Source: Caulobacter segnis ATCC 21756
GTDB taxonomy: Bacteria; Pseudomonadota; Alphaproteobacteria; Caulobacterales; Caulobacteraceae
Assembly: GCF_000092285.1 (NCBI RefSeq)
Contig: NC_014100.1
Span: forward strand, 496,001 to 560,000
Direction of reading: 5' to 3'
Length of the DNA stretch: 64,000 bases
A model generated the notes under the pieces. It worked only from the letters and a program-made list of their open reading frames with translations. It ran no database searches and was not told where the DNA came from. Made by a program: the position numbers and the translations under genes. This document shows positions 1 through 64,000 of the stretch, piece by piece (positions within the stretch are counted from its first letter, which is position 1; the number at the start of each line of letters is the position of its first letter).

Positions 1-550
1 CGCCTACGACATCAAGTACACGAACCTTCAGAGCGCCTTCAACACGTCGATCGGGCTCTCGGCCTTCGCCAATCTTGGCGACGCCAAGACCAAAGGCATC
101 GATATCGAGGCGTCGTGGGACACCCCCGTCAAGGGGCTCAACTTGACCCTGATCGGCAACGTCAACACCTCGGAGTTCACCAACGTCATCCCCGCCTTCG
201 CCGCCGCCAATCCGCGTAACGGCGACGGTGAGGACCTGTTCAACACGCCGCCCTACAACTGGCGTCTGGACGTGAACTATCAGAAGAGCGTCGGGCTCTA
301 CGACGTGTTCGCCAACGCCTCCGCCACCGCTGTCGGCCGGGCGCGCAACAGCGACGCCACCGTCAATACGCTCGATCCCTATCAGCTCTATCGCGCCAGC
401 GTCGGGGTTCGAAAGGGCGCCTACGAGGTCAAGCTGTTCGGCGAGAACCTCTCGGACGAGCGTGGCCCCACCGCCGCGAACGGCCCAACCTTGCTGGCGG
501 GGCCGCGCCCGCGAACCATCGGCGTGAACCTCAGCCTCGACTTCAACTAG
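1..550 (+). CDS. TonB-dependent receptor, C-terminal part (5' end outside window)
   Basis: An open frame enters at base 2 and ends with a stop at 548-550. The 182 visible residues read like the last beta-strands of an outer-membrane TonB-dependent receptor: a segment near DAKTKGIDIEASW, then YQLYRASVGVRKG, then a terminal strand ending in NLSLDFN, with the aromatic residue near the C-terminus expected for barrel assembly. The plug domain and any STN domain lie upstream of the window, so the substrate cannot be read. The carboxylesterase and sugar kinase that follow on the same strand suggest an esterified sugar or glycoside, but this is inference from context only. Confidence 0.85.
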   Translation, partial: AYDIKYTNLQSAFNTSIGLSAFANLGDAKTKGIDIEASWDTPVKGLNLTLIGNVNTSEFTNVIPAFAAANPRNGDGEDLFNTPPYNWRLDVNYQKSVGLYDVFANASATAVGRARNSDATVNTLDPYQLYRASVGVRKGAYEVKLFGENLSDERGPTAANGPTLLAGPRPRTIGVNLSLDFN

Positions 551-563
551 GCCCGACCGAGCG

Positions 564-589
564 GGCGGCGGGGCGAAGGTCCCGCCGCC
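564..589 (+). terminator. Stem-loop after receptor gene
   Basis: A perfect 9-bp stem (GGCGGCGGG with CCCGCCGCC) and an 8-nt loop start 14 bases after the receptor stop. There is no T-run behind it, so it may be a weak intrinsic terminator or an mRNA 3'-end stabiliser. Confidence 0.5.
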
Positions 590-755
590 TGACGATTCCC
601 CGAACTGAGGGGGCCGCGCGCCGCTCGTGGGATCGAGAGGCCGACGCGGTTCATTCCCCGCGCGGGGGGAGCCCCTGCTGCTTCCCCCGCGACTTCTTTT
701 CTCCAAACCGAACGCGCCGCCCTGTGGCGTCGCGATGGCCTGGGAGGGTTTGACC

Positions 756-2447
756 GTGAGCGGCTTGTTCGATGATCGTCGCGCCTTCGGCGTGGGCCGC
801 CGGTCCGTTCTCGCGTGCGCGGGCCTGATCGCGGGCGTCCAAGGCGCGGCGGCGGGCTCGGCCGCGGCCGCCACCAAGTCCGCGCCATTCAGCCTGGCCG
901 CCGGCGGCGCCCTGGCCCAGGCTTCGACCGCCGCCGGCCGCGTGGCGGGCTATGTTCGCGGCGGGATTTTCACCTTCAAGGGCGTGCCCTACGCCGGTCC
1001 GACCGGCGGGGAAAACCGTTTTCTGCCGCCGCGCGCGCCGGAGCCCTGGAAGGGCGTCCGCAGCGCTCGCCACTATGGCCCAATCTGCCCCCAGGATCAG
1101 GGAACAGGCCGCCTCAACGATGAGGAAGCCTTCGTCTTTCAATGGAACGACGCCGTCCAGAGCGAAGACTGCCTGAGGCTCAATGTCTGGACGCCGGGCC
1201 TTGAGGGCTCCGGACGACGGCCGGTCATGGTGTGGCTCCACGGGGGCGGCTTCGCGGCCGGCTCCGGCCATGATCTGCCGGCGTTCGATGGCGAGAACCT
1301 CGCGCGCCGGGGGGACGTGGTGGTCGTGACGCTCAATCACCGCCTGAACGTTCTGGGCTATCTGGACCTGTCCCACTGCGATGAGCGGTTCGCCCAGTCT
1401 GGCAACGTCGGCATGCTCGACATCGTCGCCGCCTTGGCGTGGGTTCGCGACAACATCGCCCAGTTCGGTGGGGATCCCGACCGGGTTCTGATCTTCGGTC
1501 AGTCCGGGGGAGGGGCTAAGGTCTCGACTCTGATGGGCATGCCCGCCGCCCGCGGTCTCTTTCACCGCGCCATCGTCATGAGCGGCTCCTTCAGCCGCGC
1601 CGTCTCCCAGGAGAAGGCGCGCCGCCTGACCGATCTGACCCTGGCTGAACTGGGCCTCTCGACTTCGGACGTCGCTCGTCTCCAGACCCTGCCGCACGCG
1701 CGCCTTCTGGAGGCGGGGCAACGGGTCCGGGCGCGGGTCAACAAGCCGTTCGACGGCTTCGTCGACGCCCGCCTTATCCCCGATCACCTCGACTTCGCGC
1801 CCGTGGTCGACGGGGCCATCCTGCCGACCTGTCCCTTCCATCCGGACGCGCCGGCGATTTCCGCCGACGTGCCGCTGATGGTCGGCACGACGCTCAACGA
1901 GTTTGTCCACGGGATCAACCACCCCGAGGTCGAGGCGATGAGCTTGGCGGAGCTGACGGCGCGGGCTGAGCGCTTCCTGCCCGGAAAGGGCGCGAGCCTC
2001 GTGGCGGCCTTCCGCCAGCGGACGCCTGACGCCAGCCCCTTCGATCTGTGGTCTCGCATCGCCACCGCGCCGATCCGTAAGGCCGCGGTCGATCAGGCGG
2101 CGACCAAGGCCCGTCAGGGCGGAGCGCCGGCCTATCTGTACGGGTTCAACTGGCGCTCGCCGGTGCTGGATGGCCGGCCACGGGCGTTCCACTGCCTGGA
2201 TATTCCGTTCGCCTTCGCCAACACCGACCGCTGTGACTCCATGACCGGCGGGGGGCAGGACGCCCGCGCGTTGAGCGCCCAGGTGGCCGACGCCTTCGTG
2301 GCCTTCGCCCGGAGCGGCGATCCCAACCACGCCGGCCTGCCGCGTTGGCGTCCGGTGACGCGGGAAGGGGCCGCCACGCTCATCTTCGACGCTAAGACCC
2401 GGTTCGATCCGGATCCCGACGCCATCGAGCGCGCGGCGATCGCGTGA
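756..2447 (+). CDS. Exported type-B carboxylesterase/lipase family hydrolase
   Basis: An alpha/beta-hydrolase of the carboxylesterase type-B family, about 563 aa, expected to cleave carboxylic esters outside the cytoplasm. Visible family motifs are [11 protein letters not shown], the oxyanion-hole segment [10 protein letters not shown], the nucleophile elbow GQSGGG (Ser250 from this start), the acid segment GTTLNEF, and the late HCLDIPFAF that should supply the catalytic His. The N-terminus has a twin-arginine-like [14 protein letters not shown] stretch followed by an Ala-rich segment. I chose the GTG at 756 because a GGGAGGG ribosome-binding site sits just upstream; an ATG at 735 is in frame, and a longer reading from 627 has no such site. 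It lies between a TonB receptor and a ROK kinase, which fits release of a sugar from an ester. The substrate is unknown. Confidence 0.85.
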
Positions 2448-2478
2448 GGGGCTGCGACGTTTTCTTGAGGGAGAGGCA

Positions 2479-3369
2479 ATGACCTACGGGGGCGTGGAAA
2501 TCGGCGGAACGAAGGTCGTGATCGCCTTCGGCTCGGGGCCGGAAGACCTCGGCGAGCGCGTACGCATCCCGACCACGACGCCGGAAGAGACGATCGACGC
2601 CATCGTCGGCGTGCTGGAGGCCCGGCGCGGGAGTCTCGGCCTCGACGCCGTCGGCGTGGCGACGTTCGGGCCGGTGCGGCTGGATCCGAAGGCCCCCGAC
2701 TATGGCCACATTCTCCCGACGCCGAAGCCGGGCTGGTCGGGCGCCGACATCCTGGGCCCCTTGAGGCGGCTGGGGGTCCCGATCGGCCTGGACACCGACG
2801 TCAATGGCGCGGCTCTTGGCGAGGGGCGCTGGGGCGCCTGCGCGGGCCTCGACGACTACGCCTATGTGACGGTGGGGACGGGGGTTGGCGTCGGCGTGGT
2901 CGTCAATGGCGCGCCGGTGCACGGAGCGTTGCACCCCGAGCTCGGCCATCTGCCCGTGCGTCGCGATCCGGCCCTGGATCCGTTCGCGGGGTCTTGTCCC
3001 TTTCACGGCGACTGTCTGGAAGGTTTGGTCAGCGGGCCTGCGCTCGCCGCCCGCGCCGGGCGTCCCGGGGAGGCGCTTGCGGCCGACGATCCCGTCTGGG
3101 GCCTGGTCGGAGACTATCTGGCGCAGATGGCCGCCACGCTCACCTATACTGTCGCTCCCCGTCGGATCGTGCTGGGAGGCGGTGTCGGTCAGACTCCTCG
3201 CGTCCTGTCCCGCGTCCGCGAGCGCTTGGTGTTCTGGCTTGGCGGTTATCTGCCGGCGCTTCAGAACTCCCAAGCCATTGAGGCCTATCTTGTAGCCCCG
3301 GCGCTCCGCGAGAATTCTGGTGTTCTGGGCGCGATCGTCCTGGCGCGCGAAGCTCTGCGGGCGTCTTGA
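2479..3369 (+). CDS. ROK-family sugar kinase, fructokinase-like
   Basis: A 296-aa ROK-family kinase, probably phosphorylating fructose or a related hexose with ATP in the cytoplasm. It shows the N-terminal phosphate-binding EIGGTK, the catalytic-Asp segment [15 protein letters not shown], the [10 protein letters not shown] loop, and the His/Cys cluster HPELGH...[10 protein letters not shown] typical of zinc-containing ROK fructokinases. The ATG at 2479 follows a GAGGGAGAGG ribosome-binding site, 31 bp after the carboxylesterase stop, so the two genes are probably co-transcribed. With the upstream receptor and esterase it would complete a scavenging route that imports, de-esterifies and phosphorylates a sugar. 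The kinase family is firm; the exact sugar is inferred from resemblance to fructokinases. Confidence 0.85.
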
Positions 3370-3444
3370 CCGCACGCGGCGCGGGTGGGCCCTCAAGGCG
3401 GAACGGGCTGTCACGTTGATCGCGCCCGGCGGCAAGCCGGTTGG

Positions 3445-3475
3445 AGCACCTTGCGCCACTCGAGCGCAAGGTGCT
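3445..3475. terminator. Long perfect inverted repeat between convergent genes
   Basis: Two 12-base arms (AGCACCTTGCGC and its exact complement) flank a 7-nt spacer, midway between the end of the ROK kinase and the end of the opposing amidohydrolase. The position suits a bidirectional terminator. No T-run follows on either strand, so a protein-binding palindrome cannot be excluded. Confidence 0.6.
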
Positions 3476-3516
3476 GGTTCGCCGTCGGCGGAACGGCCGA
3501 GCTTGGGCGGTCTAGC

Positions 3517-5319
3517 CTAGTTGAAGGTCACGTCGTCCAGCTCGAACCATAGCTTCCGGCCAGCCGGGCGCGAGCCGCCGACCCCTACCTCGAGCAGGTC
3601 TGCGCCCGTCCAGGCGCCGTCACCCTTGCCCGCGCGGGCGAAGGCCGAGAACGGCACGGTGACCTTGGTCCAGGTCGGTTGGCCCGTCACCTTGGCGGTC
3701 CAGGGACCCGAGACGGTGTTGATGGTCACCACATAGGGACCGCCGTCGCCGCGGATCTCGAAGCTGACGCCCTTGAAGGCGCTGGCGTCGACGGGCCGCA
3801 CCGAGCCCCGGCTGAGCGGCAGCAGGACGCCCGCGTCCGGCTCGGCCTTGATCGCCATCTTGGCCGCGACGCTGAGCACCAAGTCGCCATCGCCCTTGTC
3901 GATGACCTGGGCGACTTCCATGCTGCGGTCGCGGCCGCCATCGAAGTCGTTGAGGCGCAGGGTGTCGAGACTGGTGCGGCCGTCGGCGCGTTGGAAGTCG
4001 TCGATCAGCGCCGTGGCCTTCCGCGCGGGCAGGGTCGGCTTGTCGTTGGCGGGCGAGCGGACCGCGCCCTGACCGAAGGCGACCTGGCCGTCGATGAACA
4101 CGCGATCGACCTTGCGGACGTCCTCGATGCGGGTCCAGGGCGTCCCGGCGATCAGGACCAGATCGGCGCGCTTGCCCTTCTCCAGGGTGCCGCGGTCGGC
4201 CAGCAGGTTCATGGCGCGCGCGCTGGTGGCCGTGCCGGCGATCAGCGCCTCGGCGGGCGTCAGCCCGGCCTGCACCAGCAGTTCCATCTCGCGCAGGGTC
4301 GAGGCGCCATGGACCGTGCCCGGCATGCCCGCGTCCGTGCCGAGCGCGATCGGGACGCCGGCGTCCTTCAGGGTCTTCACGTTGGCTAGGGCGTAGCCGA
4401 ACTTGCGTGCGGACTGCTTGGCGCGAGGGCTATCCGGATCGGCGGGCGGCTTCTGGCCTGGCTTGACCGGCTCGTAGACCGCCAGGGTCGGCGCATAGAA
4501 GGTGCCGTTGGCCTTCAGCTTGGCGACGGTCTCGGCGTCGATCGGCCTGTCCTGCAGGCTGTGGGCGATGATGTCCACGCCGGCGTCCGCGGCCACGGCG
4601 CCACGGTCCGTCGTCACCGTGTGCGACAGGACCTTGAGGTTTTGCTTATGGGCCGCCTCGGTCAGGGCCTTCAGCGTCCAGCCGTCCATGCTGGTGTTGT
4701 CGGGCGCCGAGCCATAGCGCCAGCCGTCGGTGAAGGCCTTGATGGCGTCGGGGCGGTAGGGGGCCAGGCCTTCGACGGCGGCTCGGGCGCCTTCGGGCGT
4801 GTCGACCCAGCGGGTCGTCGCCTCGTCGGCCCAGTCGGCGCCATGGCCGCCGGGCGTGCTGATCCGGGCGATGAAATTGACGTGCGGCGCGGTCAGGGTC
4901 GAAAGCCATTCGCGACGCGGCGCGAACGACTCCGGCTGCTGGTGGAAGTCGTTCACCGTCGTAACGCCGGCCGCGACATAGGCGTCGGCGATCTTCGGAG
5001 TGATGGCGGGCGCGCCGGCAGGGGTCCAATGGGTGTGGACGTCGAAGAAGCCTGGCAGCAGGGCCTCGCCCTTCGCGTCGATGACCTGTGCGCCCTTCGG
5101 CGGGCGGACGTTGGGGCCGATCTCGGCGATGCGTCCGTCCTGGATGACAAGCGCGCCTTTGTACGGCGCCGCGCTGACGCCGTCGAAGATCTGGGCGTTG
5201 ACGATCGCCAGGGTCGACGGGGCGGCCTGGGCGCCGAGCGGCAGCAGCGCGCCGGCCGCGAGGCTCGCGACCAGGGCCCGTCGGGACAGAGCCTGGAACG
5301 GCCGGAAGTGAGCGGTCAT
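3517..5319 (-). CDS. Exported amidohydrolase with C-terminal CIA30/CBM11-like domain
   Basis: A 600-aa protein. Residues about 1-33 form a signal with a Tat-like LSRRALVASLAAG core. Residues about 35-430 are a metal-dependent amidohydrolase of the imidazolonepropionase/prolidase-like type: HTH at 95-97, a Lys in DAIKAFTDGW that may be the bridging carboxylated Lys, later SHT and AHS histidines, and the LGTDAG aspartate. Residues about 435-600 form a separate beta-rich segment beginning IDDFQRADGRTS and ending WFELDDVTF, as in CIA30/CBM11-like jelly-roll domains. ATG 5319 has AAGGA 9 nt upstream. An in-frame ATG at 5346 overlaps the protease stop (TAATG) and would add 9 residues, indicating translational coupling. 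The context suggests hydrolysis of imported dipeptides or amides. Confidence 0.85.
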   Translation of the reverse strand: MTAHFRPFQALSRRALVASLAAGALLPLGAQAAPSTLAIVNAQIFDGVSAAPYKGALVIQDGRIAEIGPNVRPPKGAQVIDAKGEALLPGFFDVHTHWTPAGAPAITPKIADAYVAAGVTTVNDFHQQPESFAPRREWLSTLTAPHVNFIARISTPGGHGADWADEATTRWVDTPEGARAAVEGLAPYRPDAIKAFTDGWRYGSAPDNTSMDGWTLKALTEAAHKQNLKVLSHTVTTDRGAVAADAGVDIIAHSLQDRPIDAETVAKLKANGTFYAPTLAVYEPVKPGQKPPADPDSPRAKQSARKFGYALANVKTLKDAGVPIALGTDAGMPGTVHGASTLREMELLVQAGLTPAEALIAGTATSARAMNLLADRGTLEKGKRADLVLIAGTPWTRIEDVRKVDRVFIDGQVAFGQGAVRSPANDKPTLPARKATALIDDFQRADGRTSLDTLRLNDFDGGRDRSMEVAQVIDKGDGDLVLSVAAKMAIKAEPDAGVLLPLSRGSVRPVDASAFKGVSFEIRGDGGPYVVTINTVSGPWTAKVTGQPTWTKVTVPFSAFARAGKGDGAWTGADLLEVGVGGSRPAGRKLWFELDDVTFN

Positions 5320-5345
5320 GGGCGGGTTTCCTTCTGGGGTACGCA

Positions 5346-7862
5346 TTACAAGTTCGAGCCCGGGGCGCAGAACCAGCAGTCCTCGCCGCCGATCGGCATG
5401 CCGGGCGGCAGGGTCTCGACGGCGCCCGAACGGGGCGCGGCCAAGGCTTGGCGCGCGGCGGGGTCGTCGCTGAGCAGGGCGCGCGACAGCATCGACGCCT
5501 GATCGGCCTCCGCGCCACGTCCCTGGTATTCGGCCAGGGTCTTGGCGAAAGCGCGCAGGCTCGCGTCGATCTGGGCGGCCGCCGTGGGCGACAGCGCCTT
5601 TTCGCCGAGGACATCCACGAGGTCGCCGACGATGCGCGCGCGGATCCGCCGGCGCAGGTCGCCCAAACGTCCGTCGGCCTGCGCGCCGCCGGGCGCGACG
5701 CTGGCCAGCAGGCGAGTGGTCAGCTCGGCGACGTCCAGCTGAGCGGGGTCTCGCCGATTCTGCTCGACCACCCGGTTCAGGCGGGCGGGGTTGAGCAGCA
5801 ACGACACCGTCTGGTCCGCCGCCATTTCCGCCGCCGTGGGCAGGTCGAACACCGACGATCCGGCGGTCGGGAAGATCTCGATATCGTAGGCCTTGTCGCG
5901 CGCGCCGGACTGGCCCGAAGACAGCAGCGCCAGCAGCCCGTCGGGAAGATCGAGCGTCGCCGGGTCGGTGGTCTTGAGCAGCGCCTCCAGCGCCCGTCGC
6001 TGCTCCGCCGCCGGCGTGACCGTCGCCACCTCGTGGCCGTCGCCGCGCACGGCGTAGGCGTAATCCACCCCGCCCACCAGCTTGACGGCCGCTTCGACCT
6101 GATAGCGGTGGAACAGATAGATCGGGACGAGCACCCGCTTGAGATCCGCCGCCGGGGCGCCCTTGGGCAGGGCGCCGAGACCAAAGCGGCTGAGCGCTAT
6201 CCTGCGCACGGCCAAGACGTGATCGAGTTCGGCGACGGCGTCTGGGCCATTGTCCCACAGGGCGCCATACGGCTGCCCCGTCGCTCCACCGCGCGCGTCG
6301 GCGTCGGTGACGAAACGCATGCCCTTGGCCTGGGCGTCACGCGCCAGCCGGTCTAGCCGCGCGGCCTCGTTGGCGCCCGGCGCGCCTTCGGAATAGAGCC
6401 AGTTGATCGCAAAGCGGTCCCAGGCCCCGACGCCCTTGGCGTAAGCGTCGGAGAGGTCCAGACGATCGCCCGCGATCTTCACCGCCGGCGCCGGGTAGTC
6501 CATCACCGAGGCGCGGCCATAGGTGCTGGCGGCGAAGTTGTGCGCCAGGCCCAGCGCGTGGCCGATCTCGTGGACCGACAGCTGACGGATGCGGGCGAGC
6601 GAGACGTTGATCGGGTCGTCCGGACCGCCCTTGCCGGTCTTGTCGGCCCCGACCAGTCCCTCGAAAATCATGCGGTCCTGGCGGACGCGCAGCGATCCCA
6701 GTTGCACCACGCCGCGGACGATCTCGCCCGTGCGGGGATCGACCACGGTCGTGCCGGTCGACCAGCCGCGCGTCTGGCGGTGGATCCAGTTGACGACGTT
6801 GTAGCGCGCGTCCATCGGATCGACGCCTTCGGGCAGGACCTCCACGCGGAAGGCGTCGATGAAGCCCGCCTCTTCGAAGGCCTTCGCCCACCAGCGACCG
6901 CCCTCGATCAGGGCGCTGCGCATCGGCTCGGGCGCGCCGCGATCGACGTAGAACACGATCGGCGTCTTGACCCGCGAGCGCGCCGCGCCGGGATCGGTTT
7001 TTTCCAGCCGGAAACGGCGGACCAGCCGCTGGACGGTCGGCTGGTCAAGCGACGCGGCGTAGTCGGCGAACAGCACCTGGGCCGATGTGCCGGTGCGCGG
7101 GTCGTGTTCCCGCGAAACAAACCCGGGGGCGGGCAGGCGAATGAAGCTGTGGTGGACCCCGAAGGTCACCGACCGACCGTCGGGGACGATGCCGTTGACC
7201 TCCGGCCCCGGCTCGTCCGCCGTGAACGTCTGGCGGGTCTCGAACTCGAGATTGTCGGGGAAGGTCCCGATGGCGGCCAGGTCGACATAGCTGAGGTTGG
7301 CAGCCGCCTTGAACGCCCCCTGCTTGCCGCGCTTGAGCGCGCTGGTGATGTCGAAGGCGTCGCGCAGCAGGAACGAGGCGATGTCGACGGTGAAGCCGCC
7401 GTCGGGCGTGTCCGCGACGACGTCGCCCGACCAGACCACCGAGGCGGGGAAACTGTCCTGGACGGTGCGCACCTCCTCGGCCCCGCCGCGCACGGCGCGG
7501 AAGCCGTAGTTCTCGAACGCGATGAACACCTTCTTGCCCACGCGCCGGAAGGTCAGCACCTGGGTGTCGCCCGAGGCGGCGCGGTCCAGACCGACCGGCG
7601 TCGAGCCGAGGCCGCCGCTGAGGCTGGGCTGATAGAGGAAACGCCCCGACACCCCGTCGGCGGCGGGCGCCGGCAGGGTGAGAAGCACGGCGCCCTTGGC
7701 CGCGTCGGTCTTGACCGGCAGCAGGACTGGGGAGGAGGCGGACGACGCCGCGGACGCGCTCGTCGCCGGAGCCGAGAAGGCCGCTGGCGCGGCGGCGAGG
7801 CCCAGAGCGACGATCGCGCCCGAAACCCACCAGCGCGCCTTGCCGGCGCTGAGCCTTGTCAT
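5346..7862 (-). CDS. Exported zinc metalloprotease (metzincin-like, DUF5117/DUF4953-type)
   Basis: An 838-aa protein with a cleavable-looking signal (hydrophobic VSGAIVALGLAAAPAAFSA after a positively charged N-terminus). The zinc signature HEIGHALGLAH begins at His431; Glu432 would be the general base, with His435 and His441 the other ligands. A Met-turn-like SVMDYP follows about 20 residues later, the metzincin arrangement. Length and flanking sequence match the large bacterial zinc-dependent metalloproteases carrying DUF5117/5118 and DUF4953 regions. ATG 7862 is preceded by GAGGGG. The gene starts 20 bp after the TonB receptor stop and overlaps the amidohydrolase reading frame (TAATG), so the three form an operon probably used to import and degrade peptides. 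Peptide specificity is inferred. Confidence 0.85.
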   Translation of the reverse strand: MTRLSAGKARWWVSGAIVALGLAAAPAAFSAPATSASAASSASSPVLLPVKTDAAKGAVLLTLPAPAADGVSGRFLYQPSLSGGLGSTPVGLDRAASGDTQVLTFRRVGKKVFIAFENYGFRAVRGGAEEVRTVQDSFPASVVWSGDVVADTPDGGFTVDIASFLLRDAFDITSALKRGKQGAFKAAANLSYVDLAAIGTFPDNLEFETRQTFTADEPGPEVNGIVPDGRSVTFGVHHSFIRLPAPGFVSREHDPRTGTSAQVLFADYAASLDQPTVQRLVRRFRLEKTDPGAARSRVKTPIVFYVDRGAPEPMRSALIEGGRWWAKAFEEAGFIDAFRVEVLPEGVDPMDARYNVVNWIHRQTRGWSTGTTVVDPRTGEIVRGVVQLGSLRVRQDRMIFEGLVGADKTGKGGPDDPINVSLARIRQLSVHEIGHALGLAHNFAASTYGRASVMDYPAPAVKIAGDRLDLSDAYAKGVGAWDRFAINWLYSEGAPGANEAARLDRLARDAQAKGMRFVTDADARGGATGQPYGALWDNGPDAVAELDHVLAVRRIALSRFGLGALPKGAPAADLKRVLVPIYLFHRYQVEAAVKLVGGVDYAYAVRGDGHEVATVTPAAEQRRALEALLKTTDPATLDLPDGLLALLSSGQSGARDKAYDIEIFPTAGSSVFDLPTAAEMAADQTVSLLLNPARLNRVVEQNRRDPAQLDVAELTTRLLASVAPGGAQADGRLGDLRRRIRARIVGDLVDVLGEKALSPTAAAQIDASLRAFAKTLAEYQGRGAEADQASMLSRALLSDDPAARQALAAPRSGAVETLPPGMPIGGEDCWFCAPGSNL

Positions 7863-7882
7863 CACGTCGTCCGCCCCTCTGA

Positions 7883-10800
7883 CTAGAACTGCTTCTTGAT
7901 GCTGAAGTACCAGTAGCGCGCGTACGGTGAGTAGACCGTACCGTCGTAGCCCGTCGAGGATAGCGGCGGGTCCTTGTCGGTGATGTTGCGCACGCCCAGA
8001 CGCAGCTGAGTGGCCGCCTTGGCCAAGTCGTACTCGGCATAAAGGTTGGCGGTCAGCTGCGAGTCGACCGCCCACGGAACGCCCGCGGAGTCGATCAGGT
8101 CGGTGTCGTCATAACCGCCGACGTACTGAGTGAAGCCGCCCACGGTCAGCTGCTTGTAACGCCAGGTCAGCGACGCCGAGCCCTTCCATTCGGGCTTGCC
8201 GTTCTGGTTCAGCAGGCTGCCGCCACCGGTGATGGTGGTGCCGGCGTTGATCTTGCCGTCGGCGCGCGCCTTCAGAAGCTCGGCGATGCCCGGCGACGGC
8301 GACTGATAGTACTTCATCAGGTGCGCGGCGTTCAGGCTGAGGTCGAAATCGCCGAAGCGGTCGGTGTTGAGCCGCCACATCAGGCCAAGGTCCAGCCCTT
8401 CGACATCCTGCGGCTGGAGGTTGGTGTACTGGTCGTTGACGTACAGCACCTGGCCGGCGGCGGTGAGGCCGGTGCCGGCGAAGGCGGCGATGTCGTCAGC
8501 CGTCGGCGCGGCGCGGATGACGTTCGGGTTGCTCGAGCCCGACTGTCGCAGCAGGTAGTCCAGGATGAGGGCGTTGCCCTCGCCGAACACGCCGATCAGG
8601 CCCTTCTGCTTCACCTTCCAGTAGTCGACCGTGAAGGTGAACTTGCCGAAGTTCGACGGAATGAACCGCGGCTCGAACACCAGGCCGTAGGAGAGGGTGG
8701 TCGACTCTTCGGGATCAAGGTCCGGATTGCCGGCTCGACGCGCGGTGGTCAGCAGCGAGCGCGAGCACGAGGAGAAGGCCGTGATGCGCTTGGCCCGAAG
8801 ATCGGCCTCGCAGAAGATGTAGTCGGTGCGGGTGTTGGAGCGCGACACGACCGTCGCGTTGATCTGCTCGAGGTTCGGCGCGCGGAAGCCCTGCGCCCAC
8901 GAGCCCCGGACCCTAACGCCGTCCACCAGGTCCCAGGCGGCGGCGACCTTCGGTTTGGCGGTGCTGCCAAAGTCGCTGTAATGCTCGTAGCGGCCGGCCA
9001 GCTGGACTTCCAGGCGATGGACCAGCGGTATCGACATTTCCGGCGAGACCAATGGCGCGGCGAACTCGAGGTAGGTCGAGGCGACCGTGCGATGGCCCTT
9101 GGTGTCGGGGTTGATGCTGGAGTTGATCAGGTCGCTCAGCACCACGCCGCTGATCGGATCGGTGAAGGTGGTCGTGCCGTCGATGCGGCTGTCGCGGTCG
9201 TCCAGCTGGGTCTCGCGCCGCAGCTCCACGCCCGAGGCGACGCCGACGTCGCCGGCCGGCAGCGAGAACAGGTCCGGCCTGGAGACCTTGAAGTCCCACG
9301 AGGCCAGGGTGCTCTTGGTGCGGCGCTTGACCTTCACCTTGATGGCGTCGATCGCCGCCTGGCTGTTGACGGTGGTGTCCGCGCCGCTGGGGCTGTTGAT
9401 GTTCGAGCCGTTGAAGACGTTGTAGGCGTCGGGCGTCGACAGGGCGAGCTGGGCGTAGAGCTTGGTGTTGGAAATGTTGTCGCTGATGTCGTCGGCCTTG
9501 GCCTCCGAATAGATGAACGCCGACTCCCAGTCGAAGCCGAACTTCTCGCCGCGAACGCCGCCCAGCACGCGGTACTGGTCGTTGGTGACGTCGACTTCCG
9601 TCGGGCCCAGGTCGGCGAAGGTGTAGCCGCGCAGGGTCAGCGACAGGCCGGCGGCCGGCGCGTTCAGATTGGGCAGGCGGTTGGGGTTGGCGGTCCCGTT
9701 CGCGAAGGTCACGGGGCCAAACGGATTCCAGTAGTTGCTGGCCGGAATGCTGATCACGCCCGACGAGAGGGTCGCGATCGGCGCCTGCTGTGCGTTGGTC
9801 TTGGCGTGGTAGAAGCCAAGTTCGCCAAAGACGGTGACGTTGTCGGTCACGTCGTAGTGACCCGTCAGGAAGACGTTCGAACGCTTCACCGATGGGATGA
9901 CCGTGGTGTTCAGCGCGGCGGAGTCGAAGCGCAGGTCGCGGTCGACGCCCGCGGTCGCCAGCGCCCCGTCGTCGATGCAGAGGCCGCCGCTGATGTTGAG
10001 CTGGCAGCCGGGGAAGCTGGATGGCTGGATGTGGAAGTAGCCGGCGCTGCTGGTCAGGGCCGTCGTTCCCTGGCGCACCGTGCCGAAGCTCTGGGTGGTC
10101 TGGGCGTAGACCCACGGCGTGGTGGTGCTGCGGCCGTCCAGGCTGGTGGCGCCGTCGAAGCGCGTGCCGGCGAACAGCGGGCGGCGATCCAGCGAGGCCG
10201 TGTAGGTCTGGTCCTTGGACCGCAGGTGCGAGCGCGCGTCATACGACACGAAGGCGCTGATGTTGCCACGGCCCTCGGCGAAGTTCTTTCCGCCGAAGAC
10301 ATTGAAATTATAGTCCTGCAGGTTCGTGCCTTCAGCCGTCCCGTACTGGATCGAGGCGGTGACGCCATCGATGTCGTCGCGCAGCACCGTGTTGACGACG
10401 CCGGCCACCGCGTCCGCGCCATAGATGGCGGCCGCGCCATCGCGCAGCACTTCCATGCGCTTGAGGCCCGTCACCGGAATGGCGTTGCTGTTGTAGGTCA
10501 GGACCGGCACGAGGTTGTCGTTGGCCTGGCTGGTGGGGTGGGTGACGACACGGCGGCCGTTCAGCAGCACCAGCGTGTTGCCGATGCCGAGGTTGCGCAG
10601 ATTCACCGAGCCGACATCGCCGCGCGCGCTGTTGCTGCTGCCCGGCAGATACTGCGAATTGAAGTTCACGTCGCCCATCTGCGGGATGGTGCGGAAGAGA
10701 TCGTCGCCCGACACCGCGCCGGACGCGCGGATCTGGTCCTCGCCGACCAGCGTGACCGGCAGGGCGGCGTTGACCTTGGCGCCCTTGATCTGAGAGCCGA

Positions 10801-10939
10801 CGACGACCACCGCCTCGACTTCGGTCGCGGCCGACGCTGGCGGCGTGGGTTCGGTTTGACGCGCCCACGCATGGGCCGCGAAGCTGGCGGCGCAGAGCGC
10901 CGTGGTCGCAAGCACAAGCCTGCGGTGATTGATGTTCAT
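7883..10939 (-). CDS. TonB-dependent receptor (peptide-module candidate)
   Basis: A 1018-aa outer-membrane receptor. It has a signal peptide (LVLATTALCAASFAAHAWA), a TonB box around EAVVVVGSQIKG, a plug domain with GDVGSVNLRNLGIGNTLVLLNGRRVV and RDGAAAIYGADAVAGVVN, and a 22-strand-size barrel ending in RYWYFSIKKQF with a terminal Phe. There is no STN domain, so it should not signal through FecR. Plug features and length resemble the large Caulobacter/Xanthomonas receptors of the oar-like class without the carboxypeptidase-like repeat. ATG 10939 was chosen for the GGAGGGG site immediately upstream; the frame extends further to 10990. It heads the operon with the metalloprotease and amidohydrolase, so a peptide ligand is the best guess. 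Confidence 0.9.
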   Translation of the reverse strand: MNINHRRLVLATTALCAASFAAHAWARQTEPTPPASAATEVEAVVVVGSQIKGAKVNAALPVTLVGEDQIRASGAVSGDDLFRTIPQMGDVNFNSQYLPGSSNSARGDVGSVNLRNLGIGNTLVLLNGRRVVTHPTSQANDNLVPVLTYNSNAIPVTGLKRMEVLRDGAAAIYGADAVAGVVNTVLRDDIDGVTASIQYGTAEGTNLQDYNFNVFGGKNFAEGRGNISAFVSYDARSHLRSKDQTYTASLDRRPLFAGTRFDGATSLDGRSTTTPWVYAQTTQSFGTVRQGTTALTSSAGYFHIQPSSFPGCQLNISGGLCIDDGALATAGVDRDLRFDSAALNTTVIPSVKRSNVFLTGHYDVTDNVTVFGELGFYHAKTNAQQAPIATLSSGVISIPASNYWNPFGPVTFANGTANPNRLPNLNAPAAGLSLTLRGYTFADLGPTEVDVTNDQYRVLGGVRGEKFGFDWESAFIYSEAKADDISDNISNTKLYAQLALSTPDAYNVFNGSNINSPSGADTTVNSQAAIDAIKVKVKRRTKSTLASWDFKVSRPDLFSLPAGDVGVASGVELRRETQLDDRDSRIDGTTTFTDPISGVVLSDLINSSINPDTKGHRTVASTYLEFAAPLVSPEMSIPLVHRLEVQLAGRYEHYSDFGSTAKPKVAAAWDLVDGVRVRGSWAQGFRAPNLEQINATVVSRSNTRTDYIFCEADLRAKRITAFSSCSRSLLTTARRAGNPDLDPEESTTLSYGLVFEPRFIPSNFGKFTFTVDYWKVKQKGLIGVFGEGNALILDYLLRQSGSSNPNVIRAAPTADDIAAFAGTGLTAAGQVLYVNDQYTNLQPQDVEGLDLGLMWRLNTDRFGDFDLSLNAAHLMKYYQSPSPGIAELLKARADGKINAGTTITGGGSLLNQNGKPEWKGSASLTWRYKQLTVGGFTQYVGGYDDTDLIDSAGVPWAVDSQLTANLYAEYDLAKAATQLRLGVRNITDKDPPLSSTGYDGTVYSPYARYWYFSIKKQF

Positions 10940-11319
10940 GAGAGCCCCTCCAAGAACTCGACGCGCGAGCCGCTCCCCGTTCCCCTTCACCGACGAAGCA
11001 GAACTCGGCTCCCGCCATACGCCCGCCTACTGAAGCGGACGAATGTTATTCCCATCAAACTGGTTGGATTTGGTAGGCGAGTTTTTCTAACAATCGCCAT
11101 AGCAATGATCACAGAAAAAGGACGCGGGGCCCTAAAGCGCCCAAGACGGACGCACATGGATATCAATGTAATTGTGGATTGACAGTCGATAGTTATCCGG
11201 AATCCCGAGTTCTTTACCTGTAGACTATGAGTTTAAATTGCAACCTTGCATAGGCATCTGGAATCTATATCGCGGTAAATTCGAGATTATCCAAACCACC
11301 TGCATAACGCCTTAGAGCC
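10940..11319. other. Intergenic region upstream of the minus-strand receptor operon
   Basis: About 380 bp without a convincing gene. By eye it is clearly AT-richer than its neighbours between 11040 and 11310, as expected for the promoter region of the minus-strand receptor operon starting at 10939. I saw no clear -35/-10 pair or RNA gene. Reading frames crossing it are continuations of antisense frames. Confidence 0.5.
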
Positions 11320-11343
11320 GGAGGCGGGCCTTCACCCGCCTCC
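11320..11343 (-). terminator. Stem-loop after minus-strand receptor gene
   Basis: A 9-bp perfect stem (GGAGGCGGG / CCCGCCTCC) with a 6-nt loop lies 10 bases beyond the stop of the receptor at 11354. It has no strong T-run on the minus strand, so terminator function is probable but not certain. Confidence 0.5.
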
Positions 11344-11353
11344 GCCCCTGGCG

Positions 11354-13672
11354 TCAGAAGCGCTTGCGGACCGAGAAACCGGCCGTACGCGGATTGATGC
11401 TGACGACCTGCTGCTTGTTGTTGAGCGCGGAGCTTACGCTCATCAGGCCCACCTCGTCGGTCACATTGTTCACGAAGAGGTACGCGCCCCAGTCGGCGCC
11501 TTCCACGCCGGCGCGGAGGTTGGCGTAGCCGTAGTCGCCTTGCTTCTCGTAGTAGACGTAGGTCGGACGGAACTGCGAGGCGGACTCGCCGACATAGGCG
11601 TAGTCGGCGCGGACCAAGCCGTTCAGGTCGCCGTTCAGCGGCCAGCTATACTCGGCCGAGGCCGAGCCGCTGAAGTCGGCGACGTTCGGGAACTCGTCGC
11701 CCCGCAGGCCCGTGGAGCCGGTGATCAGGATCGTGGAATTGGCCTGGTCCTCGGTCAGCTTGGCGTCGACCCAGGCGGCGGTGGCTTGAAGGGTCAGGCC
11801 GCGCATCGGACGGGCGACCGCCTCGACTTCGAAACCCTTGATCTTGGCTTTGCCGGCGTTGGTCAGATAGCTGAAGGCGCCGTTCGCGCTGGTGGCCGAG
11901 ATCTGCATGTTCGACCAGTCGATCTGATAGGCCGCCGCGTTCAGGGTCAGGCGACGGTCGAACCACTGGCTCTTGATGCCGGTCTCGTAGTTCCACAGGC
12001 TGTCGGGCGCATAGGCCAGCAGCGCACTGGCCAAACCCGGCACGTTGTTCGCGCCGCCGGGGCGGAAGCCCTTGGCCGCCAGGCCGTAGACCATGATGTC
12101 CGACGTCACTTGATAGGAGACGTTGACCTTGCTGACCCAGCCGTCGGCGCTGGCGTCGACCGAGGCGGGGTCGCCCTTGTAGGACTGCGTGATGAAGTTG
12201 CTGATCAGCACCTGGCCGGAGACGGTCTTGTCGTACTTGAAGCGACGAACGCCCGCCGTCAGCGTCAGCTTGTCGATCGGCTTGTAGGCCACTTCGCCGA
12301 AGAAGGCGGTCTGCTTGGTGTCGGTGCCGACGTGGCGCCAGGCGGTCAGGTCGTTCGGGTTGATGACGCCCGTCGCGGCGTCGCCCTTGGCGACCTGGCT
12401 CTCGATGTAGTCGTCACGGTCTTCCAGATAGACGCCGGCCGTCCAGTCGACCTTGTCCTCGAACAGCGAGCCGTTCATGCGCAGCTCGTGGTTCCACGAG
12501 GTCAGGCCCATCGGCTGGTACAGCGCGCCGGGGATGCGGCTGTCGGCGTAGGCGGTGTATTGAGCCATCTGCGCCGTGGTGCAGGCCGGGTTCGTCGCCC
12601 CCGTCGGAGCCGGGCCGCCGGCGATGTAGTTGCGGCAGGAGGTGGCGTTGGCGCGGTTGGCCGACAGCGTCGGGCTGTAGTCCGAATTCCGCAGCAGGGT
12701 CCACTTGTAGTAGGACGAGGTCGCGGTGACCGTGGCGAAGTTCAGGTCCCACTTGGCGGTCACGTTATAGAGCCGCAAGTTGTCCTCGGTGGGCGCGATG
12801 ACGCGGGCGTTGGTCGAATAGTCCTTCTTGCCCAGCGCCGGATACCAGCTGTTTTGGCCGTCCAGCGTGGTCTTCTGGAAAAGGCCGCTGGCCGTGATCG
12901 TCAGGTTCTCGGTGGGCGTGAAGCCCAGCATCAGCCGGCCGCCGCTGGAGTGCTGGTCGTTGATGTCCTTCTTCTTCAGCAGGACGTCGTCGATGTAGCC
13001 GCCCTGTTCGGCCTTGTAGAGCACCAGTCGCGCGGCCAGCTTGTCCTCGATCAGTGGGACATTGACCATGCCCTTGACCGAATAACCCTGGCCTCCGTCC
13101 TTCTGCGCCGTTCCGCCGACCTCGACGGCGCCGGCATATTGGCTGGCGTTGGGCTTGTTGAGGATCACCCGCAGCGTGCCGCCCATCGAGCCCGAGCCGT
13201 AGAGCGTGCCCTGCGGTCCGCGCAGCACCTCGATGCGCTCGGCGTCGAACAGGTTGACGTCGGCGCTGGTCGAGCTGGCGTCGGCGGTGGTGCCGGCCGG
13301 GCCGGTCAACGGCGTCTCGTCGTAGTAGAGGCCGACCGTGGCCTCGCCGGCGCTGCGCACGCCGCGCAGGGTCAGGCGGCGGCTGGTCGGGGAATTGCCT
13401 TCGACCTGCAGGTTCGGAACGGTGCGGAAATAGTCCTGGATACCCGAGGCGCCGAGCGCCTGCAGCGACTTCTCGGTGACCGCGCTGATGCTGATGGGGG
13501 TGGTCTGGATGGTCGTCGAGCGCTTCAGGGCGGTGACGACGATCTCCTCGATGGCCACGCCGTCACTCGCTTGGCTCGTGCCCTCCTGGGCGAACGCCTG
13601 GCCCGCGGCCAGGCTCGTCAGGGCGCTGGCTCCCAGCGCCAGGGCGCGCAGGCCTCGAAACTGCAGTTTCAT
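11354..13672 (-). CDS. TonB-dependent receptor without STN domain, unit A
   Basis: A 772-aa outer-membrane receptor with a signal peptide ending near LAAGQAFAQ, a TonB box EEIVVTALKR, a plug containing RRLTLRGVRSAGEATVGLYYDET and VLRGPQGTLYGSGSMGGTLR, and a barrel ending GFSVRKRF. It is a paralogue of the next gene upstream on the same strand: both share GLYYDET, the GSG-MGG-LR plug end, NYE-G-K, YQIDW and FSYLTN segments in the same order. It lacks the N-terminal STN domain of its neighbour, so it could transport but not signal. ATG 13672 has GAGGGG 9 nt upstream. It lies 105 bp downstream of the STN paralogue and is probably transcribed with it. The ligand is unknown. Confidence 0.9.
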   Translation of the reverse strand: MKLQFRGLRALALGASALTSLAAGQAFAQEGTSQASDGVAIEEIVVTALKRSTTIQTTPISISAVTEKSLQALGASGIQDYFRTVPNLQVEGNSPTSRRLTLRGVRSAGEATVGLYYDETPLTGPAGTTADASSTSADVNLFDAERIEVLRGPQGTLYGSGSMGGTLRVILNKPNASQYAGAVEVGGTAQKDGGQGYSVKGMVNVPLIEDKLAARLVLYKAEQGGYIDDVLLKKKDINDQHSSGGRLMLGFTPTENLTITASGLFQKTTLDGQNSWYPALGKKDYSTNARVIAPTEDNLRLYNVTAKWDLNFATVTATSSYYKWTLLRNSDYSPTLSANRANATSCRNYIAGGPAPTGATNPACTTAQMAQYTAYADSRIPGALYQPMGLTSWNHELRMNGSLFEDKVDWTAGVYLEDRDDYIESQVAKGDAATGVINPNDLTAWRHVGTDTKQTAFFGEVAYKPIDKLTLTAGVRRFKYDKTVSGQVLISNFITQSYKGDPASVDASADGWVSKVNVSYQVTSDIMVYGLAAKGFRPGGANNVPGLASALLAYAPDSLWNYETGIKSQWFDRRLTLNAAAYQIDWSNMQISATSANGAFSYLTNAGKAKIKGFEVEAVARPMRGLTLQATAAWVDAKLTEDQANSTILITGSTGLRGDEFPNVADFSGSASAEYSWPLNGDLNGLVRADYAYVGESASQFRPTYVYYEKQGDYGYANLRAGVEGADWGAYLFVNNVTDEVGLMSVSSALNNKQQVVSINPRTAGFSVRKRF

Positions 13673-13777
13673 TTTTTTGATCCCCTCTTTGCGGTCCGCT
13701 CGACGGCGGCCTGTAGGATCAGACGCAAGGCGCCGCGCGCCCCTCATCGCGAGGCGCGAAAAAGGCGGCGGAGAGGT

Positions 13778-16402
13778 TCAGAAGCGCCGCTCGACCTGCA
13801 AGCGCACCGTACGCGGACTAACCCCGAAATACTCGATCGGACCGGCCGTGTTGCGCGCGCTCGAGGCCCGACCCGCCCGGTCCAGAATATTGTCGACCGA
13901 GAGGTCCGCGCTCCAGGTCTTGGCGGTTACGCCGGCGGTGATCCCGAAGACGGCGTAGCCCCCCATCTTCAGATAGTCGGGATTGTCGGGATTGAAGGCC
14001 GAGCGCGCGGTTCCGGCGTAGGAGGCGTCCAGGCGCAGGCTCGTCTCGAGCGTTCCCACCGCCCAGCGCCGCTCGGCCGACCCCGAGGTCGCCAGCCGCG
14101 GCACCGTCGGCAGGCGATCGCCGGCGCGTCCCAGCCCGATGGCGGCGTTGGTGACCTGGTCGGCGGTGAGCCGTGCGTCGGTCAGGGTGAGGCTGGCGGC
14201 CAGATCCCAGCCCGCCAGGCGTCGCGCCGAGACTTCCGCCTCAAGCCCCCGAATCCGGCTGGCGCCGATGTTCGTCAGATAGGAAAAGGCTCGGTTCTGG
14301 GTCTGGGCGGCGTACTGCATGTCGCGCCAGTCGATCTGATAGAGCGCGATGTTGACCGTGAGCCTTCGAGCGGCGGCTTGAGCCTTCAGTCCCAACTCGT
14401 AGTTTGTCAGGCGGTCCGAGCGATAGCCGGCCAGAATGTCCGGCAATCCCGGCACCACATTGACGCCGCCCGGTCGGAAGCCCTGCGAGACCTGGGCGTA
14501 AGCGAACAGATCGGGCGAGAGTTGATGGCTGGCCAGCGCCTTGAGGCTCCAGCCGCGCTCGGCTGTCCGCTGGTCGATCGCATAGCCGGCCCAGGTCCCG
14601 GATACGACGTTGGGAACCTGCACCTGACCGCTGTCGCGTTTCACATAGTCGAACCGGCGACCGCCGAGCGTGAGCTGCGTGGCCGAGCCGACAGCGTATG
14701 ACGCCTCGCCGAACAGCGCGCTCTGGCGCAGACGATTATCGATATCGCGGCGGCCGATCAGGACCGCCGGTTCGACAAGGGCGCCGGTGGTCGGATCGAC
14801 ATGGCGGACCTGGCTGTCGATGTGGTCTCGGCGCACCTCGCTATAGACGCCCACCGTCCAGCTGAGCGGGCCGTCTCCAGTCGAGGCGGCTCGCGCCTCA
14901 TGGATACGAGCCGTCAAGGTCGCCGGCTGATTCAGGATCGCAGGATAGACGCTGTCGACATAAGCGGCGTAGCCCTGCGCTTGAGCCTCGCTGCAAGCCT
15001 TGGCGATGGAAAAGTAGCGCATGCAGCCGGCCGCGCTGGCGCGCTCGCCCAGCAGAACGCCGCTGTAGTCGGAGCGCCGCGTCAGGCGCCAGCGATACCA
15101 CGACGACGCCGCGGTGACTTCGGCGCCGTCGCCGCGCCAGCGCAAGGTGGAGGACGCCAGATCGATGTGGCCATTAAACGGCGCCCGACCGGCGTGGATC
15201 GTGCGCCAAGGCCCCGCGACATCGTTCCAGGCCGGTATGTCGTCGCGGTGGTTCTTCTGGTGCGTGGCCGAAAGAAGGGCTGAAAACCTGTCGTTCGGCG
15301 CCCACAGGACAAGGGCCCGCGCGCCCCGGACCTTCGAGCTGTCGACGTCGGAAAGCCCCAGCCGGACGTTGTCGATCACGCCGGGTTGGCGCTGATCATA
15401 GGCCGTCAGCCGCACCCCCAAGACCTTAGGGACGACAACGGCGTTGAGCGTTCCCGTGACCCCGCCGGCCTGTCCGCCATGCGAGGCCGACGTCAAGCTC
15501 GCCCCTATGGTCGCGCCGTTCGCATCGAGATCGGGATGTTTGAACAGGATCCGCAACGCCCCGCCCATCGCGCCCGAACCGTAGAGCGTTCCCTGCGGAC
15601 CGCGCAGCAGTTCGATCCGGTCGACGTCCGCCAGGGCCAGTTCCGGGATCATCACGCCGGGGTCCGCCGTGGTGCCGACCGGACCGGTCATCGAGGTCTC
15701 GTCGTAATAGAGGCCCGTCGTCGCTTCCCCCGCGCCGTAGACGCCGCGCAGCACAAGGCGGCGGCCGAACGCCGTCGAGACCAGCTTCAATCCCGGCAGG
15801 AGCGGCGAAGCCTTTTCCAGGTCCACCATGCCCAGATGCGACAGCTGCTCGCCGGAGACGACGACCATGCTGATCGGGGTCTGTTGCGCCAGACTGGATC
15901 GTCTCGTGGCGGTGACCACCACCGCGTCCAATGCGGTCGGCGACGTGGACATCGGCGCGGGCGCGCGGGCCTCCGCGGCGGGCGCGGGCGCAGGCGCCGG
16001 AACGACCAGAAAGCTGCGCCCCTCGATCCGCACCGTCAGCCCCGATCCGGCCAGCAGTCGCTGCAACGCCTCTTCAGGGGTGAAGACGCCGACCAGCGGC
16101 GGGCTCACGCGCGCGCGCGTCAAGGCCGGCGAGAACAGAATCTCTCGATCGCTGCGCACCGCCAGCTGGTTCAGCGCTTGGCTCAGGGGTTGGGCGGGAA
16201 TATCGAAGCGGTACGTCGCCGGCGGCCTGCGCGCGCTGGCGGCGGCGACCGGAGCCGTCATCCCAAGGGCGGCCACGCACAATAACAGCAAGACGGAGCC
16301 GCGCCGCACCGGCGCCCCCGTCTCTCCACACCTGGCCACAACGACTCTCGACCTCCCCGACGGCCTCGTCCTCACGCCGCGAGGGCGCGAACCATGCCTC
16401 AT
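13778..16402 (-). CDS. TonB-dependent transducer with STN domain, unit A
   Basis: An 874-aa receptor of the FecA transducer type. After a long basic N-terminus and a hydrophobic signal (VLLLLCVAALGMTAPVAAAS) comes an STN domain at about residues 63-135 (YRFDIPAQPLSQALNQLA...), which contacts FecR in the periplasm. A Pro/Ala linker, TonB box LDAVVVTATRR, plug (RRLVLRGVYGAGEATTGLYYDET, LRGPQGTLYGSGAMGGALR) and a barrel ending TVRLQVERRF follow. The signal sits unusually far in, so the true start may be a GTG near codon 33; ATG 16402 has only a distant AGGA. It is divergent from the sigma/FecR pair at 16550-18125, and a GGAAAC element lies 83 nt upstream. Confidence 0.88.
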   Translation of the reverse strand: MRHGSRPRGVRTRPSGRSRVVVARCGETGAPVRRGSVLLLLCVAALGMTAPVAAASARRPPATYRFDIPAQPLSQALNQLAVRSDREILFSPALTRARVSPPLVGVFTPEEALQRLLAGSGLTVRIEGRSFLVVPAPAPAPAAEARAPAPMSTSPTALDAVVVTATRRSSLAQQTPISMVVVSGEQLSHLGMVDLEKASPLLPGLKLVSTAFGRRLVLRGVYGAGEATTGLYYDETSMTGPVGTTADPGVMIPELALADVDRIELLRGPQGTLYGSGAMGGALRILFKHPDLDANGATIGASLTSASHGGQAGGVTGTLNAVVVPKVLGVRLTAYDQRQPGVIDNVRLGLSDVDSSKVRGARALVLWAPNDRFSALLSATHQKNHRDDIPAWNDVAGPWRTIHAGRAPFNGHIDLASSTLRWRGDGAEVTAASSWYRWRLTRRSDYSGVLLGERASAAGCMRYFSIAKACSEAQAQGYAAYVDSVYPAILNQPATLTARIHEARAASTGDGPLSWTVGVYSEVRRDHIDSQVRHVDPTTGALVEPAVLIGRRDIDNRLRQSALFGEASYAVGSATQLTLGGRRFDYVKRDSGQVQVPNVVSGTWAGYAIDQRTAERGWSLKALASHQLSPDLFAYAQVSQGFRPGGVNVVPGLPDILAGYRSDRLTNYELGLKAQAAARRLTVNIALYQIDWRDMQYAAQTQNRAFSYLTNIGASRIRGLEAEVSARRLAGWDLAASLTLTDARLTADQVTNAAIGLGRAGDRLPTVPRLATSGSAERRWAVGTLETSLRLDASYAGTARSAFNPDNPDYLKMGGYAVFGITAGVTAKTWSADLSVDNILDRAGRASSARNTAGPIEYFGVSPRTVRLQVERRF

Positions 16403-16484
16403 TTCGCCAGGCGGTCCTTCTTCGGGGCGCGCTCCGACGCCACAAGATCGCCTGTTGCATAGCCACTAGGCAACTGGTCGCGCA

Positions 16485-16490
16485 GTTTCC
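16485..16490 (-). promoter_or_regulatory. Putative FecI-type -35 element, unit A receptor
   Basis: GGAAAC read on the minus strand, with its 5' end 88 nt before the receptor start codon. It matches the -35 box known for FecI-controlled promoters (GGAAAT) and recurs upstream of all four STN receptors in this window. The -10 is not obvious. Confidence 0.45.
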
Positions 16491-16549
16491 GACAGGCTCC
16501 TCCGTCGGCGCGCGCGGCTTGACAGAACAGAAACGGCGATCTCAGCATC

Positions 16550-17149
16550 ATGCTCGATGTCGGGGCGTACACAATGATCTGGGGCCGGAAGCCTCTGAAG
16601 GCTGCGGACCAGGATCGGCTCCTGGCCGAGAGCAGCGCGCGTTTCACGCCCGCGCTTCGCGCCTTTTTCTCCCGCCGCGCCCCCGCCAGCGATGTCGAGG
16701 ATCTCGTTCAGGAGGTCCTGCTTCGAATCCACAAGCGCCAGCCCGGCGCCGTGGTCACCAATGTCGAAGGCTATCTCTTCGAGGTCGCCGCCAATGTGCT
16801 GATCGATCGCGGCCGTCGCGATCGCACGCGCCGACGCTCCGACCACTGCGAACTGCAAGATATTCATCATCCGGTTGATGAAATGTCGCCGGAGCGCGTC
16901 CTACAGGGACGAGAACAGATGGCGCGGGTCCTGGCGGCGCTGAACACGCTGCCAGAACGCACGCGACGGGTTTTCATCCTCGTGCGCTTCGAGGAGATGA
17001 GCTACAAGCTCGTCGCCCAGCGCCTGGGTGTCTCCGTCAGCGCTGTCGAGAAACATGTGATGAAGGCGCTGCGTCATTTGCACGAGCGTCTGCGGGACCA
17101 GGATGACGTCGACCACGTCGGGCAAAGAGATACACGACGACCCGGCTAG
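16550..17149 (+). CDS. ECF RNA polymerase sigma factor, FecI-type, unit A
   Basis: A 199-aa extracytoplasmic-function sigma factor. Region 2 is seen in SDVEDLVQEVLLRIHKR...NVEGYLFEVAANVLIDRGRR, and region 4 in LNTLPERTRRVFILVRFEEMSYKLVAQRLGVSVSAVEKHVMKALRHLHERL, which contains the DNA-binding helix-turn-helix. It should direct polymerase to the unit A receptor promoter when released by FecR. The start is uncertain: ATG 16550 and ATG 16574 are both possible and neither has a strong ribosome-binding site. The gene overlaps the downstream FecR by 47 bp, the usual sigma/anti-sigma coupling, and is divergent from the two receptor genes. Confidence 0.92.
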   Translation: MLDVGAYTMIWGRKPLKAADQDRLLAESSARFTPALRAFFSRRAPASDVEDLVQEVLLRIHKRQPGAVVTNVEGYLFEVAANVLIDRGRRDRTRRRSDHCELQDIHHPVDEMSPERVLQGREQMARVLAALNTLPERTRRVFILVRFEEMSYKLVAQRLGVSVSAVEKHVMKALRHLHERLRDQDDVDHVGQRDTRRPG

Positions 17150-18125
17150 CGCGGCCGCGCGCTGGTTCGCACGCCTGCAAGGTGACGACGCGTCCCCGCA
17201 GGACCGCCGGGACTTCCAGCTTTGGCTTGACGCCGAACCTGCGAACGCCTCGGCGTGGCGGGAGATGGGGGCCACCTGGGAAGCGATGGCGCGGATCGAG
17301 CGCGATCCGGCGCTGGCGGCCTTGCGGGCCGACGCCCTGGGCGCCGTCGACCATCGGCCACGCAGCGTGAGCCGTCGGAGCCTGGGACTGGCGGCCGCGA
17401 GTCTCGTGGTCCTGGCTGGCGGCGCTGTCCTGGGGCGGCGCTGGCTGACGACCAGCAAGACGCCCCCGGCTGAAGCGGACGAGCCGGTGTTCGCGACCGG
17501 CGTGGGCGAGCGCTCGACCTTCCGCCTGGCCGACAATTCGGTGGTCACGCTCAGCACCGACTCCGCCGTCCGCGTTAATCGCTGGGAGGGCGAGCGCCGC
17601 CTGACCCTGGTTCGGGGCCAGGCCTTCTTCCAGGTGGCCAAGGATCCCCGGCGTCCGTTCGTCGTCGTCGCCGGCGACAAGCGGGTGACGGCGGTCGGCA
17701 CGGCGTTCGACGTGAGGATGGAGCCTGGAAAGCTGTCGGTGACGCTGGTCGAAGGACGCGTGCGGATCGCCGGAACCTCTCCCACGGGCGAGCGTAGGGT
17801 GGAGATGTCGGCCGGCTCACGCTTCATCGCCGCCGATCCCGCCGATTGGGCGATCGGCCCCGTCGACACCGCCAAGGAGTCGGCCTGGCTGCAAGGCCGG
17901 TTGGTCTTCGATGGCGAACCGCTTTCGGCTGTAGTCGCCGAGATGAACCGCTTCTCGGAGCGCAAGCTTTCGGTGACCGACCCGGCCCTGGCCGCGACCC
18001 CGGTCAGCGGTGTGTTCAAGACCGGCCAGGTCGACGCCTTCGTGGCCGCGCTCAAGACTTATGGCCTGGTCGATATCGGCCACGCGGATGAAGGCCGCGT
18101 CGAGCTGATCCGCCCGCGCGCCTGA
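17103..18125 (+). CDS. FecR-type anti-sigma factor / sigma regulator, unit A
   Basis: A 340-aa inner-membrane FecR protein. The cytoplasmic N-terminal region (AARWFARLQG...DFQLWLDAEPANASAWREM) is the sigma-binding DUF4880-type segment. One transmembrane helix follows (LGLAAASLVVLAGGAVL, about residues 97-113), then the periplasmic FecR domain with GERSTFRLADNSVVTLSTDS, GQAFFQVAKDPRRPFVV and VGTAFDV, and a C-terminal STN-like part that receives the signal from the receptor. The start overlaps the end of the sigma gene. It should hold the sigma factor inactive until the STN domain of the 13778-16402 receptor signals substrate binding. Confidence 0.92.
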   Translation: MTSTTSGKEIHDDPASAAARWFARLQGDDASPQDRRDFQLWLDAEPANASAWREMGATWEAMARIERDPALAALRADALGAVDHRPRSVSRRSLGLAAASLVVLAGGAVLGRRWLTTSKTPPAEADEPVFATGVGERSTFRLADNSVVTLSTDSAVRVNRWEGERRLTLVRGQAFFQVAKDPRRPFVVVAGDKRVTAVGTAFDVRMEPGKLSVTLVEGRVRIAGTSPTGERRVEMSAGSRFIAADPADWAIGPVDTAKESAWLQGRLVFDGEPLSAVVAEMNRFSERKLSVTDPALAATPVSGVFKTGQVDAFVAALKTYGLVDIGHADEGRVELIRPRA

Positions 18126-18260
18126 CCCCACGCGCGCCGGCGCGCTCCGCGACGAATTTATTGTTTCGACAGGGTGAGGTTTCGCCTCGCTCTCGCGTCG
18201 TACAATCAGCGCCCCCTTACCGGGTCGGCGCCTTCGTCGCTTTCTTGGGGGAACACGTCC

Positions 18261-19750
18261 ATGAAGATCTCCGCCCTGAAGCTTGCGCTTCTGTCCGCCA
18301 CCATGGCGACGGGACTGCTGGCGCCCCAGGCCTTCGCCAAGCCGATCACCGACGCCGATCGCGCCCAGATTCTGAAGGCCGTCGAGGCCGACGCCCCCCA
18401 GATCCGGGACGCGGCGCTGAAGATCTGGAGCTTCGCCGAGGTCGGCTACCAGGAGACCAAGAGCACGGCTCTGCTGCAGGGGCAGCTCAAGGCGGCCGGC
18501 TTCGACATCAAGGCTGGCGTCGCGGGCGAGCCGACGGCCTTCATCGCCAGCTTCAAGAACGGCGTGGGCCCCGTGGTGGCCATCCTCGCCGAGTTCGACG
18601 CCCTGCCTGGCCTGGCTCAGACCGCCGATCCGGTGAAGACGCCGATCCCGGGACAGATCGCCGGCCATGGCTGCGGCCACAACCTGTTCGGCGCCGCCTC
18701 GGTCGGCGCGGCCGTGGCCCTCAAGGAATGGATGGTCAAGAACAACGTGAAGGGCGAGCTGCGGGTCTACGGCACGCCCGCCGAGGAAGGCGGCTCGGGC
18801 AAGGTCTATTTCGTCCGCGACGGCCTGTTCAACGACGTTGACGTCACGCTGCACTGGCACCCGGCCAACGCCAACAGCGCCGTCCAAGGCGTCTCCATGG
18901 CCAATATCAGCGGCAAGTTCCGCTTCCGGGGCGTCTCGGCCCACGCCGCCGGCGCGCCCGAGAAGGGCCGCTCGGCCCTCGATGGCGTCGAGGTCATGGA
19001 CGTGGCCGCCAACTTCCTGCGCGAGCACACGCCCGACAAGACCCGGATCCACTATGTGATCACCTCGGGCGGTTCGGCGCCGAACGTCGTCCCGGACTTC
19101 GCCGAGGTCTACTACTACGTCCGCCACCCCGACCCCGCGGTCGTCAAGGACGTCTGGGCGCGTGTCGAGAAGGCCGCCGAGGGCGCGGCCCTGGCGACCG
19201 GCACCACTGTCGAGAAGGAGATCACCGGCGGCGTCTACGCCTTGCTGCCGAACGACACCCTCGGTCGCGTGATGGACGCCAACCTGCGCAAGGTCGGTGG
19301 CATTACCTGGACGCCCGAAGAAATCGCCTTCGCCAAGACGCTGCAGACCTCTCTGGTCAATCCGCCTTCGATCGACACGGTCAAGACGATCGAGCCCTAC
19401 AAGGTCGAGCTGGAAGGCGGCGGCGGCTCGACCGACGTCTCCGACATCAGCTGGGTGACGCCCACCGTCGGTCTTGGGACCGCGCCACCTTCGTGCCGGG
19501 CTCGGCGGGCCATAGCTGGCAGAACGTCGCCGCCGCCGGCGCGTCGATCGGCGTCAAGGGCGCGGTCAACGCCGCCAAGACCCTGGCCCTGACCGGCGCG
19601 GACCTCTTCGCCAACCCCGATATCGTCAAGAAGGCCAAGGCCGAGCTCGATCAGCGTCGCGGCCCTAACTTCACCTACAAGGCCATGCTGGGTGATCGCC
19701 CGCCGGCCCTGGACTATCGCAAGCCGGCCAACGCCGGCGCCCGCGAATAA
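18261..19750 (+). pseudogene. AbgB-like M20 amidohydrolase, frameshifted near 19481-19486
   Basis: An exported M20-family hydrolase related to the p-aminobenzoyl-glutamate hydrolase B subunit. It has a signal peptide (LALLSATMATGLLAPQAFA), a metal-binding core with ILAEFDALPG and GHGCGHNLFGAAS, the GTPAEEGGSGK segment, and a dimerisation lid with RGVSAHAAGAPEKGRSALDG. The frame from ATG 18261 (GGGGGAA site upstream) leaves the family sequence after WVTPTVGLGTA and would continue with unrelated residues to 19592. The correct ending (FVPGSAGHSWQNVAAAG...) is in another frame up to 19750. One base appears to be missing in GACCGCGCCACC; adding one restores a 496-aa protein. Either a real inactivation or an assembly error. 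It follows unit A, which may import its substrate. Confidence 0.8.
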
Positions 19751-19822
19751 CGATCGCGTCCCCTTAGCGATCGTCAGCGGCCGGCGCCGTCTCCCCCCAC
19801 CGGGCGCCGGCCGCGCCTTTCT
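19750..19822 (+). terminator. Tandem stem-loops after the M20 gene
   Basis: Two hairpins follow the stop: an 8-bp stem at 19750-19774 (ACGATCGC / GCGATCGT), and a 12-bp perfect stem at 19777-19788 and 19803-19814 (GCGGCCGGCGCC and complement) followed by a weak GCCTTTCT. The second is a good intrinsic terminator candidate. Confidence 0.65.
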
Positions 19823-19843
19823 ACATCGTCTCTGGAGTTTGGC

Positions 19844-20056
19844 GTGGTCGAGACCATCACCATCACCCGCGAGCGCTTCGAAAGCCTGAAAGGCGGCCTG
19901 CCGGCCGTCACCCGCGAGCACCTGTTCAGCGTCTACGGCATCAGCGAGACCACCTGGAACAAGCTGCGCAAAGGCGAGCCGATCAAGCTCGGCACCTGGG
20001 AGCGCATCCAGGCTCGCATCGCGCGGAGCCGCGCCCAACCGGTTGGTTGCGTCTAA
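19844..20056 (+). CDS. Small helix-turn-helix-like protein (70 aa), unknown function
   Basis: A 70-aa protein starting at GTG 19844, with GGAG 7 nt upstream. I do not recognise a named family. The middle ([33 protein letters not shown]) is helical and polar with a turn after YGIS, and resembles a short XRE/Cro-type DNA-binding fold. It sits alone between the terminator of the M20 gene and the sigma factor of unit B, 164 bp from the latter. It could be a small regulator of the neighbourhood or an unrelated orphan. The good ribosome-binding site and compact basic composition are the main evidence that it is a real gene. Confidence 0.6.
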
Positions 20057-20220
20057 CAGACACCCTGGCGTTCCGGCCGCGTTGCTGAACACGAACGGGC
20101 GGACCTTGAGCTCGCCCGGAGGGCTGACCGCGCGCGATTGTCACAAAGTCGTGCTAGGCGCCGAGACATGTCGCGTCGGCCCTTGTTTCCCGCCGCCCCG
20201 CTTGGGCCAGGAGCGCTTCG

Positions 20221-20724
20221 ATGAGCGACCTGGTCAGCTTGCGCGCGCAGCGGCGCGATCTCTATCAATTCATCGTTCGACGGACGCGCGATCCCGCGAC
20301 CGCCGAGGACCTGGTGCAGGAGACGTTTGAGCGTCTCCTGGCCTATGAGCAGGCGCGCACCATCGTTGACCGCGCCGCGCTGGGCTATCGCATCGCGCTG
20401 AACCTGGTCCGCGACCACTTCCGACGCGCCAGCCGTCGGCCCGCCCAGGCGCTGGACGACGACATTCCCTGCCAAGCCCCCGCGCCGGAGCAGATCCTGA
20501 TGCATCGCCAGAAGGTCGAGGTCTTCGGCAAGGCGCTGGACGCCATGCCGCCACTGCGTCGTGACGTCTTCATCCGCCGTCGGCTGCACGGCCACACGCC
20601 GCGCCAGATCGCCCAGGATCTGAGCCTCAGCGAGGCGGCGGTCGAAAAGCACGTGGCGCGGGCGCTGGAGCAACTGCATCGTGAGATCGCTCGGGCCGAG
20701 CGCCGCGCCGGAGGTCGCCCATGA
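20221..20724 (+). CDS. ECF sigma factor, FecI-type, unit B
   Basis: A 167-aa ECF sigma factor. Region 2 spans LYQFIVRRTRDPATAEDLVQETFERLLAY...ALGYRIALNLVRDHFRR. Region 4 spans LDAMPPLRRDVFIRRRLHGHTPRQIAQDLSLSEAAVEKHVARALEQLHREI. ATG 20221 follows AGGAG at 7 nt spacing. The stop overlaps the start of the FecR gene (ATGA), so the two are translationally coupled. It should activate the STN receptor that follows at 21750. Unlike unit C, I saw no GGAAA element in front of this sigma gene, so it may be transcribed by the housekeeping sigma. Confidence 0.92.
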   Translation: MSDLVSLRAQRRDLYQFIVRRTRDPATAEDLVQETFERLLAYEQARTIVDRAALGYRIALNLVRDHFRRASRRPAQALDDDIPCQAPAPEQILMHRQKVEVFGKALDAMPPLRRDVFIRRRLHGHTPRQIAQDLSLSEAAVEKHVARALEQLHREIARAERRAGGRP

Positions 20725-21644
20725 GCCGCGCCCGTCAGCAGGCCGCCCTGTGGGCCGCCCGGCGGCTGGACGCCGAGGCGCGCGACGAAGCGGGTTTCGA
20801 GGCCTGGAAGTCAGCCGATCCCGCGCACGCCCAGGCCTTCGACGAGGTCTGGCGCGCCAGCCAGGATCCGGCCCTGGCCGAGGCGATGCGGCTGAGCCAG
20901 CAGAAGCGCGCCGTCCCGCGCCGCGCGGGTCCGCTGACCGCGCTGGCTGGCGGCCTCGTGGCGTGCGCGCTCGCGATCGTGGCCATCTGGCCGCAAGCGC
21001 AGCTGATGACCGTCGACCCCTTGGTGCTGCAAACCGCGCCGGGCCAGCATCGGGTCGCCACTCTCGCCGATGGCACACAGGTCACGCTGGACGGCGCCAC
21101 CCGCCTGGAGGTGCGCCTGGGCGCCTGGCGACGGCAGGTCGAGCTGGTGCGCGGCGAGGCCTTCTTCGACGTCGCCCACGACGCCGGACGGCCGTTCACG
21201 GTCAAGGCGCCGGAGGGATCGGCCCGCGTGCTGGGCACAGCCTTCGACCTCGAGCGCGGCGACGGGCGTCTGGAGCTTTCGGTGCGTCGAGGACGCGTCC
21301 GGCTGGCGCCGGCGGGCCTGATCCATCGCACCGCCGAGCTGACCATGGGCCAGCGCGCCTTCGCCAAGGAGGGGCGGCTGTCGGCGGTCCGCGCCTTCGA
21401 TCTCCATGCCGACGACTGGCGCTCGGGCTGGCTGGAGACGGACGGCATAACCCTGGCGCGACTGGTCGAGCGCCTGAACCGCGCCTCGGCCACGCCGATC
21501 ACCATCGCCGATCCGGCGCTGGGGCGCCAACGGGTGGCGGGCCGCTTCCGGCTGGACGAGCCGCAGGCGCTGGTGCTGAACCTTGCGCTGATGCACGGCT
21601 TCACCGTTCGTCAGACGCCGGACGGTCTGGCCTTGTCTCGCTGA
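20721..21644 (+). CDS. FecR-type anti-sigma factor, unit B
   Basis: A 307-aa FecR protein. The cytoplasmic sigma-binding region is RQQAALWAARRLDAEARDEAGFEAWKSADPAHAQAFDEVW. A transmembrane helix (LTALAGGLVACALAIVAIW) lies at about residues 73-91. The periplasmic FecR domain contains GQHRVATLADGTQVTLDG, RGEAFFDVAHDAGRPFTV and VLGTAFDLER, followed by a C-terminal domain with LVERLNRASATPITIADPAL. The ATG overlaps the sigma stop by 4 bases. It should sense the occupied state of the STN domain in the receptor 105 bp downstream. Confidence 0.92.
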   Translation: MSRARQQAALWAARRLDAEARDEAGFEAWKSADPAHAQAFDEVWRASQDPALAEAMRLSQQKRAVPRRAGPLTALAGGLVACALAIVAIWPQAQLMTVDPLVLQTAPGQHRVATLADGTQVTLDGATRLEVRLGAWRRQVELVRGEAFFDVAHDAGRPFTVKAPEGSARVLGTAFDLERGDGRLELSVRRGRVRLAPAGLIHRTAELTMGQRAFAKEGRLSAVRAFDLHADDWRSGWLETDGITLARLVERLNRASATPITIADPALGRQRVAGRFRLDEPQALVLNLALMHGFTVRQTPDGLALSR

Positions 21645-21653
21645 GCGTGTCGC

Positions 21654-21659
21654 GGAAAC
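21654..21659 (+). promoter_or_regulatory. Putative FecI-type -35 element, unit B receptor
   Basis: GGAAAC (in context GTCGCGGAAAC) starts 96 nt before the unit B receptor start codon, just after the FecR stop. An A-rich stretch follows. Same element as in units A, C and D. Confidence 0.45.
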
Positions 21660-21749
21660 TTCATAAAAATCCCTGTCCGGGTTCCGCGACCCCCAGCGTC
21701 TTCCCCGGCGAACCGGCGTTGAGCGCCGCGCGAAATCGGGGATGACGAC

Positions 21750-24641
21750 ATGATTGCGAAGACCTGGATCTGGTTGGGCTCCGTCTCGACCGCCACGCTG
21801 CTGGCGGCGAGTTCGGCCGTGGCCGCGCCGCCCGAGAAGCCGACCCTGGTCATTCCGGCCGGCGATCTGGCCTCGGCTCTGCCGAGCTTCTCGCGAGCCA
21901 CGGGGCTGCAGGTCCTGGCCGACCCGGTCCTGCTGAACGGTAAGCACACCGAGGGCGTGCGTGGCCAGTTCGACGCCGAGCGCGGTCTGGCCGAGCTGCT
22001 GCGGGGCACTGGGCTGACCTTCGTGCGCAACGGCGGGGCGGCGATCCTGCGCCCGGTCGCCCAGCGCGTCTCCACCGCGCCGTCGCCCGTCGCCGCGCCG
22101 CTCGCGCGCGCCGAGGCCGAGCCGGCCCAGGCCGAGGAACCGGCCACGGTGGAGGAACTGGTCGTCACCGGCGGCTTCGCCAACTCGCTGGCCCGCGCCC
22201 TTTCGGAGAAGCGCCGGGCCGCGAACGTCGTCGACGCCATCTCCGCCGAGGACATCGGCAAGTTCCCGTCCAACAACATCGCCGAGGCGCTGCAGCGCGT
22301 GCCGGGCGTGGCCATCACCCGCGACCGCGGCGAGGGGCTGTTCGTTCGCGTCCGGGGCCTGGGCCCCAACTTCCAGATCGTCACCCTGAACGGCCGTAGC
22401 GCCGCGGTGAACGAGAACATGCGCGATAGCGGTCAAAGCGGCCGCCAATTCCGCTTCGACACCTTGCCGTCCGAACTGGTGGCCGGGGTCGAGGTGGGCA
22501 AGACGCCGTTGGCCTCGCTGGACGAGGGGGCGATCGGCGGCATCGTCGACATCAAGACGTTCCGCCCATTGGACCTGGGCCGCACCACCCTGGCGCTGTC
22601 GGCCACCGCCAGCCGTCCGGAACTGGCGGGCAAGACCGATCCGCGGCTGTCGGGACTGGCCAGTTGGACCAACGCCGCCGGCACGTTCGGCGTCCTGGCG
22701 GCCGCGGTGTACGACCAGCGCACGCTGCGCCAGGATCGCATCACCGGCGTGGGCTGGAGCTATCCGAACGCCACCACGGCCCTGGGAAGGAGCCTGATCG
22801 CCCAGGGCGTGAACCTTTACGCGACCAACATCCGGCCCACGCTGGAGCGCGAGGACCGCGAACGCAAAGGCGTGGTCCTGTCGGCTCAGTACCGTCCCAG
22901 CGACGCCACGGAAATCACGCTGGACGCCAGCTACACCAAGCTGGACGACCACTATGACGAGTTGACCTATTCGGTCGACCCGGACCTCTCGACCCTGGTC
23001 GCTGGCTCGGCCGTGATCAAGAACGGCGTCATGACGGGCGGTACGGCGAACACCAACAGCCAGATCGGCCGCGAAGTCAGCGACCTGGCGCACGACAACA
23101 TGATGATCGCCGGCAAGATCCGACAGACTCTGGAAGACTGGACGATCACGGCCGATCTGGCCTACGCGCGGGCCTATTCGGAGACCTCCAAGCCGATCAC
23201 CCGCACCCGCCTGCAGGGCGCGATGGGCCGGACGACCTTCAACCTGCCCCAGGCCGGTGACGCGCTGCCCGACGTCACGCTGCTGACCGGCGATCTCAAC
23301 AACCCGTCCTTGCTGCCGTTCCGCCGTATCGAGTGGCGGGTCAACAACGCCACGGACGACGAGACCGCCCTGCAGTTCGACGCCGAACGGCCGGTGAGCC
23401 TGGGTCCTGTCAGCCGCCTCCAGTTTGGCGTGAAGTTCCGCGAGCGCTCGCGGTCCTATAATCGCGCCGACATCAATTACACGACCAATCTGGCCGGCAA
23501 GTTCTTCGGCGCGGACTATTTCGACTCCTTCCCGGTGAGCGACTTCCTCGGTGGGACCGATGGCGGCGTGCCCTCGACCTGGGCCATGCCGGATCCGGCC
23601 GCCTTCTGGGCTCTGCGCGACCCGAACCAAAAGGGCACGGCGCGCGCCGACCAGCGCAACTCGTATCGCGTGTCCGAGAAGATCGCGGCGGGCTACGCCC
23701 TCGGCGATATCGATACGAGCCTGTTTGGCGCGCCGCTGCGCGGCCAGGTCGGCGCGCGGGTGGCCCAGACCAAGCAGGTCTCGTCCGGCCACGCCGACAA
23801 TGGCTCGGCGGCGCTGCCCGTCCGCTTCGAGAAGACCTACACGGACATCCTGCCGACGGCCAATTTCGCGCTCGAGCTGACGGACACGCTGCAGGCCCGT
23901 GTGGCCGCCGCCAAGGTGATCACTCGGCCGTCGCTGGCCGACTTGGCGCCGCGCCTGACCCTGAATTCCGGGACCCTGCTGACGGCCGTGGGCGGCAATC
24001 CGCTGCTGAAGCCGTTCGAGGCCTGGCAGTACGACGCGACCCTGGAATGGTACTTCGCCCCGGGCAGCGCGCTCATCGGCGGGGCCTTCTACAAGGACAT
24101 CACGACCTTCGTTTACAGCCAGAACACCAACATCGTCGTCGACGGTCAGACCTATGTGCTGACCTCGCCGACGAACGGCGGCAAGGCGACGATCAAGGGC
24201 GTCGAGCTGGCCTACCAGCACCTGTTCAAGCGCCTGCCGGCCCCGTTCGACGGGCTCGGCTTCCTGGCCAACTACACCTACACCGACACCGAAGCGACCT
24301 ACTCGCCGACCTTGAAGGACGAGATGGTCAATGTCGCCAAGAACAGCTTCAACCTGACCGGCTTCTACGAAAAGGACCGCTTCGCCGCGCGCGCCAGCTA
24401 CAGCTGGGTCGACGACGTCCTGCAGGATGTCGGCGGCGCGGGCCTGTCGGCTCTGAACGACAAGGCGTTCGGCTCGCTGGACGCCAGCGTCAGCTACAAG
24501 ATCACCCCGCAGATCACGGCCGCGATCGAGGGGCAGAACCTGACGAAAGCCTCGCAGTGGCAGTTCATCAAGGGCGGGTGGTTCGGCGGCTACACCAACT
24601 ACGGCCGCACGGTGAGCTTCGGTCTGCGGGCCAAGTTCTAA
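21750..24641 (+). CDS. TonB-dependent transducer with STN domain, unit B
   Basis: A 963-aa receptor. The signal peptide ends near SSAVAAPPEK, and the STN domain covers about residues 32-105 (LVIPAGDLASALPSFSRATGLQVLADPV...). The TonB box is VEELVVTGG, and the plug contains KRRAANVVDAISAEDIGKFPSNNIAEALQRVPGVAITRDRGEG and FVRVRGLGPNFQIVTLNGR. This is the plug signature of the large TIGR01782-type receptors abundant in Caulobacter and Xanthomonas, several of which import plant-derived carbohydrates. The barrel ends GRTVSFGLRAKF. ATG 21750 follows GGGGA. It lies downstream of its sigma/FecR pair and upstream of an exported PHP-type hydrolase, from which it is separated by a strong terminator. Confidence 0.93.
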   Translation: MIAKTWIWLGSVSTATLLAASSAVAAPPEKPTLVIPAGDLASALPSFSRATGLQVLADPVLLNGKHTEGVRGQFDAERGLAELLRGTGLTFVRNGGAAILRPVAQRVSTAPSPVAAPLARAEAEPAQAEEPATVEELVVTGGFANSLARALSEKRRAANVVDAISAEDIGKFPSNNIAEALQRVPGVAITRDRGEGLFVRVRGLGPNFQIVTLNGRSAAVNENMRDSGQSGRQFRFDTLPSELVAGVEVGKTPLASLDEGAIGGIVDIKTFRPLDLGRTTLALSATASRPELAGKTDPRLSGLASWTNAAGTFGVLAAAVYDQRTLRQDRITGVGWSYPNATTALGRSLIAQGVNLYATNIRPTLEREDRERKGVVLSAQYRPSDATEITLDASYTKLDDHYDELTYSVDPDLSTLVAGSAVIKNGVMTGGTANTNSQIGREVSDLAHDNMMIAGKIRQTLEDWTITADLAYARAYSETSKPITRTRLQGAMGRTTFNLPQAGDALPDVTLLTGDLNNPSLLPFRRIEWRVNNATDDETALQFDAERPVSLGPVSRLQFGVKFRERSRSYNRADINYTTNLAGKFFGADYFDSFPVSDFLGGTDGGVPSTWAMPDPAAFWALRDPNQKGTARADQRNSYRVSEKIAAGYALGDIDTSLFGAPLRGQVGARVAQTKQVSSGHADNGSAALPVRFEKTYTDILPTANFALELTDTLQARVAAAKVITRPSLADLAPRLTLNSGTLLTAVGGNPLLKPFEAWQYDATLEWYFAPGSALIGGAFYKDITTFVYSQNTNIVVDGQTYVLTSPTNGGKATIKGVELAYQHLFKRLPAPFDGLGFLANYTYTDTEATYSPTLKDEMVNVAKNSFNLTGFYEKDRFAARASYSWVDDVLQDVGGAGLSALNDKAFGSLDASVSYKITPQITAAIEGQNLTKASQWQFIKGGWFGGYTNYGRTVSFGLRAKF

Positions 24642-24663
24642 CGCGGCCCGTCTTTGGAGACGG

Positions 24664-24694
24664 ACGGCCCGCGTCGCGTGACGCGGGCCGTTTT
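24664..24694 (+). terminator. Intrinsic terminator after unit B receptor
   Basis: A perfect 12-bp stem (ACGGCCCGCGTC and complement) closes a 4-nt loop GCGT and is followed by TTTT. This is the clearest rho-independent terminator in the window, 22 bases after the receptor stop. Confidence 0.85.
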
Positions 24695-24748
24695 GGCTTT
24701 CCGCCACCGCCTGTGGGAAACGTCACACCGCTCGGCTAGGAAGTCCCG

Positions 24749-26272
24749 ATGCGCACGCTCTCGCCTCATCGCCGTCTTATGGGCTCCACCGCCGTCCTGG
24801 CGCTCGCCCTGTGTCTCGTCCCGGGAGGCTGGACCGCGGCGTCCGCTCACCCCGGGCACGCCGTTCAGCCGGTCGCGCCGGCCAAACGCGTCGTCCGGCC
24901 CGTCAAGCCTTCGGAGCGTCGCTGGCTGGCCGGCGACCACCACGTCCACAGCTGGTTCAGCGTCTCGGTGAAGCCCGCCGCCGACCCGTCGCAGCCGCCG
25001 ATCCTGATCAAGGCGGGCGACGCCAGCAACCCGATCACCACCAACGCCCGCATGGCCGCCAAGCACGGCCTCTCGTGGATAGTCGCCACCGACCACGGCG
25101 GCCCCAACCATTCCAAGCTCAATCGCGACGAGGCCTATCCCGAGCTGCTGCGCGCGCGGCGCGAGACGCCCGGCGTGCTGCAATTCTGGGGCATGGAGCT
25201 GGATACGCCGGCGGCCGAGCATTCCAGCCTGATCCTGCCGCGCACGGACTCTGAGCGGGACGCGCTGTTCGCGGTCGAGAGCCGCTATAATCGACGCGAG
25301 CCATGGCCCGCGGATCCCGCGCGCGACCAGGAGGGCTTCATGCTGGACGCCCTGCGTCACATGAAGGCGCTGCCCCGGCCGCCGGTCGTGATCGCCAACC
25401 ATCCGTCCCGGTCCGCCACCGGCGTGGGTCGCTATGGTCTGGTGTCGCCGTCAGAGCTGCGCAACTGGAACGACACCGCCCCCGACGTCGCCGTCGGCAT
25501 GGAGGGCGCGCCCGGACACCAGGCCTCCAGCTTGAATCCGGACGGGTCGCTGAAGCCCAAGGGCGACCGCGGCGGTTACTCGCGCGCGCCGACCATGGGC
25601 GGCTTCGACCAGATGACCGCCAGGCTGGGCGGCTTCTGGGACGCCATGCTGGGCGAGGGGCGTCGCTGGTGGGTCACATCGACCTCGGACTCGCATCGCC
25701 ACTACACCGACGGCGGCGACGACTTCTGGCCTGGCGAATACTCCAAGACCTATGTGAAGGCCGCTCACACCTATGACGATGTGCTGGACGGTCTGCGCAA
25801 TGGCCGCATCTTCGTGACGCTGGGCGACTTGGTCTCAGAGGTCGATGTCACCGCGACGATCGCCGGCGCCAAGGCCGAGATCGGCGGCCGCCTGGAGGTT
25901 CCGGCGGGGTCTGATGTCACGGTCGTCATCCGCGTGCGCGATCCGGCGGGCAAGAACTTCGGCGGCTTTTCGCCCAGCGTCGCCCGGATCGATCTGATCC
26001 AGGGCGACATCGCCGGACCGGCCGCCGACCGCGCGCTCGACGCCAACCCCTCGACCCGGGTCGTGCGCGCCTTCACCCCGACCTCCTGGGCGCGCGAGGG
26101 CGAGGTGTTGTCGATGGTCCACGTGATCAAGGACGTCCGCGGCCCGACCTACATCCGCGTGCGCGGCACGAATGGCGCGGAGGGCGAGCCGCTGCCCGAT
26201 CCGCTGGGCGAGGACCCCTGGTCCGACCTGTGGTTCTACGCCAACCCGATCTTCATCACCGTGAAGTCGTAG
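24749..26272 (+). CDS. Exported CehA/McbA-type PHP metallohydrolase
   Basis: A 507-aa protein with a signal peptide (LMGSTAVLALALCLVPGGWTAASA). The body carries metal-binding motifs of the PHP superfamily as found in CehA/McbA metallohydrolases: GDHHVHSWFS at about residue 72, ATDHGG, IANHPSR, and TSDSHRH. The C-terminal 150 residues are beta-rich (SEVDVTATIAGAKAEIGG...), typical of these exported proteins. The reaction is probably hydrolysis of a phosphoester, carbamate or amide; the family does not fix the substrate. ATG 24749 follows AGGAAG. It lies behind the unit B receptor but after a terminator, so it probably has its own promoter or is expressed by read-through. Confidence 0.8.
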   Translation: MRTLSPHRRLMGSTAVLALALCLVPGGWTAASAHPGHAVQPVAPAKRVVRPVKPSERRWLAGDHHVHSWFSVSVKPAADPSQPPILIKAGDASNPITTNARMAAKHGLSWIVATDHGGPNHSKLNRDEAYPELLRARRETPGVLQFWGMELDTPAAEHSSLILPRTDSERDALFAVESRYNRREPWPADPARDQEGFMLDALRHMKALPRPPVVIANHPSRSATGVGRYGLVSPSELRNWNDTAPDVAVGMEGAPGHQASSLNPDGSLKPKGDRGGYSRAPTMGGFDQMTARLGGFWDAMLGEGRRWWVTSTSDSHRHYTDGGDDFWPGEYSKTYVKAAHTYDDVLDGLRNGRIFVTLGDLVSEVDVTATIAGAKAEIGGRLEVPAGSDVTVVIRVRDPAGKNFGGFSPSVARIDLIQGDIAGPAADRALDANPSTRVVRAFTPTSWAREGEVLSMVHVIKDVRGPTYIRVRGTNGAEGEPLPDPLGEDPWSDLWFYANPIFITVKS

Positions 26273-26323
26273 CCAGAGCGCGCCTCGCGCAGGCCTCCGA
26301 CCGCCCGCGATATCGTGATTGTT

Positions 26324-26332
26324 TGACGGAAA
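26324..26332 (+). promoter_or_regulatory. Putative autoregulatory element before unit C sigma gene
   Basis: TGACGGAAA lies 64 nt before the TTG start of the unit C sigma gene. The same nine bases occur at 27941-27949 before the unit C receptor, which suggests that this sigma factor also drives its own gene. Confidence 0.45.
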
Positions 26333-26387
26333 ATTCGCGGCCGTGCATCGGTGTGTGTGACGACCAGAAGAACAAGGGCGGGGAACG

Positions 26388-26984
26388 TTGTCGGAAGGAC
26401 GCGCGCGCGTCGTGGCTTGGCTGGGGCGGGAGATCCTGCCCCATGAAGCCGCCGTGCGCGCCTGGTTGCGGCGCTCGTTCGCCGGCGCCGGGGACGTCGA
26501 CGACATCATCCAGGAGACGTATTGCCGCTTGGCCGCCCTGACCAACATCGACCACATCGACCAGCCACGCGGCTATTTCTTTCAGGCCGCGCGTAGCGTC
26601 GCGCTGGAGCAGATCCGTCGCGCCCGCGTGGTGCGGATCGAGACGGTCAGCGAGATCGAGGCGCTCGACCTAGCTCTGGAGGATCCCTCGGCTGAACGCA
26701 TCGTCTCGGGGCGGCGCGAACTTGAGCGGGTGAGGGGGCTGATCGCGGATCTGCCCGAGCGCTGCCGCCGCATCTTCGAGATGCGCAAGATCGAAGGCGT
26801 GCCCCAGCGCGAGATCGCCCGACGCCTGGGCGTCACGGAGCACGTCGTCGAGAACGAGGCGGTGAGGGGGCTGCGGGCCATCCTCGCGGCGATGACCGAG
26901 CAGGACGCGCCATCGCGCGCCAAGGGGTCGAAAGAGCAGGGAGCGAGAGGAAAGACCGATGGTCGAACGCGAAAGCGCCGCTGA
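26388..26984 (+). CDS. ECF sigma factor, FecI-type, unit C
   Basis: A 198-aa ECF sigma factor. Region 2 is GAGDVDDIIQETYCRLAAL...PRGYFFQAARSVALEQIRRAR, and region 4 is IADLPERCRRIFEMRKIEGVPQREIARRLGVTEHVVENEAVRGLRAIL. The frame opens at TTG 26388, with GGGGAA 2-7 nt upstream; an internal GTG is an alternative, so the N-terminus is uncertain. The C-terminus is Lys/Arg-rich and overlaps the FecR start by 26 bp. It belongs with the STN receptor at 28023. Confidence 0.9.
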   Translation: MSEGRARVVAWLGREILPHEAAVRAWLRRSFAGAGDVDDIIQETYCRLAALTNIDHIDQPRGYFFQAARSVALEQIRRARVVRIETVSEIEALDLALEDPSAERIVSGRRELERVRGLIADLPERCRRIFEMRKIEGVPQREIARRLGVTEHVVENEAVRGLRAILAAMTEQDAPSRAKGSKEQGARGKTDGRTRKRR

Positions 26985-27912
26985 CATCGAGGCGGACGCC
27001 GCCCGATGGGTGGTTCGCCTCGACCGTGACGGCAAGAACCCTGACCTACGCTCCGACCTGGAGGCCTGGCTCGCGGCCGATCGCCGGCGCGTGGGCGCCT
27101 ATGCCAGGGCCGAGGCCGCCTGGACGCATATGGACCGCGCCAGCGTGCTGGCGGTCGAGACGCGATCGCCCGAGGTCGGCGCCTCTCCGGTTCGCCGCCG
27201 AAGGGTGATCGCGGGCCTTGGCGCCCTGGCCGCCGGTCTGACCGCCGCCTTTGTCGCGCCGCGCCTGCTGGCCCGCCGCTATGACACGGCCTTGGGCGAG
27301 ATCCGGCGTGTGCCGATGTCCGACGGCTCCGTCGCGGCGATCAACACCGACTCCACGCTAGAGATCGCCATGCGGCCGAACCTGCGGGCGGTGAAGCTTG
27401 AGCGGGGCGAGGCTTGGTTCGCCGTGGCCAAGGATCCCGAGCGCCCCTTCGTGGTCGAGAGCGGGCCCGTGCGCGTCCGCGCGGTCGGCACGGCCTTTTC
27501 GGTGCGCAAGCGCGAGGGCGGCAGTGACGTGCTGGTCACCGAGGGCGTGGTCGAGGTGTGGACCAAGGACGGCGACATCGCGCCGCGTCGCGTCGCCGCC
27601 GGAGAGCGGATGTTCGCCGAGAATGACGCGGACGCCCTGACTTCGCCGAAGGCGGACGCCGACCTTGGGCGCCAGTTGGCCTGGCGCGACGGCCAGATCG
27701 TGCTGGACGGCCAGACGCTGGCCGAGGCCGCCGCCGAGTTCAATCGCTACAACGACCGCAAGATCAAGGTGGCCGACCCGCGCCTGGCGGACGAACGCTT
27801 CGTCGGCTGGTTCCGCACCAACGATCCGGAAGGCTTCGCCGAGGCCGCCGCCACGACCTTCAACGGCAGGGTCAGCCTGAGCGACGACACCATCGTCCTG
27901 CGAGGCGGCTGA
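26959..27912 (+). CDS. FecR-type anti-sigma factor, unit C
   Basis: A 317-aa FecR protein. The cytoplasmic region is DAARWVVRLDRDGKNPDLRSDLEAWLAADRRRVGAYARAEAAW, followed by an Arg-rich stop and a transmembrane helix (VIAGLGALAAGLTAAFVAP, about residues 83-101). The periplasmic FecR domain shows IRRVPMSDGSVAAINTDS, RGEAWFAVAKDPERPFVV and VGTAFSV, and the C-terminal domain shows AAAEFNRYNDRKIKVADPRL. ATG 26959 has GAGAGGAAA upstream. It overlaps the sigma gene, and its receptor starts 110 bp downstream. Confidence 0.92.
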   Translation: MVERESAADIEADAARWVVRLDRDGKNPDLRSDLEAWLAADRRRVGAYARAEAAWTHMDRASVLAVETRSPEVGASPVRRRRVIAGLGALAAGLTAAFVAPRLLARRYDTALGEIRRVPMSDGSVAAINTDSTLEIAMRPNLRAVKLERGEAWFAVAKDPERPFVVESGPVRVRAVGTAFSVRKREGGSDVLVTEGVVEVWTKDGDIAPRRVAAGERMFAENDADALTSPKADADLGRQLAWRDGQIVLDGQTLAEAAAEFNRYNDRKIKVADPRLADERFVGWFRTNDPEGFAEAAATTFNGRVSLSDDTIVLRGG

Positions 27913-27940
27913 CATCGCCGCAGAAAATTTTACGGATTTC

Positions 27941-27950
27941 TGACGGAAAC
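27941..27950 (+). promoter_or_regulatory. Putative FecI-type -35 element, unit C receptor
   Basis: TGACGGAAAC; the GGAAAC part starts 78 nt before the receptor start. It is partly embedded in the palindrome GGAAACCGGTTTCC, which could also be an operator. Confidence 0.45.
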
Positions 27951-28022
27951 CGGTTTCCGGCTCATTGCTCCAGACAGGCGCTCCAAGAAGCGCCGCTTGA
28001 ACAACCAAGAGGGAGGGGCCGT

Positions 28023-31000
28023 ATGCGGACGTCGCTGCGTAACCACAACACCAAGTCCTATCTGATGCTCGCCGCCGGTGCGACCACGCTGCTGGCCGCC
28101 GCCGGCGCCCAGGCCCAGGTGCGCAAGTTCGACGTGGCCGAGCAGCCCGCCGCCACGGGGATCCCCCAGTTCGGCAAGCAGGCCGAGCTGCAGATCCTGG
28201 CGCCGCAGGGCGCCGTGCAGGGCAAGCGCGTGAACGCCGTGCGCGGCGCCTATACGGTCGAGGAAGGCTTGGCGCGTCTCCTGCGCGGAGCTGATCTGAC
28301 CGTCGTCTCCAACAACGGGCGAACCGCGGTGCTTGGACAAAGCGCATCGCTTCAGCTGGCTTCGACCGCCCCCGTGCCGCTGATCGCCGCCCAGGCCGCC
28401 GCCCCCGTCGCGGCCCAGGAGCCCGAAGCCGCCGCCGAGGTCGAGGAGATCGTCGTCACGGGTTTCCGCGCCAGCCTGCAGAGCGCCATGAACATCAAGC
28501 GCCGCGCCAGCGGCGTGGTCGACGTCATCAAGGCCGAGGACATCGCCGACTTCCCGGACGCCAACCTCGCCGAGTCCATCCAGCGCGTGCCCGGCGTGTC
28601 GATCGCTCGGGACGCCGGCGAGGGGCGCCAGATCACGGTCCGGGGCCTTGGGCCCCAGTTCACCCGCGTTCGCATCAACGGCGTCGAGGGCCAGAGCACG
28701 ACCAGCGGCACCGACAGCTCGGGCGGCGCCAACCGCAATCGCGCTTTCGACTTTAACGTCTTCGCCTCGGAGCTCTTCAACAGCATCACCGTGCGCAAGA
28801 CCGCCTCGGCCCAGACCGAAGAGGGCTCGCTGGGCGCCACGGTGGATCTGCAGACCGGCCGCCCCTTTGACTACAAGGGCGCGACCTTCGTGGTCTCGGC
28901 CCAGGAGGGCTATAACGATCTCTCCAAGTCGTGGGACCCACGCCTGGCGGTCCTGGCCTCCAACACCTGGTTCGACGGCAAGCTCGGGGCCCTGGTCTCG
29001 GTGGCCTACACCAAGCGTGAGTTGCTTGAGGAAGGCCACGGCTCGGGCGGCTGGCTGAACGGGACGGAAGTGGGCGGCTTCAACAAGGCCTCGCCCTTCG
29101 TCCAGGCGAGCTCGGCCTCGGTCTTCACCCCGCGCTTCCCGCGCTATGGCCGCCTGACCCACAACCAGGAGCGCCTGGGGATCACCGGCTCGTTCCAGAT
29201 GCGCCCCGACGATCGCACCCTGATCGGCCTCGACGTCCTCTATTCCGATTTCAAGGCCACCCGCGAGGAGAACTGGCTCGAAGCCCTGTCGTTCGCCCGC
29301 AACGCCTCGCAAGGCGGACGGCCCGAGATCATCGTCCGCGACGGCGTCGTCAACGCCAAGGGCGACATGGTCTACGGCCTGTTCGACGATGTCGACGTCG
29401 AGAGCGAAACCCGCTTCGACAAGCTCGACACCCAGTACAGCCAGGCCACCTTCACGGCCGAGCACGAGTTTGGCGACCGCTTCAAGCTGAGCGGTCTGGT
29501 GGGATTCTCGAAGTCTGATTTCGACAACCCGATCCAGACCACGGTGATCCTCAATCGCGAGAACGCGGACGGCTTCTCGTACGATTATCGAAACAACGCC
29601 AAGCTGCCGTCGATGAACTTCGGCTTCGATGTCACCGATCCGCTGGCCTACAACTTCGGCGCCGCGCGTTCGGAGATCCGGCTGCGGCCGCAGGGCGTGA
29701 CCAACAAGATCGCCACGGCCCAGCTGGATGGCGACTATCGCCTCAACGACGGCCTGTCTTTGAAGGTCGGGGTCAATTTCAAGAAGTACAATTTCGACTC
29801 CTGGGCGCAGGCGAGGGTCAATGAGTCGGTGGTGCCGACCCTGCCGGCCGGCGCCACGCTCTCGAGCCTGACCAAGATGGTCTCAGGCTTCGGCGATGGC
29901 CTGGGCGCGTCGGGCATCCCCACCCGTTGGGCCGCCCCGGACCTCGACGCTTTCGCCAAGCTGTTCGACATCTATAGCGGCAAGGGCCTGTTCGAGCTTT
30001 CCGGCGCCAGCAATTCCAACGCGCGCGGCAACATCCGCAGCGTCGAGGAAAAGGACAGCGCCGCCTACGCCCAACTGGATTTCCAGACCGACCGGCTGGC
30101 CTGGCCGATCCGCGGCGACATCGGCGTTCGCTACGTCAAGACCGAGCAGAGCTCGACCGGGTACCAGCTGGTGGCCGGCGCAGCCCAGCAGACGACCGTC
30201 AATCGCGACTATGACGACGTCCTGCCGGCCCTGAACCTGACGGCCGAGGTCACGCCCGACTTCCTGCTGCGCTTCGGCGCGGCCAAGGTCATGACACGTC
30301 CGAACCTGGGCAGCCTGACCCCCGGCGGCAGCCTATCGACGGTCGGCGTGTTCAGCGTCAGCTCCGGCAATCCCTACCTGAAGCCGATCCGCGCCACGAC
30401 CTACGACCTGTCGGCCGAGTGGTACTTCGCCAAGGACGCCCTGCTGTCGGTGGGCCTCTTCTACAAGGACATCGAGAGCTACATCCAAACCTCGCGGATT
30501 TCTCAGCCGTTCAACGCCTCGGGTCTGCCGCTCAGCCTGCTCGACGGCTTGGGCGTCTCGGCGAGCGACACCTTCCTCTTCAGCCAGCCGGTCAACACCG
30601 AGGGCGGACCGCTGAAGGGCGTGGAGTTCAGCTACCAGCAGCCGTTCAGTTTCCTGCCGGGCGTCCTGCGCAACACCGGCGCGATCTTCAACGTGACGCT
30701 GGTCGACTCCAAGATCGACTACATCTCGGCCCGCTCGCCGACCGGGTTCGTGCAGAACGATCTGGTGGGGCTGTCGAAGAACGCCTTCAACGCCACCCTC
30801 TACTACGAGGATGAGAAGTTCAGCGCCCGCGTCTCGGCCGCCTATCGCGACAAGTACCTGACCGCCGTTCCCAGCGGCACCAGCACCAATGACATCGACG
30901 GCGTGCGCTCGACCACCACCGTCGACGCCTCGGCCTCCTACGCGATCAACAAGCGTCTGAAGCTGACCTTCGAGGGGCTGAACCTGACGGACGAGTTTAA

Positions 31001-31091
31001 CGATCAGTACACGGATAGTGTTCGCAACAGCGTCTACGTCTATTCCCACACCGGCCGGCAGTTCAATTTCGGGCTGCGGTACTCCTTCTAG
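28023..31091 (+). CDS. TonB-dependent transducer with STN domain, unit C (pectin module candidate)
   Basis: A 1022-aa receptor. The signal peptide ends near AAAGAQAQ, and the STN domain covers about residues 35-105 (RKFDVAEQPAATGIPQFGKQAELQILAP...). A long Ala/Glu linker leads to TonB box VEEIVVTGFR. The plug shows INIKR-type KRRASGVVDVIKAEDIADFPDANLAESIQRVPGVSIARDAGEG and ITVRGLGPQFTRVRINGVEG. The barrel ends GRQFNFGLRYSF. ATG 28023 has a strong GGGAGGGG site. It follows its own sigma/FecR pair and is followed by a terminator and a pectin methylesterase, which makes a methylated oligogalacturonide a reasonable ligand guess. Confidence 0.93.
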   Translation: MRTSLRNHNTKSYLMLAAGATTLLAAAGAQAQVRKFDVAEQPAATGIPQFGKQAELQILAPQGAVQGKRVNAVRGAYTVEEGLARLLRGADLTVVSNNGRTAVLGQSASLQLASTAPVPLIAAQAAAPVAAQEPEAAAEVEEIVVTGFRASLQSAMNIKRRASGVVDVIKAEDIADFPDANLAESIQRVPGVSIARDAGEGRQITVRGLGPQFTRVRINGVEGQSTTSGTDSSGGANRNRAFDFNVFASELFNSITVRKTASAQTEEGSLGATVDLQTGRPFDYKGATFVVSAQEGYNDLSKSWDPRLAVLASNTWFDGKLGALVSVAYTKRELLEEGHGSGGWLNGTEVGGFNKASPFVQASSASVFTPRFPRYGRLTHNQERLGITGSFQMRPDDRTLIGLDVLYSDFKATREENWLEALSFARNASQGGRPEIIVRDGVVNAKGDMVYGLFDDVDVESETRFDKLDTQYSQATFTAEHEFGDRFKLSGLVGFSKSDFDNPIQTTVILNRENADGFSYDYRNNAKLPSMNFGFDVTDPLAYNFGAARSEIRLRPQGVTNKIATAQLDGDYRLNDGLSLKVGVNFKKYNFDSWAQARVNESVVPTLPAGATLSSLTKMVSGFGDGLGASGIPTRWAAPDLDAFAKLFDIYSGKGLFELSGASNSNARGNIRSVEEKDSAAYAQLDFQTDRLAWPIRGDIGVRYVKTEQSSTGYQLVAGAAQQTTVNRDYDDVLPALNLTAEVTPDFLLRFGAAKVMTRPNLGSLTPGGSLSTVGVFSVSSGNPYLKPIRATTYDLSAEWYFAKDALLSVGLFYKDIESYIQTSRISQPFNASGLPLSLLDGLGVSASDTFLFSQPVNTEGGPLKGVEFSYQQPFSFLPGVLRNTGAIFNVTLVDSKIDYISARSPTGFVQNDLVGLSKNAFNATLYYEDEKFSARVSAAYRDKYLTAVPSGTSTNDIDGVRSTTTVDASASYAINKRLKLTFEGLNLTDEFNDQYTDSVRNSVYVYSHTGRQFNFGLRYSF

Positions 31092-31116
31092 GCCATTCCT
31101 CCTCCCGAGGAATTTG

Positions 31117-31144
31117 GGGCGCCGGTCCTTCCCGTCCGGCGCCC
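31117..31144 (+). terminator. Stem-loop after unit C receptor
   Basis: A perfect 9-bp stem (GGGCGCCGG / CCGGCGCCC) with a 10-nt loop, followed by GCTCTTTCTT. Good position 26 bases after the receptor stop, with a weak U-tract. Confidence 0.65.
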
Positions 31145-31177
31145 GCTCTTTCTTGATCTCTCGACTCGGAAAGACAC

Positions 31178-32275
31178 ATGTCGCCATCGCCTCCTTGCCG
31201 CCGAACGGTTCTGGCCGGCGCCGCGTTGCTGGCCCCAAGTCTCGCCCTGGCCGCGCCGCGCTACGACGCTGTCCTGTGGCGCGGGACGGGGCGGAACCCC
31301 TACGGCGCCCCCGGCTATCCAAGCCTTTCGGCCGCCATCGCGGCGGCTCCAGCCAGCGGAACCCGCCCGTTCCGGATCCTCGTCACGCGCGGCGTCTGGG
31401 ACGAGCAGGTGGTCATCGACAAGCCGTTCGTCGAGCTGGTGGGCGAGGACCGCAGGGCCTCGGTCATCAGTCACCTGGCCGCCTCGGGCCTGACGGCGCC
31501 GGACGGCAAGCGCTGGGGCACGTTCCGCACGCCGACCCTGTTCGTGCGGGCGCCGGACTTCGCCGCCAGCAACCTCACCATCCAGAACGCCTTCGACGGC
31601 CTGGCCGAGATGTCCAAGCCGGGCGGCCTGCACTCGCACGACGGCGCGGGGCCTCAAGCGGTCGCGTTGATGCTGGACAAGGGCTCCGACCGCGCACGCC
31701 TGCGCGAGGTGGATATTCTGGGCTACCAGGACACCCTGTTTCCCGACGCTGGAACCAGCCTCTTCGAGCGCTGCCTGATCACCGGAAGCTACGACTTCAT
31801 CTTCGGCGCGGGGCGGGCCCTCTTCCGCCAGTGCGAGATCCGCTCGCGGCCTCGCCCGGTCGATCCGGTCGAAGGCTATATCGTCGCCCCCAGCACGCCG
31901 ATCGACCAGCCGGTCGGCTTTGTCTTCCACCAGTGCCGCCTCACCAAGGAGGCGGGAACCAAGCCGGCTTCGGTCTATCTGGGGCGCCCCTGGCGGCCTT
32001 CGAGCCAGTTTTCCGACGGCCGTTACGGCGATCCGAAGTATGTCGGCATGTCCGCCTTCATCGACTGCTGGCTGGACGACCACATCGCTCCGGAGGGGTG
32101 GACCCAGATGTGGTACACCGGCAAGGACGGCGATCCGCGCACCATGCTGCAGCCCGAGGACGCGCGGTTCTCACAGTTTCGCCTTTCAGGGCCGGGGAGC
32201 GCCGGCTCCTTTAAGCGTGGCCGTTGGTTGTCCGCGTCCGAGGCGGCTACTCTGGTCTCCTCCGCCCTTCGGTAG
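31178..32275 (+). CDS. Exported pectin methylesterase (CE8)
   Basis: A 365-aa pectinesterase that removes methyl esters from polygalacturonate in the periplasm or outside. A short N-terminus with CRRTVLAGAALLAPSLALA suggests Tat or Sec export. The right-handed beta-helix body contains the family motifs GYQDTLFPDAG (first catalytic Asp), YDFIFGAG (second Asp) and LGRPWRP (substrate-binding Arg). Length is normal for CE8. ATG 31178 follows GGAAAG. It belongs to the unit C group and would prepare methylated pectin fragments before or after uptake. No pectate lyase is visible in the window. Confidence 0.9.
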   Translation: MSPSPPCRRTVLAGAALLAPSLALAAPRYDAVLWRGTGRNPYGAPGYPSLSAAIAAAPASGTRPFRILVTRGVWDEQVVIDKPFVELVGEDRRASVISHLAASGLTAPDGKRWGTFRTPTLFVRAPDFAASNLTIQNAFDGLAEMSKPGGLHSHDGAGPQAVALMLDKGSDRARLREVDILGYQDTLFPDAGTSLFERCLITGSYDFIFGAGRALFRQCEIRSRPRPVDPVEGYIVAPSTPIDQPVGFVFHQCRLTKEAGTKPASVYLGRPWRPSSQFSDGRYGDPKYVGMSAFIDCWLDDHIAPEGWTQMWYTGKDGDPRTMLQPEDARFSQFRLSGPGSAGSFKRGRWLSASEAATLVSSALR

Positions 32276-32292
32276 GCGCCGCTAGGGCTCTT

Positions 32293-33243
32293 TCAGTCCG
32301 AGGGGGTCAACACCATCCCGTGCGCGCTGTCGCGCAACGACAGGCCGTGGGTCGCCGCCACCAGCTGCGCCGTCTCGCGCGGGGCCGTCGAGCGGAAGCG
32401 TCCGGTCAGGCGAAGCTCGGCCAGCGCCGGCTCGCCGAGCCTTAGGGGGCGCCGGGCGTTGGCGCGATTGAGCTCGATAACAAGGTCGCCAAGACGACCA
32501 TTGTTCAGCTCGATCCAGCCGCTACGCCAGTCGTCGGCGGCGGTGGGATCAAAGCGGAGCCGCCCTTCGATTCCGCGCGCGGAAACGCGCACGCTCTCGC
32601 CGGCGGCGACGACCGCCGACCGGTCGGGGTCCGCGGCCGAGACGACTCGCACCTTGCCCTCGCGCACCGTGACCTCGGTCGCGTCGGCCAGTCGATTGAC
32701 GTTGAAGGCGGTGCCCAGCGCCGTGACCGAGGCGTCGCGCGCATGCACCGTGAAAGGGCGAGACGGATCGTGGGCGACCTTGAAGAAGGCCTCGCCGCGA
32801 TCCAGGCGCACATCCCGCGCGCGTCGCGCCAAGGCCACGCGCGCTTCGGTGTCGCCGTTCAGGGTCACGCTGGAGCCGTCAGCCAGAACCTGAATCTGCT
32901 GACGGCCCTGAGGGGTCTCGAGCCTAAGGGCGTATCGCGGCCAGACGGCGACAACGGCCACGGCGGTAGCCGCCGCGCCGGCCACCAACCATATCGCCGC
33001 GCTTGGTCTGCGTGGCTTCTCCTTGATCTGGACGCCTGCGCGGGCGCTGGTCATGGCCTGACGCAAGGAGGCCGAGGCGATCAGGTCGCGGTGCGCGGTC
33101 AGCAAGGCCTCGCGACGTGGCTCGCCAGCCAGCCAGGCGTTCAGCGTGGAGGCGTCGTGCTCGGGTAGTGGGGCGGCCGCCAGGCGGTCGGCCCAAAGCG
33201 CCGCCAAGTGATCGTCTGTCATCTCGATAGGGGTTCGGCGCAT
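32293..33243 (-). CDS. FecR-type anti-sigma factor, unit D
   Basis: A 316-aa FecR protein. The cytoplasmic N-terminal part (LAALWADRLAAAPLPEHDASTLNAWLAGEPRREALLTAHRDL) is followed by a transmembrane helix (AAIWLVAGAAATAVAVVAVW, about residues 82-101). The periplasmic domain shows GRQQIQVLADGSSVTLNG, RGEAFFKVAHDPSRPFTV and LGTAFNVNR, and the C-terminal domain includes LVIELNRANARRPLRLGEPAL. The ribosome-binding site AAGGA overlaps the stop of the sigma gene, with ATG 5 bp after it, so expression is coupled. The gene is convergent with the pectinesterase, 17 bp apart. It should report on the divergent receptor at 34053. Confidence 0.92.
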   Translation of the reverse strand: MRRTPIEMTDDHLAALWADRLAAAPLPEHDASTLNAWLAGEPRREALLTAHRDLIASASLRQAMTSARAGVQIKEKPRRPSAAIWLVAGAAATAVAVVAVWPRYALRLETPQGRQQIQVLADGSSVTLNGDTEARVALARRARDVRLDRGEAFFKVAHDPSRPFTVHARDASVTALGTAFNVNRLADATEVTVREGKVRVVSAADPDRSAVVAAGESVRVSARGIEGRLRFDPTAADDWRSGWIELNNGRLGDLVIELNRANARRPLRLGEPALAELRLTGRFRSTAPRETAQLVAATHGLSLRDSAHGMVLTPSD

Positions 33244-33248
33244 GCGGG

Positions 33249-33758
33249 CTATCCTTCGCCCCGCGCTGAAAATCCATCCTGGTGGACCTTGCGCAGGGTC
33301 GCCGACGCGCGGCTGTAGTGCTTCTGGACGGCCTCGGGCGTCAGGCGCAAATCCTGGGCGATGCGATCGTAGCCCTGGCCCTCCAGGCGTCGCCGCAGAT
33401 AGACCTCCCGCCGAAGTCTCGGCATGGCCGCGATGGCGCGAGAGAACGCCTCGGCCAGCTCCCGGCCCTCCAGAAGGGCGCCCGGACCAGGCTGTTCGCA
33501 GGGCTCGCCTTCATCCAGCGCCTCGAAGCTGGGCCCCTGGCGTCGGTCGCGCATCAGGTTGTCCAGCACGCGAAACGCATAGGCCAGCGGATTGAGCAGG
33601 GGCGCCCGGCGCGCCCGCTGCAGCAGCCGCAGCACCATTTCCTGGAAGAGGTCCTCGGCTTCATGGCCGTCCGCGCCGCGACGGCGGGCATACGCCTTCA
33701 GCCGGGTCTCATGCGCGCGCACCGTCTCGAAGACCGGTGCGGGTTCATTTTGCGCCAT
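33249..33758 (-). CDS. ECF sigma factor, FecI-type, unit D
   Basis: A 169-aa ECF sigma factor. Region 2 is GADGHEAEDLFQEMVLRLLQRARRAP...LAYAFRVLDNLMRDRRQ. Region 4 is IAAMPRLRREVYLRRRLEGQGYDRIAQDLRLTPEAVQKHYSRASATLRKV. ATG 33758 is preceded by AGGA almost directly, within the small palindrome CCTGG-ATT-CCAGG. The gene is divergent from its cognate receptor across a 294-bp AT-rich region that should hold both promoters. The downstream FecR begins 5 bp after the stop. Confidence 0.92.
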   Translation of the reverse strand: MAQNEPAPVFETVRAHETRLKAYARRRGADGHEAEDLFQEMVLRLLQRARRAPLLNPLAYAFRVLDNLMRDRRQGPSFEALDEGEPCEQPGPGALLEGRELAEAFSRAIAAMPRLRREVYLRRRLEGQGYDRIAQDLRLTPEAVQKHYSRASATLRKVHQDGFSARGEG

Positions 33759-33952
33759 TCCTGGATTCCAGGCCTCGCCGCGCCCCGAAGGCGGGCTCGA
33801 TCAGCGGCGGCGTTAGCTCAACTGTGCTGCAGTTTTGTGAAACCGAAGATAGAGATCGCAAATCATGATCCCGTTATGGGGACGAGGCCTAGGTGAAATT
33901 GTCAGCATAGAGAAAATATATCGACGCCCTATCGATCGGGTATGTCACAGGC

Positions 33953-33958
33953 GGAAAA
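33953..33958 (+). promoter_or_regulatory. Putative FecI-type -35 element, unit D receptor
   Basis: GGAAAA in context GGCGGAAAAAT, starting 100 nt before the receptor start codon, in the AT-rich divergent region. CCTGTC follows 17 bases after it, similar to CCTGTC 12 bases behind the unit B element. Confidence 0.4.
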
Positions 33959-34052
33959 ATAAAAGTTTTGCGACGCCTGTCTGATCTCGCCATTGGCGCT
34001 GTCTACCCCGTTCGAGACCCGAGAAAAGGGCTCAAGGTTTTGGGGGCGTTCG

Positions 34053-37000
34053 ATGAGCTACAAGTCTCGACTTCTCGCCGCGGTGGCGGCGTTTTCGGTG
34101 ATGGCGGGGGCTGGCGTGGCCTTGGCGCAGCCCGAGCCCGCCGCGCCGCTCGCGGCGGAAGCTCGTTTTGACATCCCCGCGCAGGATCTCAGCGCCGCGC
34201 TGATGGCCTTCTCGCGTATTTCCGGCGTGGCTGTTTCGGCCGATCCGGCTCTGACCCGCGGTCGCCAGTCGGTGGCGGTCGATGGGCGTATGCGCGCTGA
34301 AGCGGCGCTGAAGCAGATGCTTTCGGCCACGCCTCTGACAGCTGAAGTGATCAACGGGGCCGTCGTGCTGCGTGAGCGCCCTTTGGCCGTCGCCGATGAG
34401 GTCGATGCGCTGATCGTCGTCGGCTATGCGGCTGGCCTGCGCAAGTCGCTCGACGCCAAGCGCGACGCGGACATGATCACCGACGTCGTCAGCGCCAACG
34501 ACATGGGCAAGCTGCCCTCGTCCAACCTCACCGAGGCGGTTTCGCGCCTGCCCGGCGTGTCGGCGGTGCGCAATCACACGACCGGCGAGGGCGACCGCAT
34601 CTCGATCCGGGGTCTGGCCACCGAGTACAACACCTATTCGGTCAACGGCGTGCGCCTGGGCGGCATGGGCTCGCCCGGCGACAACTTCTATCGCGGCGTG
34701 CGCTTGAGCTTCCTGCCGGCCGCCGGCGTCGACTCGATCACCGTGTTCAAGTCGATCCTACCCAACATGGACGGCGACGCCCTGGGCGGTTCGGTTGAGA
34801 TCCGCACGCCCACCGCGTTCGACTTCAAGCCCACGTATCTGGCGGTGTCGCTGGAAGGCACGATGCTGGACAAGCGCGACCGCAAGAAATCCGGCGAGGC
34901 TCAGCTGGCCTTCGGTCGGCAGTTCACCGAGAACCTCGGCCTGTTCGTCACCGCCAGCTACTCGCGCCGTAACTCCCAGTTCGAGCAAGTCGGCGGATCG
35001 GGGGACGACATGCCCCAGCGGTGGTTCGTCACCAACAAGTCGCGCGACTTCGACACCTCGACCTTCCAGACGCTCGGGGTCGAGCTCTCGGCCGGCGAGA
35101 CCAAGGTCGAGCGCAAGGGCGTCAACGCTTCGCTCGACTGGCGCAACGCCGACCACGAGGTCCATCTGCGCGGCCAGTACAACGTCTATGACGAGACCGA
35201 ATTCCGTAACCGGCTGAACTTCCGCAACTACGCCGACCGCATCTCCGAGCGCCTGGTCCAGAAGGACAAGTCACGCACCGACCTGATGACGCCCGACAAG
35301 GCGGTCATCGGCGTCGAGAACGGCGTGCGGGTCTACAGCTATTCGGTCAACGACATCGTCGACCAGAACAAGGACGGCCGGATCACCGACGCCGACCGCA
35401 AGACCAAGAGCTTCTACAGCCTGGACGGGGCGTCGGGGCTCTGGGACCCGCAGGGCTTCCGCCTGCGTCGCTATTGGGAAGGGGGCTCGACCGAGGGCGT
35501 GCTGGGCTCGGCCACGCTGGGCGGCAAGAGCCGCTTCGGCGACCTGACCGTCGACTACGACGTCTCGTACTCCAACTCGCGCGACAACATCAAAGACGAG
35601 TTCGAGCTGCAGTTTCGCACCGACGCCTATGACTGGCTGGGCAACAAGGGCGTCTTCGTCTCGACCGCCGGCGATCCGCGCTTCCCGAAATGGGTGCTCA
35701 ACGCCGCCGGCATGGCCGCCGTCCAGGACCCGACCGCGTTCAAGTACTCGGGCATGACCGCGGGCTTTGGCGACAACGAGGAGACGCTCAAGCAGGCCCA
35801 GTTCAACCTGGCCTATGTCCCGTCGAGCGACTGGCTGCGCGAGCTGAAGGCGGGGGTGAAGATGTCGGTGTCCGAGCGTCGCAAGACGGGCGGCAGCTTC
35901 ATCGACCTGACCCGCAGCGGCACGATGGCCGACTTCGCGCCCTATTTCGGACCGTCGATCGATAGTCTGTTCGGCGGCGTCTATTCGGGTCAGTACCGCC
36001 TGGGCGTCACCATCGACACCGACAAGATGATGGCCGAATTGCGCAAGGCCCAGGCCGGCCAGTCCACCTTCTTCAGCGGCCTGGATAGCTCGCCGAGCGC
36101 GGCGGAAGTCTCCAACGAGGACACCTGGAACTACAAGGAGACGATCCTCGCGGGCTATGCGATGGCCAAGGCCCAATTCGGCAAGGCCGAGGTGATCACG
36201 GGCGCCCGCGTCGAGCGTACGGAAAACGACATCCAGGCCTGGCTAGAGGACCCGCTGAAGGGCGACACCTTCACGCGCGACAAGTCCGACTTCGTCAATG
36301 TGCTGCCGTCGATCCACACCAACTACAAGTTCCGCGACGACCTGATCCTGCGCGGCGCGATCTGGACCAGCTTCTCGCGTCCGGACATCAACCGCATGAG
36401 TTCGGCCAAGTCCTACGGCTACAACACCGACCCGAACGGCGACGGCAAGACCGATCCCAAGGACCAGTGGATCCTTGAGAGCGTCAGCACCGGCAACCCC
36501 GATCTGAAGCCGATGAAGGCGGTGAACTACGACGCCTCGCTGGAATGGTACAATGGCAAGACCGGCGCCTATTCGGTCGGCCTGTTCCACAAGGACATCC
36601 GCAACTTCCTGTTCCGCTCCTCGTCCAGCGTCATCCAGGACGGCACGACGGAGAACTACACCGACGGGACGGGCGTGGACATCTCGACGCCGATGAACGG
36701 CAAGTCCGCCAAAGTGACCGGCGTGGAGGTCAACGCCCGCCAAGTTCTGCACTGGCTGCCGGCGCCGTTCGATGGTCTGGGCGTCGCGGCCAACATGACC
36801 TTCCAGCGCGCCCCGCGCCGTCACCGGCGTCAGCTGGCATCCGGAGGGCCTGGAGCTGCCGCTGATGGAGACGCCCTCGCGCCTGGCCAACCTCGAAGTC
36901 TTCTGGGAGCGCAACGGCTGGGAGGCCTACGTTTCCTACAGCTACCAATCGAAGTCTCTCGAGGACATCGAGGACTACGGCAACGATCCCTATGAGCAGG

Positions 37001-37185
37001 ATTACAAGTTCGTCGACCTGATGGTTCGCCGTCACTTCAACGACCGGATGGCCGCGACGTTCAAGGTGCAGAACGCGCTGGACAGCCACACCTACTGGTA
37101 CACGTTCGGCAAGGCCAAGGGCGGCATCCGCGACTACATCGAGAACGGCCGCTACATCAGCCTCAGCTTCGACTGGAAGCTCTGA
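34053..37185 (+). pseudogene. TonB-dependent transducer with STN domain, unit D, frameshift at 36811-36814
   Basis: A receptor with signal peptide (LLAAVAAFSVMAGAGVALAQ), STN domain at about residues 33-108 (RFDIPAQDLSAALMAFSRISG...), TonB box DALIVVGYAAG, and a plug with KRDADMITDVVSANDMGKLPSSNLTEAVSRLPGVSAVRN. The frame from ATG 34053 runs into unrelated residues after VAANMTFQRA and stops at 36995. The genuine barrel end (VTGVSWHPEG...YISLSFDWKL) is in the next frame to 37185. Removing one C from the CCCC run at 36811-36814 gives a continuous protein of 1043 aa. Two EF-hand/dockerin-like loops are present (DQNKDGRITDAD at 437-448, DPNGDGKTDPKD at 793-804). It heads a phosphatase and phosphodiesterase group. 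An assembly error is as likely as a true mutation. Confidence 0.85.
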
Positions 37186-37228
37186 CCGTTACGTCGGCGG
37201 ATCGCCTCCGTGCGGTCCTTCGGCGCCG

Positions 37229-37288
37229 GCGCGTCTGGTCCGCCCCAGACGCGCCACGTCGGCGCGGCTCCCCTTGGCCGCGCCGACT
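37229..37288 (+). terminator. Tandem stem-loops after unit D receptor
   Basis: Two 11-bp perfect stems in a row: GGCGCGTCTGG paired with CCAGACGCGCC (37229-37256, loop 6), and GTCGGCGCGGC paired with GCCGCGCCGAC (37259-37288, loop 8). No long T-run follows. They may terminate or attenuate transcription into the phosphatase, or stabilise the receptor mRNA. Confidence 0.6.
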
Positions 37289-37321
37289 CCAATTTCCCTG
37301 AACGCTTGATCTGAGTGGACC

Positions 37322-38686
37322 ATGACCCAGACCCTGTCCCGCGTCCTCGACGCATCTCTCAAGCTGGCGGTGACGCTGAGCTGCGGCGCCGCCCTGGCGG
37401 CCTTGTCGCTGGGGAGCGCGGTGGCGGCCGCCGAGGGGCCGGCCAAGGCGCGAGCGCCGGCTGAACCGGTCATCGCCGGGGGCAAGCCCCAGCGGCTGAT
37501 CGTCAATCCGACCGAGGATCCCTCGCGCGGCTTCGCGGTGACCTGGCGCATGGAGGCGGGCGCTGGCAAGGGTCTCGTGGAATACGCCGAAGCCACGCCT
37601 GGCCCGGCGTTCGAGGACGCTGTCCAGACCGTGATGGCCGACAGCGAGGTGATCCAGTATGTCCCCCGCAACGGCCCGCCGGTCTCGGCGATCGCCCATA
37701 GCGCCGTGATCGACGGGCTGAAGCCGGAAACCCTCTATGTCTACCGCGTGGGCGATGGCCGGGCCTTCAGCGCCTGGCGCCAGGTCCGCACCGCCGCGGC
37801 GAGCGCCAAGCCGTTCACCTTCCTCTATTTCGGCGACGTTCAGAACGAGGTCGAGAGTCACGGCTCGCGGGTCATGCGCATGGCGCGTCGCCTGGCGCCG
37901 GAGGCGGCTCTGGCGCTGTACGCCGGCGACCTGATCAACCGTTCGGACGCCGACCGGGAGTGGGCGGAGTGGTTCGACATGGCCCCGGATCTCCACGCCG
38001 AGCTTCTCACCCTGCCCAGCCCCGGCAACCACGAATACGGCCCGCCCGTCGACGGTCGTCAGCCCCTGGCGCCGCAGTGGCGTCAGCAGTTCACCCTGCC
38101 ACGTAACGGCCCGGCTGGAGTTTCGGCTCTGTCGGAGACCGTCTACCAGGTCGACTATCAGGGCGTTCGGTTCCTGTCCCTCGACGCCGATGCGATCAGC
38201 GACTCTCCGGAGCTCGCCGATGCGACGCTGAAGTGGCTGGAGGCCAGGCTGACCGACAATCCGAACGTCTGGACCGTCGTCTTCCTGCACTATCCGATCT
38301 TCTCGACCGCCAAGGGGCGCGACAACGCCGAGCTCCGGGCGGCGCTGGAGCCGGTGCTGCAGAAGCATGGCGTGGATCTGGTGCTTCAGGGGCACGACCA
38401 TACCTACGCGCGGGGACGCAAGGGCGGGCCGGTCTATGTGGTCTCGGTGGCGGGGCCAAAGCAGTATGTGGGCGGCGACCGCGAGTGGGCCAGCCGCAAG
38501 GCGACCGGGGTGCAGCTGTTCCAGGCGATCAGCGTCGACGGCGGCGAGCTGACCTACAAGGCCTATACCGCCACCGGCGCGCTCTACGACGCCTTCCGCC
38601 TGAGCAAGCTTGCCCGCGGCAAGCCCGCGCGGCTGATCGACCTGGCGCCCAAGAGCGCCGAACTCGACCTGAAGCGCGCGCCATGA
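37322..38686 (+). CDS. Exported purple-acid-phosphatase-like metallophosphoesterase
   Basis: A 454-aa protein with a signal peptide (LAALSLGSAVAAAEG), a fibronectin-III-like N-terminal domain at about residues 45-160 as in purple acid phosphatases, and a calcineurin-like phosphoesterase domain. Metal-binding blocks appear in order: YFGDVQ, YAGDLIN, PGNHEYG, FLHYPIF and QGHDHTYAR. It should release phosphate from monoesters in the periplasm. ATG 37322 has GAGTGG upstream. Its stop overlaps the start of the GDPD gene (ATGA), so the two are coupled. With the receptor in front it suggests capture of organic phosphate compounds. Confidence 0.88.
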   Translation: MTQTLSRVLDASLKLAVTLSCGAALAALSLGSAVAAAEGPAKARAPAEPVIAGGKPQRLIVNPTEDPSRGFAVTWRMEAGAGKGLVEYAEATPGPAFEDAVQTVMADSEVIQYVPRNGPPVSAIAHSAVIDGLKPETLYVYRVGDGRAFSAWRQVRTAAASAKPFTFLYFGDVQNEVESHGSRVMRMARRLAPEAALALYAGDLINRSDADREWAEWFDMAPDLHAELLTLPSPGNHEYGPPVDGRQPLAPQWRQQFTLPRNGPAGVSALSETVYQVDYQGVRFLSLDADAISDSPELADATLKWLEARLTDNPNVWTVVFLHYPIFSTAKGRDNAELRAALEPVLQKHGVDLVLQGHDHTYARGRKGGPVYVVSVAGPKQYVGGDREWASRKATGVQLFQAISVDGGELTYKAYTATGALYDAFRLSKLARGKPARLIDLAPKSAELDLKRAP

Positions 38687-39609
38687 TGCATCGTCTGGCC
38701 CTGGGGGTTTTGCTCTGCCTTATGGCCGCCGCCGCCGCGTGGGGGGCACCGCCGCCCGAGCGCTGCGCCGAGACGCCCGCCATGACCGCGGCGCTCGCGC
38801 GCCTGGCGAGACCAGAGGCGGGTCTGATGATCGCCGCCCATCGCGGCGTCCATAGCCAGGCGCCGGAGAACAGCCTGGCGGCCATCGAGGCCGCGATCGC
38901 CGCGGGCGCCGACATCGTCGAGATCGACGTCGCCGTGACGACCGACGGAACGCCGGTGCTGATGCATGACCGGACCGTCGAGCGCACCACCACGGGGCAA
39001 GGCCCTGTCGAGGGCAAGACCGCTTCGGAGATCGCCGACCTGCGACTGAAAGGGCGGGATGGCCGAGCCAGTAACGAGCCGCCGCCGACCCTGGCGCGAG
39101 CGCTGGCCCTGGCCTGCGGCCGCATCCTGGTCGATCTTGACCTGAAGAGCGATCGCCTCGGGCCGATCGTCGAGACGGTCAACGCATCGGGCATGCGCGC
39201 CACCAGCCTCTATTTCGACAGCGATCCGGCCGTCCTGGCGAACGTGCGGGCTTTGGATCCAGCGGCGCGCCTGATGGTTCGTTTGACGACGGACGTGTCG
39301 CTGGCCGATTTGCTGGCGATCACCGGACCCGCCGCCGTGGCGCACGCCGACATCGAAAGCCTGACGCCGACAGCGCGCGGCGCGATCGCCAGGCTTGGTC
39401 TGCGGGTCTGGCTCAACAGCCTGGGGGAGGCCGACCAGCGCATAACCAGGGGTGACAACAAAGGCGTGGAGGACCTCCTGTCCATGGGAGGCTCGGTGCT
39501 CCAGACCGACGAGGTCGCCGCGCTCGTCGCCTTGCGCAGGGCGCGTCTTGGAGGAAACCCTGGCGCTGAAGCTCCGTCACATCAAGCGCAGCCCGGAAGC
39601 CTAAGATAA
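38683..39609 (+). CDS. Exported glycerophosphodiester phosphodiesterase
   Basis: A 308-aa GDPD-family enzyme that should hydrolyse glycerophosphodiesters to glycerol 3-phosphate and an alcohol. The N-terminus is a signal peptide (LALGVLLCLMAAAAAWGA). The TIM-barrel motifs are HRG at 53-55, ENSLAAIEAAIAAGADIVEIDV, and the catalytic HDRTVERTTTG. The later VDLDLKS and the C-terminal WLNSLGEAD block fit the family. ATG 38683 overlaps the phosphatase stop by 4 bases. The pair could strip phosphodiesters and then monoesters from one substrate. It is the last gene before the duplicated tRNA-Cys end that marks the island border. Confidence 0.88.
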   Translation: MMHRLALGVLLCLMAAAAAWGAPPPERCAETPAMTAALARLARPEAGLMIAAHRGVHSQAPENSLAAIEAAIAAGADIVEIDVAVTTDGTPVLMHDRTVERTTTGQGPVEGKTASEIADLRLKGRDGRASNEPPPTLARALALACGRILVDLDLKSDRLGPIVETVNASGMRATSLYFDSDPAVLANVRALDPAARLMVRLTTDVSLADLLAITGPAAVAHADIESLTPTARGAIARLGLRVWLNSLGEADQRITRGDNKGVEDLLSMGGSVLQTDEVAALVALRRARLGGNPGAEAPSHQAQPGSLR

Positions 39610-39702
39610 ATCTGCCTGACGAAAGTGAGACGGCGCGATGCCCAAGCCGCCCGGTTCGCGCGCCTTGTCCACCGGAGCGGTCTTCTGGCTCGACGCCCAG
39701 GC

Positions 39703-39742
39703 GCTAAGGGCTTGAAAAGCGGTGGAGGCCCGGCCGGGATCC
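39703..39742. repeat. Duplicated tRNA-Cys 3' end (putative attachment-site scar, island left border)
   Basis: This stretch repeats the 3' end of the tRNA-Cys gene and its downstream flank at 56354-56393 in the same orientation. The ungapped part 39703-39733 matches 56354-56384 at 29 of 31 bases (shared cores GCTTGAAAAG and GGTGGAGGCCCGG). After one single-base gap the match continues for about 8 more bases. Sequence to the right is visibly AT-richer than to the left. Confidence 0.75.
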
Positions 39743-40122
39743 ACTCGAGCCGACGAAGTCTGAACGCTGGCGGAGAGGGTGTCCGCTAAGAAGGGTGGTA
39801 AGTATTGTATTTTTTGCATTTTTTCGTTTCCGCCCCATTTCTACCCACATTTCTCGCGGACGCTGATGGGCGATGATTTGGCCCATACCGATGAAATGCC
39901 TCGCGACCGCCAATCTTGCTTTCACTCGTGTTGAAGCCGTAGCGACACTATCCGGAACGAGGGTCTTCTCGACGGCGCTAACGCAACGAGGCGAACGAAT
40001 ATGTCGAGAGACTGACGCTGGTGGTGTTATCGAGGTCTTCAAGCGGCTCTCTCTGCGCACATCATCGCGCCTAGTTATGGAGTGGACCGCGACGGCCCGC
40101 CGCCGCGGCTCGGAGAGATTTT
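39743..40122. other. AT-richer non-coding border region
   Basis: No convincing gene. GC drops by eye at about 39780-40080. Near the border there is a 14-base match (39768-39781, TGGCGGAGAGGGTG) to the 3' end of the tRNA-Ser gene at 56883. On the minus strand a short frame from about 39851 begins MGRKRKN, reminiscent of phage-integrase N-termini, but soon loses any recognisable sequence. The promoter of galE should lie near the right end. Confidence 0.5.
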
Positions 40123-41106
40123 ATGCAGACGGTTTTGGTGACCGGCGGAGCAGGCTATGTCGGGGCGCACTGTTGCTTGGCCCTGGCCGAGGCGGGATTT
40201 CAACCTGTCGTGTTCGATAACCTGTCCAACGGTCATCGCGAGCACGTCCAATGGGGCGCGCTTGAAGTCGGCGATATCCGCGATGCCGCCCGGTTGGATG
40301 CCGTGTTCGCGGCCCACGCGCCTATCGCCGTCTTACATTTTGCGGCCCGCATCGAGGTTGGTGAGTCGGTGAAGAACCCCGGCGCCTTCTTCGACAACAA
40401 TGTCGGGGGCGCCATCACCCTGATCGAGGCCGCCCGTCGGGCCGGCGTCAACGCCATGGTCTTTTCTTCGACCTGTGCGACGTTCGGCGATCCCGTGACG
40501 CTCCCGATGAATGAGAGTCATCCACAGTCGCCATTGAATCCTTATGGCCGCAGCAAGCTGATGGTCGAGCAGGCTCTGGCCGACTATGACCGCTATGTCG
40601 GGTTCAAAAGCGTGGTAATGCGCTACTTCAACGCCGCCGGCGCCGATCCTAAAGGACGCATTGGCGAGTTGCACGAACCCGAGACGCACGCCATTCCGGT
40701 GGCGATACAGGTGGCTCTGGGCCAGCGACCCCATTTCACGATCTTTGGCGACGATTACGACACTCGTGACGGCACTGCGATACGCGACTACGTTCACGTG
40801 CTGGACCTCGCAGACGCCCATGTCACGGCTCTGAAGCGGTTGCTAGCGGGCGGATCGTCGGAAACGTTCAACCTGGGAGCCGGAACGGGCACCACCGTGC
40901 GCGAGCTGGTCGACGGCGTTGTTCACGCCACCGGAAGGCCGCTGCCGCTGCAGATGGCGCCGCGCCGTGCTGGCGATGCGCCCGTGCTGGTCGCCGACAA
41001 CACCAAGGCGCGACAGATGCTCGGCTGGGCGCCCTCGCGCGATCTCAACGTGATACTGTCCAGCGCATGGCGCTGGCACGGAAGTCGAGTTTCCAGCGAT
41101 AGATGA
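40123..41106 (+). CDS. galE: UDP-glucose 4-epimerase family protein
   Basis: A 327-aa short-chain dehydrogenase/reductase of the UDP-glucose/GlcNAc 4-epimerase group, supplying UDP-galactose or UDP-GalNAc for polysaccharide synthesis. It has the NAD-binding GGAGYVGAH at residues 8-16, FDNLSNGH, the catalytic-region Ser/Thr in FSSTCATFG, and the catalytic Tyr and Lys in NPYGRSK, followed by RYFNAAGADP and RDYVHVLDLADAH. ATG 40123 has GGAGAG upstream. It is the first gene inside the island and is separated by 385 bp from the next. Choice between Glc and GlcNAc substrate cannot be made from sequence alone. Confidence 0.88.
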   Translation: MQTVLVTGGAGYVGAHCCLALAEAGFQPVVFDNLSNGHREHVQWGALEVGDIRDAARLDAVFAAHAPIAVLHFAARIEVGESVKNPGAFFDNNVGGAITLIEAARRAGVNAMVFSSTCATFGDPVTLPMNESHPQSPLNPYGRSKLMVEQALADYDRYVGFKSVVMRYFNAAGADPKGRIGELHEPETHAIPVAIQVALGQRPHFTIFGDDYDTRDGTAIRDYVHVLDLADAHVTALKRLLAGGSSETFNLGAGTGTTVRELVDGVVHATGRPLPLQMAPRRAGDAPVLVADNTKARQMLGWAPSRDLNVILSSAWRWHGSRVSSDR

Positions 41107-41491
41107 GGCGCGTGAGGAAGGCGTGACCGCTAACCAGCGAGGCGCTTGTCGGCTCCCGCTTGAATTCGAGGGCGCGCGTCGCCTAAAGCGAGGCTGTGGC
41201 TGGCGGGGCCAAGAACTCCACTGAGTTCGTGCTGAGGTAGAGTCTTCCCGTGTGCATTTCGTCACAATTCGATCGAACGCGCACGATATTCTTTTTAACT
41301 GAACTCTACCGGAATGCTGTGGCGGCGCCTGCGATTAGGGCGAAAATGTCCGTCGAAAGCGCACAAAACGGCTTGCCGCGAAAAAAGGTTGGTTAACAAC
41401 CCCTGCGAGCGGTTGTTCGATGAGCGCCGATTTAGTAAAGGCTTCTTAAATTTCGGGCAAAAGACCCGGTACAGAGACTGGTGGGGACCAC
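41107..41491. other. Intergenic region before the sugar transferase
   Basis: 385 bp with no supported gene. It becomes AT-rich from about 41270 to 41460, with several TTAA motifs, and presumably contains the promoter for the genes starting at 41492. I could not identify a definite -35/-10 pair or RNA structure. Confidence 0.45.
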
Positions 41492-42145
41492 GTGCTGATC
41501 GTATCTAATCCGACAGCGGAACAGCTACCATGCGCCGTTCAGGCGTCGCCGGTGGCGAAGGATCCGCTTAAGCGAGCGATGGACATTCTGGTGGCGGGGG
41601 GCGCCTTGCTCTTTTTCGCGCCTCTGCTTGCGCTCGTCGCCGTGCTGATCAAGCTGGAGTCGTCGGGACCGGTGCTCTTCCGTCAGGCCCGCGGCGGCTT
41701 GAACGGCCAAGCCTTCACGATCTTCAAGTTCCGCTCGATGCGTTGCCAGGAGAACGGCTCCAAGGTCGTTCAAGCTAAGCGCGACGATGACCGCATCACC
41801 ACGGTCGGCCGGATTATCCGCAAGACCAGCATCGACGAGTTGCCGCAACTGCTGAACGTCTTGCGCGGCGACATGTCGATCGTGGGGCCGCGTCCTCACG
41901 CTCTCGCGCACGACGAGCATTACGGCGCCCAGATCGCCAACTATCACTTGCGGTTCCGGGCGCGTCCTGGCCTGACGGGTCTGGCGCAGATCAAGGGGTT
42001 GCGTGGCGGCACCAACGAGGTTGAGGCCATGGCGGCCCGGATCGACGCCGATAACGAATATATCGAACGCTGGACGCTGAGCGGCGACATCAAGATCCTC
42101 TTGATGACGGTCCCGCACCTCCTGATGGCTGAGAACGCATATTAG
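41492..42145 (+). CDS. Undecaprenyl-phosphate sugar-1-phosphate transferase (initiating glycosyltransferase)
   Basis: A 217-aa bacterial sugar transferase (small monotopic PGT type, as in PssY/WcaJ C-terminal domains) that starts repeat-unit assembly by loading a sugar-1-phosphate on undecaprenyl phosphate. The N-terminal re-entrant hydrophobic segment is DILVAGGALLFFAPLLALVAVLIKLES. It is followed by GPVLFRQARGGLNGQAFTIFKFRSM, the catalytic region KTSIDELPQLLNVLRGDMSIVGPRP, and RARPGLTGLAQI. GTG 41492 follows GGTGGGG. It fits as the first enzyme of the Wzx/Wzy pathway encoded downstream. Confidence 0.9.
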   Translation: MLIVSNPTAEQLPCAVQASPVAKDPLKRAMDILVAGGALLFFAPLLALVAVLIKLESSGPVLFRQARGGLNGQAFTIFKFRSMRCQENGSKVVQAKRDDDRITTVGRIIRKTSIDELPQLLNVLRGDMSIVGPRPHALAHDEHYGAQIANYHLRFRARPGLTGLAQIKGLRGGTNEVEAMAARIDADNEYIERWTLSGDIKILLMTVPHLLMAENAY

Positions 42146-42317
42146 GGCGTGAAAGACGCGCTCCCTACTCGGCGTGCGTCTCTGTGACTTTCCAAACGTC
42201 GAAGTGTCACCCGAAACTGCTAGGTCGCCCGAAAAGTTTCGTGCGAGCGGGCTGGTGTCCAATGTCTATGAACTTTTTGTCCCGCATCCATTGGGCGGGT
42301 GAGTGTGTGGGGGATAT

Positions 42318-43625
42318 ATGCGCGTAGCGATGATTGGCACGGGTTATGTTGGCCTGGTGTCTGGGGCGTGTTTCGCCGACTTCGGTCACGTGGTGACGTG
42401 CATCGACAAGGATCCGAGCAAGATCGAGCGGCTGGAGCGGGGCGAGATCCCGATCTTCGAGCCTGGGCTTGATGACCTGGTGGCGCGCAACGTGCGCGAA
42501 GGTCGCCTGTTCTTCACCCTGGACGGCGCCCAGGCGATCAAGGAGGCCGACGCGGTGTTCATCGCCGTCGGCACGCCGACCCGTCGCGGCGATGGCCACG
42601 CCGACCTGTCTTACGTCTACGCCGCCGCTGAAGAGATCGCCGGCCTGATCGACGGCTACACCGTGGTAGTCACCAAGTCGACCGTGCCGGTGGGCACCGG
42701 CGACGAAGTCGAGGCAATCATCAAGAAGGTCCGCCCCGACGCCCAGTTCGCCGTGGTCTCCAACCCCGAGTTCCTGCGTGAAGGCGCGGCGATCGAGGAC
42801 TTCAAGCGCCCCGACCGCGTGGTGGTCGGCACGGACGACGAGCGGGCCCAGGCGGTGATGCGCGACCTCTACCGGCCGCTGAGCCTCAACGAGACGCCGA
42901 TCGTCTTCACCGGCCGCCGCACCAGCGAGCTGATCAAGTACGCGGCCAACGCCTTCCTGGCGATGAAGATCACCTTCATCAACGAGATGGCCGACCTCTG
43001 CGAGAAAGTCGGGGCCGACGTCCAGTCGGTGGCCAAAGGCATTGGCCTGGACAAGCGGATCGGCGGCAAGTTCCTGAACGCCGGCCCGGGCTATGGCGGC
43101 AGCTGCTTCCCCAAGGACACCATCGCACTGGTCAAGACCGCCCAGCAGTACGGCGCGCCGACCCGGCTGATCGAGACCACCGTCGAGGTCAACACCGCCC
43201 GCAAGAAGGCCATGGCCGACAAGGTCGCCGCCGCCATCGGCACGACCAACCTGGCCGGCAAGACGATCGGCGTCCTGGGCGTGACCTTCAAGCCCAACAC
43301 CGACGACATGCGCGATGCGCCCAGCCTCGACATCCTGCCGGCCCTGCAGGCCATGGGCGCCAAGGTCCAGGCCTTCGATCCGGAGGGCGCCAAGGAAGCC
43401 GCCCACATGCTGGAGGGCGTGGAGTTCAAGGCCGGCGCCTACGAGGCCGCCGAGGGCGCCGACGCCCTGGTCATCCTCACCGAATGGGACCAGTTCCGGG
43501 CCCTCGACCTCGACCGCGTCAAGCTGCTTCTGAAGGCGCCGGTCGTGGTCGACCTGCGCAACGTCTACAAGGCGGCCGAGATGGAGCGTCACGGCTTCAC
43601 CTACGCCTCCATCGGACGCGGCTGA
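42318..43625 (+). CDS. ugd: UDP-glucose 6-dehydrogenase
   Basis: A 435-aa enzyme oxidising UDP-glucose to UDP-glucuronate with NAD+. It has the N-terminal Rossmann motif IGTGYVGLVSGACFADFG, VGTPTRRGDGHADLSYV, NPEFLREGAAIEDF, KYAANAFLAMKITFINE, the catalytic Cys263 in GPGYGGSCFPKDT, and the C-terminal UDP-binding LGVTFKPNTDDMRDAPS. ATG 42318 is preceded by GGGGG; five extra codons are in frame upstream. By eye its base composition is as GC-rich as the chromosome, unlike several later island genes. Its stop overlaps the next glycosyltransferase (TGATG). It implies a uronic acid in the polysaccharide. Confidence 0.95.
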   Translation: MRVAMIGTGYVGLVSGACFADFGHVVTCIDKDPSKIERLERGEIPIFEPGLDDLVARNVREGRLFFTLDGAQAIKEADAVFIAVGTPTRRGDGHADLSYVYAAAEEIAGLIDGYTVVVTKSTVPVGTGDEVEAIIKKVRPDAQFAVVSNPEFLREGAAIEDFKRPDRVVVGTDDERAQAVMRDLYRPLSLNETPIVFTGRRTSELIKYAANAFLAMKITFINEMADLCEKVGADVQSVAKGIGLDKRIGGKFLNAGPGYGGSCFPKDTIALVKTAQQYGAPTRLIETTVEVNTARKKAMADKVAAAIGTTNLAGKTIGVLGVTFKPNTDDMRDAPSLDILPALQAMGAKVQAFDPEGAKEAAHMLEGVEFKAGAYEAAEGADALVILTEWDQFRALDLDRVKLLLKAPVVVDLRNVYKAAEMERHGFTYASIGRG

Positions 43626-44941
43626 TGTTCGGCAAGGGCGGGAGCAGCCCAGGCTCTAGGAAAGTCGCCTACCCGCTCGGCATGAACGCCGAGCGGGATC
43701 CGAACCCAGCGCAACGCGTCCTGATCGTCGCCCTGAACTACGCGCCGGAACAGGTGGGCTGCGCTAAATACACCACAGAATTGGCAGAAGATCTCGTCCG
43801 GCGAGGGCATGAAGTCGAGGTGGTTTGTGCGCCGCCCTATTATCCTCAGTGGGCAATCCAGGAGGAGTATTCGGGCGCGAGATGGACCACCGAGACTCTG
43901 AACGGCGTAAAACTGCATCGCACGCCGCTTTACGTGCCGCCAAAACCCACGGGGTTGAAGCGGGTGTTGCACCTCTTGTCTTTTGGCGCGGCTTCTCTTC
44001 CGGTGTCTGTCGCGGCGGCTCGTCGCTTCCGGCCCAACATAGTTTTCGCGGTCGCGCCCACGCTCACGTCGGCAACCGCGGCGCTTGCCGCCGCGAGGGC
44101 GATCAAGGCAAGAAGCTGGCTTCACATCCAGGATTTCGAGGTGGACGCCGCGTTTGATCTTGGCCTGCTCCACAATCGCGGTGCGCGAAGCTTGGCGCTT
44201 GGCGTTGAGCGAGCCCTTCTGCGGCAGTTTGATCAGGTCTCGAGCATCTCGCCCGCGATGACGGCGTTGCTAACGCGGAAGGGCGTTGAACCCGATAGGA
44301 TATTCGAGCTCCGCAACTGGGTTGATGTGGATGCTATCCAAGCTATGCCGGCGGGATATGGAACCTATCGCAAAGAGGTCGGTATTCCGAGCGACCATCT
44401 CGTGGCGCTCTATTCTGGCAACATGGCGGCAAAGCAGGGCATAGAGATGTTGGCCGAGGTCGCCCGCCGCATGGAGGCGAGCAACGCGCCTATCACATTC
44501 CTCCTCTGTGGCGACGGGCCTGCCCGCGCGCCACTGGAGGTATCCTGTGAGGGTCTCGGCAATGTTCGGTTCCTGCCCCTGCAGCCGGTCGAGCGACTAA
44601 ATGAGCTGCTGAACACCGCCGACATTCATTTGTTGCCCCAGAGACCCGAGGCCGCAGACCTAGTGTTGCCGTCCAAGCTTACAGGCATGCTCGCTTCTGG
44701 GCGCCCCGTGGTGGCCATGGCTCAACAGGGCTCGGGCTTGGCCAGCGAGATTGAAGGTTGCGGTGTCGCTGTCGAGGCGACAGTCGGAGCCATGGCCGAA
44801 GGGCTTCTGACCCTAAGCCGGGACGCTGCACTTAGGGCCCGTCTCGGCTCCACCGCCCGCCGATGCGCTGAGGAGCGATGGCGCAAGAGCGCCATCATCA
44901 GTGGATTTGAAGATCGGCTCTCGGCCCTATTTGCGAGTTAG
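43625..44941 (+). CDS. GT4 glycosyltransferase, WcaI-like
   Basis: A 438-aa GT-B fold glycosyltransferase resembling WcaI. The N-terminal Rossmann half begins VLIVALNYAPEQVGCAKYTTELAEDLVRRGHEVEVV. The C-terminal donor-binding half has YSGNMAAKQGIEMLAEV, LCGDGPAR, and ADLVLPSKLTGMLASGRPVVA with the E-equivalent region typical for this branch. It should add a sugar to the lipid-linked repeat unit in the cytoplasm. ATG 43625 overlaps the ugd stop; a second ATG at 43682 is possible. The donor is unknown; GDP-fucose from gmd/fcl or UDP-glucuronate from ugd are the candidates available in this locus. Confidence 0.88.
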   Translation: MFGKGGSSPGSRKVAYPLGMNAERDPNPAQRVLIVALNYAPEQVGCAKYTTELAEDLVRRGHEVEVVCAPPYYPQWAIQEEYSGARWTTETLNGVKLHRTPLYVPPKPTGLKRVLHLLSFGAASLPVSVAAARRFRPNIVFAVAPTLTSATAALAAARAIKARSWLHIQDFEVDAAFDLGLLHNRGARSLALGVERALLRQFDQVSSISPAMTALLTRKGVEPDRIFELRNWVDVDAIQAMPAGYGTYRKEVGIPSDHLVALYSGNMAAKQGIEMLAEVARRMEASNAPITFLLCGDGPARAPLEVSCEGLGNVRFLPLQPVERLNELLNTADIHLLPQRPEAADLVLPSKLTGMLASGRPVVAMAQQGSGLASEIEGCGVAVEATVGAMAEGLLTLSRDAALRARLGSTARRCAEERWRKSAIISGFEDRLSALFAS

Positions 44942-45127
44942 GATCGATGTGATGACATGGACCGAAGTCAATGAGGCTCATTGACGTCGGAGAGCCGACG
45001 AGTTGGCTACCTCATAGAGCCTTATGATTTAAGCGCGCGCTCAACACTAAAAATCCGAGCTTGGCGTTCCGTATCTGATCCCCACAGTTCCATCTAGTTC
45101 GAGTCGCCAAGAGATCGCCGCCTTCTC

Positions 45128-46918
45128 GTGAGACAAGCCATGTTCTCTTGCTCCTCCGATGCGCCAGACCGCAGATCCTTCCTGAAGACGAGCGCGTTCG
45201 GCGCCGCGGCGCTGGGAACGGGTTGGGCCGTGGCCAGTCCCGCATCACCTCACGCTGTCGGTCTGTTTACCGACCTGCGGGACACGAGCGTACCGCCGGG
45301 AAAGCAACTGATCGAAACAAGCGGCTTCCAGGTGGCGGGTGTCGGAGCGGCGGTATACCGGCGCTCCAGCAATGTCGGGGAGACGCATTTTCGGTCCCGT
45401 TCCGCAGATGGAGCCTGGTGGGAGTTGAACGAAAAAAGAGTGACGCTCGCCATGCTCGGTGCGCAGGACTCTGAACCGGGGAGCGGTGCTGCGACCGCAG
45501 TGTCTTCTAAGCCTACTGTCGTCGGCAAGCGTCAGATGGTTCGCGCCGGACAGCTCATCAACATGCCAAACGGCAGCGTACCGCTTGTCATCGCGGGCGA
45601 CGGAGCCCGCGTGGACGATGTACGCATCGCGGGAGATACACTGGCGCCGCAGCTTATCGGGGCAGCTTCCACCGTCGGCGGGCTATCGAACGTCCATGTG
45701 CGCTCTGTGGTACTGGGTGGCGTAGGCGTAAGGACGCTGCACGGCGTGAACCTGGCGGTCGGCGGTCTTCGGAATTGGAGTTTCCGGGACCTCGCCATCG
45801 ACAGCGCTGGCTACGGCTTCTTGACGAATGTGCCCTCCGGCGTGAGCGGGGCGAGCAACATGCGCCTCATGGACTTCTCGATCTCCGCAGGCTCTGACGC
45901 GATCGAACTGAACGCGCCTTACGCCGCCCAGATCAATACCGTCATTTGGGGCGGGCACCTTCAAGCAAGGCCAGCCGACCGTAAGACATCGGGGTTCTCC
46001 CTAGGGCTGGCTCACTGCTCATCCTTCGTAGCTGGCGGTTTTGTGTCTATTGGCTCGTCCAACGAGGGTGTCCATGTAGAGGATGGGTCCTCGTTGGGTG
46101 TCCTCGGCGCCTTCGTCCTGAACGAGACGGGGACAGAGGGTATCCGTCACTATCGGTCGGGGAAAAACTGGGGCGAAGGGACACCAATTGTCTTTTCTGC
46201 TTTCGCTGCCGCGCGAGCAGAAAGGGTCGGCTTCGCGGGAAGCAGCGGCTTTTATAATGCTTATGACGCACAGGGCGCTCAGGGGCGTTCACCCATCGTC
46301 GCCGCGTACTTCAAGGGCTATGAAACAGGGCTGTATCTAAATGGCCCTGAGTTATTCTCTGTCGGCTATGTCTCGGTGGACGGCGCAACCAACGTTCTTC
46401 ACTTGTCTTCCATGGGCAAAGCGCTCTCTTCAGTCGTTTACTCTGAGGGGGCCAAGGTCTTCTTGCGGGAGGAGGGTGGCAGGGGAGGTGGGGCGGAGGC
46501 TGGCGCCTTCCACCAACTAGACAGCGCACCGCTTAAGATCATCCAGCCTTCTATTGAACCCCGCCGCAGCGTCGCCTGCGTATCAGAGTTCAGTTGCCCG
46601 GCTCTTGGCCCTATTCCTAGGGAGGCCAGCGGCCCCAGCGGTATGTGGATTGATCTCTTTGCCGCGCCAGCTTTGATGAACGCCCGTGTGAAAGTCCGCG
46701 CGCTCGGCCAGGGGAGTATGTACTGGTCGGCGGACGTTTTTTATGACGGTAGGACTGTGACCGTCGAGCGGGTGTTGAAGAAGACGAGCGGGGACCTAGA
46801 GGTCTTGGAGCCGAGTCTGAGGGTGGCCGGCGGAAAGATGCAGTTCTTGGTCAAGGCCAAAAACGTGGGCGCCTTGAAATCCATCTGGCTCCACGTAGCT
46901 GGCGAATATTGTCTTTAG
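45128..46918 (+). CDS. Tat-exported right-handed beta-helix-like protein
   Basis: A 596-aa protein with a clear twin-arginine signal (DRRSFLKTSAFGAAALGTGWAVA). The body has the repetitive short-strand pattern of a parallel beta-helix (VDDVRIAGDTL, LSNVHVRSVVLGG, LRNWSFRDLAIDSAGYGF, MRLMDFSISAGSDAIEL), as in pectate-lyase-like proteins and phage tailspikes, with a distinct C-terminal beta domain. I saw no lyase active-site motif. The frame opens at GTG 45128, with ATG 45140 as an alternative; no strong ribosome-binding site decides. Set among glycosyltransferases it may trim, modify or bind the polysaccharide outside the cell. It is followed 17 bp later by an acyltransferase gene. Confidence 0.75.
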   Translation: MRQAMFSCSSDAPDRRSFLKTSAFGAAALGTGWAVASPASPHAVGLFTDLRDTSVPPGKQLIETSGFQVAGVGAAVYRRSSNVGETHFRSRSADGAWWELNEKRVTLAMLGAQDSEPGSGAATAVSSKPTVVGKRQMVRAGQLINMPNGSVPLVIAGDGARVDDVRIAGDTLAPQLIGAASTVGGLSNVHVRSVVLGGVGVRTLHGVNLAVGGLRNWSFRDLAIDSAGYGFLTNVPSGVSGASNMRLMDFSISAGSDAIELNAPYAAQINTVIWGGHLQARPADRKTSGFSLGLAHCSSFVAGGFVSIGSSNEGVHVEDGSSLGVLGAFVLNETGTEGIRHYRSGKNWGEGTPIVFSAFAAARAERVGFAGSSGFYNAYDAQGAQGRSPIVAAYFKGYETGLYLNGPELFSVGYVSVDGATNVLHLSSMGKALSSVVYSEGAKVFLREEGGRGGGAEAGAFHQLDSAPLKIIQPSIEPRRSVACVSEFSCPALGPIPREASGPSGMWIDLFAAPALMNARVKVRALGQGSMYWSADVFYDGRTVTVERVLKKTSGDLEVLEPSLRVAGGKMQFLVKAKNVGALKSIWLHVAGEYCL

Positions 46919-46935
46919 GAACTTTGGAGGCTGCT

Positions 46936-47508
46936 GTGTCGCGCGTTCAAGATTTATCTCGGTTCGAGTTGCCTGCGGGTTTCAGGGGGCGATCGGCGAT
47001 CACGGTGCAGCTATGGTGGCTAGTACAAGCCACGGCTTTCGCGGCGTCGCCCCAATTCTTATACGGATGGCGACGATGGCTTCTGCGCTGTTTTGGCGCT
47101 CGGATCGGCAAGAACGTGCTGATCCGACCCAGCGCCAGGATCACCTATCCCTGGAAGGTTACGATCGGCGACCGCAGTTGGGTGGGTGATCGGGCGGAAC
47201 TCTATAGCCTGGGGGAAATTGTGATTGGCCAGGACGCGGTCGTTTCCCAAAACAGCTATCTGTGCACCGGCAGTCACGATATCCGTGCGGTAGGTTTTGA
47301 CATCTTCGCTCAGTCCATCACGGTTGAAGATGAGGCGTGGGTCGCCGCCGATGTTTTCGTGCATCCAGGCGTGACGATTGCACGGGGCTCTGTCGTGGGC
47401 GCGCGTTCGGTGGTTACCAAATCCACGCGCCCCTACTACGTCCACACTGGATCCCCCGCCACTCCAGTGTCTCCAAGACGGTCCGATCTTGGGATTTTGG
47501 AACAGTAG
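46936..47508 (+). CDS. WcaF-like hexapeptide acetyltransferase
   Basis: A 190-aa left-handed beta-helix acyltransferase of the LbH/WcaF (colanic acid acetyltransferase) type, which O-acetylates a sugar from acetyl-CoA. The N-terminal helical part contains WWLVQATAFAASPQFLYGWRRWLLRCFGARIGKNVLIRPSARITYPWKVTIGD. The helix part has SQNSYLCTGSHDIRAVGFD and the catalytic-type His in GSHD. Later repeats are ITVEDEAWVAADVFVHPGVTIARGSVVGARSVVTKS. I chose GTG 46936 for the GGAGG 5 nt upstream rather than the TTG at 46909 that overlaps the previous gene. Confidence 0.88.
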   Translation: MSRVQDLSRFELPAGFRGRSAITVQLWWLVQATAFAASPQFLYGWRRWLLRCFGARIGKNVLIRPSARITYPWKVTIGDRSWVGDRAELYSLGEIVIGQDAVVSQNSYLCTGSHDIRAVGFDIFAQSITVEDEAWVAADVFVHPGVTIARGSVVGARSVVTKSTRPYYVHTGSPATPVSPRRSDLGILEQ

Positions 47509-47631
47509 CTAAATACTTGGCACGGATCCACCAGGCTACACGAGATAATCCGGACGAATCTTGGATCTTTCTGGGCGAAACCCGGCAACTCTCGCCATCA
47601 AATGGCGTTCAGGTCGGTCGATATTGAAAGC

Positions 47632-47650
47632 GTGAGGGCCTCACCTTTCT
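47632..47650. terminator. Weak stem-loop between convergent genes
   Basis: GTGAG-GGC-CTCAC followed by CTTTCT, in the 161-bp gap between the convergent acetyltransferase and glycosyltransferase genes. The stem is only 5 bp, so this is a tentative terminator for the plus-strand gene. Confidence 0.25.
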
Positions 47651-47669
47651 GTGCGGCTTATTCGCTGAC

Positions 47670-48854
47670 CTAGACTACTTGCAGCGCGACAACTTGCTCG
47701 CGGATTAGTTCGATCAGCGCGGGACCTGTTCGGCTTACGTCGAACTTCTCGAAAAAAAGCCTACTTGAGGAGGATGCCATGACGTTCTTCTCTTCAGGCG
47801 TCAGCTCAGCCCATCGCTGAAGCAGCCTTGTCGTCCCAGCTTGATCATCTGTCTCGACGAGGCCTGCATTGGCGTTGCTAACCTCACGCCAGATATTCAC
47901 CTTGTCTGTAATTAGCACAGGGCGGCCGCAGGCTAACGCCTCAGCGACGGCAATGCCAAAGTTCTCCTGGTGCGAAGGCAGAACGAACGCTTCGCAATGA
48001 TGGAAGGCTCCCCACTTGGCGTCGCCCTTCAGCAGGCCTGGCCAGTGGATTCGATCAGCGATGCCGGCCGCCGCGGCCTGAGCCTTCAAGTCGTTGACGA
48101 TGCCGATCTCGTCAGGGCCGGCGATGACCAGATGAAGGGTTGGGTCCAGATGCGCCGTCTCGGCGAAGGCGCGAATGAGGAGGTCACATCCCTTCTTGGG
48201 GTGGATGCGGCTAAGGAACAGCAAGTACCGTTGTCCGGCCAGCCCGGGGGTCAGCGCTTCAAAAGCCTGCTTCTGTAGAGGCGTCGCTATGGGCGTGCGA
48301 GCGGTGCCATAGCCCACGACCTTGGGTCTATAGCGATGGCCAAAGAATTGGTTGTGCGCGAGCAGCTTTTCTTCTTCGGTGGTGAAGAACACAGCCTGGG
48401 CGCCAGAGAGCAGAGGGCCGTCCGCCACTGTCCAGAAGGCCTGCTTGGCGAGATGCTTGAGCGGGTAGCGAGCCTTGAACCAAGGATCCAGCATGCCGTG
48501 CGAGAACACGAAGTAGGGAAGCGACGAGTGGGGAAGGACACGGGAGGCGGCAAAGCTCGCATAATTCCAGAGTCCATGGACAACCGCGGCGTCGTAGCGC
48601 GTGAGATTCTCGCGAAGCCAAGGAATAAGGTCGGGCGTATAGCCGTAGTGCGCCGGCCAACCTTTGGTCGGGCGTCGCTTGCCCATAGGGTGAACTGTCA
48701 TCGGGCAGCCCCCAACCCATGGATCTTCAGGACGATCAAGGGTTACGAGCTCGCGCTCTACCATGCCCAAAGTGGTCTCATTCTGCCGGATGAGGCCCTC
48801 GATCGGCCCGCCGTAGGCGGGGCTGGACGACGGAATGACGTGAAGAAGCCTCAC
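47670..48854 (-). CDS. GT4 glycosyltransferase
   Basis: A 394-aa GT-B glycosyltransferase. The N-terminal half starts RLLHVIPSSSPAYGGPIEGLIRQNETT and includes VHGLWNYASFAASRVL and FSHGMLDPWFKARYPLK. The C-terminal half has LFLSRIHPKKGCDLLIRAFAE, LVIAGPDE and the EX7E-type FVLPSHQENFGIAVAEALACGRPVL, the hallmark of family GT4. GTG 48854 has GGAAAGG upstream; the frame extends further to 48944. It is the third gene of a minus-strand group with the polymerase-like protein and another glycosyltransferase. The sugar donor cannot be assigned. Confidence 0.9.
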   Translation of the reverse strand: MRLLHVIPSSSPAYGGPIEGLIRQNETTLGMVERELVTLDRPEDPWVGGCPMTVHPMGKRRPTKGWPAHYGYTPDLIPWLRENLTRYDAAVVHGLWNYASFAASRVLPHSSLPYFVFSHGMLDPWFKARYPLKHLAKQAFWTVADGPLLSGAQAVFFTTEEEKLLAHNQFFGHRYRPKVVGYGTARTPIATPLQKQAFEALTPGLAGQRYLLFLSRIHPKKGCDLLIRAFAETAHLDPTLHLVIAGPDEIGIVNDLKAQAAAAGIADRIHWPGLLKGDAKWGAFHHCEAFVLPSHQENFGIAVAEALACGRPVLITDKVNIWREVSNANAGLVETDDQAGTTRLLQRWAELTPEEKNVMASSSSRLFFEKFDVSRTGPALIELIREQVVALQVV

Positions 48855-48974
48855 GACACACCTTTCCAATGCGTGTTCGAATTGTCGGTCGGACCTATCT
48901 GTGAAGCCGCCTTGATCATGGACTGGCTGTAGTCTTGTTCCCAAGCTCCAGCGAGCTTCGCGGTTGAGGCGCGA

Positions 48975-50276
48975 TTAGGCATGGAGCGGGGCCTTTCTAG
49001 AGGAGGGGTGAGCACGGGTTAGGCGATAACCGTTCGCGGAAATCAGCTTTCTTCTCGCGGCAGCCAGCGCGCCAATAGCCAGTGGCAGATAGGGATTTGC
49101 GATAAAGTAATTTGATGCTGACGCGCTAAAAACTATCGCTGTGAATATGTATATATATAGATATAGCGCGCTGTCATCAATTCTTCCGCTTAGTGCATCC
49201 TTGATGAAGGATTTGGCCGGGTAAAGGATCATGAATATGATGACAAATATACCTGCAAGCCCGTACTTGTGAAATACGGCGACGGGTAGAAAGTGAATAT
49301 TGTTGACGGACCTCATGCCTTGCAGTGCGTTGTTGCCAACGGAGGCGTCTAGAGAGCCTGACATGTCAATCGTCCGGCCCAGGCCTTTCCCGAATACGAC
49401 TTCTGCAACAGTCGCGCCTTCGAAGTCGCGCTTCACCATTTCGACTTCATAGAAGCGCTGAAAAGTAGCGATATTGTCTTCAAGTCTAGCGCCGCGTAGG
49501 AGCATCGCGCCTTCGCGCAGGTTTCTTGGGAGTGGCTTTAAGGCGGATGCATCCACAGTTACAGCTGCGACATAGGCCAGAAAGATGCAGGTAATAAGCC
49601 CGAGCAAGATTCCATAACGACGCCGATATAGAAGCACAACGCCTATAGCTGCGACAAGAGAAAGTAGTGACGCTCTAGACATTGCCAGTTTCGGCGTGAA
49701 ACTCGTCAAGTCGAGGTGCAGGAACACCAACCCCAATAGGCTGGCCAAACGATTCGTGTTGCTACCGTTCTGCGATGCGCCAAAAATGAAAATGGCCGCC
49801 ATTAGGGGATAGGGTAGTAAGGGCTCGGGCGATATGCTTGAAACGATGGATAGGGTGCAGGCAAATATGTAAAGCCATGGTGACGTGAGAATAGAGCGCG
49901 AATCTTCGTCAGAACTGCGATCCGTGTAAGATGTAAAGAAAAGCAGGGCTCCGACGTATGTGTATATTGTCCAGGAAATTATATATATAATTGAGTTTTG
50001 ATTGAATATGCCGATAATGGTGGAGCAAAGCACGGGGAGTGCTGCAAGGGCCGTTATTAGAGCGCCGCGCGGGGCATTAATTACGCGTTTCCTGGTGAAA
50101 AGGTAAAATAGGGCTCCTAAGCCCAGAGATGCGTATATCATTCCGTTGATATATGGAATGCGGGCGAAGCCTTGAATCCTCGCCACATACACTACGAGAA
50201 CGGTGGATATTATCACCACTGCCATATAATACAGTGTGTATAACGAGAGGCTGTCGAGCCTTTTCCTTGGGGGCAT
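48975..50276 (-). CDS. Wzy-like O-antigen polymerase/ligase family membrane protein
   Basis: A 433-aa integral membrane protein with roughly ten hydrophobic helices. A large polar loop in the second half contains VVFGKGLGRTIDMSG and NNIHFLPVAVFHKYGLAGIFVIIFMILYP, the pattern seen in the periplasmic loop and following helix of O-antigen polymerases (short G-x-G, then HN-like, then K-x-GL-G). It should polymerise lipid-linked repeat units in the periplasm. By eye its base composition is markedly AT-richer than the rest of the window, which is common for wzy genes and for transferred DNA. The start at 50276 is only 2 bp after the stop of the upstream glycosyltransferase. Confidence 0.8.
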   Translation of the reverse strand: MPPRKRLDSLSLYTLYYMAVVIISTVLVVYVARIQGFARIPYINGMIYASLGLGALFYLFTRKRVINAPRGALITALAALPVLCSTIIGIFNQNSIIYIISWTIYTYVGALLFFTSYTDRSSDEDSRSILTSPWLYIFACTLSIVSSISPEPLLPYPLMAAIFIFGASQNGSNTNRLASLLGLVFLHLDLTSFTPKLAMSRASLLSLVAAIGVVLLYRRRYGILLGLITCIFLAYVAAVTVDASALKPLPRNLREGAMLLRGARLEDNIATFQRFYEVEMVKRDFEGATVAEVVFGKGLGRTIDMSGSLDASVGNNALQGMRSVNNIHFLPVAVFHKYGLAGIFVIIFMILYPAKSFIKDALSGRIDDSALYLYIYIFTAIVFSASASNYFIANPYLPLAIGALAAARRKLISANGYRLTRAHPSSRKAPLHA

Positions 50277-50278
50277 TA

Positions 50279-51190
50279 TTACGCTCGGAATGAACGGTTT
50301 CTGGGCGAAAGTGCTGGATAGGCGGCTTCGAGCGCGCTGAATTGGCTGTCATTGCCTGCGGCTACCACGTTTTCATGGACTAGGCCGCACTCCTGAGATC
50401 GAGGCCAGTTTACAAAGTCAAACCGGGCGGGCGTGCGAATGCGCTGTATTCCGGCGAGTTCGGACATGGCGAACAGCCAAATATCGTCAGCCATCGGGCA
50501 AAGTCGCTGAAATGCCGCTTCATTTAAGGTCTCTTTCGGTAGGGCGGCGGGAGGGTAAATTATTCCTCCTATCCCTGTCAGAAACAGCCGGTTGTGGCTA
50601 TCCACGTCTGACCGGCGCCGGGTGTCGAACGTCCATTCAGCATAAGGCTTCGCGTGACCGTCCGGTGCAAATTTGGCGATATGGCCCCGTGTGCCCACAA
50701 TTGCCCTTGGGGTCAGGCGTGCTTGATCGACGATCGTTTTGAGCCAGTTCGGCGGATAGTAAGCGTCATCATCAGCTGTGACGATGTATGAATCTGAGTA
50801 CTCGCTTAAAGACGGGATAATTTTCTTGTAGGATCGCAGGTTCTTGCAGATCCGTATCTGTAGGCCAAAATTCACCAGTTCCAGGACATCGTCAGGCAGA
50901 GAGTGCTGGTCATTCTCCGCAAGCCAAAGCACGACTTTGTCGGCTTTTACGTTTTGCAGCAGAAGGCTTTTGATGGTGCATGCGAGAACGGGGTAGCGCG
51001 GTGGATATGAAGTCAGCGATACAACTAGTGGGGCCGACAGTCCATGATCGGATTGCGAAGATGGTGGCATAAAGGCGTTTAAAGCGTTGAGGGCGCGATT
51101 TGCGCGCCACGACGCAATGCCTTGATTAACAGATCTCTTTGCCGAAACGGACCATGGAGCGATTCTTTTAATCCACTTCTTCGCCGTCAT
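50279..51190 (-). CDS. GT-A-type glycosyltransferase
   Basis: A 303-aa protein with a GT-A fold pattern. The N-terminal strand is PLVVSLTSYPPRYPVLACTIKSLLLQNVKADKVVLWLAE, followed by a metal-binding-like DDD in SDSYIVTADDDAYYPPNWLKTIV and a later MADDIWLFAM. It should transfer one sugar in repeat-unit assembly. The family is less specific than for the GT4 genes, and I cannot assign a donor. ATG 51190 has a GAG-rich site upstream. It is divergent from the flippase gene across 87 bp, which must hold both promoters, and nearly abuts the Wzy-like gene downstream. Confidence 0.78.
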   Translation of the reverse strand: MTAKKWIKRIAPWSVSAKRSVNQGIASWRANRALNALNAFMPPSSQSDHGLSAPLVVSLTSYPPRYPVLACTIKSLLLQNVKADKVVLWLAENDQHSLPDDVLELVNFGLQIRICKNLRSYKKIIPSLSEYSDSYIVTADDDAYYPPNWLKTIVDQARLTPRAIVGTRGHIAKFAPDGHAKPYAEWTFDTRRRSDVDSHNRLFLTGIGGIIYPPAALPKETLNEAAFQRLCPMADDIWLFAMSELAGIQRIRTPARFDFVNWPRSQECGLVHENVVAAGNDSQFSALEAAYPALSPRNRSFRA

Positions 51191-51277
51191 CTCTACTCGC
51201 TCTCGCGATAATGATATAAGTCTCGATTAACTGTACACGCTAGGCCTCCTTTTCGCAAAGGGCGTCGGAGCTTTTGA

Positions 51278-52792
51278 ATGAGAAGGTCCTTCTTTCGAAT
51301 GGTTGTCAGAGGCGATGAGGCTCAGCCTGCTGAGGGACAGTTGGGCGCAAGAGCCACCAAAAGTGTGTTTTGGATTGGCGGGGCTCAAATTTTCAAAGCA
51401 TTCTCGATGTTGGTGTCGAGTCTTATAATCGCGCGCGTCTTATCTCCCGGAGATTTTGGGGTCGTTGCCATGGCCGCCCCTGTTACTGCATTTATCATAC
51501 TTTTTCAGGACCTCGGTTTATCGCAAGCTGTTATTCAGGCTAATAGCGTAAGGATGGTCGTCTTAAATAGTCTCTTCTGGATAAATATCCTGACGTCCAC
51601 CGCTATTATGGTAATCCTAATAATTGCATCTCCCTTTGTGGGTCTTTTCTATTCAGATGTTCGGGTGGGCTGGATTGTTGCTGCGTCCGCGCTAAATGTG
51701 CTGATTTCTGGCACGGCGTTGCAGCATTCGGCGCTCCTGGCGAGAGAACTGCGTTTCCGGCAACTGGCCTTTGTGGATCTATCCAGTGCGGCGGCCAACT
51801 TTCTAGTTTCGGTATCGGTGGCGCTCACGCTGAAGACCTACTGGGCGATATGGGGCGGCACCTTGGCGGGCGTGTTGGTGCAGGCGGCCCTACTCTGGAG
51901 GTTTGAGAAGTGGCGGCCTGCTGGCGTGGCGTTCAGTGGCGCGCGTGATTTCGTGAAATTTGGAGGGGGGGTTACAGGTTTCAACCTGCTCAATTTCTTG
52001 GTGCGGAATCTGGATAACGTCCTTGTGGCTCGCTTCTCAGGTGCGACGGCCGTCGGCCTTTATGATCAATCATACAAGCTGATGATGGCGCCGATGCAGA
52101 CAATCAACGCGCCCTTGGCCCGCGTAGTGATGCCAGTTCTAAGTCGCCTGCAGGGGGATCAAGCCAGATATCGGCGGGCATTTCTAACGGCCACCCGGGC
52201 CATGCTCCTAATATTGACGCCAGGCCTAGCGGTGGCGGTCGCCCTAAGTGACCGCCTCATCCCTTTCCTGCTAGGCGATCGGTGGGCAGCCGCTAGCCCC
52301 ATATTCTTTTGGCTAAGTCTCACGGGTCTTATACAACCTCTGGCCAATGCGACCGGTTGGCTCTTTCTCAGCAGCGGGCGCACGAATGCAATGTTCCATT
52401 GGGGTGTATTCTCCGCCGTGGTCACACTTGCTGGCTTCGCCGTGGGAATCCAGTGGGGGGCTGTGGGTGTCGCTGCTGCCCTGTTCTGGACGGCGCTTGT
52501 TCGTATGCCTTTGCTATTTGCCTGGTGTGTGAAGGGGACCGGTGTTAGGGCCCTAGATCTCTATGCGGTGCAAGTAGAGCCGATGGCGTGTGCGCTGGTG
52601 ACGATCCTATTGTCAAGGATCGTTTCGTCTTGGGGGCCAATGTACATCACTCTATTAATATGCGTGCCCCTATCCTATGCATTGGGTCTCTCTGCTTATT
52701 GCGTTTCCAGGGGGGGGAGACACTTCCTGAAGTCTATGATATCGACTGGTCGCCAGATGGTGTCTGGGCGAAAGAAGATCTCCGTCGTGTGA
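51278..52792 (+). CDS. Wzx-type polysaccharide flippase (WzxC-like)
   Basis: A 504-aa multi-spanning membrane protein of the polysaccharide transporter (MOP/PST) superfamily. It begins in the typical way with ATKSVFWIGGAQIFKAFSMLVSSLIIARVLSPGDFGVVAMAAPVTAFIILFQDLGLSQAVIQ, followed by about twelve to fourteen hydrophobic segments and FVKFGGGVTGFNLLNFLVRNLDNVLVARFSGATAVGLYDQSYKLMMAPMQTI, which is highly characteristic of WzxC-like proteins. It should flip lipid-linked oligosaccharide across the inner membrane. ATG 51278 follows GGAG at 7 nt. The gene is followed 31 bp later by an acyltransferase. Confidence 0.92.
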   Translation: MRRSFFRMVVRGDEAQPAEGQLGARATKSVFWIGGAQIFKAFSMLVSSLIIARVLSPGDFGVVAMAAPVTAFIILFQDLGLSQAVIQANSVRMVVLNSLFWINILTSTAIMVILIIASPFVGLFYSDVRVGWIVAASALNVLISGTALQHSALLARELRFRQLAFVDLSSAAANFLVSVSVALTLKTYWAIWGGTLAGVLVQAALLWRFEKWRPAGVAFSGARDFVKFGGGVTGFNLLNFLVRNLDNVLVARFSGATAVGLYDQSYKLMMAPMQTINAPLARVVMPVLSRLQGDQARYRRAFLTATRAMLLILTPGLAVAVALSDRLIPFLLGDRWAAASPIFFWLSLTGLIQPLANATGWLFLSSGRTNAMFHWGVFSAVVTLAGFAVGIQWGAVGVAAALFWTALVRMPLLFAWCVKGTGVRALDLYAVQVEPMACALVTILLSRIVSSWGPMYITLLICVPLSYALGLSAYCVSRGGRHFLKSMISTGRQMVSGRKKISVV

Positions 52793-52823
52793 AATTGATT
52801 ATATATTCAGCGAAGGTGTCGCC

Positions 52824-53432
52824 ATGTTGAGGCGTTTGATATATTTGTTTGGATTTAAGCGTGCCATCCGCGGCGTCTATGTTGAGGAAAATGTTCAATT
52901 GGATCGATGTGAATTCATCGGTCCGGTTCGGATTGGTTATCGTAGCTACGCGAACTTCAGTTTATTCCGCAACGTGTCGGTCGGTCGATATTGCTCGATT
53001 GGCCGTCGGTGCACCTTAGGGGCCGCCAAGCATCACATTGTGGGTCTGACAACCAGTCCATTCGGGGCCCCGTCCGGATTTGAGTCCGACGTCCAGACGA
53101 AGATTGGCAATGATGTATGGATTGGCGACAACGTCGTCGTCGTAGCGGGCGTCGAAGTGGGCGACGGAGCCATCATTGGCGCGGGCTCGATCGTGACCCA
53201 CGACGTGCCGCCTTACACAATTGTTGCTGGTGTACCCGCCCGGCCACTGCGCCCCAGATTTGATGAGGATGTCGTAAGCGAGCTAACCAGGATCGCCTGG
53301 TGGAGGTTTGGTGATGCGCCGGTGGAGATGTTCCGCGACGCATCAATCATTGAATTTATCAGCCGCTTTCAGGTGAATGGCCATTCACCTCTCGAGGAGC
53401 ACCATGGGATCTATCGCCGCCCAATATTTTAG
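52824..53432 (+). CDS. Hexapeptide-repeat acyltransferase
   Basis: A 202-aa left-handed beta-helix acyltransferase. Successive turns are visible in VYVEENVQLDRCEFIGPVRIGYRSYANFS and VSVGRYCSIGRRCTLGAAKHHIVGL (the His is in the expected catalytic place), and in IGNDVWIGDNVVVVAGVEVGDGAIIGAGSIVTHDVPPYTIVAGVPARPLRPRF, as in CatB/WbbJ-like enzymes. It probably acetylates a sugar of the repeat unit. ATG 52824 has AAGG 8-9 nt upstream. It is convergent with fcl, whose stop is 6 bp away. Confidence 0.88.
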   Translation: MLRRLIYLFGFKRAIRGVYVEENVQLDRCEFIGPVRIGYRSYANFSLFRNVSVGRYCSIGRRCTLGAAKHHIVGLTTSPFGAPSGFESDVQTKIGNDVWIGDNVVVVAGVEVGDGAIIGAGSIVTHDVPPYTIVAGVPARPLRPRFDEDVVSELTRIAWWRFGDAPVEMFRDASIIEFISRFQVNGHSPLEEHHGIYRRPIF

Positions 53433-53438
53433 GGCGTT

Positions 53439-54392
53439 CTAAGATCCTGGATTGGCAGAGAGGAAAGCTTGATAGGCGCTTTTCACGCCGTCCTCTAGGG
53501 CGATGGACGGCTGCCATCCCATGCCACGAAGCTTGTCTGCGCTCATCAGCTTGCGAGGGGTGCCGTCTGGCTTTGACGTGTCCTTGGCGATTTGGCCTGT
53601 GAAGCCCACAACTTCGCAAACCAGTTCGGCCAGTTCCAAGATTGTGATATCTTCGCCAGATCCCACATTGACGTGTTCGAAGTCCGAATAGGTCTTCATC
53701 AGAAAGACGCAGGCGTCGGCGCAGTCATCGGCATTCAGGAATTCGCGTCGCGGTGTCCCCGTCCCCCAGATCGTGATGCTGTCGGCGCCTGCCAGCTTCG
53801 CTTCATGTGCCTTGCGGATAAGCGCGGGCATCACGTGACTGCTGTTCAGGTCATAGTTGTCACCTAAGCCATAGAGGTTCGTCGGCATGGCGCTGATAAA
53901 GTCGCAGCCGTGCTGCTTGCGATAGGCCTGGGCCAGCTTGATGCCGGCGATCTTGGCGATCGCGTACCATTCGTTGGTCGGCTCCAGCGGGCCGGTGAGC
54001 AGGGCGTCTTCCGTGATCGGCTGCGGCGCGAACTTAGGATAGATGCACGACGAACCCAGGAACAGCACCTTGCCGACGCCGTTGCGCCAGGCCGCGTCGA
54101 CGATGTTCGTCTCGATGACCAGGTTGTTGTAGAGGAAGTCGGCCGGATAGGTGTCGTTGGCCAGAATGCCGCCGACCTTGGCCGCGGCCATGAAAATGGC
54201 GTCCGGCTTTTCCTTGGCGATCCAGGCCTCGACGGCGCTCTGGCGCTCGAGATCGAGGACATCGCGGCCGGCGGTCAGGATCTCGCAGCCTTCGGATGCG
54301 AGCCGGCGCACGATGGCCGAACCGACCATCCCGCGATGGCCAGCCACCCAGACGCGCTTGCCCTCAAGGGGGAAAATCACGTCATTCGGCAT
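53439..54392 (-). CDS. fcl: GDP-L-fucose synthase
   Basis: A 317-aa NADPH-dependent epimerase/reductase that converts GDP-4-keto-6-deoxymannose to GDP-L-fucose. It has the nucleotide-binding [22 protein letters not shown], the Ser of GSSCIYPK, and the catalytic Tyr and Lys of [12 protein letters not shown], followed by [25 protein letters not shown] and [13 protein letters not shown] 54392 has GGGAGAA upstream; eight extra codons lie in frame before it. The start overlaps the end of gmd by 11 bp, so the two enzymes of this pathway are translationally coupled. Confidence 0.95.
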
Positions 54393-55458
54393 TGCGACGC
54401 TTCTCCCGCGCGACATTGATCATGTCGGCCGCGACCATTTCGGCGCAGAGCTGCTCCCACTTGGTTTCGTGGACCCAGCCAAGCTTGGTCTTGGCCTTGG
54501 TCGGATCGCCGATCAGCAGCTCGACCTCGGTCGGGCGGAAGTAGCGCGGGTCGACCTCGACCAGCACCTTGCCGGTCTCGGCGCACGTGCCCTTTTCATC
54601 GACGCCCGTACCCGACCAGTTGATCGTGATGCCGACTTCCGAGAAGGCCTTGGTCACGAAGTCGCGGACCAGGGTGGTTTCGCCGGTGGCCAGGACGTAG
54701 TCGTCGGCCGTCTCCTGCTGCAGCATCAGCCACATGCCGCGGACGTATTCGCGGGCGTGACCCCAGTCGCGCTTGGCGTCGAGGTTGCCGAGATAGAGCT
54801 TGTCCTGGAAGCCCTGCTTGATGGCCGCGACGGCGCGGGTGATCTTGCGGGTGACGAAGGTCTCGCCCCGCAGCGGGCTTTCGTGGTTGAACAGGATGCC
54901 GTTGCTGGCGTGGATGCCATACGCCTCGCGGTAGTTCACCACGATCCAATAGCTGTAGAGCTTGGCGGCGGCGTAGGGGCTGCGCGGATAGAACGGGGTC
55001 TTTTCGCTCTGCGGCACTTCCTGGACCAGGCCGTACAGCTCCGAGGTCGAGGCCTGGTAGAACTTGGTCTTCTTTTCCAGGCCCAGGATGCGGATGGCTT
55101 CCAGCAGGCGCAGGGTGCCAGTGCCGTCGGCGTTGCTAGTGTATTCCGGAGTCTCGAAGCTGACCTGGACGTGGCTTTGGGCCGCCAGGTTGTAGATCTC
55201 GTCCGGCTGGGTCTGCTGCACGATCCGGATCAGGTTCGTGCTGTCGGTCATGTCGCCGTAATGCAGGATGAAGCGCTGATCGGCTTCATGCGGGTCCTGA
55301 TAGAGGTGCTCGATCCGGCCGGTGTTGAACGACGACGAGCGTCGCTTCAGGCCGTGTACCGTATAGCCCTTCGAGAGCAGCAGCTCCGACAGGTACGCGC
55401 CATCTTGCCCGGTCACGCCCGTGATGAGCGCAACCTTACCATTGCTTTTAACCGTCAT
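54382..55458 (-). CDS. gmd: GDP-mannose 4,6-dehydratase
   Basis: A 358-aa enzyme catalysing the first step from GDP-D-mannose toward GDP-L-fucose or GDP-rhamnose. It has [48 protein letters not shown], the catalytic SPYAAAKLY, and [23 protein letters not shown] 55458 follows GGTGGGGATCTA; 17 more codons are open upstream but lack a site. It is the first gene of the gmd-fcl pair, transcribed away from the long non-coding stretch next to tRNA-Cys. No GDP-mannose-forming enzyme is encoded in the window, so GDP-mannose must come from elsewhere. Confidence 0.95.
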
Positions 55459-56353
55459 TAGATCCCCACCTTCGAGAACGCAGCTATTCCGCTTGCGTAG
55501 CCGCGTCATAGCGTAAGCTGCTGATCGACGCGACCCTCGTAATAGCCTTGGCGCGTCAAAAAATTCAGTTTGGGCGTCAGATAGGCGCCGCTAACCATAA
55601 GCCGTCTGTGATCTTATTCACGCTACATTACAGGATTATATTTTCGGGGGATGCTGCGGTGGAATCTGATAGCGCGCGAAGCGCGGTGTACTCTGACCTC
55701 TATTGTGGATGCTAGGCACCCGTCGTTATTAATATTAATGCTTCGATATGGCGTGCCGCTAAATCAAACGAAGGTCAGAGAGGGGCGTCCAGGGAATATC
55801 GCGTTCGGGGATGGCGTGCCACGGCGTAGAGGCACACAACGAGCTTGGTGATTAAAGACCTCTAGTCAGTAAGAACCTTCCGATCCATTCCGCCGTTGAG
55901 CGGCTCAGGCCGGATGGCGGCCTGCACTCCAGCAAGGCACCCCCTTCACAGCCTCGCCGAGCGCCCAGTAGACGCTCTCGTGTCATGGTCGGTGCCCTCC
56001 GCCTTTCTGCTTGAAGGTGCGGCCAAGCTCCGAGAGCACGACCACGGTCGTATTCGGCCAAATCACTGGGCGAAGGTCTTCTGCCAGGCTCGCGGACGTT
56101 TAGGATATTGATGCGAGAGCAGCTTCTTATTCTTCGTGAGCGGGCGCGCTTGTGGTGGGGATGGTCGAGCGGATCCGTCAGATGCTAGGGGAGGGCTGCA
56201 AGAAGAATCCTTACTCTAGTCAATAGATATGTCTGGCAGGAGGCTGTGGGGAAATTGGTCGCCGCCGTTGCAGATAAGAGGCGAGGTGTGTCGCAAGCAA
56301 AACTAGAATGAATTTCGCAAACTGATCTGCCGGCATGCCGGGTAGGTGTGGTT
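55459..56353. other. Long non-coding stretch between gmd and tRNA-Cys
   Basis: Nearly 900 bp with no supported gene on either strand. Short open frames (for example 55651-55851 and 55852-56061) have no ribosome-binding site and no recognisable protein. Parts (55540-55780) are AT-rich. This is where an integrase would normally sit next to the tRNA, so it may be a decayed remnant. The gmd promoter should lie at the left end. Confidence 0.5.
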
Positions 56354-56393
56354 GCTAAGTGCTTGAAAAGTGGTGGAGGCCCGGGCCGGAATC
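56354..56393. repeat. tRNA-Cys 3' end plus flank, right copy of the island border repeat
   Basis: Contains the last bases of tRNA-Cys (from 56374) and 20 bases of downstream flank. Bases 56354-56384 match 39703-39733 at 29 of 31 positions in the same orientation. Confidence 0.75.
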
Positions 56394-56447
56394 GAACCGG
56401 CGTGCACGGATTTGCAGTCCGCTGCGTCACCACTCCGCCACCGGGCC
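56374..56447 (-). tRNA. tRNA-Cys (GCA)
   Basis: A 74-nt tRNA on the minus strand with encoded CCA. The acceptor stem GGCCCGG pairs with CCGGGCC and is followed by discriminator U73, an identity element for Cys. The anticodon loop reads CTGCAAA with anticodon GCA, and the T-loop is GGTTCGATTCC. Its 3' end faces the polysaccharide island. Confidence 0.97.
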
Positions 56448-56882
56448 ATCCGGGTCAACGCAGAGCGTTGGCGAAGAGGGGCGTTGGCTATCAGACTGGG
56501 TTCGGGCGGGCAATGGAAAATCATCTGAACCATAGGCGCCGCGCGCCGGTCGAGAGTTCGGCGCCGTACTCCAAGTGACGCACGCGCGGCCCTAGTGCGC
56601 GCGGGTTGGCGGCTGTCGCCAGGACGTGGTCGTCTTGGCTGAGCCCGCATAGCCCTGCGCGCCGACCACGGGCGCTACGACTGGTCAGGGCTGTCCGCGT
56701 TACAGGACGCCGGTCATCCGGCCAGGTCGCCGCGTTCGGCGGCTTGGAGCCACGCCTCGCGTGCTCGGCCGGCTAGGGAAGGGCAACCCGGCGCTCTCCG
56801 GGCTTATCGGCGGCGTCTGGCTTTAGTTTATTGAGATTTTCGCGCTTCGGCGGGCGTCTGCGGAAGCTGGCGAAGGAGGGGG
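56448..56882. other. Region between the two tRNA genes
   Basis: 435 bp with no supported coding sequence. Open frames here overlap the tRNAs or lack ribosome-binding sites. I see no RNA gene other than the flanking tRNAs. Confidence 0.5.
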
Positions 56883-56972
<90 letters not shown>

Positions 56973-57076
56973 ACAGGTGTAATTCCGGGGGCTTTAGGGG
57001 CCGCCCGAGGTCGAGGGCGCGATAACTAGCGGCGTCGCCGCCGGGACGCAACCCCCTCTTCCCGGCTTTTTTCGCC

Positions 57077-57496
57077 TTACACTTTCGGCCGCAAAATCAT
57101 CTGGGTGCAGCGGAAAAGGGCGATGGTCTTGCCCGTGGTTTCGTGGGTCACGACCGCATCCCAGACCTGAGTGTTGCGGCCGCCGTGGACGAGCTTGGCC
57201 TCGACCGCCACGCCGCCTTCGCGGGCCGTGCCCAGGAAGTTCGACTTGAGCTCGATCGTCGTGAAGCTTGTCCCGCCCTCGGGCAGGGATGTCATGCAGC
57301 CGTAGCCGCAGGCCGAGTCGGCCAGGGCGATGACGCTGGCGGCGTGAAGGAATCCATTGGGGGCCATATGGCGCTTGTCGACGTCGAAGCGTCCCTTCAC
57401 ATGGCCGTGCGTCGCTTCGAGCCATTGCAGGCCCAAAAGATCCGGCAGGCTGCCCGCCTGGGCGGCGGTCAGGGCGGCGCTGAAATCCTCGGCCAT
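57077..57496 (-). CDS. PaaI-like hotdog-fold thioesterase
   Basis: A 139-aa hotdog-fold protein of the PaaI/YigI group, which hydrolyses acyl- or aryl-CoA thioesters in the cytoplasm. The central helix and catalytic region are HMAPNGFLHAASVIALADSACGYGCM, followed by the strands FTTIELKSNFLGTAREGGVAVEAKLVHGGRNTQVWDAVVTHETTGKTIALFRCTQMIL. ATG 57496 was chosen for GGAG 8-9 nt upstream; five more codons are in frame to 57511. It is a single gene between tRNA-Ser and the next minus-strand gene, 78 bp apart. The CoA substrate is unknown. Confidence 0.88.
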   Translation of the reverse strand: MAEDFSAALTAAQAGSLPDLLGLQWLEATHGHVKGRFDVDKRHMAPNGFLHAASVIALADSACGYGCMTSLPEGGTSFTTIELKSNFLGTAREGGVAVEAKLVHGGRNTQVWDAVVTHETTGKTIALFRCTQMILRPKV

Positions 57497-57574
57497 GAAC
57501 AAGCTCCGCAAAAGGTCTTGAAACCCTATGCGGCCGCGCCGGGGCGCAAGTCAATTGCGAAAGAAAACTAACGT

Positions 57575-58417
57575 CTAGAGCTTGGCGAGGTCGACCGGGG
57601 CGAAGCGTCCGCCCGCGCCGAGATCTGGCGGCAGGCGTCCGGCCCGGACCGCGACCCGCAAGGCCGCGCCCGCGACGGTCGATTCCGGCAACAGGGCGTC
57701 GGCGGTCGTGCGCATCGCGATGAAGTTCAGCCGGTCGACCGTGTCGTTCAGCTGAATGTTGGAGGCCTTGTGCTCGGCGATCGTCGCCTCGCAGGGCGGG
57801 GCCGCGCAGACGCCCGGCATCACGCGGGTCTGGGGCGGCAGGCTGAGGATCTTGCGAACGTCGTCGAAGGTCTTGCCGGCGTCGGCGCCTGGCACGTCGC
57901 AACGGCCCGAGCCCTCGGCCGGGGAAAGCAGCACGTCGCCGGTGAAGATGGCGTTGGCGACGCGGTAGGCCACCGCGCCTGGCAGGCGGCTTTCGAGCGC
58001 CAGGGCCGTGATCTTCAGGCCGCCCATCGGCAGCGACTCGCCGTGTTTGGCCAGCTTGTCGAAATCCCAGCCCTCGAGATCGACGCCGTCTTCGCCAAGC
58101 GCCGGGACCAGCCGCTTCAGGCTTTCGACCACGCGCGCGCCGATGCAGATCGAGGCGCCGGTTTCGTACTTCACATGGCCGGCCGCCGACAGGTGGCCGG
58201 TATGCACGCCCGTTTCGAGAACCCAGGTCGGGCCGAGGTCACGCGCCCGGATGTCGGCGATGATCTTGTCGACGAAGCCCGTCTCGACGGCTTCGGTTTC
58301 GGGATCGAAATCCAGGACGGGATCGACGATGGCGCAGAGGAATGTCGCGGGGTCGATGATGAGGTAGGTCACCGTCCCGGTCGCGGGATGGTGATAAGCG
58401 ATGATTTCCGGCTGCAT
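57575..58417 (-). CDS. Metallo-beta-lactamase-fold protein with degenerate metal site (ETHE1/BLH-like)
   Basis: A 280-aa protein aligned by eye with persulfide-dioxygenase-like/BLH hydrolases: the N-terminal TVTYLIIDPATFLCAIVDPVLDFDPETE, the ETxxHxxHLSAA block, AIFTGDVLL, and the C-terminal AEHKASNIQLN...RTTADALLPES and RAGRLPP all correspond to that family. The metal-binding block, however, reads ETGVHTGHLSA: positions 70 and 74 are Gly where His and Asp are expected (HxHxDH). The third-His region is replaced by ESRLPGAV, and the final HDY-like segment by VCAAPPC. Asp in FTGD is retained. It is probably a non-enzymatic or differently acting homologue. ATG 58417 has a weak site. Confidence 0.8.
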   Translation of the reverse strand: MQPEIIAYHHPATGTVTYLIIDPATFLCAIVDPVLDFDPETEAVETGFVDKIIADIRARDLGPTWVLETGVHTGHLSAAGHVKYETGASICIGARVVESLKRLVPALGEDGVDLEGWDFDKLAKHGESLPMGGLKITALALESRLPGAVAYRVANAIFTGDVLLSPAEGSGRCDVPGADAGKTFDDVRKILSLPPQTRVMPGVCAAPPCEATIAEHKASNIQLNDTVDRLNFIAMRTTADALLPESTVAGAALRVAVRAGRLPPDLGAGGRFAPVDLAKL

Positions 58418-58571
58418 TCCGTAAGCCCTAGCCCCGAGGCGGCCACCTTGACCGCCAAGCCGTTAAACATCAGCGAACGGCAACCCTTGAAAAAACGTAT
58501 CCGAGACGACGGAGACGCTTTCAAAGACGGCTAAATACTGTTTGTGAAGCCTCGAAGACCCGAAATGGGTC

Positions 58572-59234
58572 TTAGCGCGACGACGCGTCGCAGGGGTGGG
58601 CGCCGTCCCGCATGCCTTCGACCCAGAGCGGCTCGACATAGCGGCCGCCGGCGCGGAAGCCGGGCGCGCAGCCTTCGGGCGTGTTGTCGCCCCTGCCCGA
58701 ATTCCCCGTCATGATCGACAGGGCGACCGACTGTTGCGAGCCGCCGCGCGCACGCCCATAGCCATACCCGCCGTAACCATAGCCGCCGCCATAATAAGGA
58801 TCGGCGTAGAATCCGCCGTGTTTGCCGAAATCGGTCTTGGAGACCGCGACGCCGACCGTCGTGTTCTCGCCGACCGGGAACAGCCCGGAGGCATAGACGC
58901 TGCGGTAGCCGCCGGTGCCGACCGAAACGCCCATCGAACCATGGACCTTGCGCTTGCCGTCCTCGTCCCGATCGGCGGGCAAGAGGCCGCGTGGGCCATC
59001 GTCATAACGGGGCGTGGGGGTCTCGGCGAGGAACGCGGCGATCTGCTCCTGCGTCGTCAGTGGCTTGGACGCGGCGGGCGCGGCGACCGGCGTCGCCTGC
59101 GCGGCGGCTTTCAGGGCCTCGGGGGTGGGCTTGGCCTGGGCGGTGGCGATCACCTCGTCGTCGCCGTTCGGCGTCGCGAAGGCGGGCGCGGCGGCGGAAA
59201 GGCTGATGGCGAGGACCACGACAAAACGCCGCAT
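58572..59234 (-). CDS. Secreted Gly/Tyr-rich protein of unknown function
   Basis: A 220-aa protein with a clear Sec signal (RRFVVVLAISLSAAAPAFA). An Ala/Pro-rich stretch is followed by QEQIAAFLAETPTPRYDDGPRGLLPADRDEDGKRKVHG, then a beta-rich part (SMGVSVGTGGYRSVYASGLFPVGENTTVGVAVSKTDFG) and a low-complexity Gly/Tyr run (about residues 148-162). A C-terminal part carries two cysteines (EGCAPGF and HPCDAS) that could form a disulfide. ATG 59234 follows GGAG. I do not recognise a family. The pattern fits a periplasmic or envelope-associated protein. It sits between rluD and the MBL-fold gene on the same strand. Confidence 0.75.
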   Translation of the reverse strand: MRRFVVVLAISLSAAAPAFATPNGDDEVIATAQAKPTPEALKAAAQATPVAAPAASKPLTTQEQIAAFLAETPTPRYDDGPRGLLPADRDEDGKRKVHGSMGVSVGTGGYRSVYASGLFPVGENTTVGVAVSKTDFGKHGGFYADPYYGGGYGYGGYGYGRARGGSQQSVALSIMTGNSGRGDNTPEGCAPGFRAGGRYVEPLWVEGMRDGAHPCDASSR

Positions 59235-59343
59235 GGCGAAGCTCCAGAATGACGCGCTACCACACTGGTTCGCCAAGCCAGCGCAATTAGGGCGTTTTTG
59301 TTGCGTCGACGCAAGCTTGCCTCGCGCGACCGCCGAAAGGGCG

Positions 59344-60366
59344 TCAGAGCGCTTCGAGACTTTTCTGGAGCGCCGCCATGTCCTCGGGAAGCGGAGTTTC
59401 GAAGCGCAGGGCCTCGCCGGTGATCGGATGGACGAATCCCAGGACCGCCGCATGCAGCGCCTGACGCTTCAGGCCCGCGGCCTGGATCGCCTCGCGCACC
59501 GCCGCGGCCGGTTGCCCCGTCCCGTAGACGGGATCGCCCAGGCAAGGGCTGCCCTTGCTGGCCATGTGGACGCGGATCTGATGGGTGCGGCCGGTCTCGA
59601 GCCGGCAGGCGACGCGCGCCGCCAGAGGCTTTTCCTGCGGGCCGAAGGCGGCTTCGACGCGATAGTGGGTGACCGCCTCGCGCCCGCCCGAGCGCAGCAC
59701 CGCCATCTTCTTGCGATCGCCGGGCGAGCGGCCCAGCTGGGTCGTGATCGTGCCGGCGGGCGGCGAGGGTGCGCCGCGGGTCAGGGCGATATAGAGACGG
59801 TCAATGTCGTGGGTGGCGAACAGGGCCGAGAGGCCTTTGTGCGCCGCGTCGCTCTTGGCCGCCACCATGACGCCCGAGGTGTCCTTGTCCAGGCGGTGGA
59901 CGATGCCGGGGCGCGCGACGCCGCCGACGCCCGAGAGGCTGTCGCCGCAATGATGCAGCAGGGCGTTGACCAGCGTGCCGGTCAGGCTGCCGGGCGCGGG
60001 GTGCGCGGCCATGCCGGCCGGCTTGTCGACCACGATCAGGTGCGCGTCCTCATAGAGAACAGTCAACGGAATGGCTTCCGGCTCCGGATCAGCGGGGATC
60101 GGCGGCGGCACGAGCAGGACGTAGGTCCCGGCCTTGGCCTTGCGCGAGGCGTCGGTGACCGGCTGGCCCTCGGCCGAGAGCCGGCCTTCGGCGATCAGCG
60201 CCTGCAGGCGCGCGCGCGACAGGTCCGGGAACAGCGGCGCCAGCGCCTTGTCCAGCCGCTGGCCGGCGAGCTCCGCGGGCAGGACGGCCGTCAGAGCCTC
60301 GCCGGCCTCGTCGGACCCCGCATCGTCGAGGACCTCGTCGTCCAGCCTCTCTTCCGCATGCGTCAC
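59344..60366 (-). CDS. rluD: RluD-type 23S rRNA pseudouridine synthase
   Basis: A 340-aa RluA-family pseudouridine synthase that modifies large-subunit rRNA. An acidic N-terminus is followed by an S4 RNA-binding domain ([34 protein letters not shown]) and the catalytic domain with [21 protein letters not shown], the active-site Asp in [15 protein letters not shown], and [27 protein letters not shown]. The start is GTG 60366, with GGAG about 14 nt upstream. It is divergent from the receptor at 60459. The family is certain. The RluD rather than RluC assignment rests on overall similarity and S4 presence. Confidence 0.93.
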
Positions 60367-60458
60367 CGGGGTTTCATCGCTCCTTCATAACTCCATCGCA
60401 CCTACGGCGAGGGCTACGCCCGCCGGCAAGATCGAATTTCGCATCTGGGGGATAGTCG

Positions 60459-62936
60459 ATGCGCGCATTCCGCACCACCACGCTGTTGACCGCCAGCGTC
60501 CTGGCTCTGGTCGTCGCCGCACCCTCCGCCGCCGCCGAGGCGCCGCTGACCGCGGTCGCCGCCGACGAGGACACGCGCTTGGGCGAGGTGGTGATCACGG
60601 CCCAGAAGCGCGCCCAGGATCCGGTCGAGGTGCCGATGGCGGTGACGGCCTATTCGGGCAAGTTCCTGGAGGCCATCGGCGTCAAGGCGTTCGACGAGCT
60701 GTCGGCGTTCACGCCCGGCTTCCTGGTCCAGAACCAGTCGAACAACAATTCCGGCTTCGTGATGCGTGGCGTCACCTCCGACTCCGGTTCGGCCACCGAC
60801 GAGACGCGGGTGTCGATCTATCAGGACGGCGTGCCGATCTCGCGCTCGCGCGGATCCTATGTCGAGCTGTTCGACATGGAGCGGATCGAGATCGCCAAGG
60901 GACCGCAGTCGACGCTGTTCGGGCGCGGCGCCCTGATCGGCGCGGTGAACCTGGTGCAGAACAAGGCCAATCCCGGCAGGAACGACTGGCTGCTGAGGAC
61001 CGAGGGCGGCACGCGCGGCTATTTCGTCGGCGAGGGCATGGTCAATGTCGCGTTCGGCGACGGGAGCGCGCTGCGCATCGCCGCCCGCGCGCGGAAGAAC
61101 GACGGCTACGTCAAGGACGCGGCCGGGGGCGACGCCTACAACTCGACCAACACCAAGGCCGTCCGAATGGCCTATCACCTGGAGCCGGGCGCGCTGAAGC
61201 TGGACCTGATCGGCAACTATCAGGAAGACTCGACCACAGGCACTTCGTTCAAGAGCCACGCCTTCAACCCGACCAATCCGGTCACCGGCCAAGTGCTGGG
61301 CGACACCGGCGTCGCCTCCGCGGCGACCTTGTCGCCGGGCGCGGGCTTCGAGGGCGGCGCGCCCCTGGGCCTGGACCGCAAGGTCTATGGCCTGACGGTC
61401 CTGGCCGAATACAAGATCAGCGACACCCTGACCCTGTCGTCGATCACCGCCAGTCGCGCTTTCCATTCGGTCGAGGTCTTCGACGCGGACGGGACCTCGC
61501 TGCCGATGCTCTCCTTCGCCGAGGATGCGCAGGGCCGTCAGCAGAGCCAGGAGCTGCGCCTGCGCTATGACGACGGCGGGCGCTTCACCGGTTTTGTCGG
61601 CGCCAACTACTTCCACGAGACCGGCTCATGGCGCATCCCGGGTCAGTTCGACGAACGCCTGGCGTTGGTCCTGCTAACGGGCGCCATGAGCCGGCCGAAC
61701 CCGCAGCCGCTGGCCTATCTGACCAGTCCGGCCTTCCTGGCTCAGGTGCTGCAGCTGGGCTTCGGCGCGCCGGCCTCGATCGCGCAGGGCGTCGCCGCGA
61801 ACCTGAAGGCGGTCCACCGCGAGGAGTTCGCCAACTACGGCGAGAACACCGCCTATGACCTGTACGCCGACGGCACGGTCCAGCTGACCGACCGGTTCGA
61901 GATCACGGGCGGCGTCCGTTACACCCGCGAGGATCGCTGGGCGGCCTATCGCTCGACGGTGCTGAACGGTCGCTCGATTGTCGGGATCCTGCTGACCGCG
62001 CCGACGCCGACCAACCTGTTCCTAGCCGCCCAACCGAATGCGGTGAACAACCCGCTGCTGCCGATGACGGGCCTGGTCACCCAGCCAACGACGAACAACG
62101 GCGACACCTTCGCCAAGTCGATCGACAACAGCGGCTTGACCTGGCGCCTCGTGGGACGTTACGCGCCGTCCGACAACGCCAGCCTCTATGTCTCCCACGC
62201 CCGGGGGCGCCGCCCGGACGTCATCTCGGCCAACGCGCCGACGACGCCGATGGCCGCCGCGAAGTTCGACGTCGTGGCCGCCGAGACCGTCGACAGCTAC
62301 GAGGCCGGCGCCAAGGGCAAGCTGATCGACGGCCGGCTGTATCTGTCCGGCGCGGTGTTCCGCTACGACTACGACAACTTCGCCACCAGCTTCCGCCAGG
62401 GCGCCCAGATCGTGACCCTGAACGCCGGCAAGGCCAAGGCGTACGGGTTCGAGGGCGAGGCCCGTCTGCAGGCCGGCGACTACTGGACCCTGTTCACCAC
62501 CTACGCCTACAACCATGCCAGGCTGGAAAGCGGAGCGCGCAAGGGCAACCGTTTCCGGCTGTCGCCCGACCAGACCTATTCGGTCGGCGCCGCCTTCAGC
62601 CGTGAGGCCCTGGGCGGCAAGCTGACCTTCACGCCGACCTACACCTGGCGCTCGAAGATGTTCTTCGACGACGACAATGATCGGGGCGATCTGTCGAGCT
62701 CGGCGCTGTTCCCCGACACCAAGGTCGACGAGTTCCAGAACGCCTACGGTCTGCTGAACGTGCGTGTGGGCTTTGGCGCCGTCGACGAGCGCTGGAAGGT
62801 CGAGGCCTTTGTCGAGAACCTCGGCGACGTCCGCTACCTGAAGGACGCGGGCAATGTCGGCGACAGCTTCGGCATTCCGACCTTCATCGCTGGGAAGCCA
62901 CGCTTCATGGGCGTAGGTGTCACATTCCGGCATTAG
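60459..62936 (+). CDS. TonB-dependent receptor next to PhoD
   Basis: An 825-aa outer-membrane receptor without STN domain. It has a signal peptide (LLTASVLALVVAAPSAAAE), TonB box GEVVITAQKR, a plug with FVMRGVTSDSGSATDETRVSIYQDGVPISRSRGSYVELFDMERIEIAKGPQSTLFGRGALIGAVNLV, and a barrel ending FMGVGVTFRH. The C-terminal residue is His rather than the usual Phe/Trp. ATG 60459 has GGGGGA upstream. The next gene, 66 bp downstream on the same strand, is a Tat-exported PhoD phosphatase, so a phosphorylated compound is a plausible ligand. No sigma/FecR pair is adjacent. Confidence 0.92.
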   Translation: MRAFRTTTLLTASVLALVVAAPSAAAEAPLTAVAADEDTRLGEVVITAQKRAQDPVEVPMAVTAYSGKFLEAIGVKAFDELSAFTPGFLVQNQSNNNSGFVMRGVTSDSGSATDETRVSIYQDGVPISRSRGSYVELFDMERIEIAKGPQSTLFGRGALIGAVNLVQNKANPGRNDWLLRTEGGTRGYFVGEGMVNVAFGDGSALRIAARARKNDGYVKDAAGGDAYNSTNTKAVRMAYHLEPGALKLDLIGNYQEDSTTGTSFKSHAFNPTNPVTGQVLGDTGVASAATLSPGAGFEGGAPLGLDRKVYGLTVLAEYKISDTLTLSSITASRAFHSVEVFDADGTSLPMLSFAEDAQGRQQSQELRLRYDDGGRFTGFVGANYFHETGSWRIPGQFDERLALVLLTGAMSRPNPQPLAYLTSPAFLAQVLQLGFGAPASIAQGVAANLKAVHREEFANYGENTAYDLYADGTVQLTDRFEITGGVRYTREDRWAAYRSTVLNGRSIVGILLTAPTPTNLFLAAQPNAVNNPLLPMTGLVTQPTTNNGDTFAKSIDNSGLTWRLVGRYAPSDNASLYVSHARGRRPDVISANAPTTPMAAAKFDVVAAETVDSYEAGAKGKLIDGRLYLSGAVFRYDYDNFATSFRQGAQIVTLNAGKAKAYGFEGEARLQAGDYWTLFTTYAYNHARLESGARKGNRFRLSPDQTYSVGAAFSREALGGKLTFTPTYTWRSKMFFDDDNDRGDLSSSALFPDTKVDEFQNAYGLLNVRVGFGAVDERWKVEAFVENLGDVRYLKDAGNVGDSFGIPTFIAGKPRFMGVGVTFRH

Positions 62937-63002
62937 ACGGTGTCGCTCTGGCCGGGCCTGCGCCGCGGCCTGGCTGACAAGCTTACCCGGGGAGAGCGCA
63001 TC

Positions 63003-64000
63003 ATGACGATAGACCGCCGTAAGGTTCTGGGCCTTCTGGGCCTGTCGGGCGCCGCCGCCGGCGAGGCCGCCGCCGCGACCGTAAAGGGCCTGCACGACGG
63101 TCCCGTGCGCTTCGAGCACGGCGTCGCCTCGGGCGATCCGCTGCAGGACCGCGTGATCCTCTGGACCCGCGTGACCGCGCCGGACGCCAAGCTGCCGGTG
63201 GGCGTGCGCTGGGACGTGGCGATCGATCCGGACTTCAAGACCATCGTCCGCCAGGGCCACGCCACCACCGACGCCGGACGCGACCATACGGTCAAGGTCG
63301 ATGTCACGGGCCTGAAGCCTGGAACGGAGTATCACTACCGCTTCCGCGCCAGCCGCGCGGGCGAGGCGGTGGGCGAGGCCGTGATCGGTCGCACGCGGAC
63401 CTTGCCGGCCGGCGCGACCAAGGACGTCGTCCTGGCGGTGACCTCGTGCAGCCTCTATCCGAACGGCTACTTCAACGCCTACGACGCGATCGCCAAGCTG
63501 GCCCGCGTCGACGCGGTGCTGCACCTGGGCGACTACATCTATGAGTACGGCGCCGCGCCCGGCGACTACGGCATGAACTCGCCGACGGCCAAGACGCGCA
63601 GCCCGCTGCCGCCCCACGAGATCGTCACCCTGGCCGACTACCGCCAGCGCCACGCCCAGTACAAGTCGGACCCGATGCTGCAGGCGGCCCACGCCCGCGC
63701 GCCCTGGATCGTCGTCTGGGACGACCACGAGACCGCCAACGACAGCTGGATCGGCGGGGCCGAGAACCATCAACCCAACGAAGGGGACTGGGCCACGCGC
63801 AAGGCCGCGGCGCTCAAGGCCTATTACGAGTGGATGCCGATCCGCGAGGCTGCGGCCGGGACCCTCCCCGAGGCCGCCTGGCGCGACTTCCAGTTCGGCG
63901 ACGTGGCGACGCTACTGATGACCGAGACCCGCCTGACGGGACGGACGGCGGCGCTGGACTACGGGACCGACATGCCGATCGTCGACGGCAAGCCCGACGT
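63003..64000 (+). CDS. phoD: PhoD-family alkaline phosphatase/phosphodiesterase (3' end outside window)
   Basis: The first 332 residues are present. The N-terminal Tat signal is TIDRRKVLGLLGLSGAAAGEAAAA, followed by the PhoD N-terminal domain (FEHGVASGDPLQDRVILWTRV, GLKPGTEYHYRFRA). The catalytic domain starts with AVTSCSLYPNGYFNAYDAIAKL and shows metal-ligand blocks LHLGDYIYEYG and IVVWDDHETANDSWIGG. PhoD enzymes are Ca/Fe-dependent and release phosphate from mono- and diesters in the periplasm. ATG 63003 follows GGGGAGA. It is probably co-transcribed with the receptor upstream. The frame is still open at the window end. Confidence 0.93.
   Translation, partial: MTIDRRKVLGLLGLSGAAAGEAAAATVKGLHDGPVRFEHGVASGDPLQDRVILWTRVTAPDAKLPVGVRWDVAIDPDFKTIVRQGHATTDAGRDHTVKVDVTGLKPGTEYHYRFRASRAGEAVGEAVIGRTRTLPAGATKDVVLAVTSCSLYPNGYFNAYDAIAKLARVDAVLHLGDYIYEYGAAPGDYGMNSPTAKTRSPLPPHEIVTLADYRQRHAQYKSDPMLQAAHARAPWIVVWDDHETANDSWIGGAENHQPNEGDWATRKAAALKAYYEWMPIREAAAGTLPEAAWRDFQFGDVATLLMTETRLTGRTAALDYGTDMPIVDGKPD

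What the first reader, a model, noticed from the sequence alone, without database searches (positions are those of the whole stretch)
39703..56393. Polysaccharide locus bounded by a duplicated tRNA-Cys 3' end: an unmarked genomic island
Bases 39703-39733 repeat 56354-56384 at 29 of 31 positions, in the same orientation, and the match continues after a one-base gap. The right copy is the 3' end of an intact tRNA-Cys plus 20 bases of flank; the left copy is only that fragment. The tRNA 3' end faces the island, as integration by a tyrosine recombinase leaves it. The enclosed 16.7 kb is one functional unit (Wzx/Wzy polysaccharide with GDP-fucose), and several genes look AT-richer than the flanks. 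No integrase is recognisable, so an island finder relying on integrases would miss it.
Basis: partly seen in the sequence, partly recalled or inferred. Interest (0 to 1): 0.85.

Follow-up and report, generated by a model that had tools for sequence, protein, structure and literature searches.

The report
Capsule-type island at Caulobacter tRNA-Ser
A block of sugar-coat genes in a Caulobacter chromosome looks like an old mobile island that entered at a serine tRNA gene rather than the cysteine tRNA first suggested, and the only cysteine tRNA gene found in the genome now sits inside it, so losing the island could cost the cell an essential gene.

Summary
Bases 39703-39733 match 56354-56384 at 29 of 31 positions, and the alignment runs on to 39742 after a one-base gap. 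The right copy is the 3' end and trailer of an intact tRNA-Cys.

The reading as a tRNA-Cys island is only half right. Twenty-five bases inside the left copy lies a better attachment site: 39768-39788, TGGCGGA-GAGGGTG-TCCGCTA. Its first 14 bases are an exact copy of the 3' end of tRNA-Ser(CGA), 56883-56896. Across 75 genus genomes this core lies on the tRNA-Ser(CGA) contig in six (own included), always 3' of it in direct orientation, 1.3 to 77 kb away. In four of these an integrase frame, one shortened, starts 135-215 bases from the core. G069 has the same end, a related GDP-fucose locus and an integrase remnant beside tRNA-Ser.

I conclude: a decayed polysaccharide island in tRNA-Ser(CGA), 39768-56883, integrase lost. 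The left tRNA-Cys piece is probably the stump of a resident gene; the only tRNA-Cys found now lies inside the island. How it got there is inferred. No empty site was found, and the closest relative, G025, lacks the core.

The parts
38233..39609 (+). Left host flank: reading frame with a GDPD domain, beside the purple acid phosphatase frame 37322-38686
   Evidence: Pfam GDPD 4.6e-25; DNA similarity to G025 ends at 39542 and to G072 at 39440
39768..39788 (+). Distal attachment core TGGCGGA-GAGGGTG-TCCGCTA; 39768-39781 is an exact copy of the tRNA-Ser 3' end; arms pair at 6 of 7 around a 7-base spacer
39789..39888 (+). Island arm with similarity to G069, holding ACCCACATTT-like motifs that may be integrase arm sites (recalled idea, not tested)
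   Evidence: (39768-39853, 75%, E 2e-6)
40123..41106 (+). UDP-glucose 4-epimerase GalE
   Evidence: TIGR01179 410.6 bits, cut-off 262.3
41492..42145 (+). Initiating sugar-phosphate transferase, catalytic part only
   Evidence: PF02397 1.1e-63; TIGR03023 318.5 bits, below its cut-off of 410.75
42303..43625 (+). Nucleotide sugar dehydrogenase (UDP-glucose dehydrogenase type)
   Evidence: TIGR03026 462.6 bits, cut-off 189.8
43682..44941 (+). WcaI-family glycosyltransferase (start trimmed; the open frame begins at 43484)
   Evidence: NF007640 522.8 bits, cut-off 276
45128..46918 (+). 596-aa protein with a twin-arginine-like signal, otherwise unassigned
   Evidence: TIGR01409 19.4 bits, cut-off 16.7; no Pfam match at 0.001
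46909..47508 (+). Hexapeptide-repeat transferase
   Evidence: PF00132 3.5e-12
47670..48944 (-). Group 1 glycosyltransferase
   Evidence: PF00534 3.1e-26
48975..50276 (-). 433-aa protein, putative Wzy polymerase by position only
   Evidence: no Pfam or NCBIfam match; inference
50279..51190 (-). Weak group 2 glycosyltransferase
   Evidence: PF00535 1.2e-4, 22.5 bits against a cut-off of 23.3
51278..52792 (+). Wzx-type flippase
   Evidence: PF13440 6.5e-73
52824..53432 (+). Hexapeptide-repeat transferase
   Evidence: PF00132 1.8e-15
53439..54416 (-). GDP-L-fucose synthase
   Evidence: NF047922 538 bits, cut-off 500
54382..55509 (-). GDP-mannose 4,6-dehydratase
   Evidence: TIGR01472 611.8 bits, cut-off 415
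56306..56373 (-). tRNA-Cys trailer that keeps similarity to relatives' trailers
56374..56447 (-). Intact tRNA-Cys(gca), the only one found in the genome, inside the interval between the two tRNA-Ser cores
56883..56896 (+). Proximal core: 3' end of tRNA-Ser(CGA), identical to 39768-39781
56883..56972 (-). tRNA-Ser(cga), proposed integration target

Best explanation
A polysaccharide (capsule or exopolysaccharide type) island entered this Caulobacter chromosome at the 3' end of tRNA-Ser(CGA). A tyrosine integrase would have recombined the tRNA-Ser 3' end with an island site built as TGGCGGA-GAGGGTG-TCCGC(C/T)A, two inverted 7-base arms around a 7-base overlap. The tRNA was restored at 56883 and a 14-base copy left at 39768. 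The integrase was later lost. In close relatives tRNA-Cys lies 3' of tRNA-Ser in the same orientation, so the tRNA-Cys piece outside the distal core (39703-39742) is the stump of that resident gene. The intact tRNA-Cys next to tRNA-Ser is a second copy that came with, or was duplicated with, the island. Because it now lies between the two core copies and is the only one found, excision through the cores would remove the cell's tRNA-Cys, so the island is probably fixed. Shown: the two core copies, the core family and its integrases, the shared left end in G069, the places of both tRNA-Cys copies. Inferred: integrase action here, the origin of the second tRNA-Cys, the lock-in.
For: Exact 14-base core copies at 39768 and 56883, the only two in 94 kb; none with 1 mismatch, two with 2. 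The 21-base core is identical in G069. Pattern search at up to 2 mismatches: 11 hits in 9 of 75 genomes, none for the reversed control. Six hits share a contig with tRNA-Ser(CGA) (anticodon confirmed by ARAGORN in all six), all on its 3' side in direct orientation: G036 1.3 kb, G032 11.6, G069 16.6, G000 17.1, G040 61.7, G006 76.9. Counted from the core, integrase frames start at 215, 215 and 165 bases in G006, G040 and G032 (48-88% identical), and at 135 in G036 a shortened relative (42-51% over about 150 aa) without a Phage_integrase match. Relatives (48-50%) sit beside tRNA-Ser(CGA) in G011 and G026 and a remnant does in G069. Arms pair at 6-7 of 7 in the six sites, 1 of 7 in tRNA-Ser. G069 holds an epimerase remnant, GT4a, hexA, GT1, GFS (93%) and GMD (96%) in the order found here. 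tRNA-Cys lies 3' of tRNA-Ser in G025 (191 bases), G063 (4.1 kb), G043 (16 kb) and G022 (58 kb). Low G+C.
Against: On its own the 14-base copy was not significant (E 0.10, with a trailer-only match scoring better at E 0.029); the case rests on the genus-wide core. No integrase or remnant was found in the window with four family members as queries. No empty site was seen. G025, the closest relative at these flanks, has no core at up to 2 mismatches, yet has BacTransf, epimerase, UGD, GMD and GFS about 8-17 kb right of the same left anchor in another order, so the genes need not have arrived here with this core. Sequence outside the left core resembles G025's tRNA-Ser spacer only weakly (30 of 3000 controls); in an anchored test of 37 trailers G025's was not among the best six, and the best of all was an 8-base match (12 of 2000). 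Two tRNA-Cys copies need a step beyond simple integration. The G069-G000 local alignment score was matched by 3 of 300 random window segments, so the shared end rests mainly on the identical 21-mer and its rarity. In G069 hexA is on the opposite strand and a second GT1-like gene lies by tRNA-Ser.
Confidence: 0.6

Rival explanations
1. One reading: an element specific for tRNA-Cys inserted between the two tRNA-Cys 3' ends, and the tRNA-Ser core copy travelled with it from another genome.
For: 29 of 31 repeat in the right orientation. The left copy has partly inverted arms (5 of 7). Second tRNA-Cys copies also lie 3' of tRNA-Cys in G063 and G005. DNA 3' of tRNA-Cys shows no blastn match beyond the trailer among G000, G025 and G063 while the 5' side is shared.
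Against: Trailer evidence runs the wrong way. No integrase tied to tRNA-Cys was found in the genomes examined: the one beyond the polysaccharide genes of G012 sits beside tRNA-Ser(GCT). G017 has integrase matches 2.3 kb on the 5' side and 22 kb on the 3' side of tRNA-Cys and G005 one 28 kb off, not followed up. The copies in G063 and G005 extend about 130-180 bases into the trailer and, in G005, through the whole gene, so they look like duplicated genes rather than attachment sites. The seven bases in the overlap position differ between the copies because of the gap.
Confidence: 0.15
2. No site-specific insertion in this lineage: a resident polysaccharide locus in a fast-rearranging neighbourhood, with the tRNA pieces left by segmental duplication or recombination.
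For: Blocks of this window are reordered between G000, G025 and G072. Homologues of locus proteins lie 3' of tRNA-Cys in many genomes: 18 of 60 loci with a tRNA-Cys (59 genomes; 3' spans of 0.2-19.5 kb), distant Wzx-like and epimerase-like hits included. The 5' neighbours of tRNA-Cys are shared mainly within small groups among 25 genomes. [quoted passage not shown]
Against: The core with its inverted arms, its integrases and its constant place 3' of tRNA-Ser is not explained by random rearrangement.
Confidence: 0.22

Closest known systems
26-kb mobile genetic element of Caulobacter crescentus NA1000
   Same: A mobile region carrying polysaccharide genes including GDP-fucose synthesis, Wzx and glycosyltransferases (PMC4241560, PMC5749776, passages)
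   Different: NA1000's element is described with a conjugation/integrase complex and HipBA (PMC11945714, passages); none was recognised here. Its attachment site was not seen: Marks et al. 2010 is not held, so identity of site is untested.
tRNA-targeted genomic islands (Islander class)
   Same: Intact tRNA plus displaced 3' fragment in direct orientation with the island between (PMC4383910, passages)
   Different: No integrase, so Islander's filter would reject it; a second tRNA gene lies inside and a stump of the same tRNA type lies outside
tRNA-Ser(CGA) islands of other Caulobacter (G006, G032, G036, G040, G069)
   Same: Same core, same side and orientation; G069 has a related GDP-fucose locus
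   Different: Four keep an integrase frame (one shortened) beside the distal core. No tRNA-Cys lies inside G069's or G036's; only the ends of G006, G032 and G040 were read

Membership tests
tRNA-targeted tyrosine-recombinase genomic island | Intact tRNA and displaced 3' fragment of the same tRNA in direct orientation | tested here: met
   tRNA-Ser 56883-56896 and 39768-39781, exact 14 bases
tRNA-targeted tyrosine-recombinase genomic island | Integrase gene in or beside the element | tested here: not met
   No match in the 13 main locus proteins nor by tblastn of four family members against the window; present in G006, G032, G040, shortened in G036. So it is filed as a decayed island, not an active one
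tRNA-targeted tyrosine-recombinase genomic island | Core with inverted arms around an overlap identical in both copies | tested here: met
   Overlap GAGGGTG in both copies; arms 6 of 7 at the distal core
tRNA-targeted tyrosine-recombinase genomic island | Empty site in a relative | tested here: inconclusive
   None seen in searches of 75 genus genomes, one genome per species; no same-species strain was available
NA1000-type capsule mobile element | GDP-fucose and Wzx polysaccharide genes | tested here: met
NA1000-type capsule mobile element | Conjugation/integrase complex and HipBA | tested here: not met
   None among the 13 main locus proteins scanned against Pfam
NA1000-type capsule mobile element | Same attachment site | not testable with these tools
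   Source paper not held; no NA1000 record was read

The most novel reading that the evidence does not exclude
The island captured the cell's sole tRNA-Cys: the copy it carried made the resident one redundant, the resident decayed to a 40-base stump, and excision became lethal, fixing a costly coat-sugar locus in the chromosome without any toxin-antitoxin system.
Probability: 0.38. Interest if true: 0.65.

Novelty: new member of a known kind. Interest (0 to 1): 0.42.

Why it matters
It identifies a recurrent Caulobacter integration site, tRNA-Ser(CGA), with a short diagnostic core that maps island ends even when the integrase is gone, and ties a GDP-fucose polysaccharide locus to it in two species. 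In C. crescentus such loci govern capsule, buoyancy and phage CR30 resistance (PMC4241560, PMC5749776, passages). It also shows how a longer, more visible repeat (tRNA-Cys) can point to the wrong target. If the captured-tRNA reading holds, it is a simple and testable way for an island to become permanent.

Tried and rejected
Empty-site search for the left flank: close relatives of the phosphatase (86-93% identity) were found only in G025, G072 and, on a short contig, G070, the next being 55% in G034; G072 and G070 continue alike, G025 and G000 each differently. A whole-gene reading of the left tRNA-Cys copy, with a 15 of 18 match to the 5' flank: 328 of 4920 window segments scored as well (22 of 2000 shuffles), so dropped. 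A link between the G012 integrase and tRNA-Cys: dropped once that integrase proved to sit beside tRNA-Ser(GCT). Looser trailer comparisons were uninformative and were replaced by the anchored test. The 843 bases right of GMD gave no integrase remnant but a stretch conserved in a few relatives. The first genome-contig scan with the phosphatase found nothing. A G065 core with an integrase match on its other side remains unexplained.
Full report
What was claimed and what is there. The window lies at 496001-560000 of a single-contig 4.66 Mb genome. Of 16 named loci found through the right flank, 12 carry a Caulobacter title, one an Alphaproteobacteria title and three unrelated titles; two of the Caulobacter contigs agree in number and length with contigs of G022 (BP25) and G063 (a MAG), which the genome search lists as the same genus as the window. 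The repeat is as described: 29 of 31, direct, with a one-base gap and then a few more matching bases, to 39742. No other 31-mer in 94 kb of own chromosome reaches 19 matches. The right copy is the 3' end of tRNA-Cys(gca), 56374-56447 minus. The enclosed genes form one polysaccharide unit: GalE, a sugar-phosphate transferase, a nucleotide sugar dehydrogenase, glycosyltransferases, Wzx, GDP-fucose synthase and GDP-mannose dehydratase. The Wzy call for 48975-50276 is by position only. The interval is 58.6% G+C against 68% on both sides.

Why tRNA-Cys is probably not the target. In G063, G022, G011 and G012 the tRNA-Cys trailer is conserved over roughly 80-150 bases. In an anchored ungapped test the sequence left of the right copy (about 56306-56331) resembles that trailer (1, 4, 3 and 21 of 10000 window controls as good), whereas the sequence left of the left copy does not (8278-8461 of 10000). 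Simple integration at tRNA-Cys predicts the opposite. Of 30 relatives whose own tRNA-Cys 3' end was compared with the DNA beyond it, over 16 to 120 kb, G063 and G005 had strong second copies on the 3' side (E 1.6e-22 and 2e-20), but these extend about 130-180 bases into the trailer and, in G005, through the whole gene; they look like decayed gene duplicates. A 22-base trailer-only match in G031 (E 5e-4) and a 38-base match on the 5' side in G034 (E 3e-6) were also seen. G000 is the only one of the 75 with two copies of the 24-base pattern at up to 3 mismatches; five genomes match it at all, so relatives with a diverged trailer could be missed.

The tRNA-Ser core. A scan with the tRNA-Ser 3' end found a 14-base exact copy at 39768-39781, 17,115 bases from tRNA-Ser and 25 bases inside the left tRNA-Cys piece. 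By itself this match is not significant (E 0.10; a trailer-only match at E 0.029 scored better). In G069 the same scan found a 32-base, 84% copy 16.6 kb 3' of tRNA-Ser (E 8e-4). G000 and G069 share the 21-mer TGGCGGAGAGGGTGTCCGCTA, with weaker similarity into the island (E 2e-6 in the genome search; but 3 of 300 random window segments reached the local alignment score). Across 75 genomes the 21-mer occurs 11 times in 9 genomes at up to 2 mismatches, with no hit for the reversed control. Six hits lie on the contig that holds tRNA-Ser(CGA), in G000, G006, G032, G036, G040 and G069; all are 3' of it and in direct orientation, from 1.3 to 76.9 kb away, and ARAGORN reads the anticodon as cga in all six. 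The other five (one of two in G032, both in G065, and those in G055 and G061) are on contigs for which one search showed no tRNA-Ser row. Three of these five lie in open frames of 376-677 codons and are probably chance matches in coding sequence (L228, L231, L232). Counted from the core, integrase frames of 398, 399 and 382 codons start at 215, 215 and 165 bases in G006, G040 and G032, each with a Phage_integrase match there. In G036 a 317-codon relative starts at 135; it has no Phage_integrase match and was recognised by similarity over about 150 residues. Relatives also sit beside tRNA-Ser(CGA) in G011 and G026, and a remnant does in G069 (29.0 bits, cut-off 27.1). The core has the form arm-overlap-inverted arm, 7-7-7, with 6 or 7 of 7 arm positions pairing; tRNA-Ser itself pairs at 1 and the left tRNA-Cys copy at 5. 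That tyrosine recombinase cores look like this is recalled knowledge.

Is the cargo the same? G069 carries, from its core towards tRNA-Ser, an epimerase remnant, GT4a (58%), hexA (42%), GT1 (56%), GFS (93%) and GMD (96%) in the order found here, hexA on the other strand, plus a further GT1-like gene (48%) by tRNA-Ser that has no counterpart here. UGD appears there only as a weak 102-residue match. So the backbone is shared and the centre differs. G025, in contrast, has BacTransf (96%), epimerase (87%), UGD (93%), GMD (99%) and GFS (91%) about 8-17 kb right of the same GDPD anchor, in another order, without the core at up to 2 mismatches, and with tRNA-Cys 106 kb away. This speaks against a single clean insertion and is the main reason for my moderate confidence. 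Order is fluid in the region: window blocks 26308-32247 and 32308-39542, neighbours here, lie on opposite sides of the polysaccharide genes in G025, and in G072 the second lies on the 5' side of tRNA-Cys.

The two tRNA-Cys copies. In G025 and G063 tRNA-Cys lies on the 3' side of tRNA-Ser in the same orientation, 191 bases and 4.1 kb away; in G043 and G022 it is 16 and 58 kb away. In other genomes it lies elsewhere. An island entering tRNA-Ser should push tRNA-Cys to its far side, and just outside the distal core there is indeed a tRNA-Cys piece. The 25 bases between them resemble G025's spacer only weakly (30 of 3000 controls), and G025 was not among the best six of 37 trailers in an anchored test. 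The intact tRNA-Cys with its spacer, 97.6% identical to G025 over 56359-56523, must then have come with the island or been duplicated with it. I cannot show which. A search of the genome with this gene finds no other, so the interval between the two cores includes the only tRNA-Cys detected. That excision would be lethal follows from this and from the general need for tRNA-Cys; it is untested.

Known relatives. The nearest described system is the 26-kb NA1000 element, which carries fcl, gmd2, Wzx and glycosyltransferases and gives capsule, buoyancy and CR30 resistance (PMC4241560, PMC5749776, PMC3764195, passages), along with a conjugation/integrase complex and HipBA (PMC11945714, passages). 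Its attachment site was not available. Searches of the paper library for Caulobacter with genomic island, tRNA-Ser and integrase, for island-borne tRNA terms, and for Caulobacter with genomic island, polysaccharide and tRNA listed no paper whose title or abstract start concerns this site; only the listed rows were seen (10 of 113, 4 of 4 and 12 of 30), so this is not proof of absence.

Verdict. Real island ends, wrong tRNA. The best reading is a decayed, integrase-free polysaccharide island in tRNA-Ser(CGA), 39768-56883, with the sole tRNA-Cys inside. It is a new member of a known kind; the captured tRNA is the part that would be surprising if confirmed.

Noticed in passing
55921-56094: Intergenic stretch upstream of GDP-mannose dehydratase with 73-81% matches in five relatives: upstream of GMD in G011 (about 0.5 kb) and G017 (2 kb), but elsewhere in G073, G025 and G022; possible leader or mobile repeat.
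   Followed up: partly
L037:13344-13471 and L187 about 5.1 kb 3' of tRNA-Cys: Decayed second copies of tRNA-Cys with long trailers in G063 and G005.
   Followed up: partly
tRNA-Cys loci of 17 genomes: tRNA-Asn(gtt) lies 0.3-6.3 kb 3' of tRNA-Cys in 17 of 60 loci with a tRNA-Cys, perhaps the older arrangement of the genus.
   Followed up: no
L206:5764-7272 (G012): A related integrase (46-48%) sits beside tRNA-Ser(GCT).
   Followed up: partly
L229 (G036): A 1.3-kb element of just the attachment core and a shortened integrase frame at tRNA-Ser(CGA), a nearly empty island.
   Followed up: partly
L233 (G065): A core with an integrase match on its other side, as in a joined or tandem site; unexplained.
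   Followed up: no
45128-46918: 596-aa protein of the locus with only a twin-arginine-like signal recognised.
   Followed up: no
41492-42145: The sugar-phosphate transferase matches only positions 253-453 of the 453-position WcaJ model.
   Followed up: no
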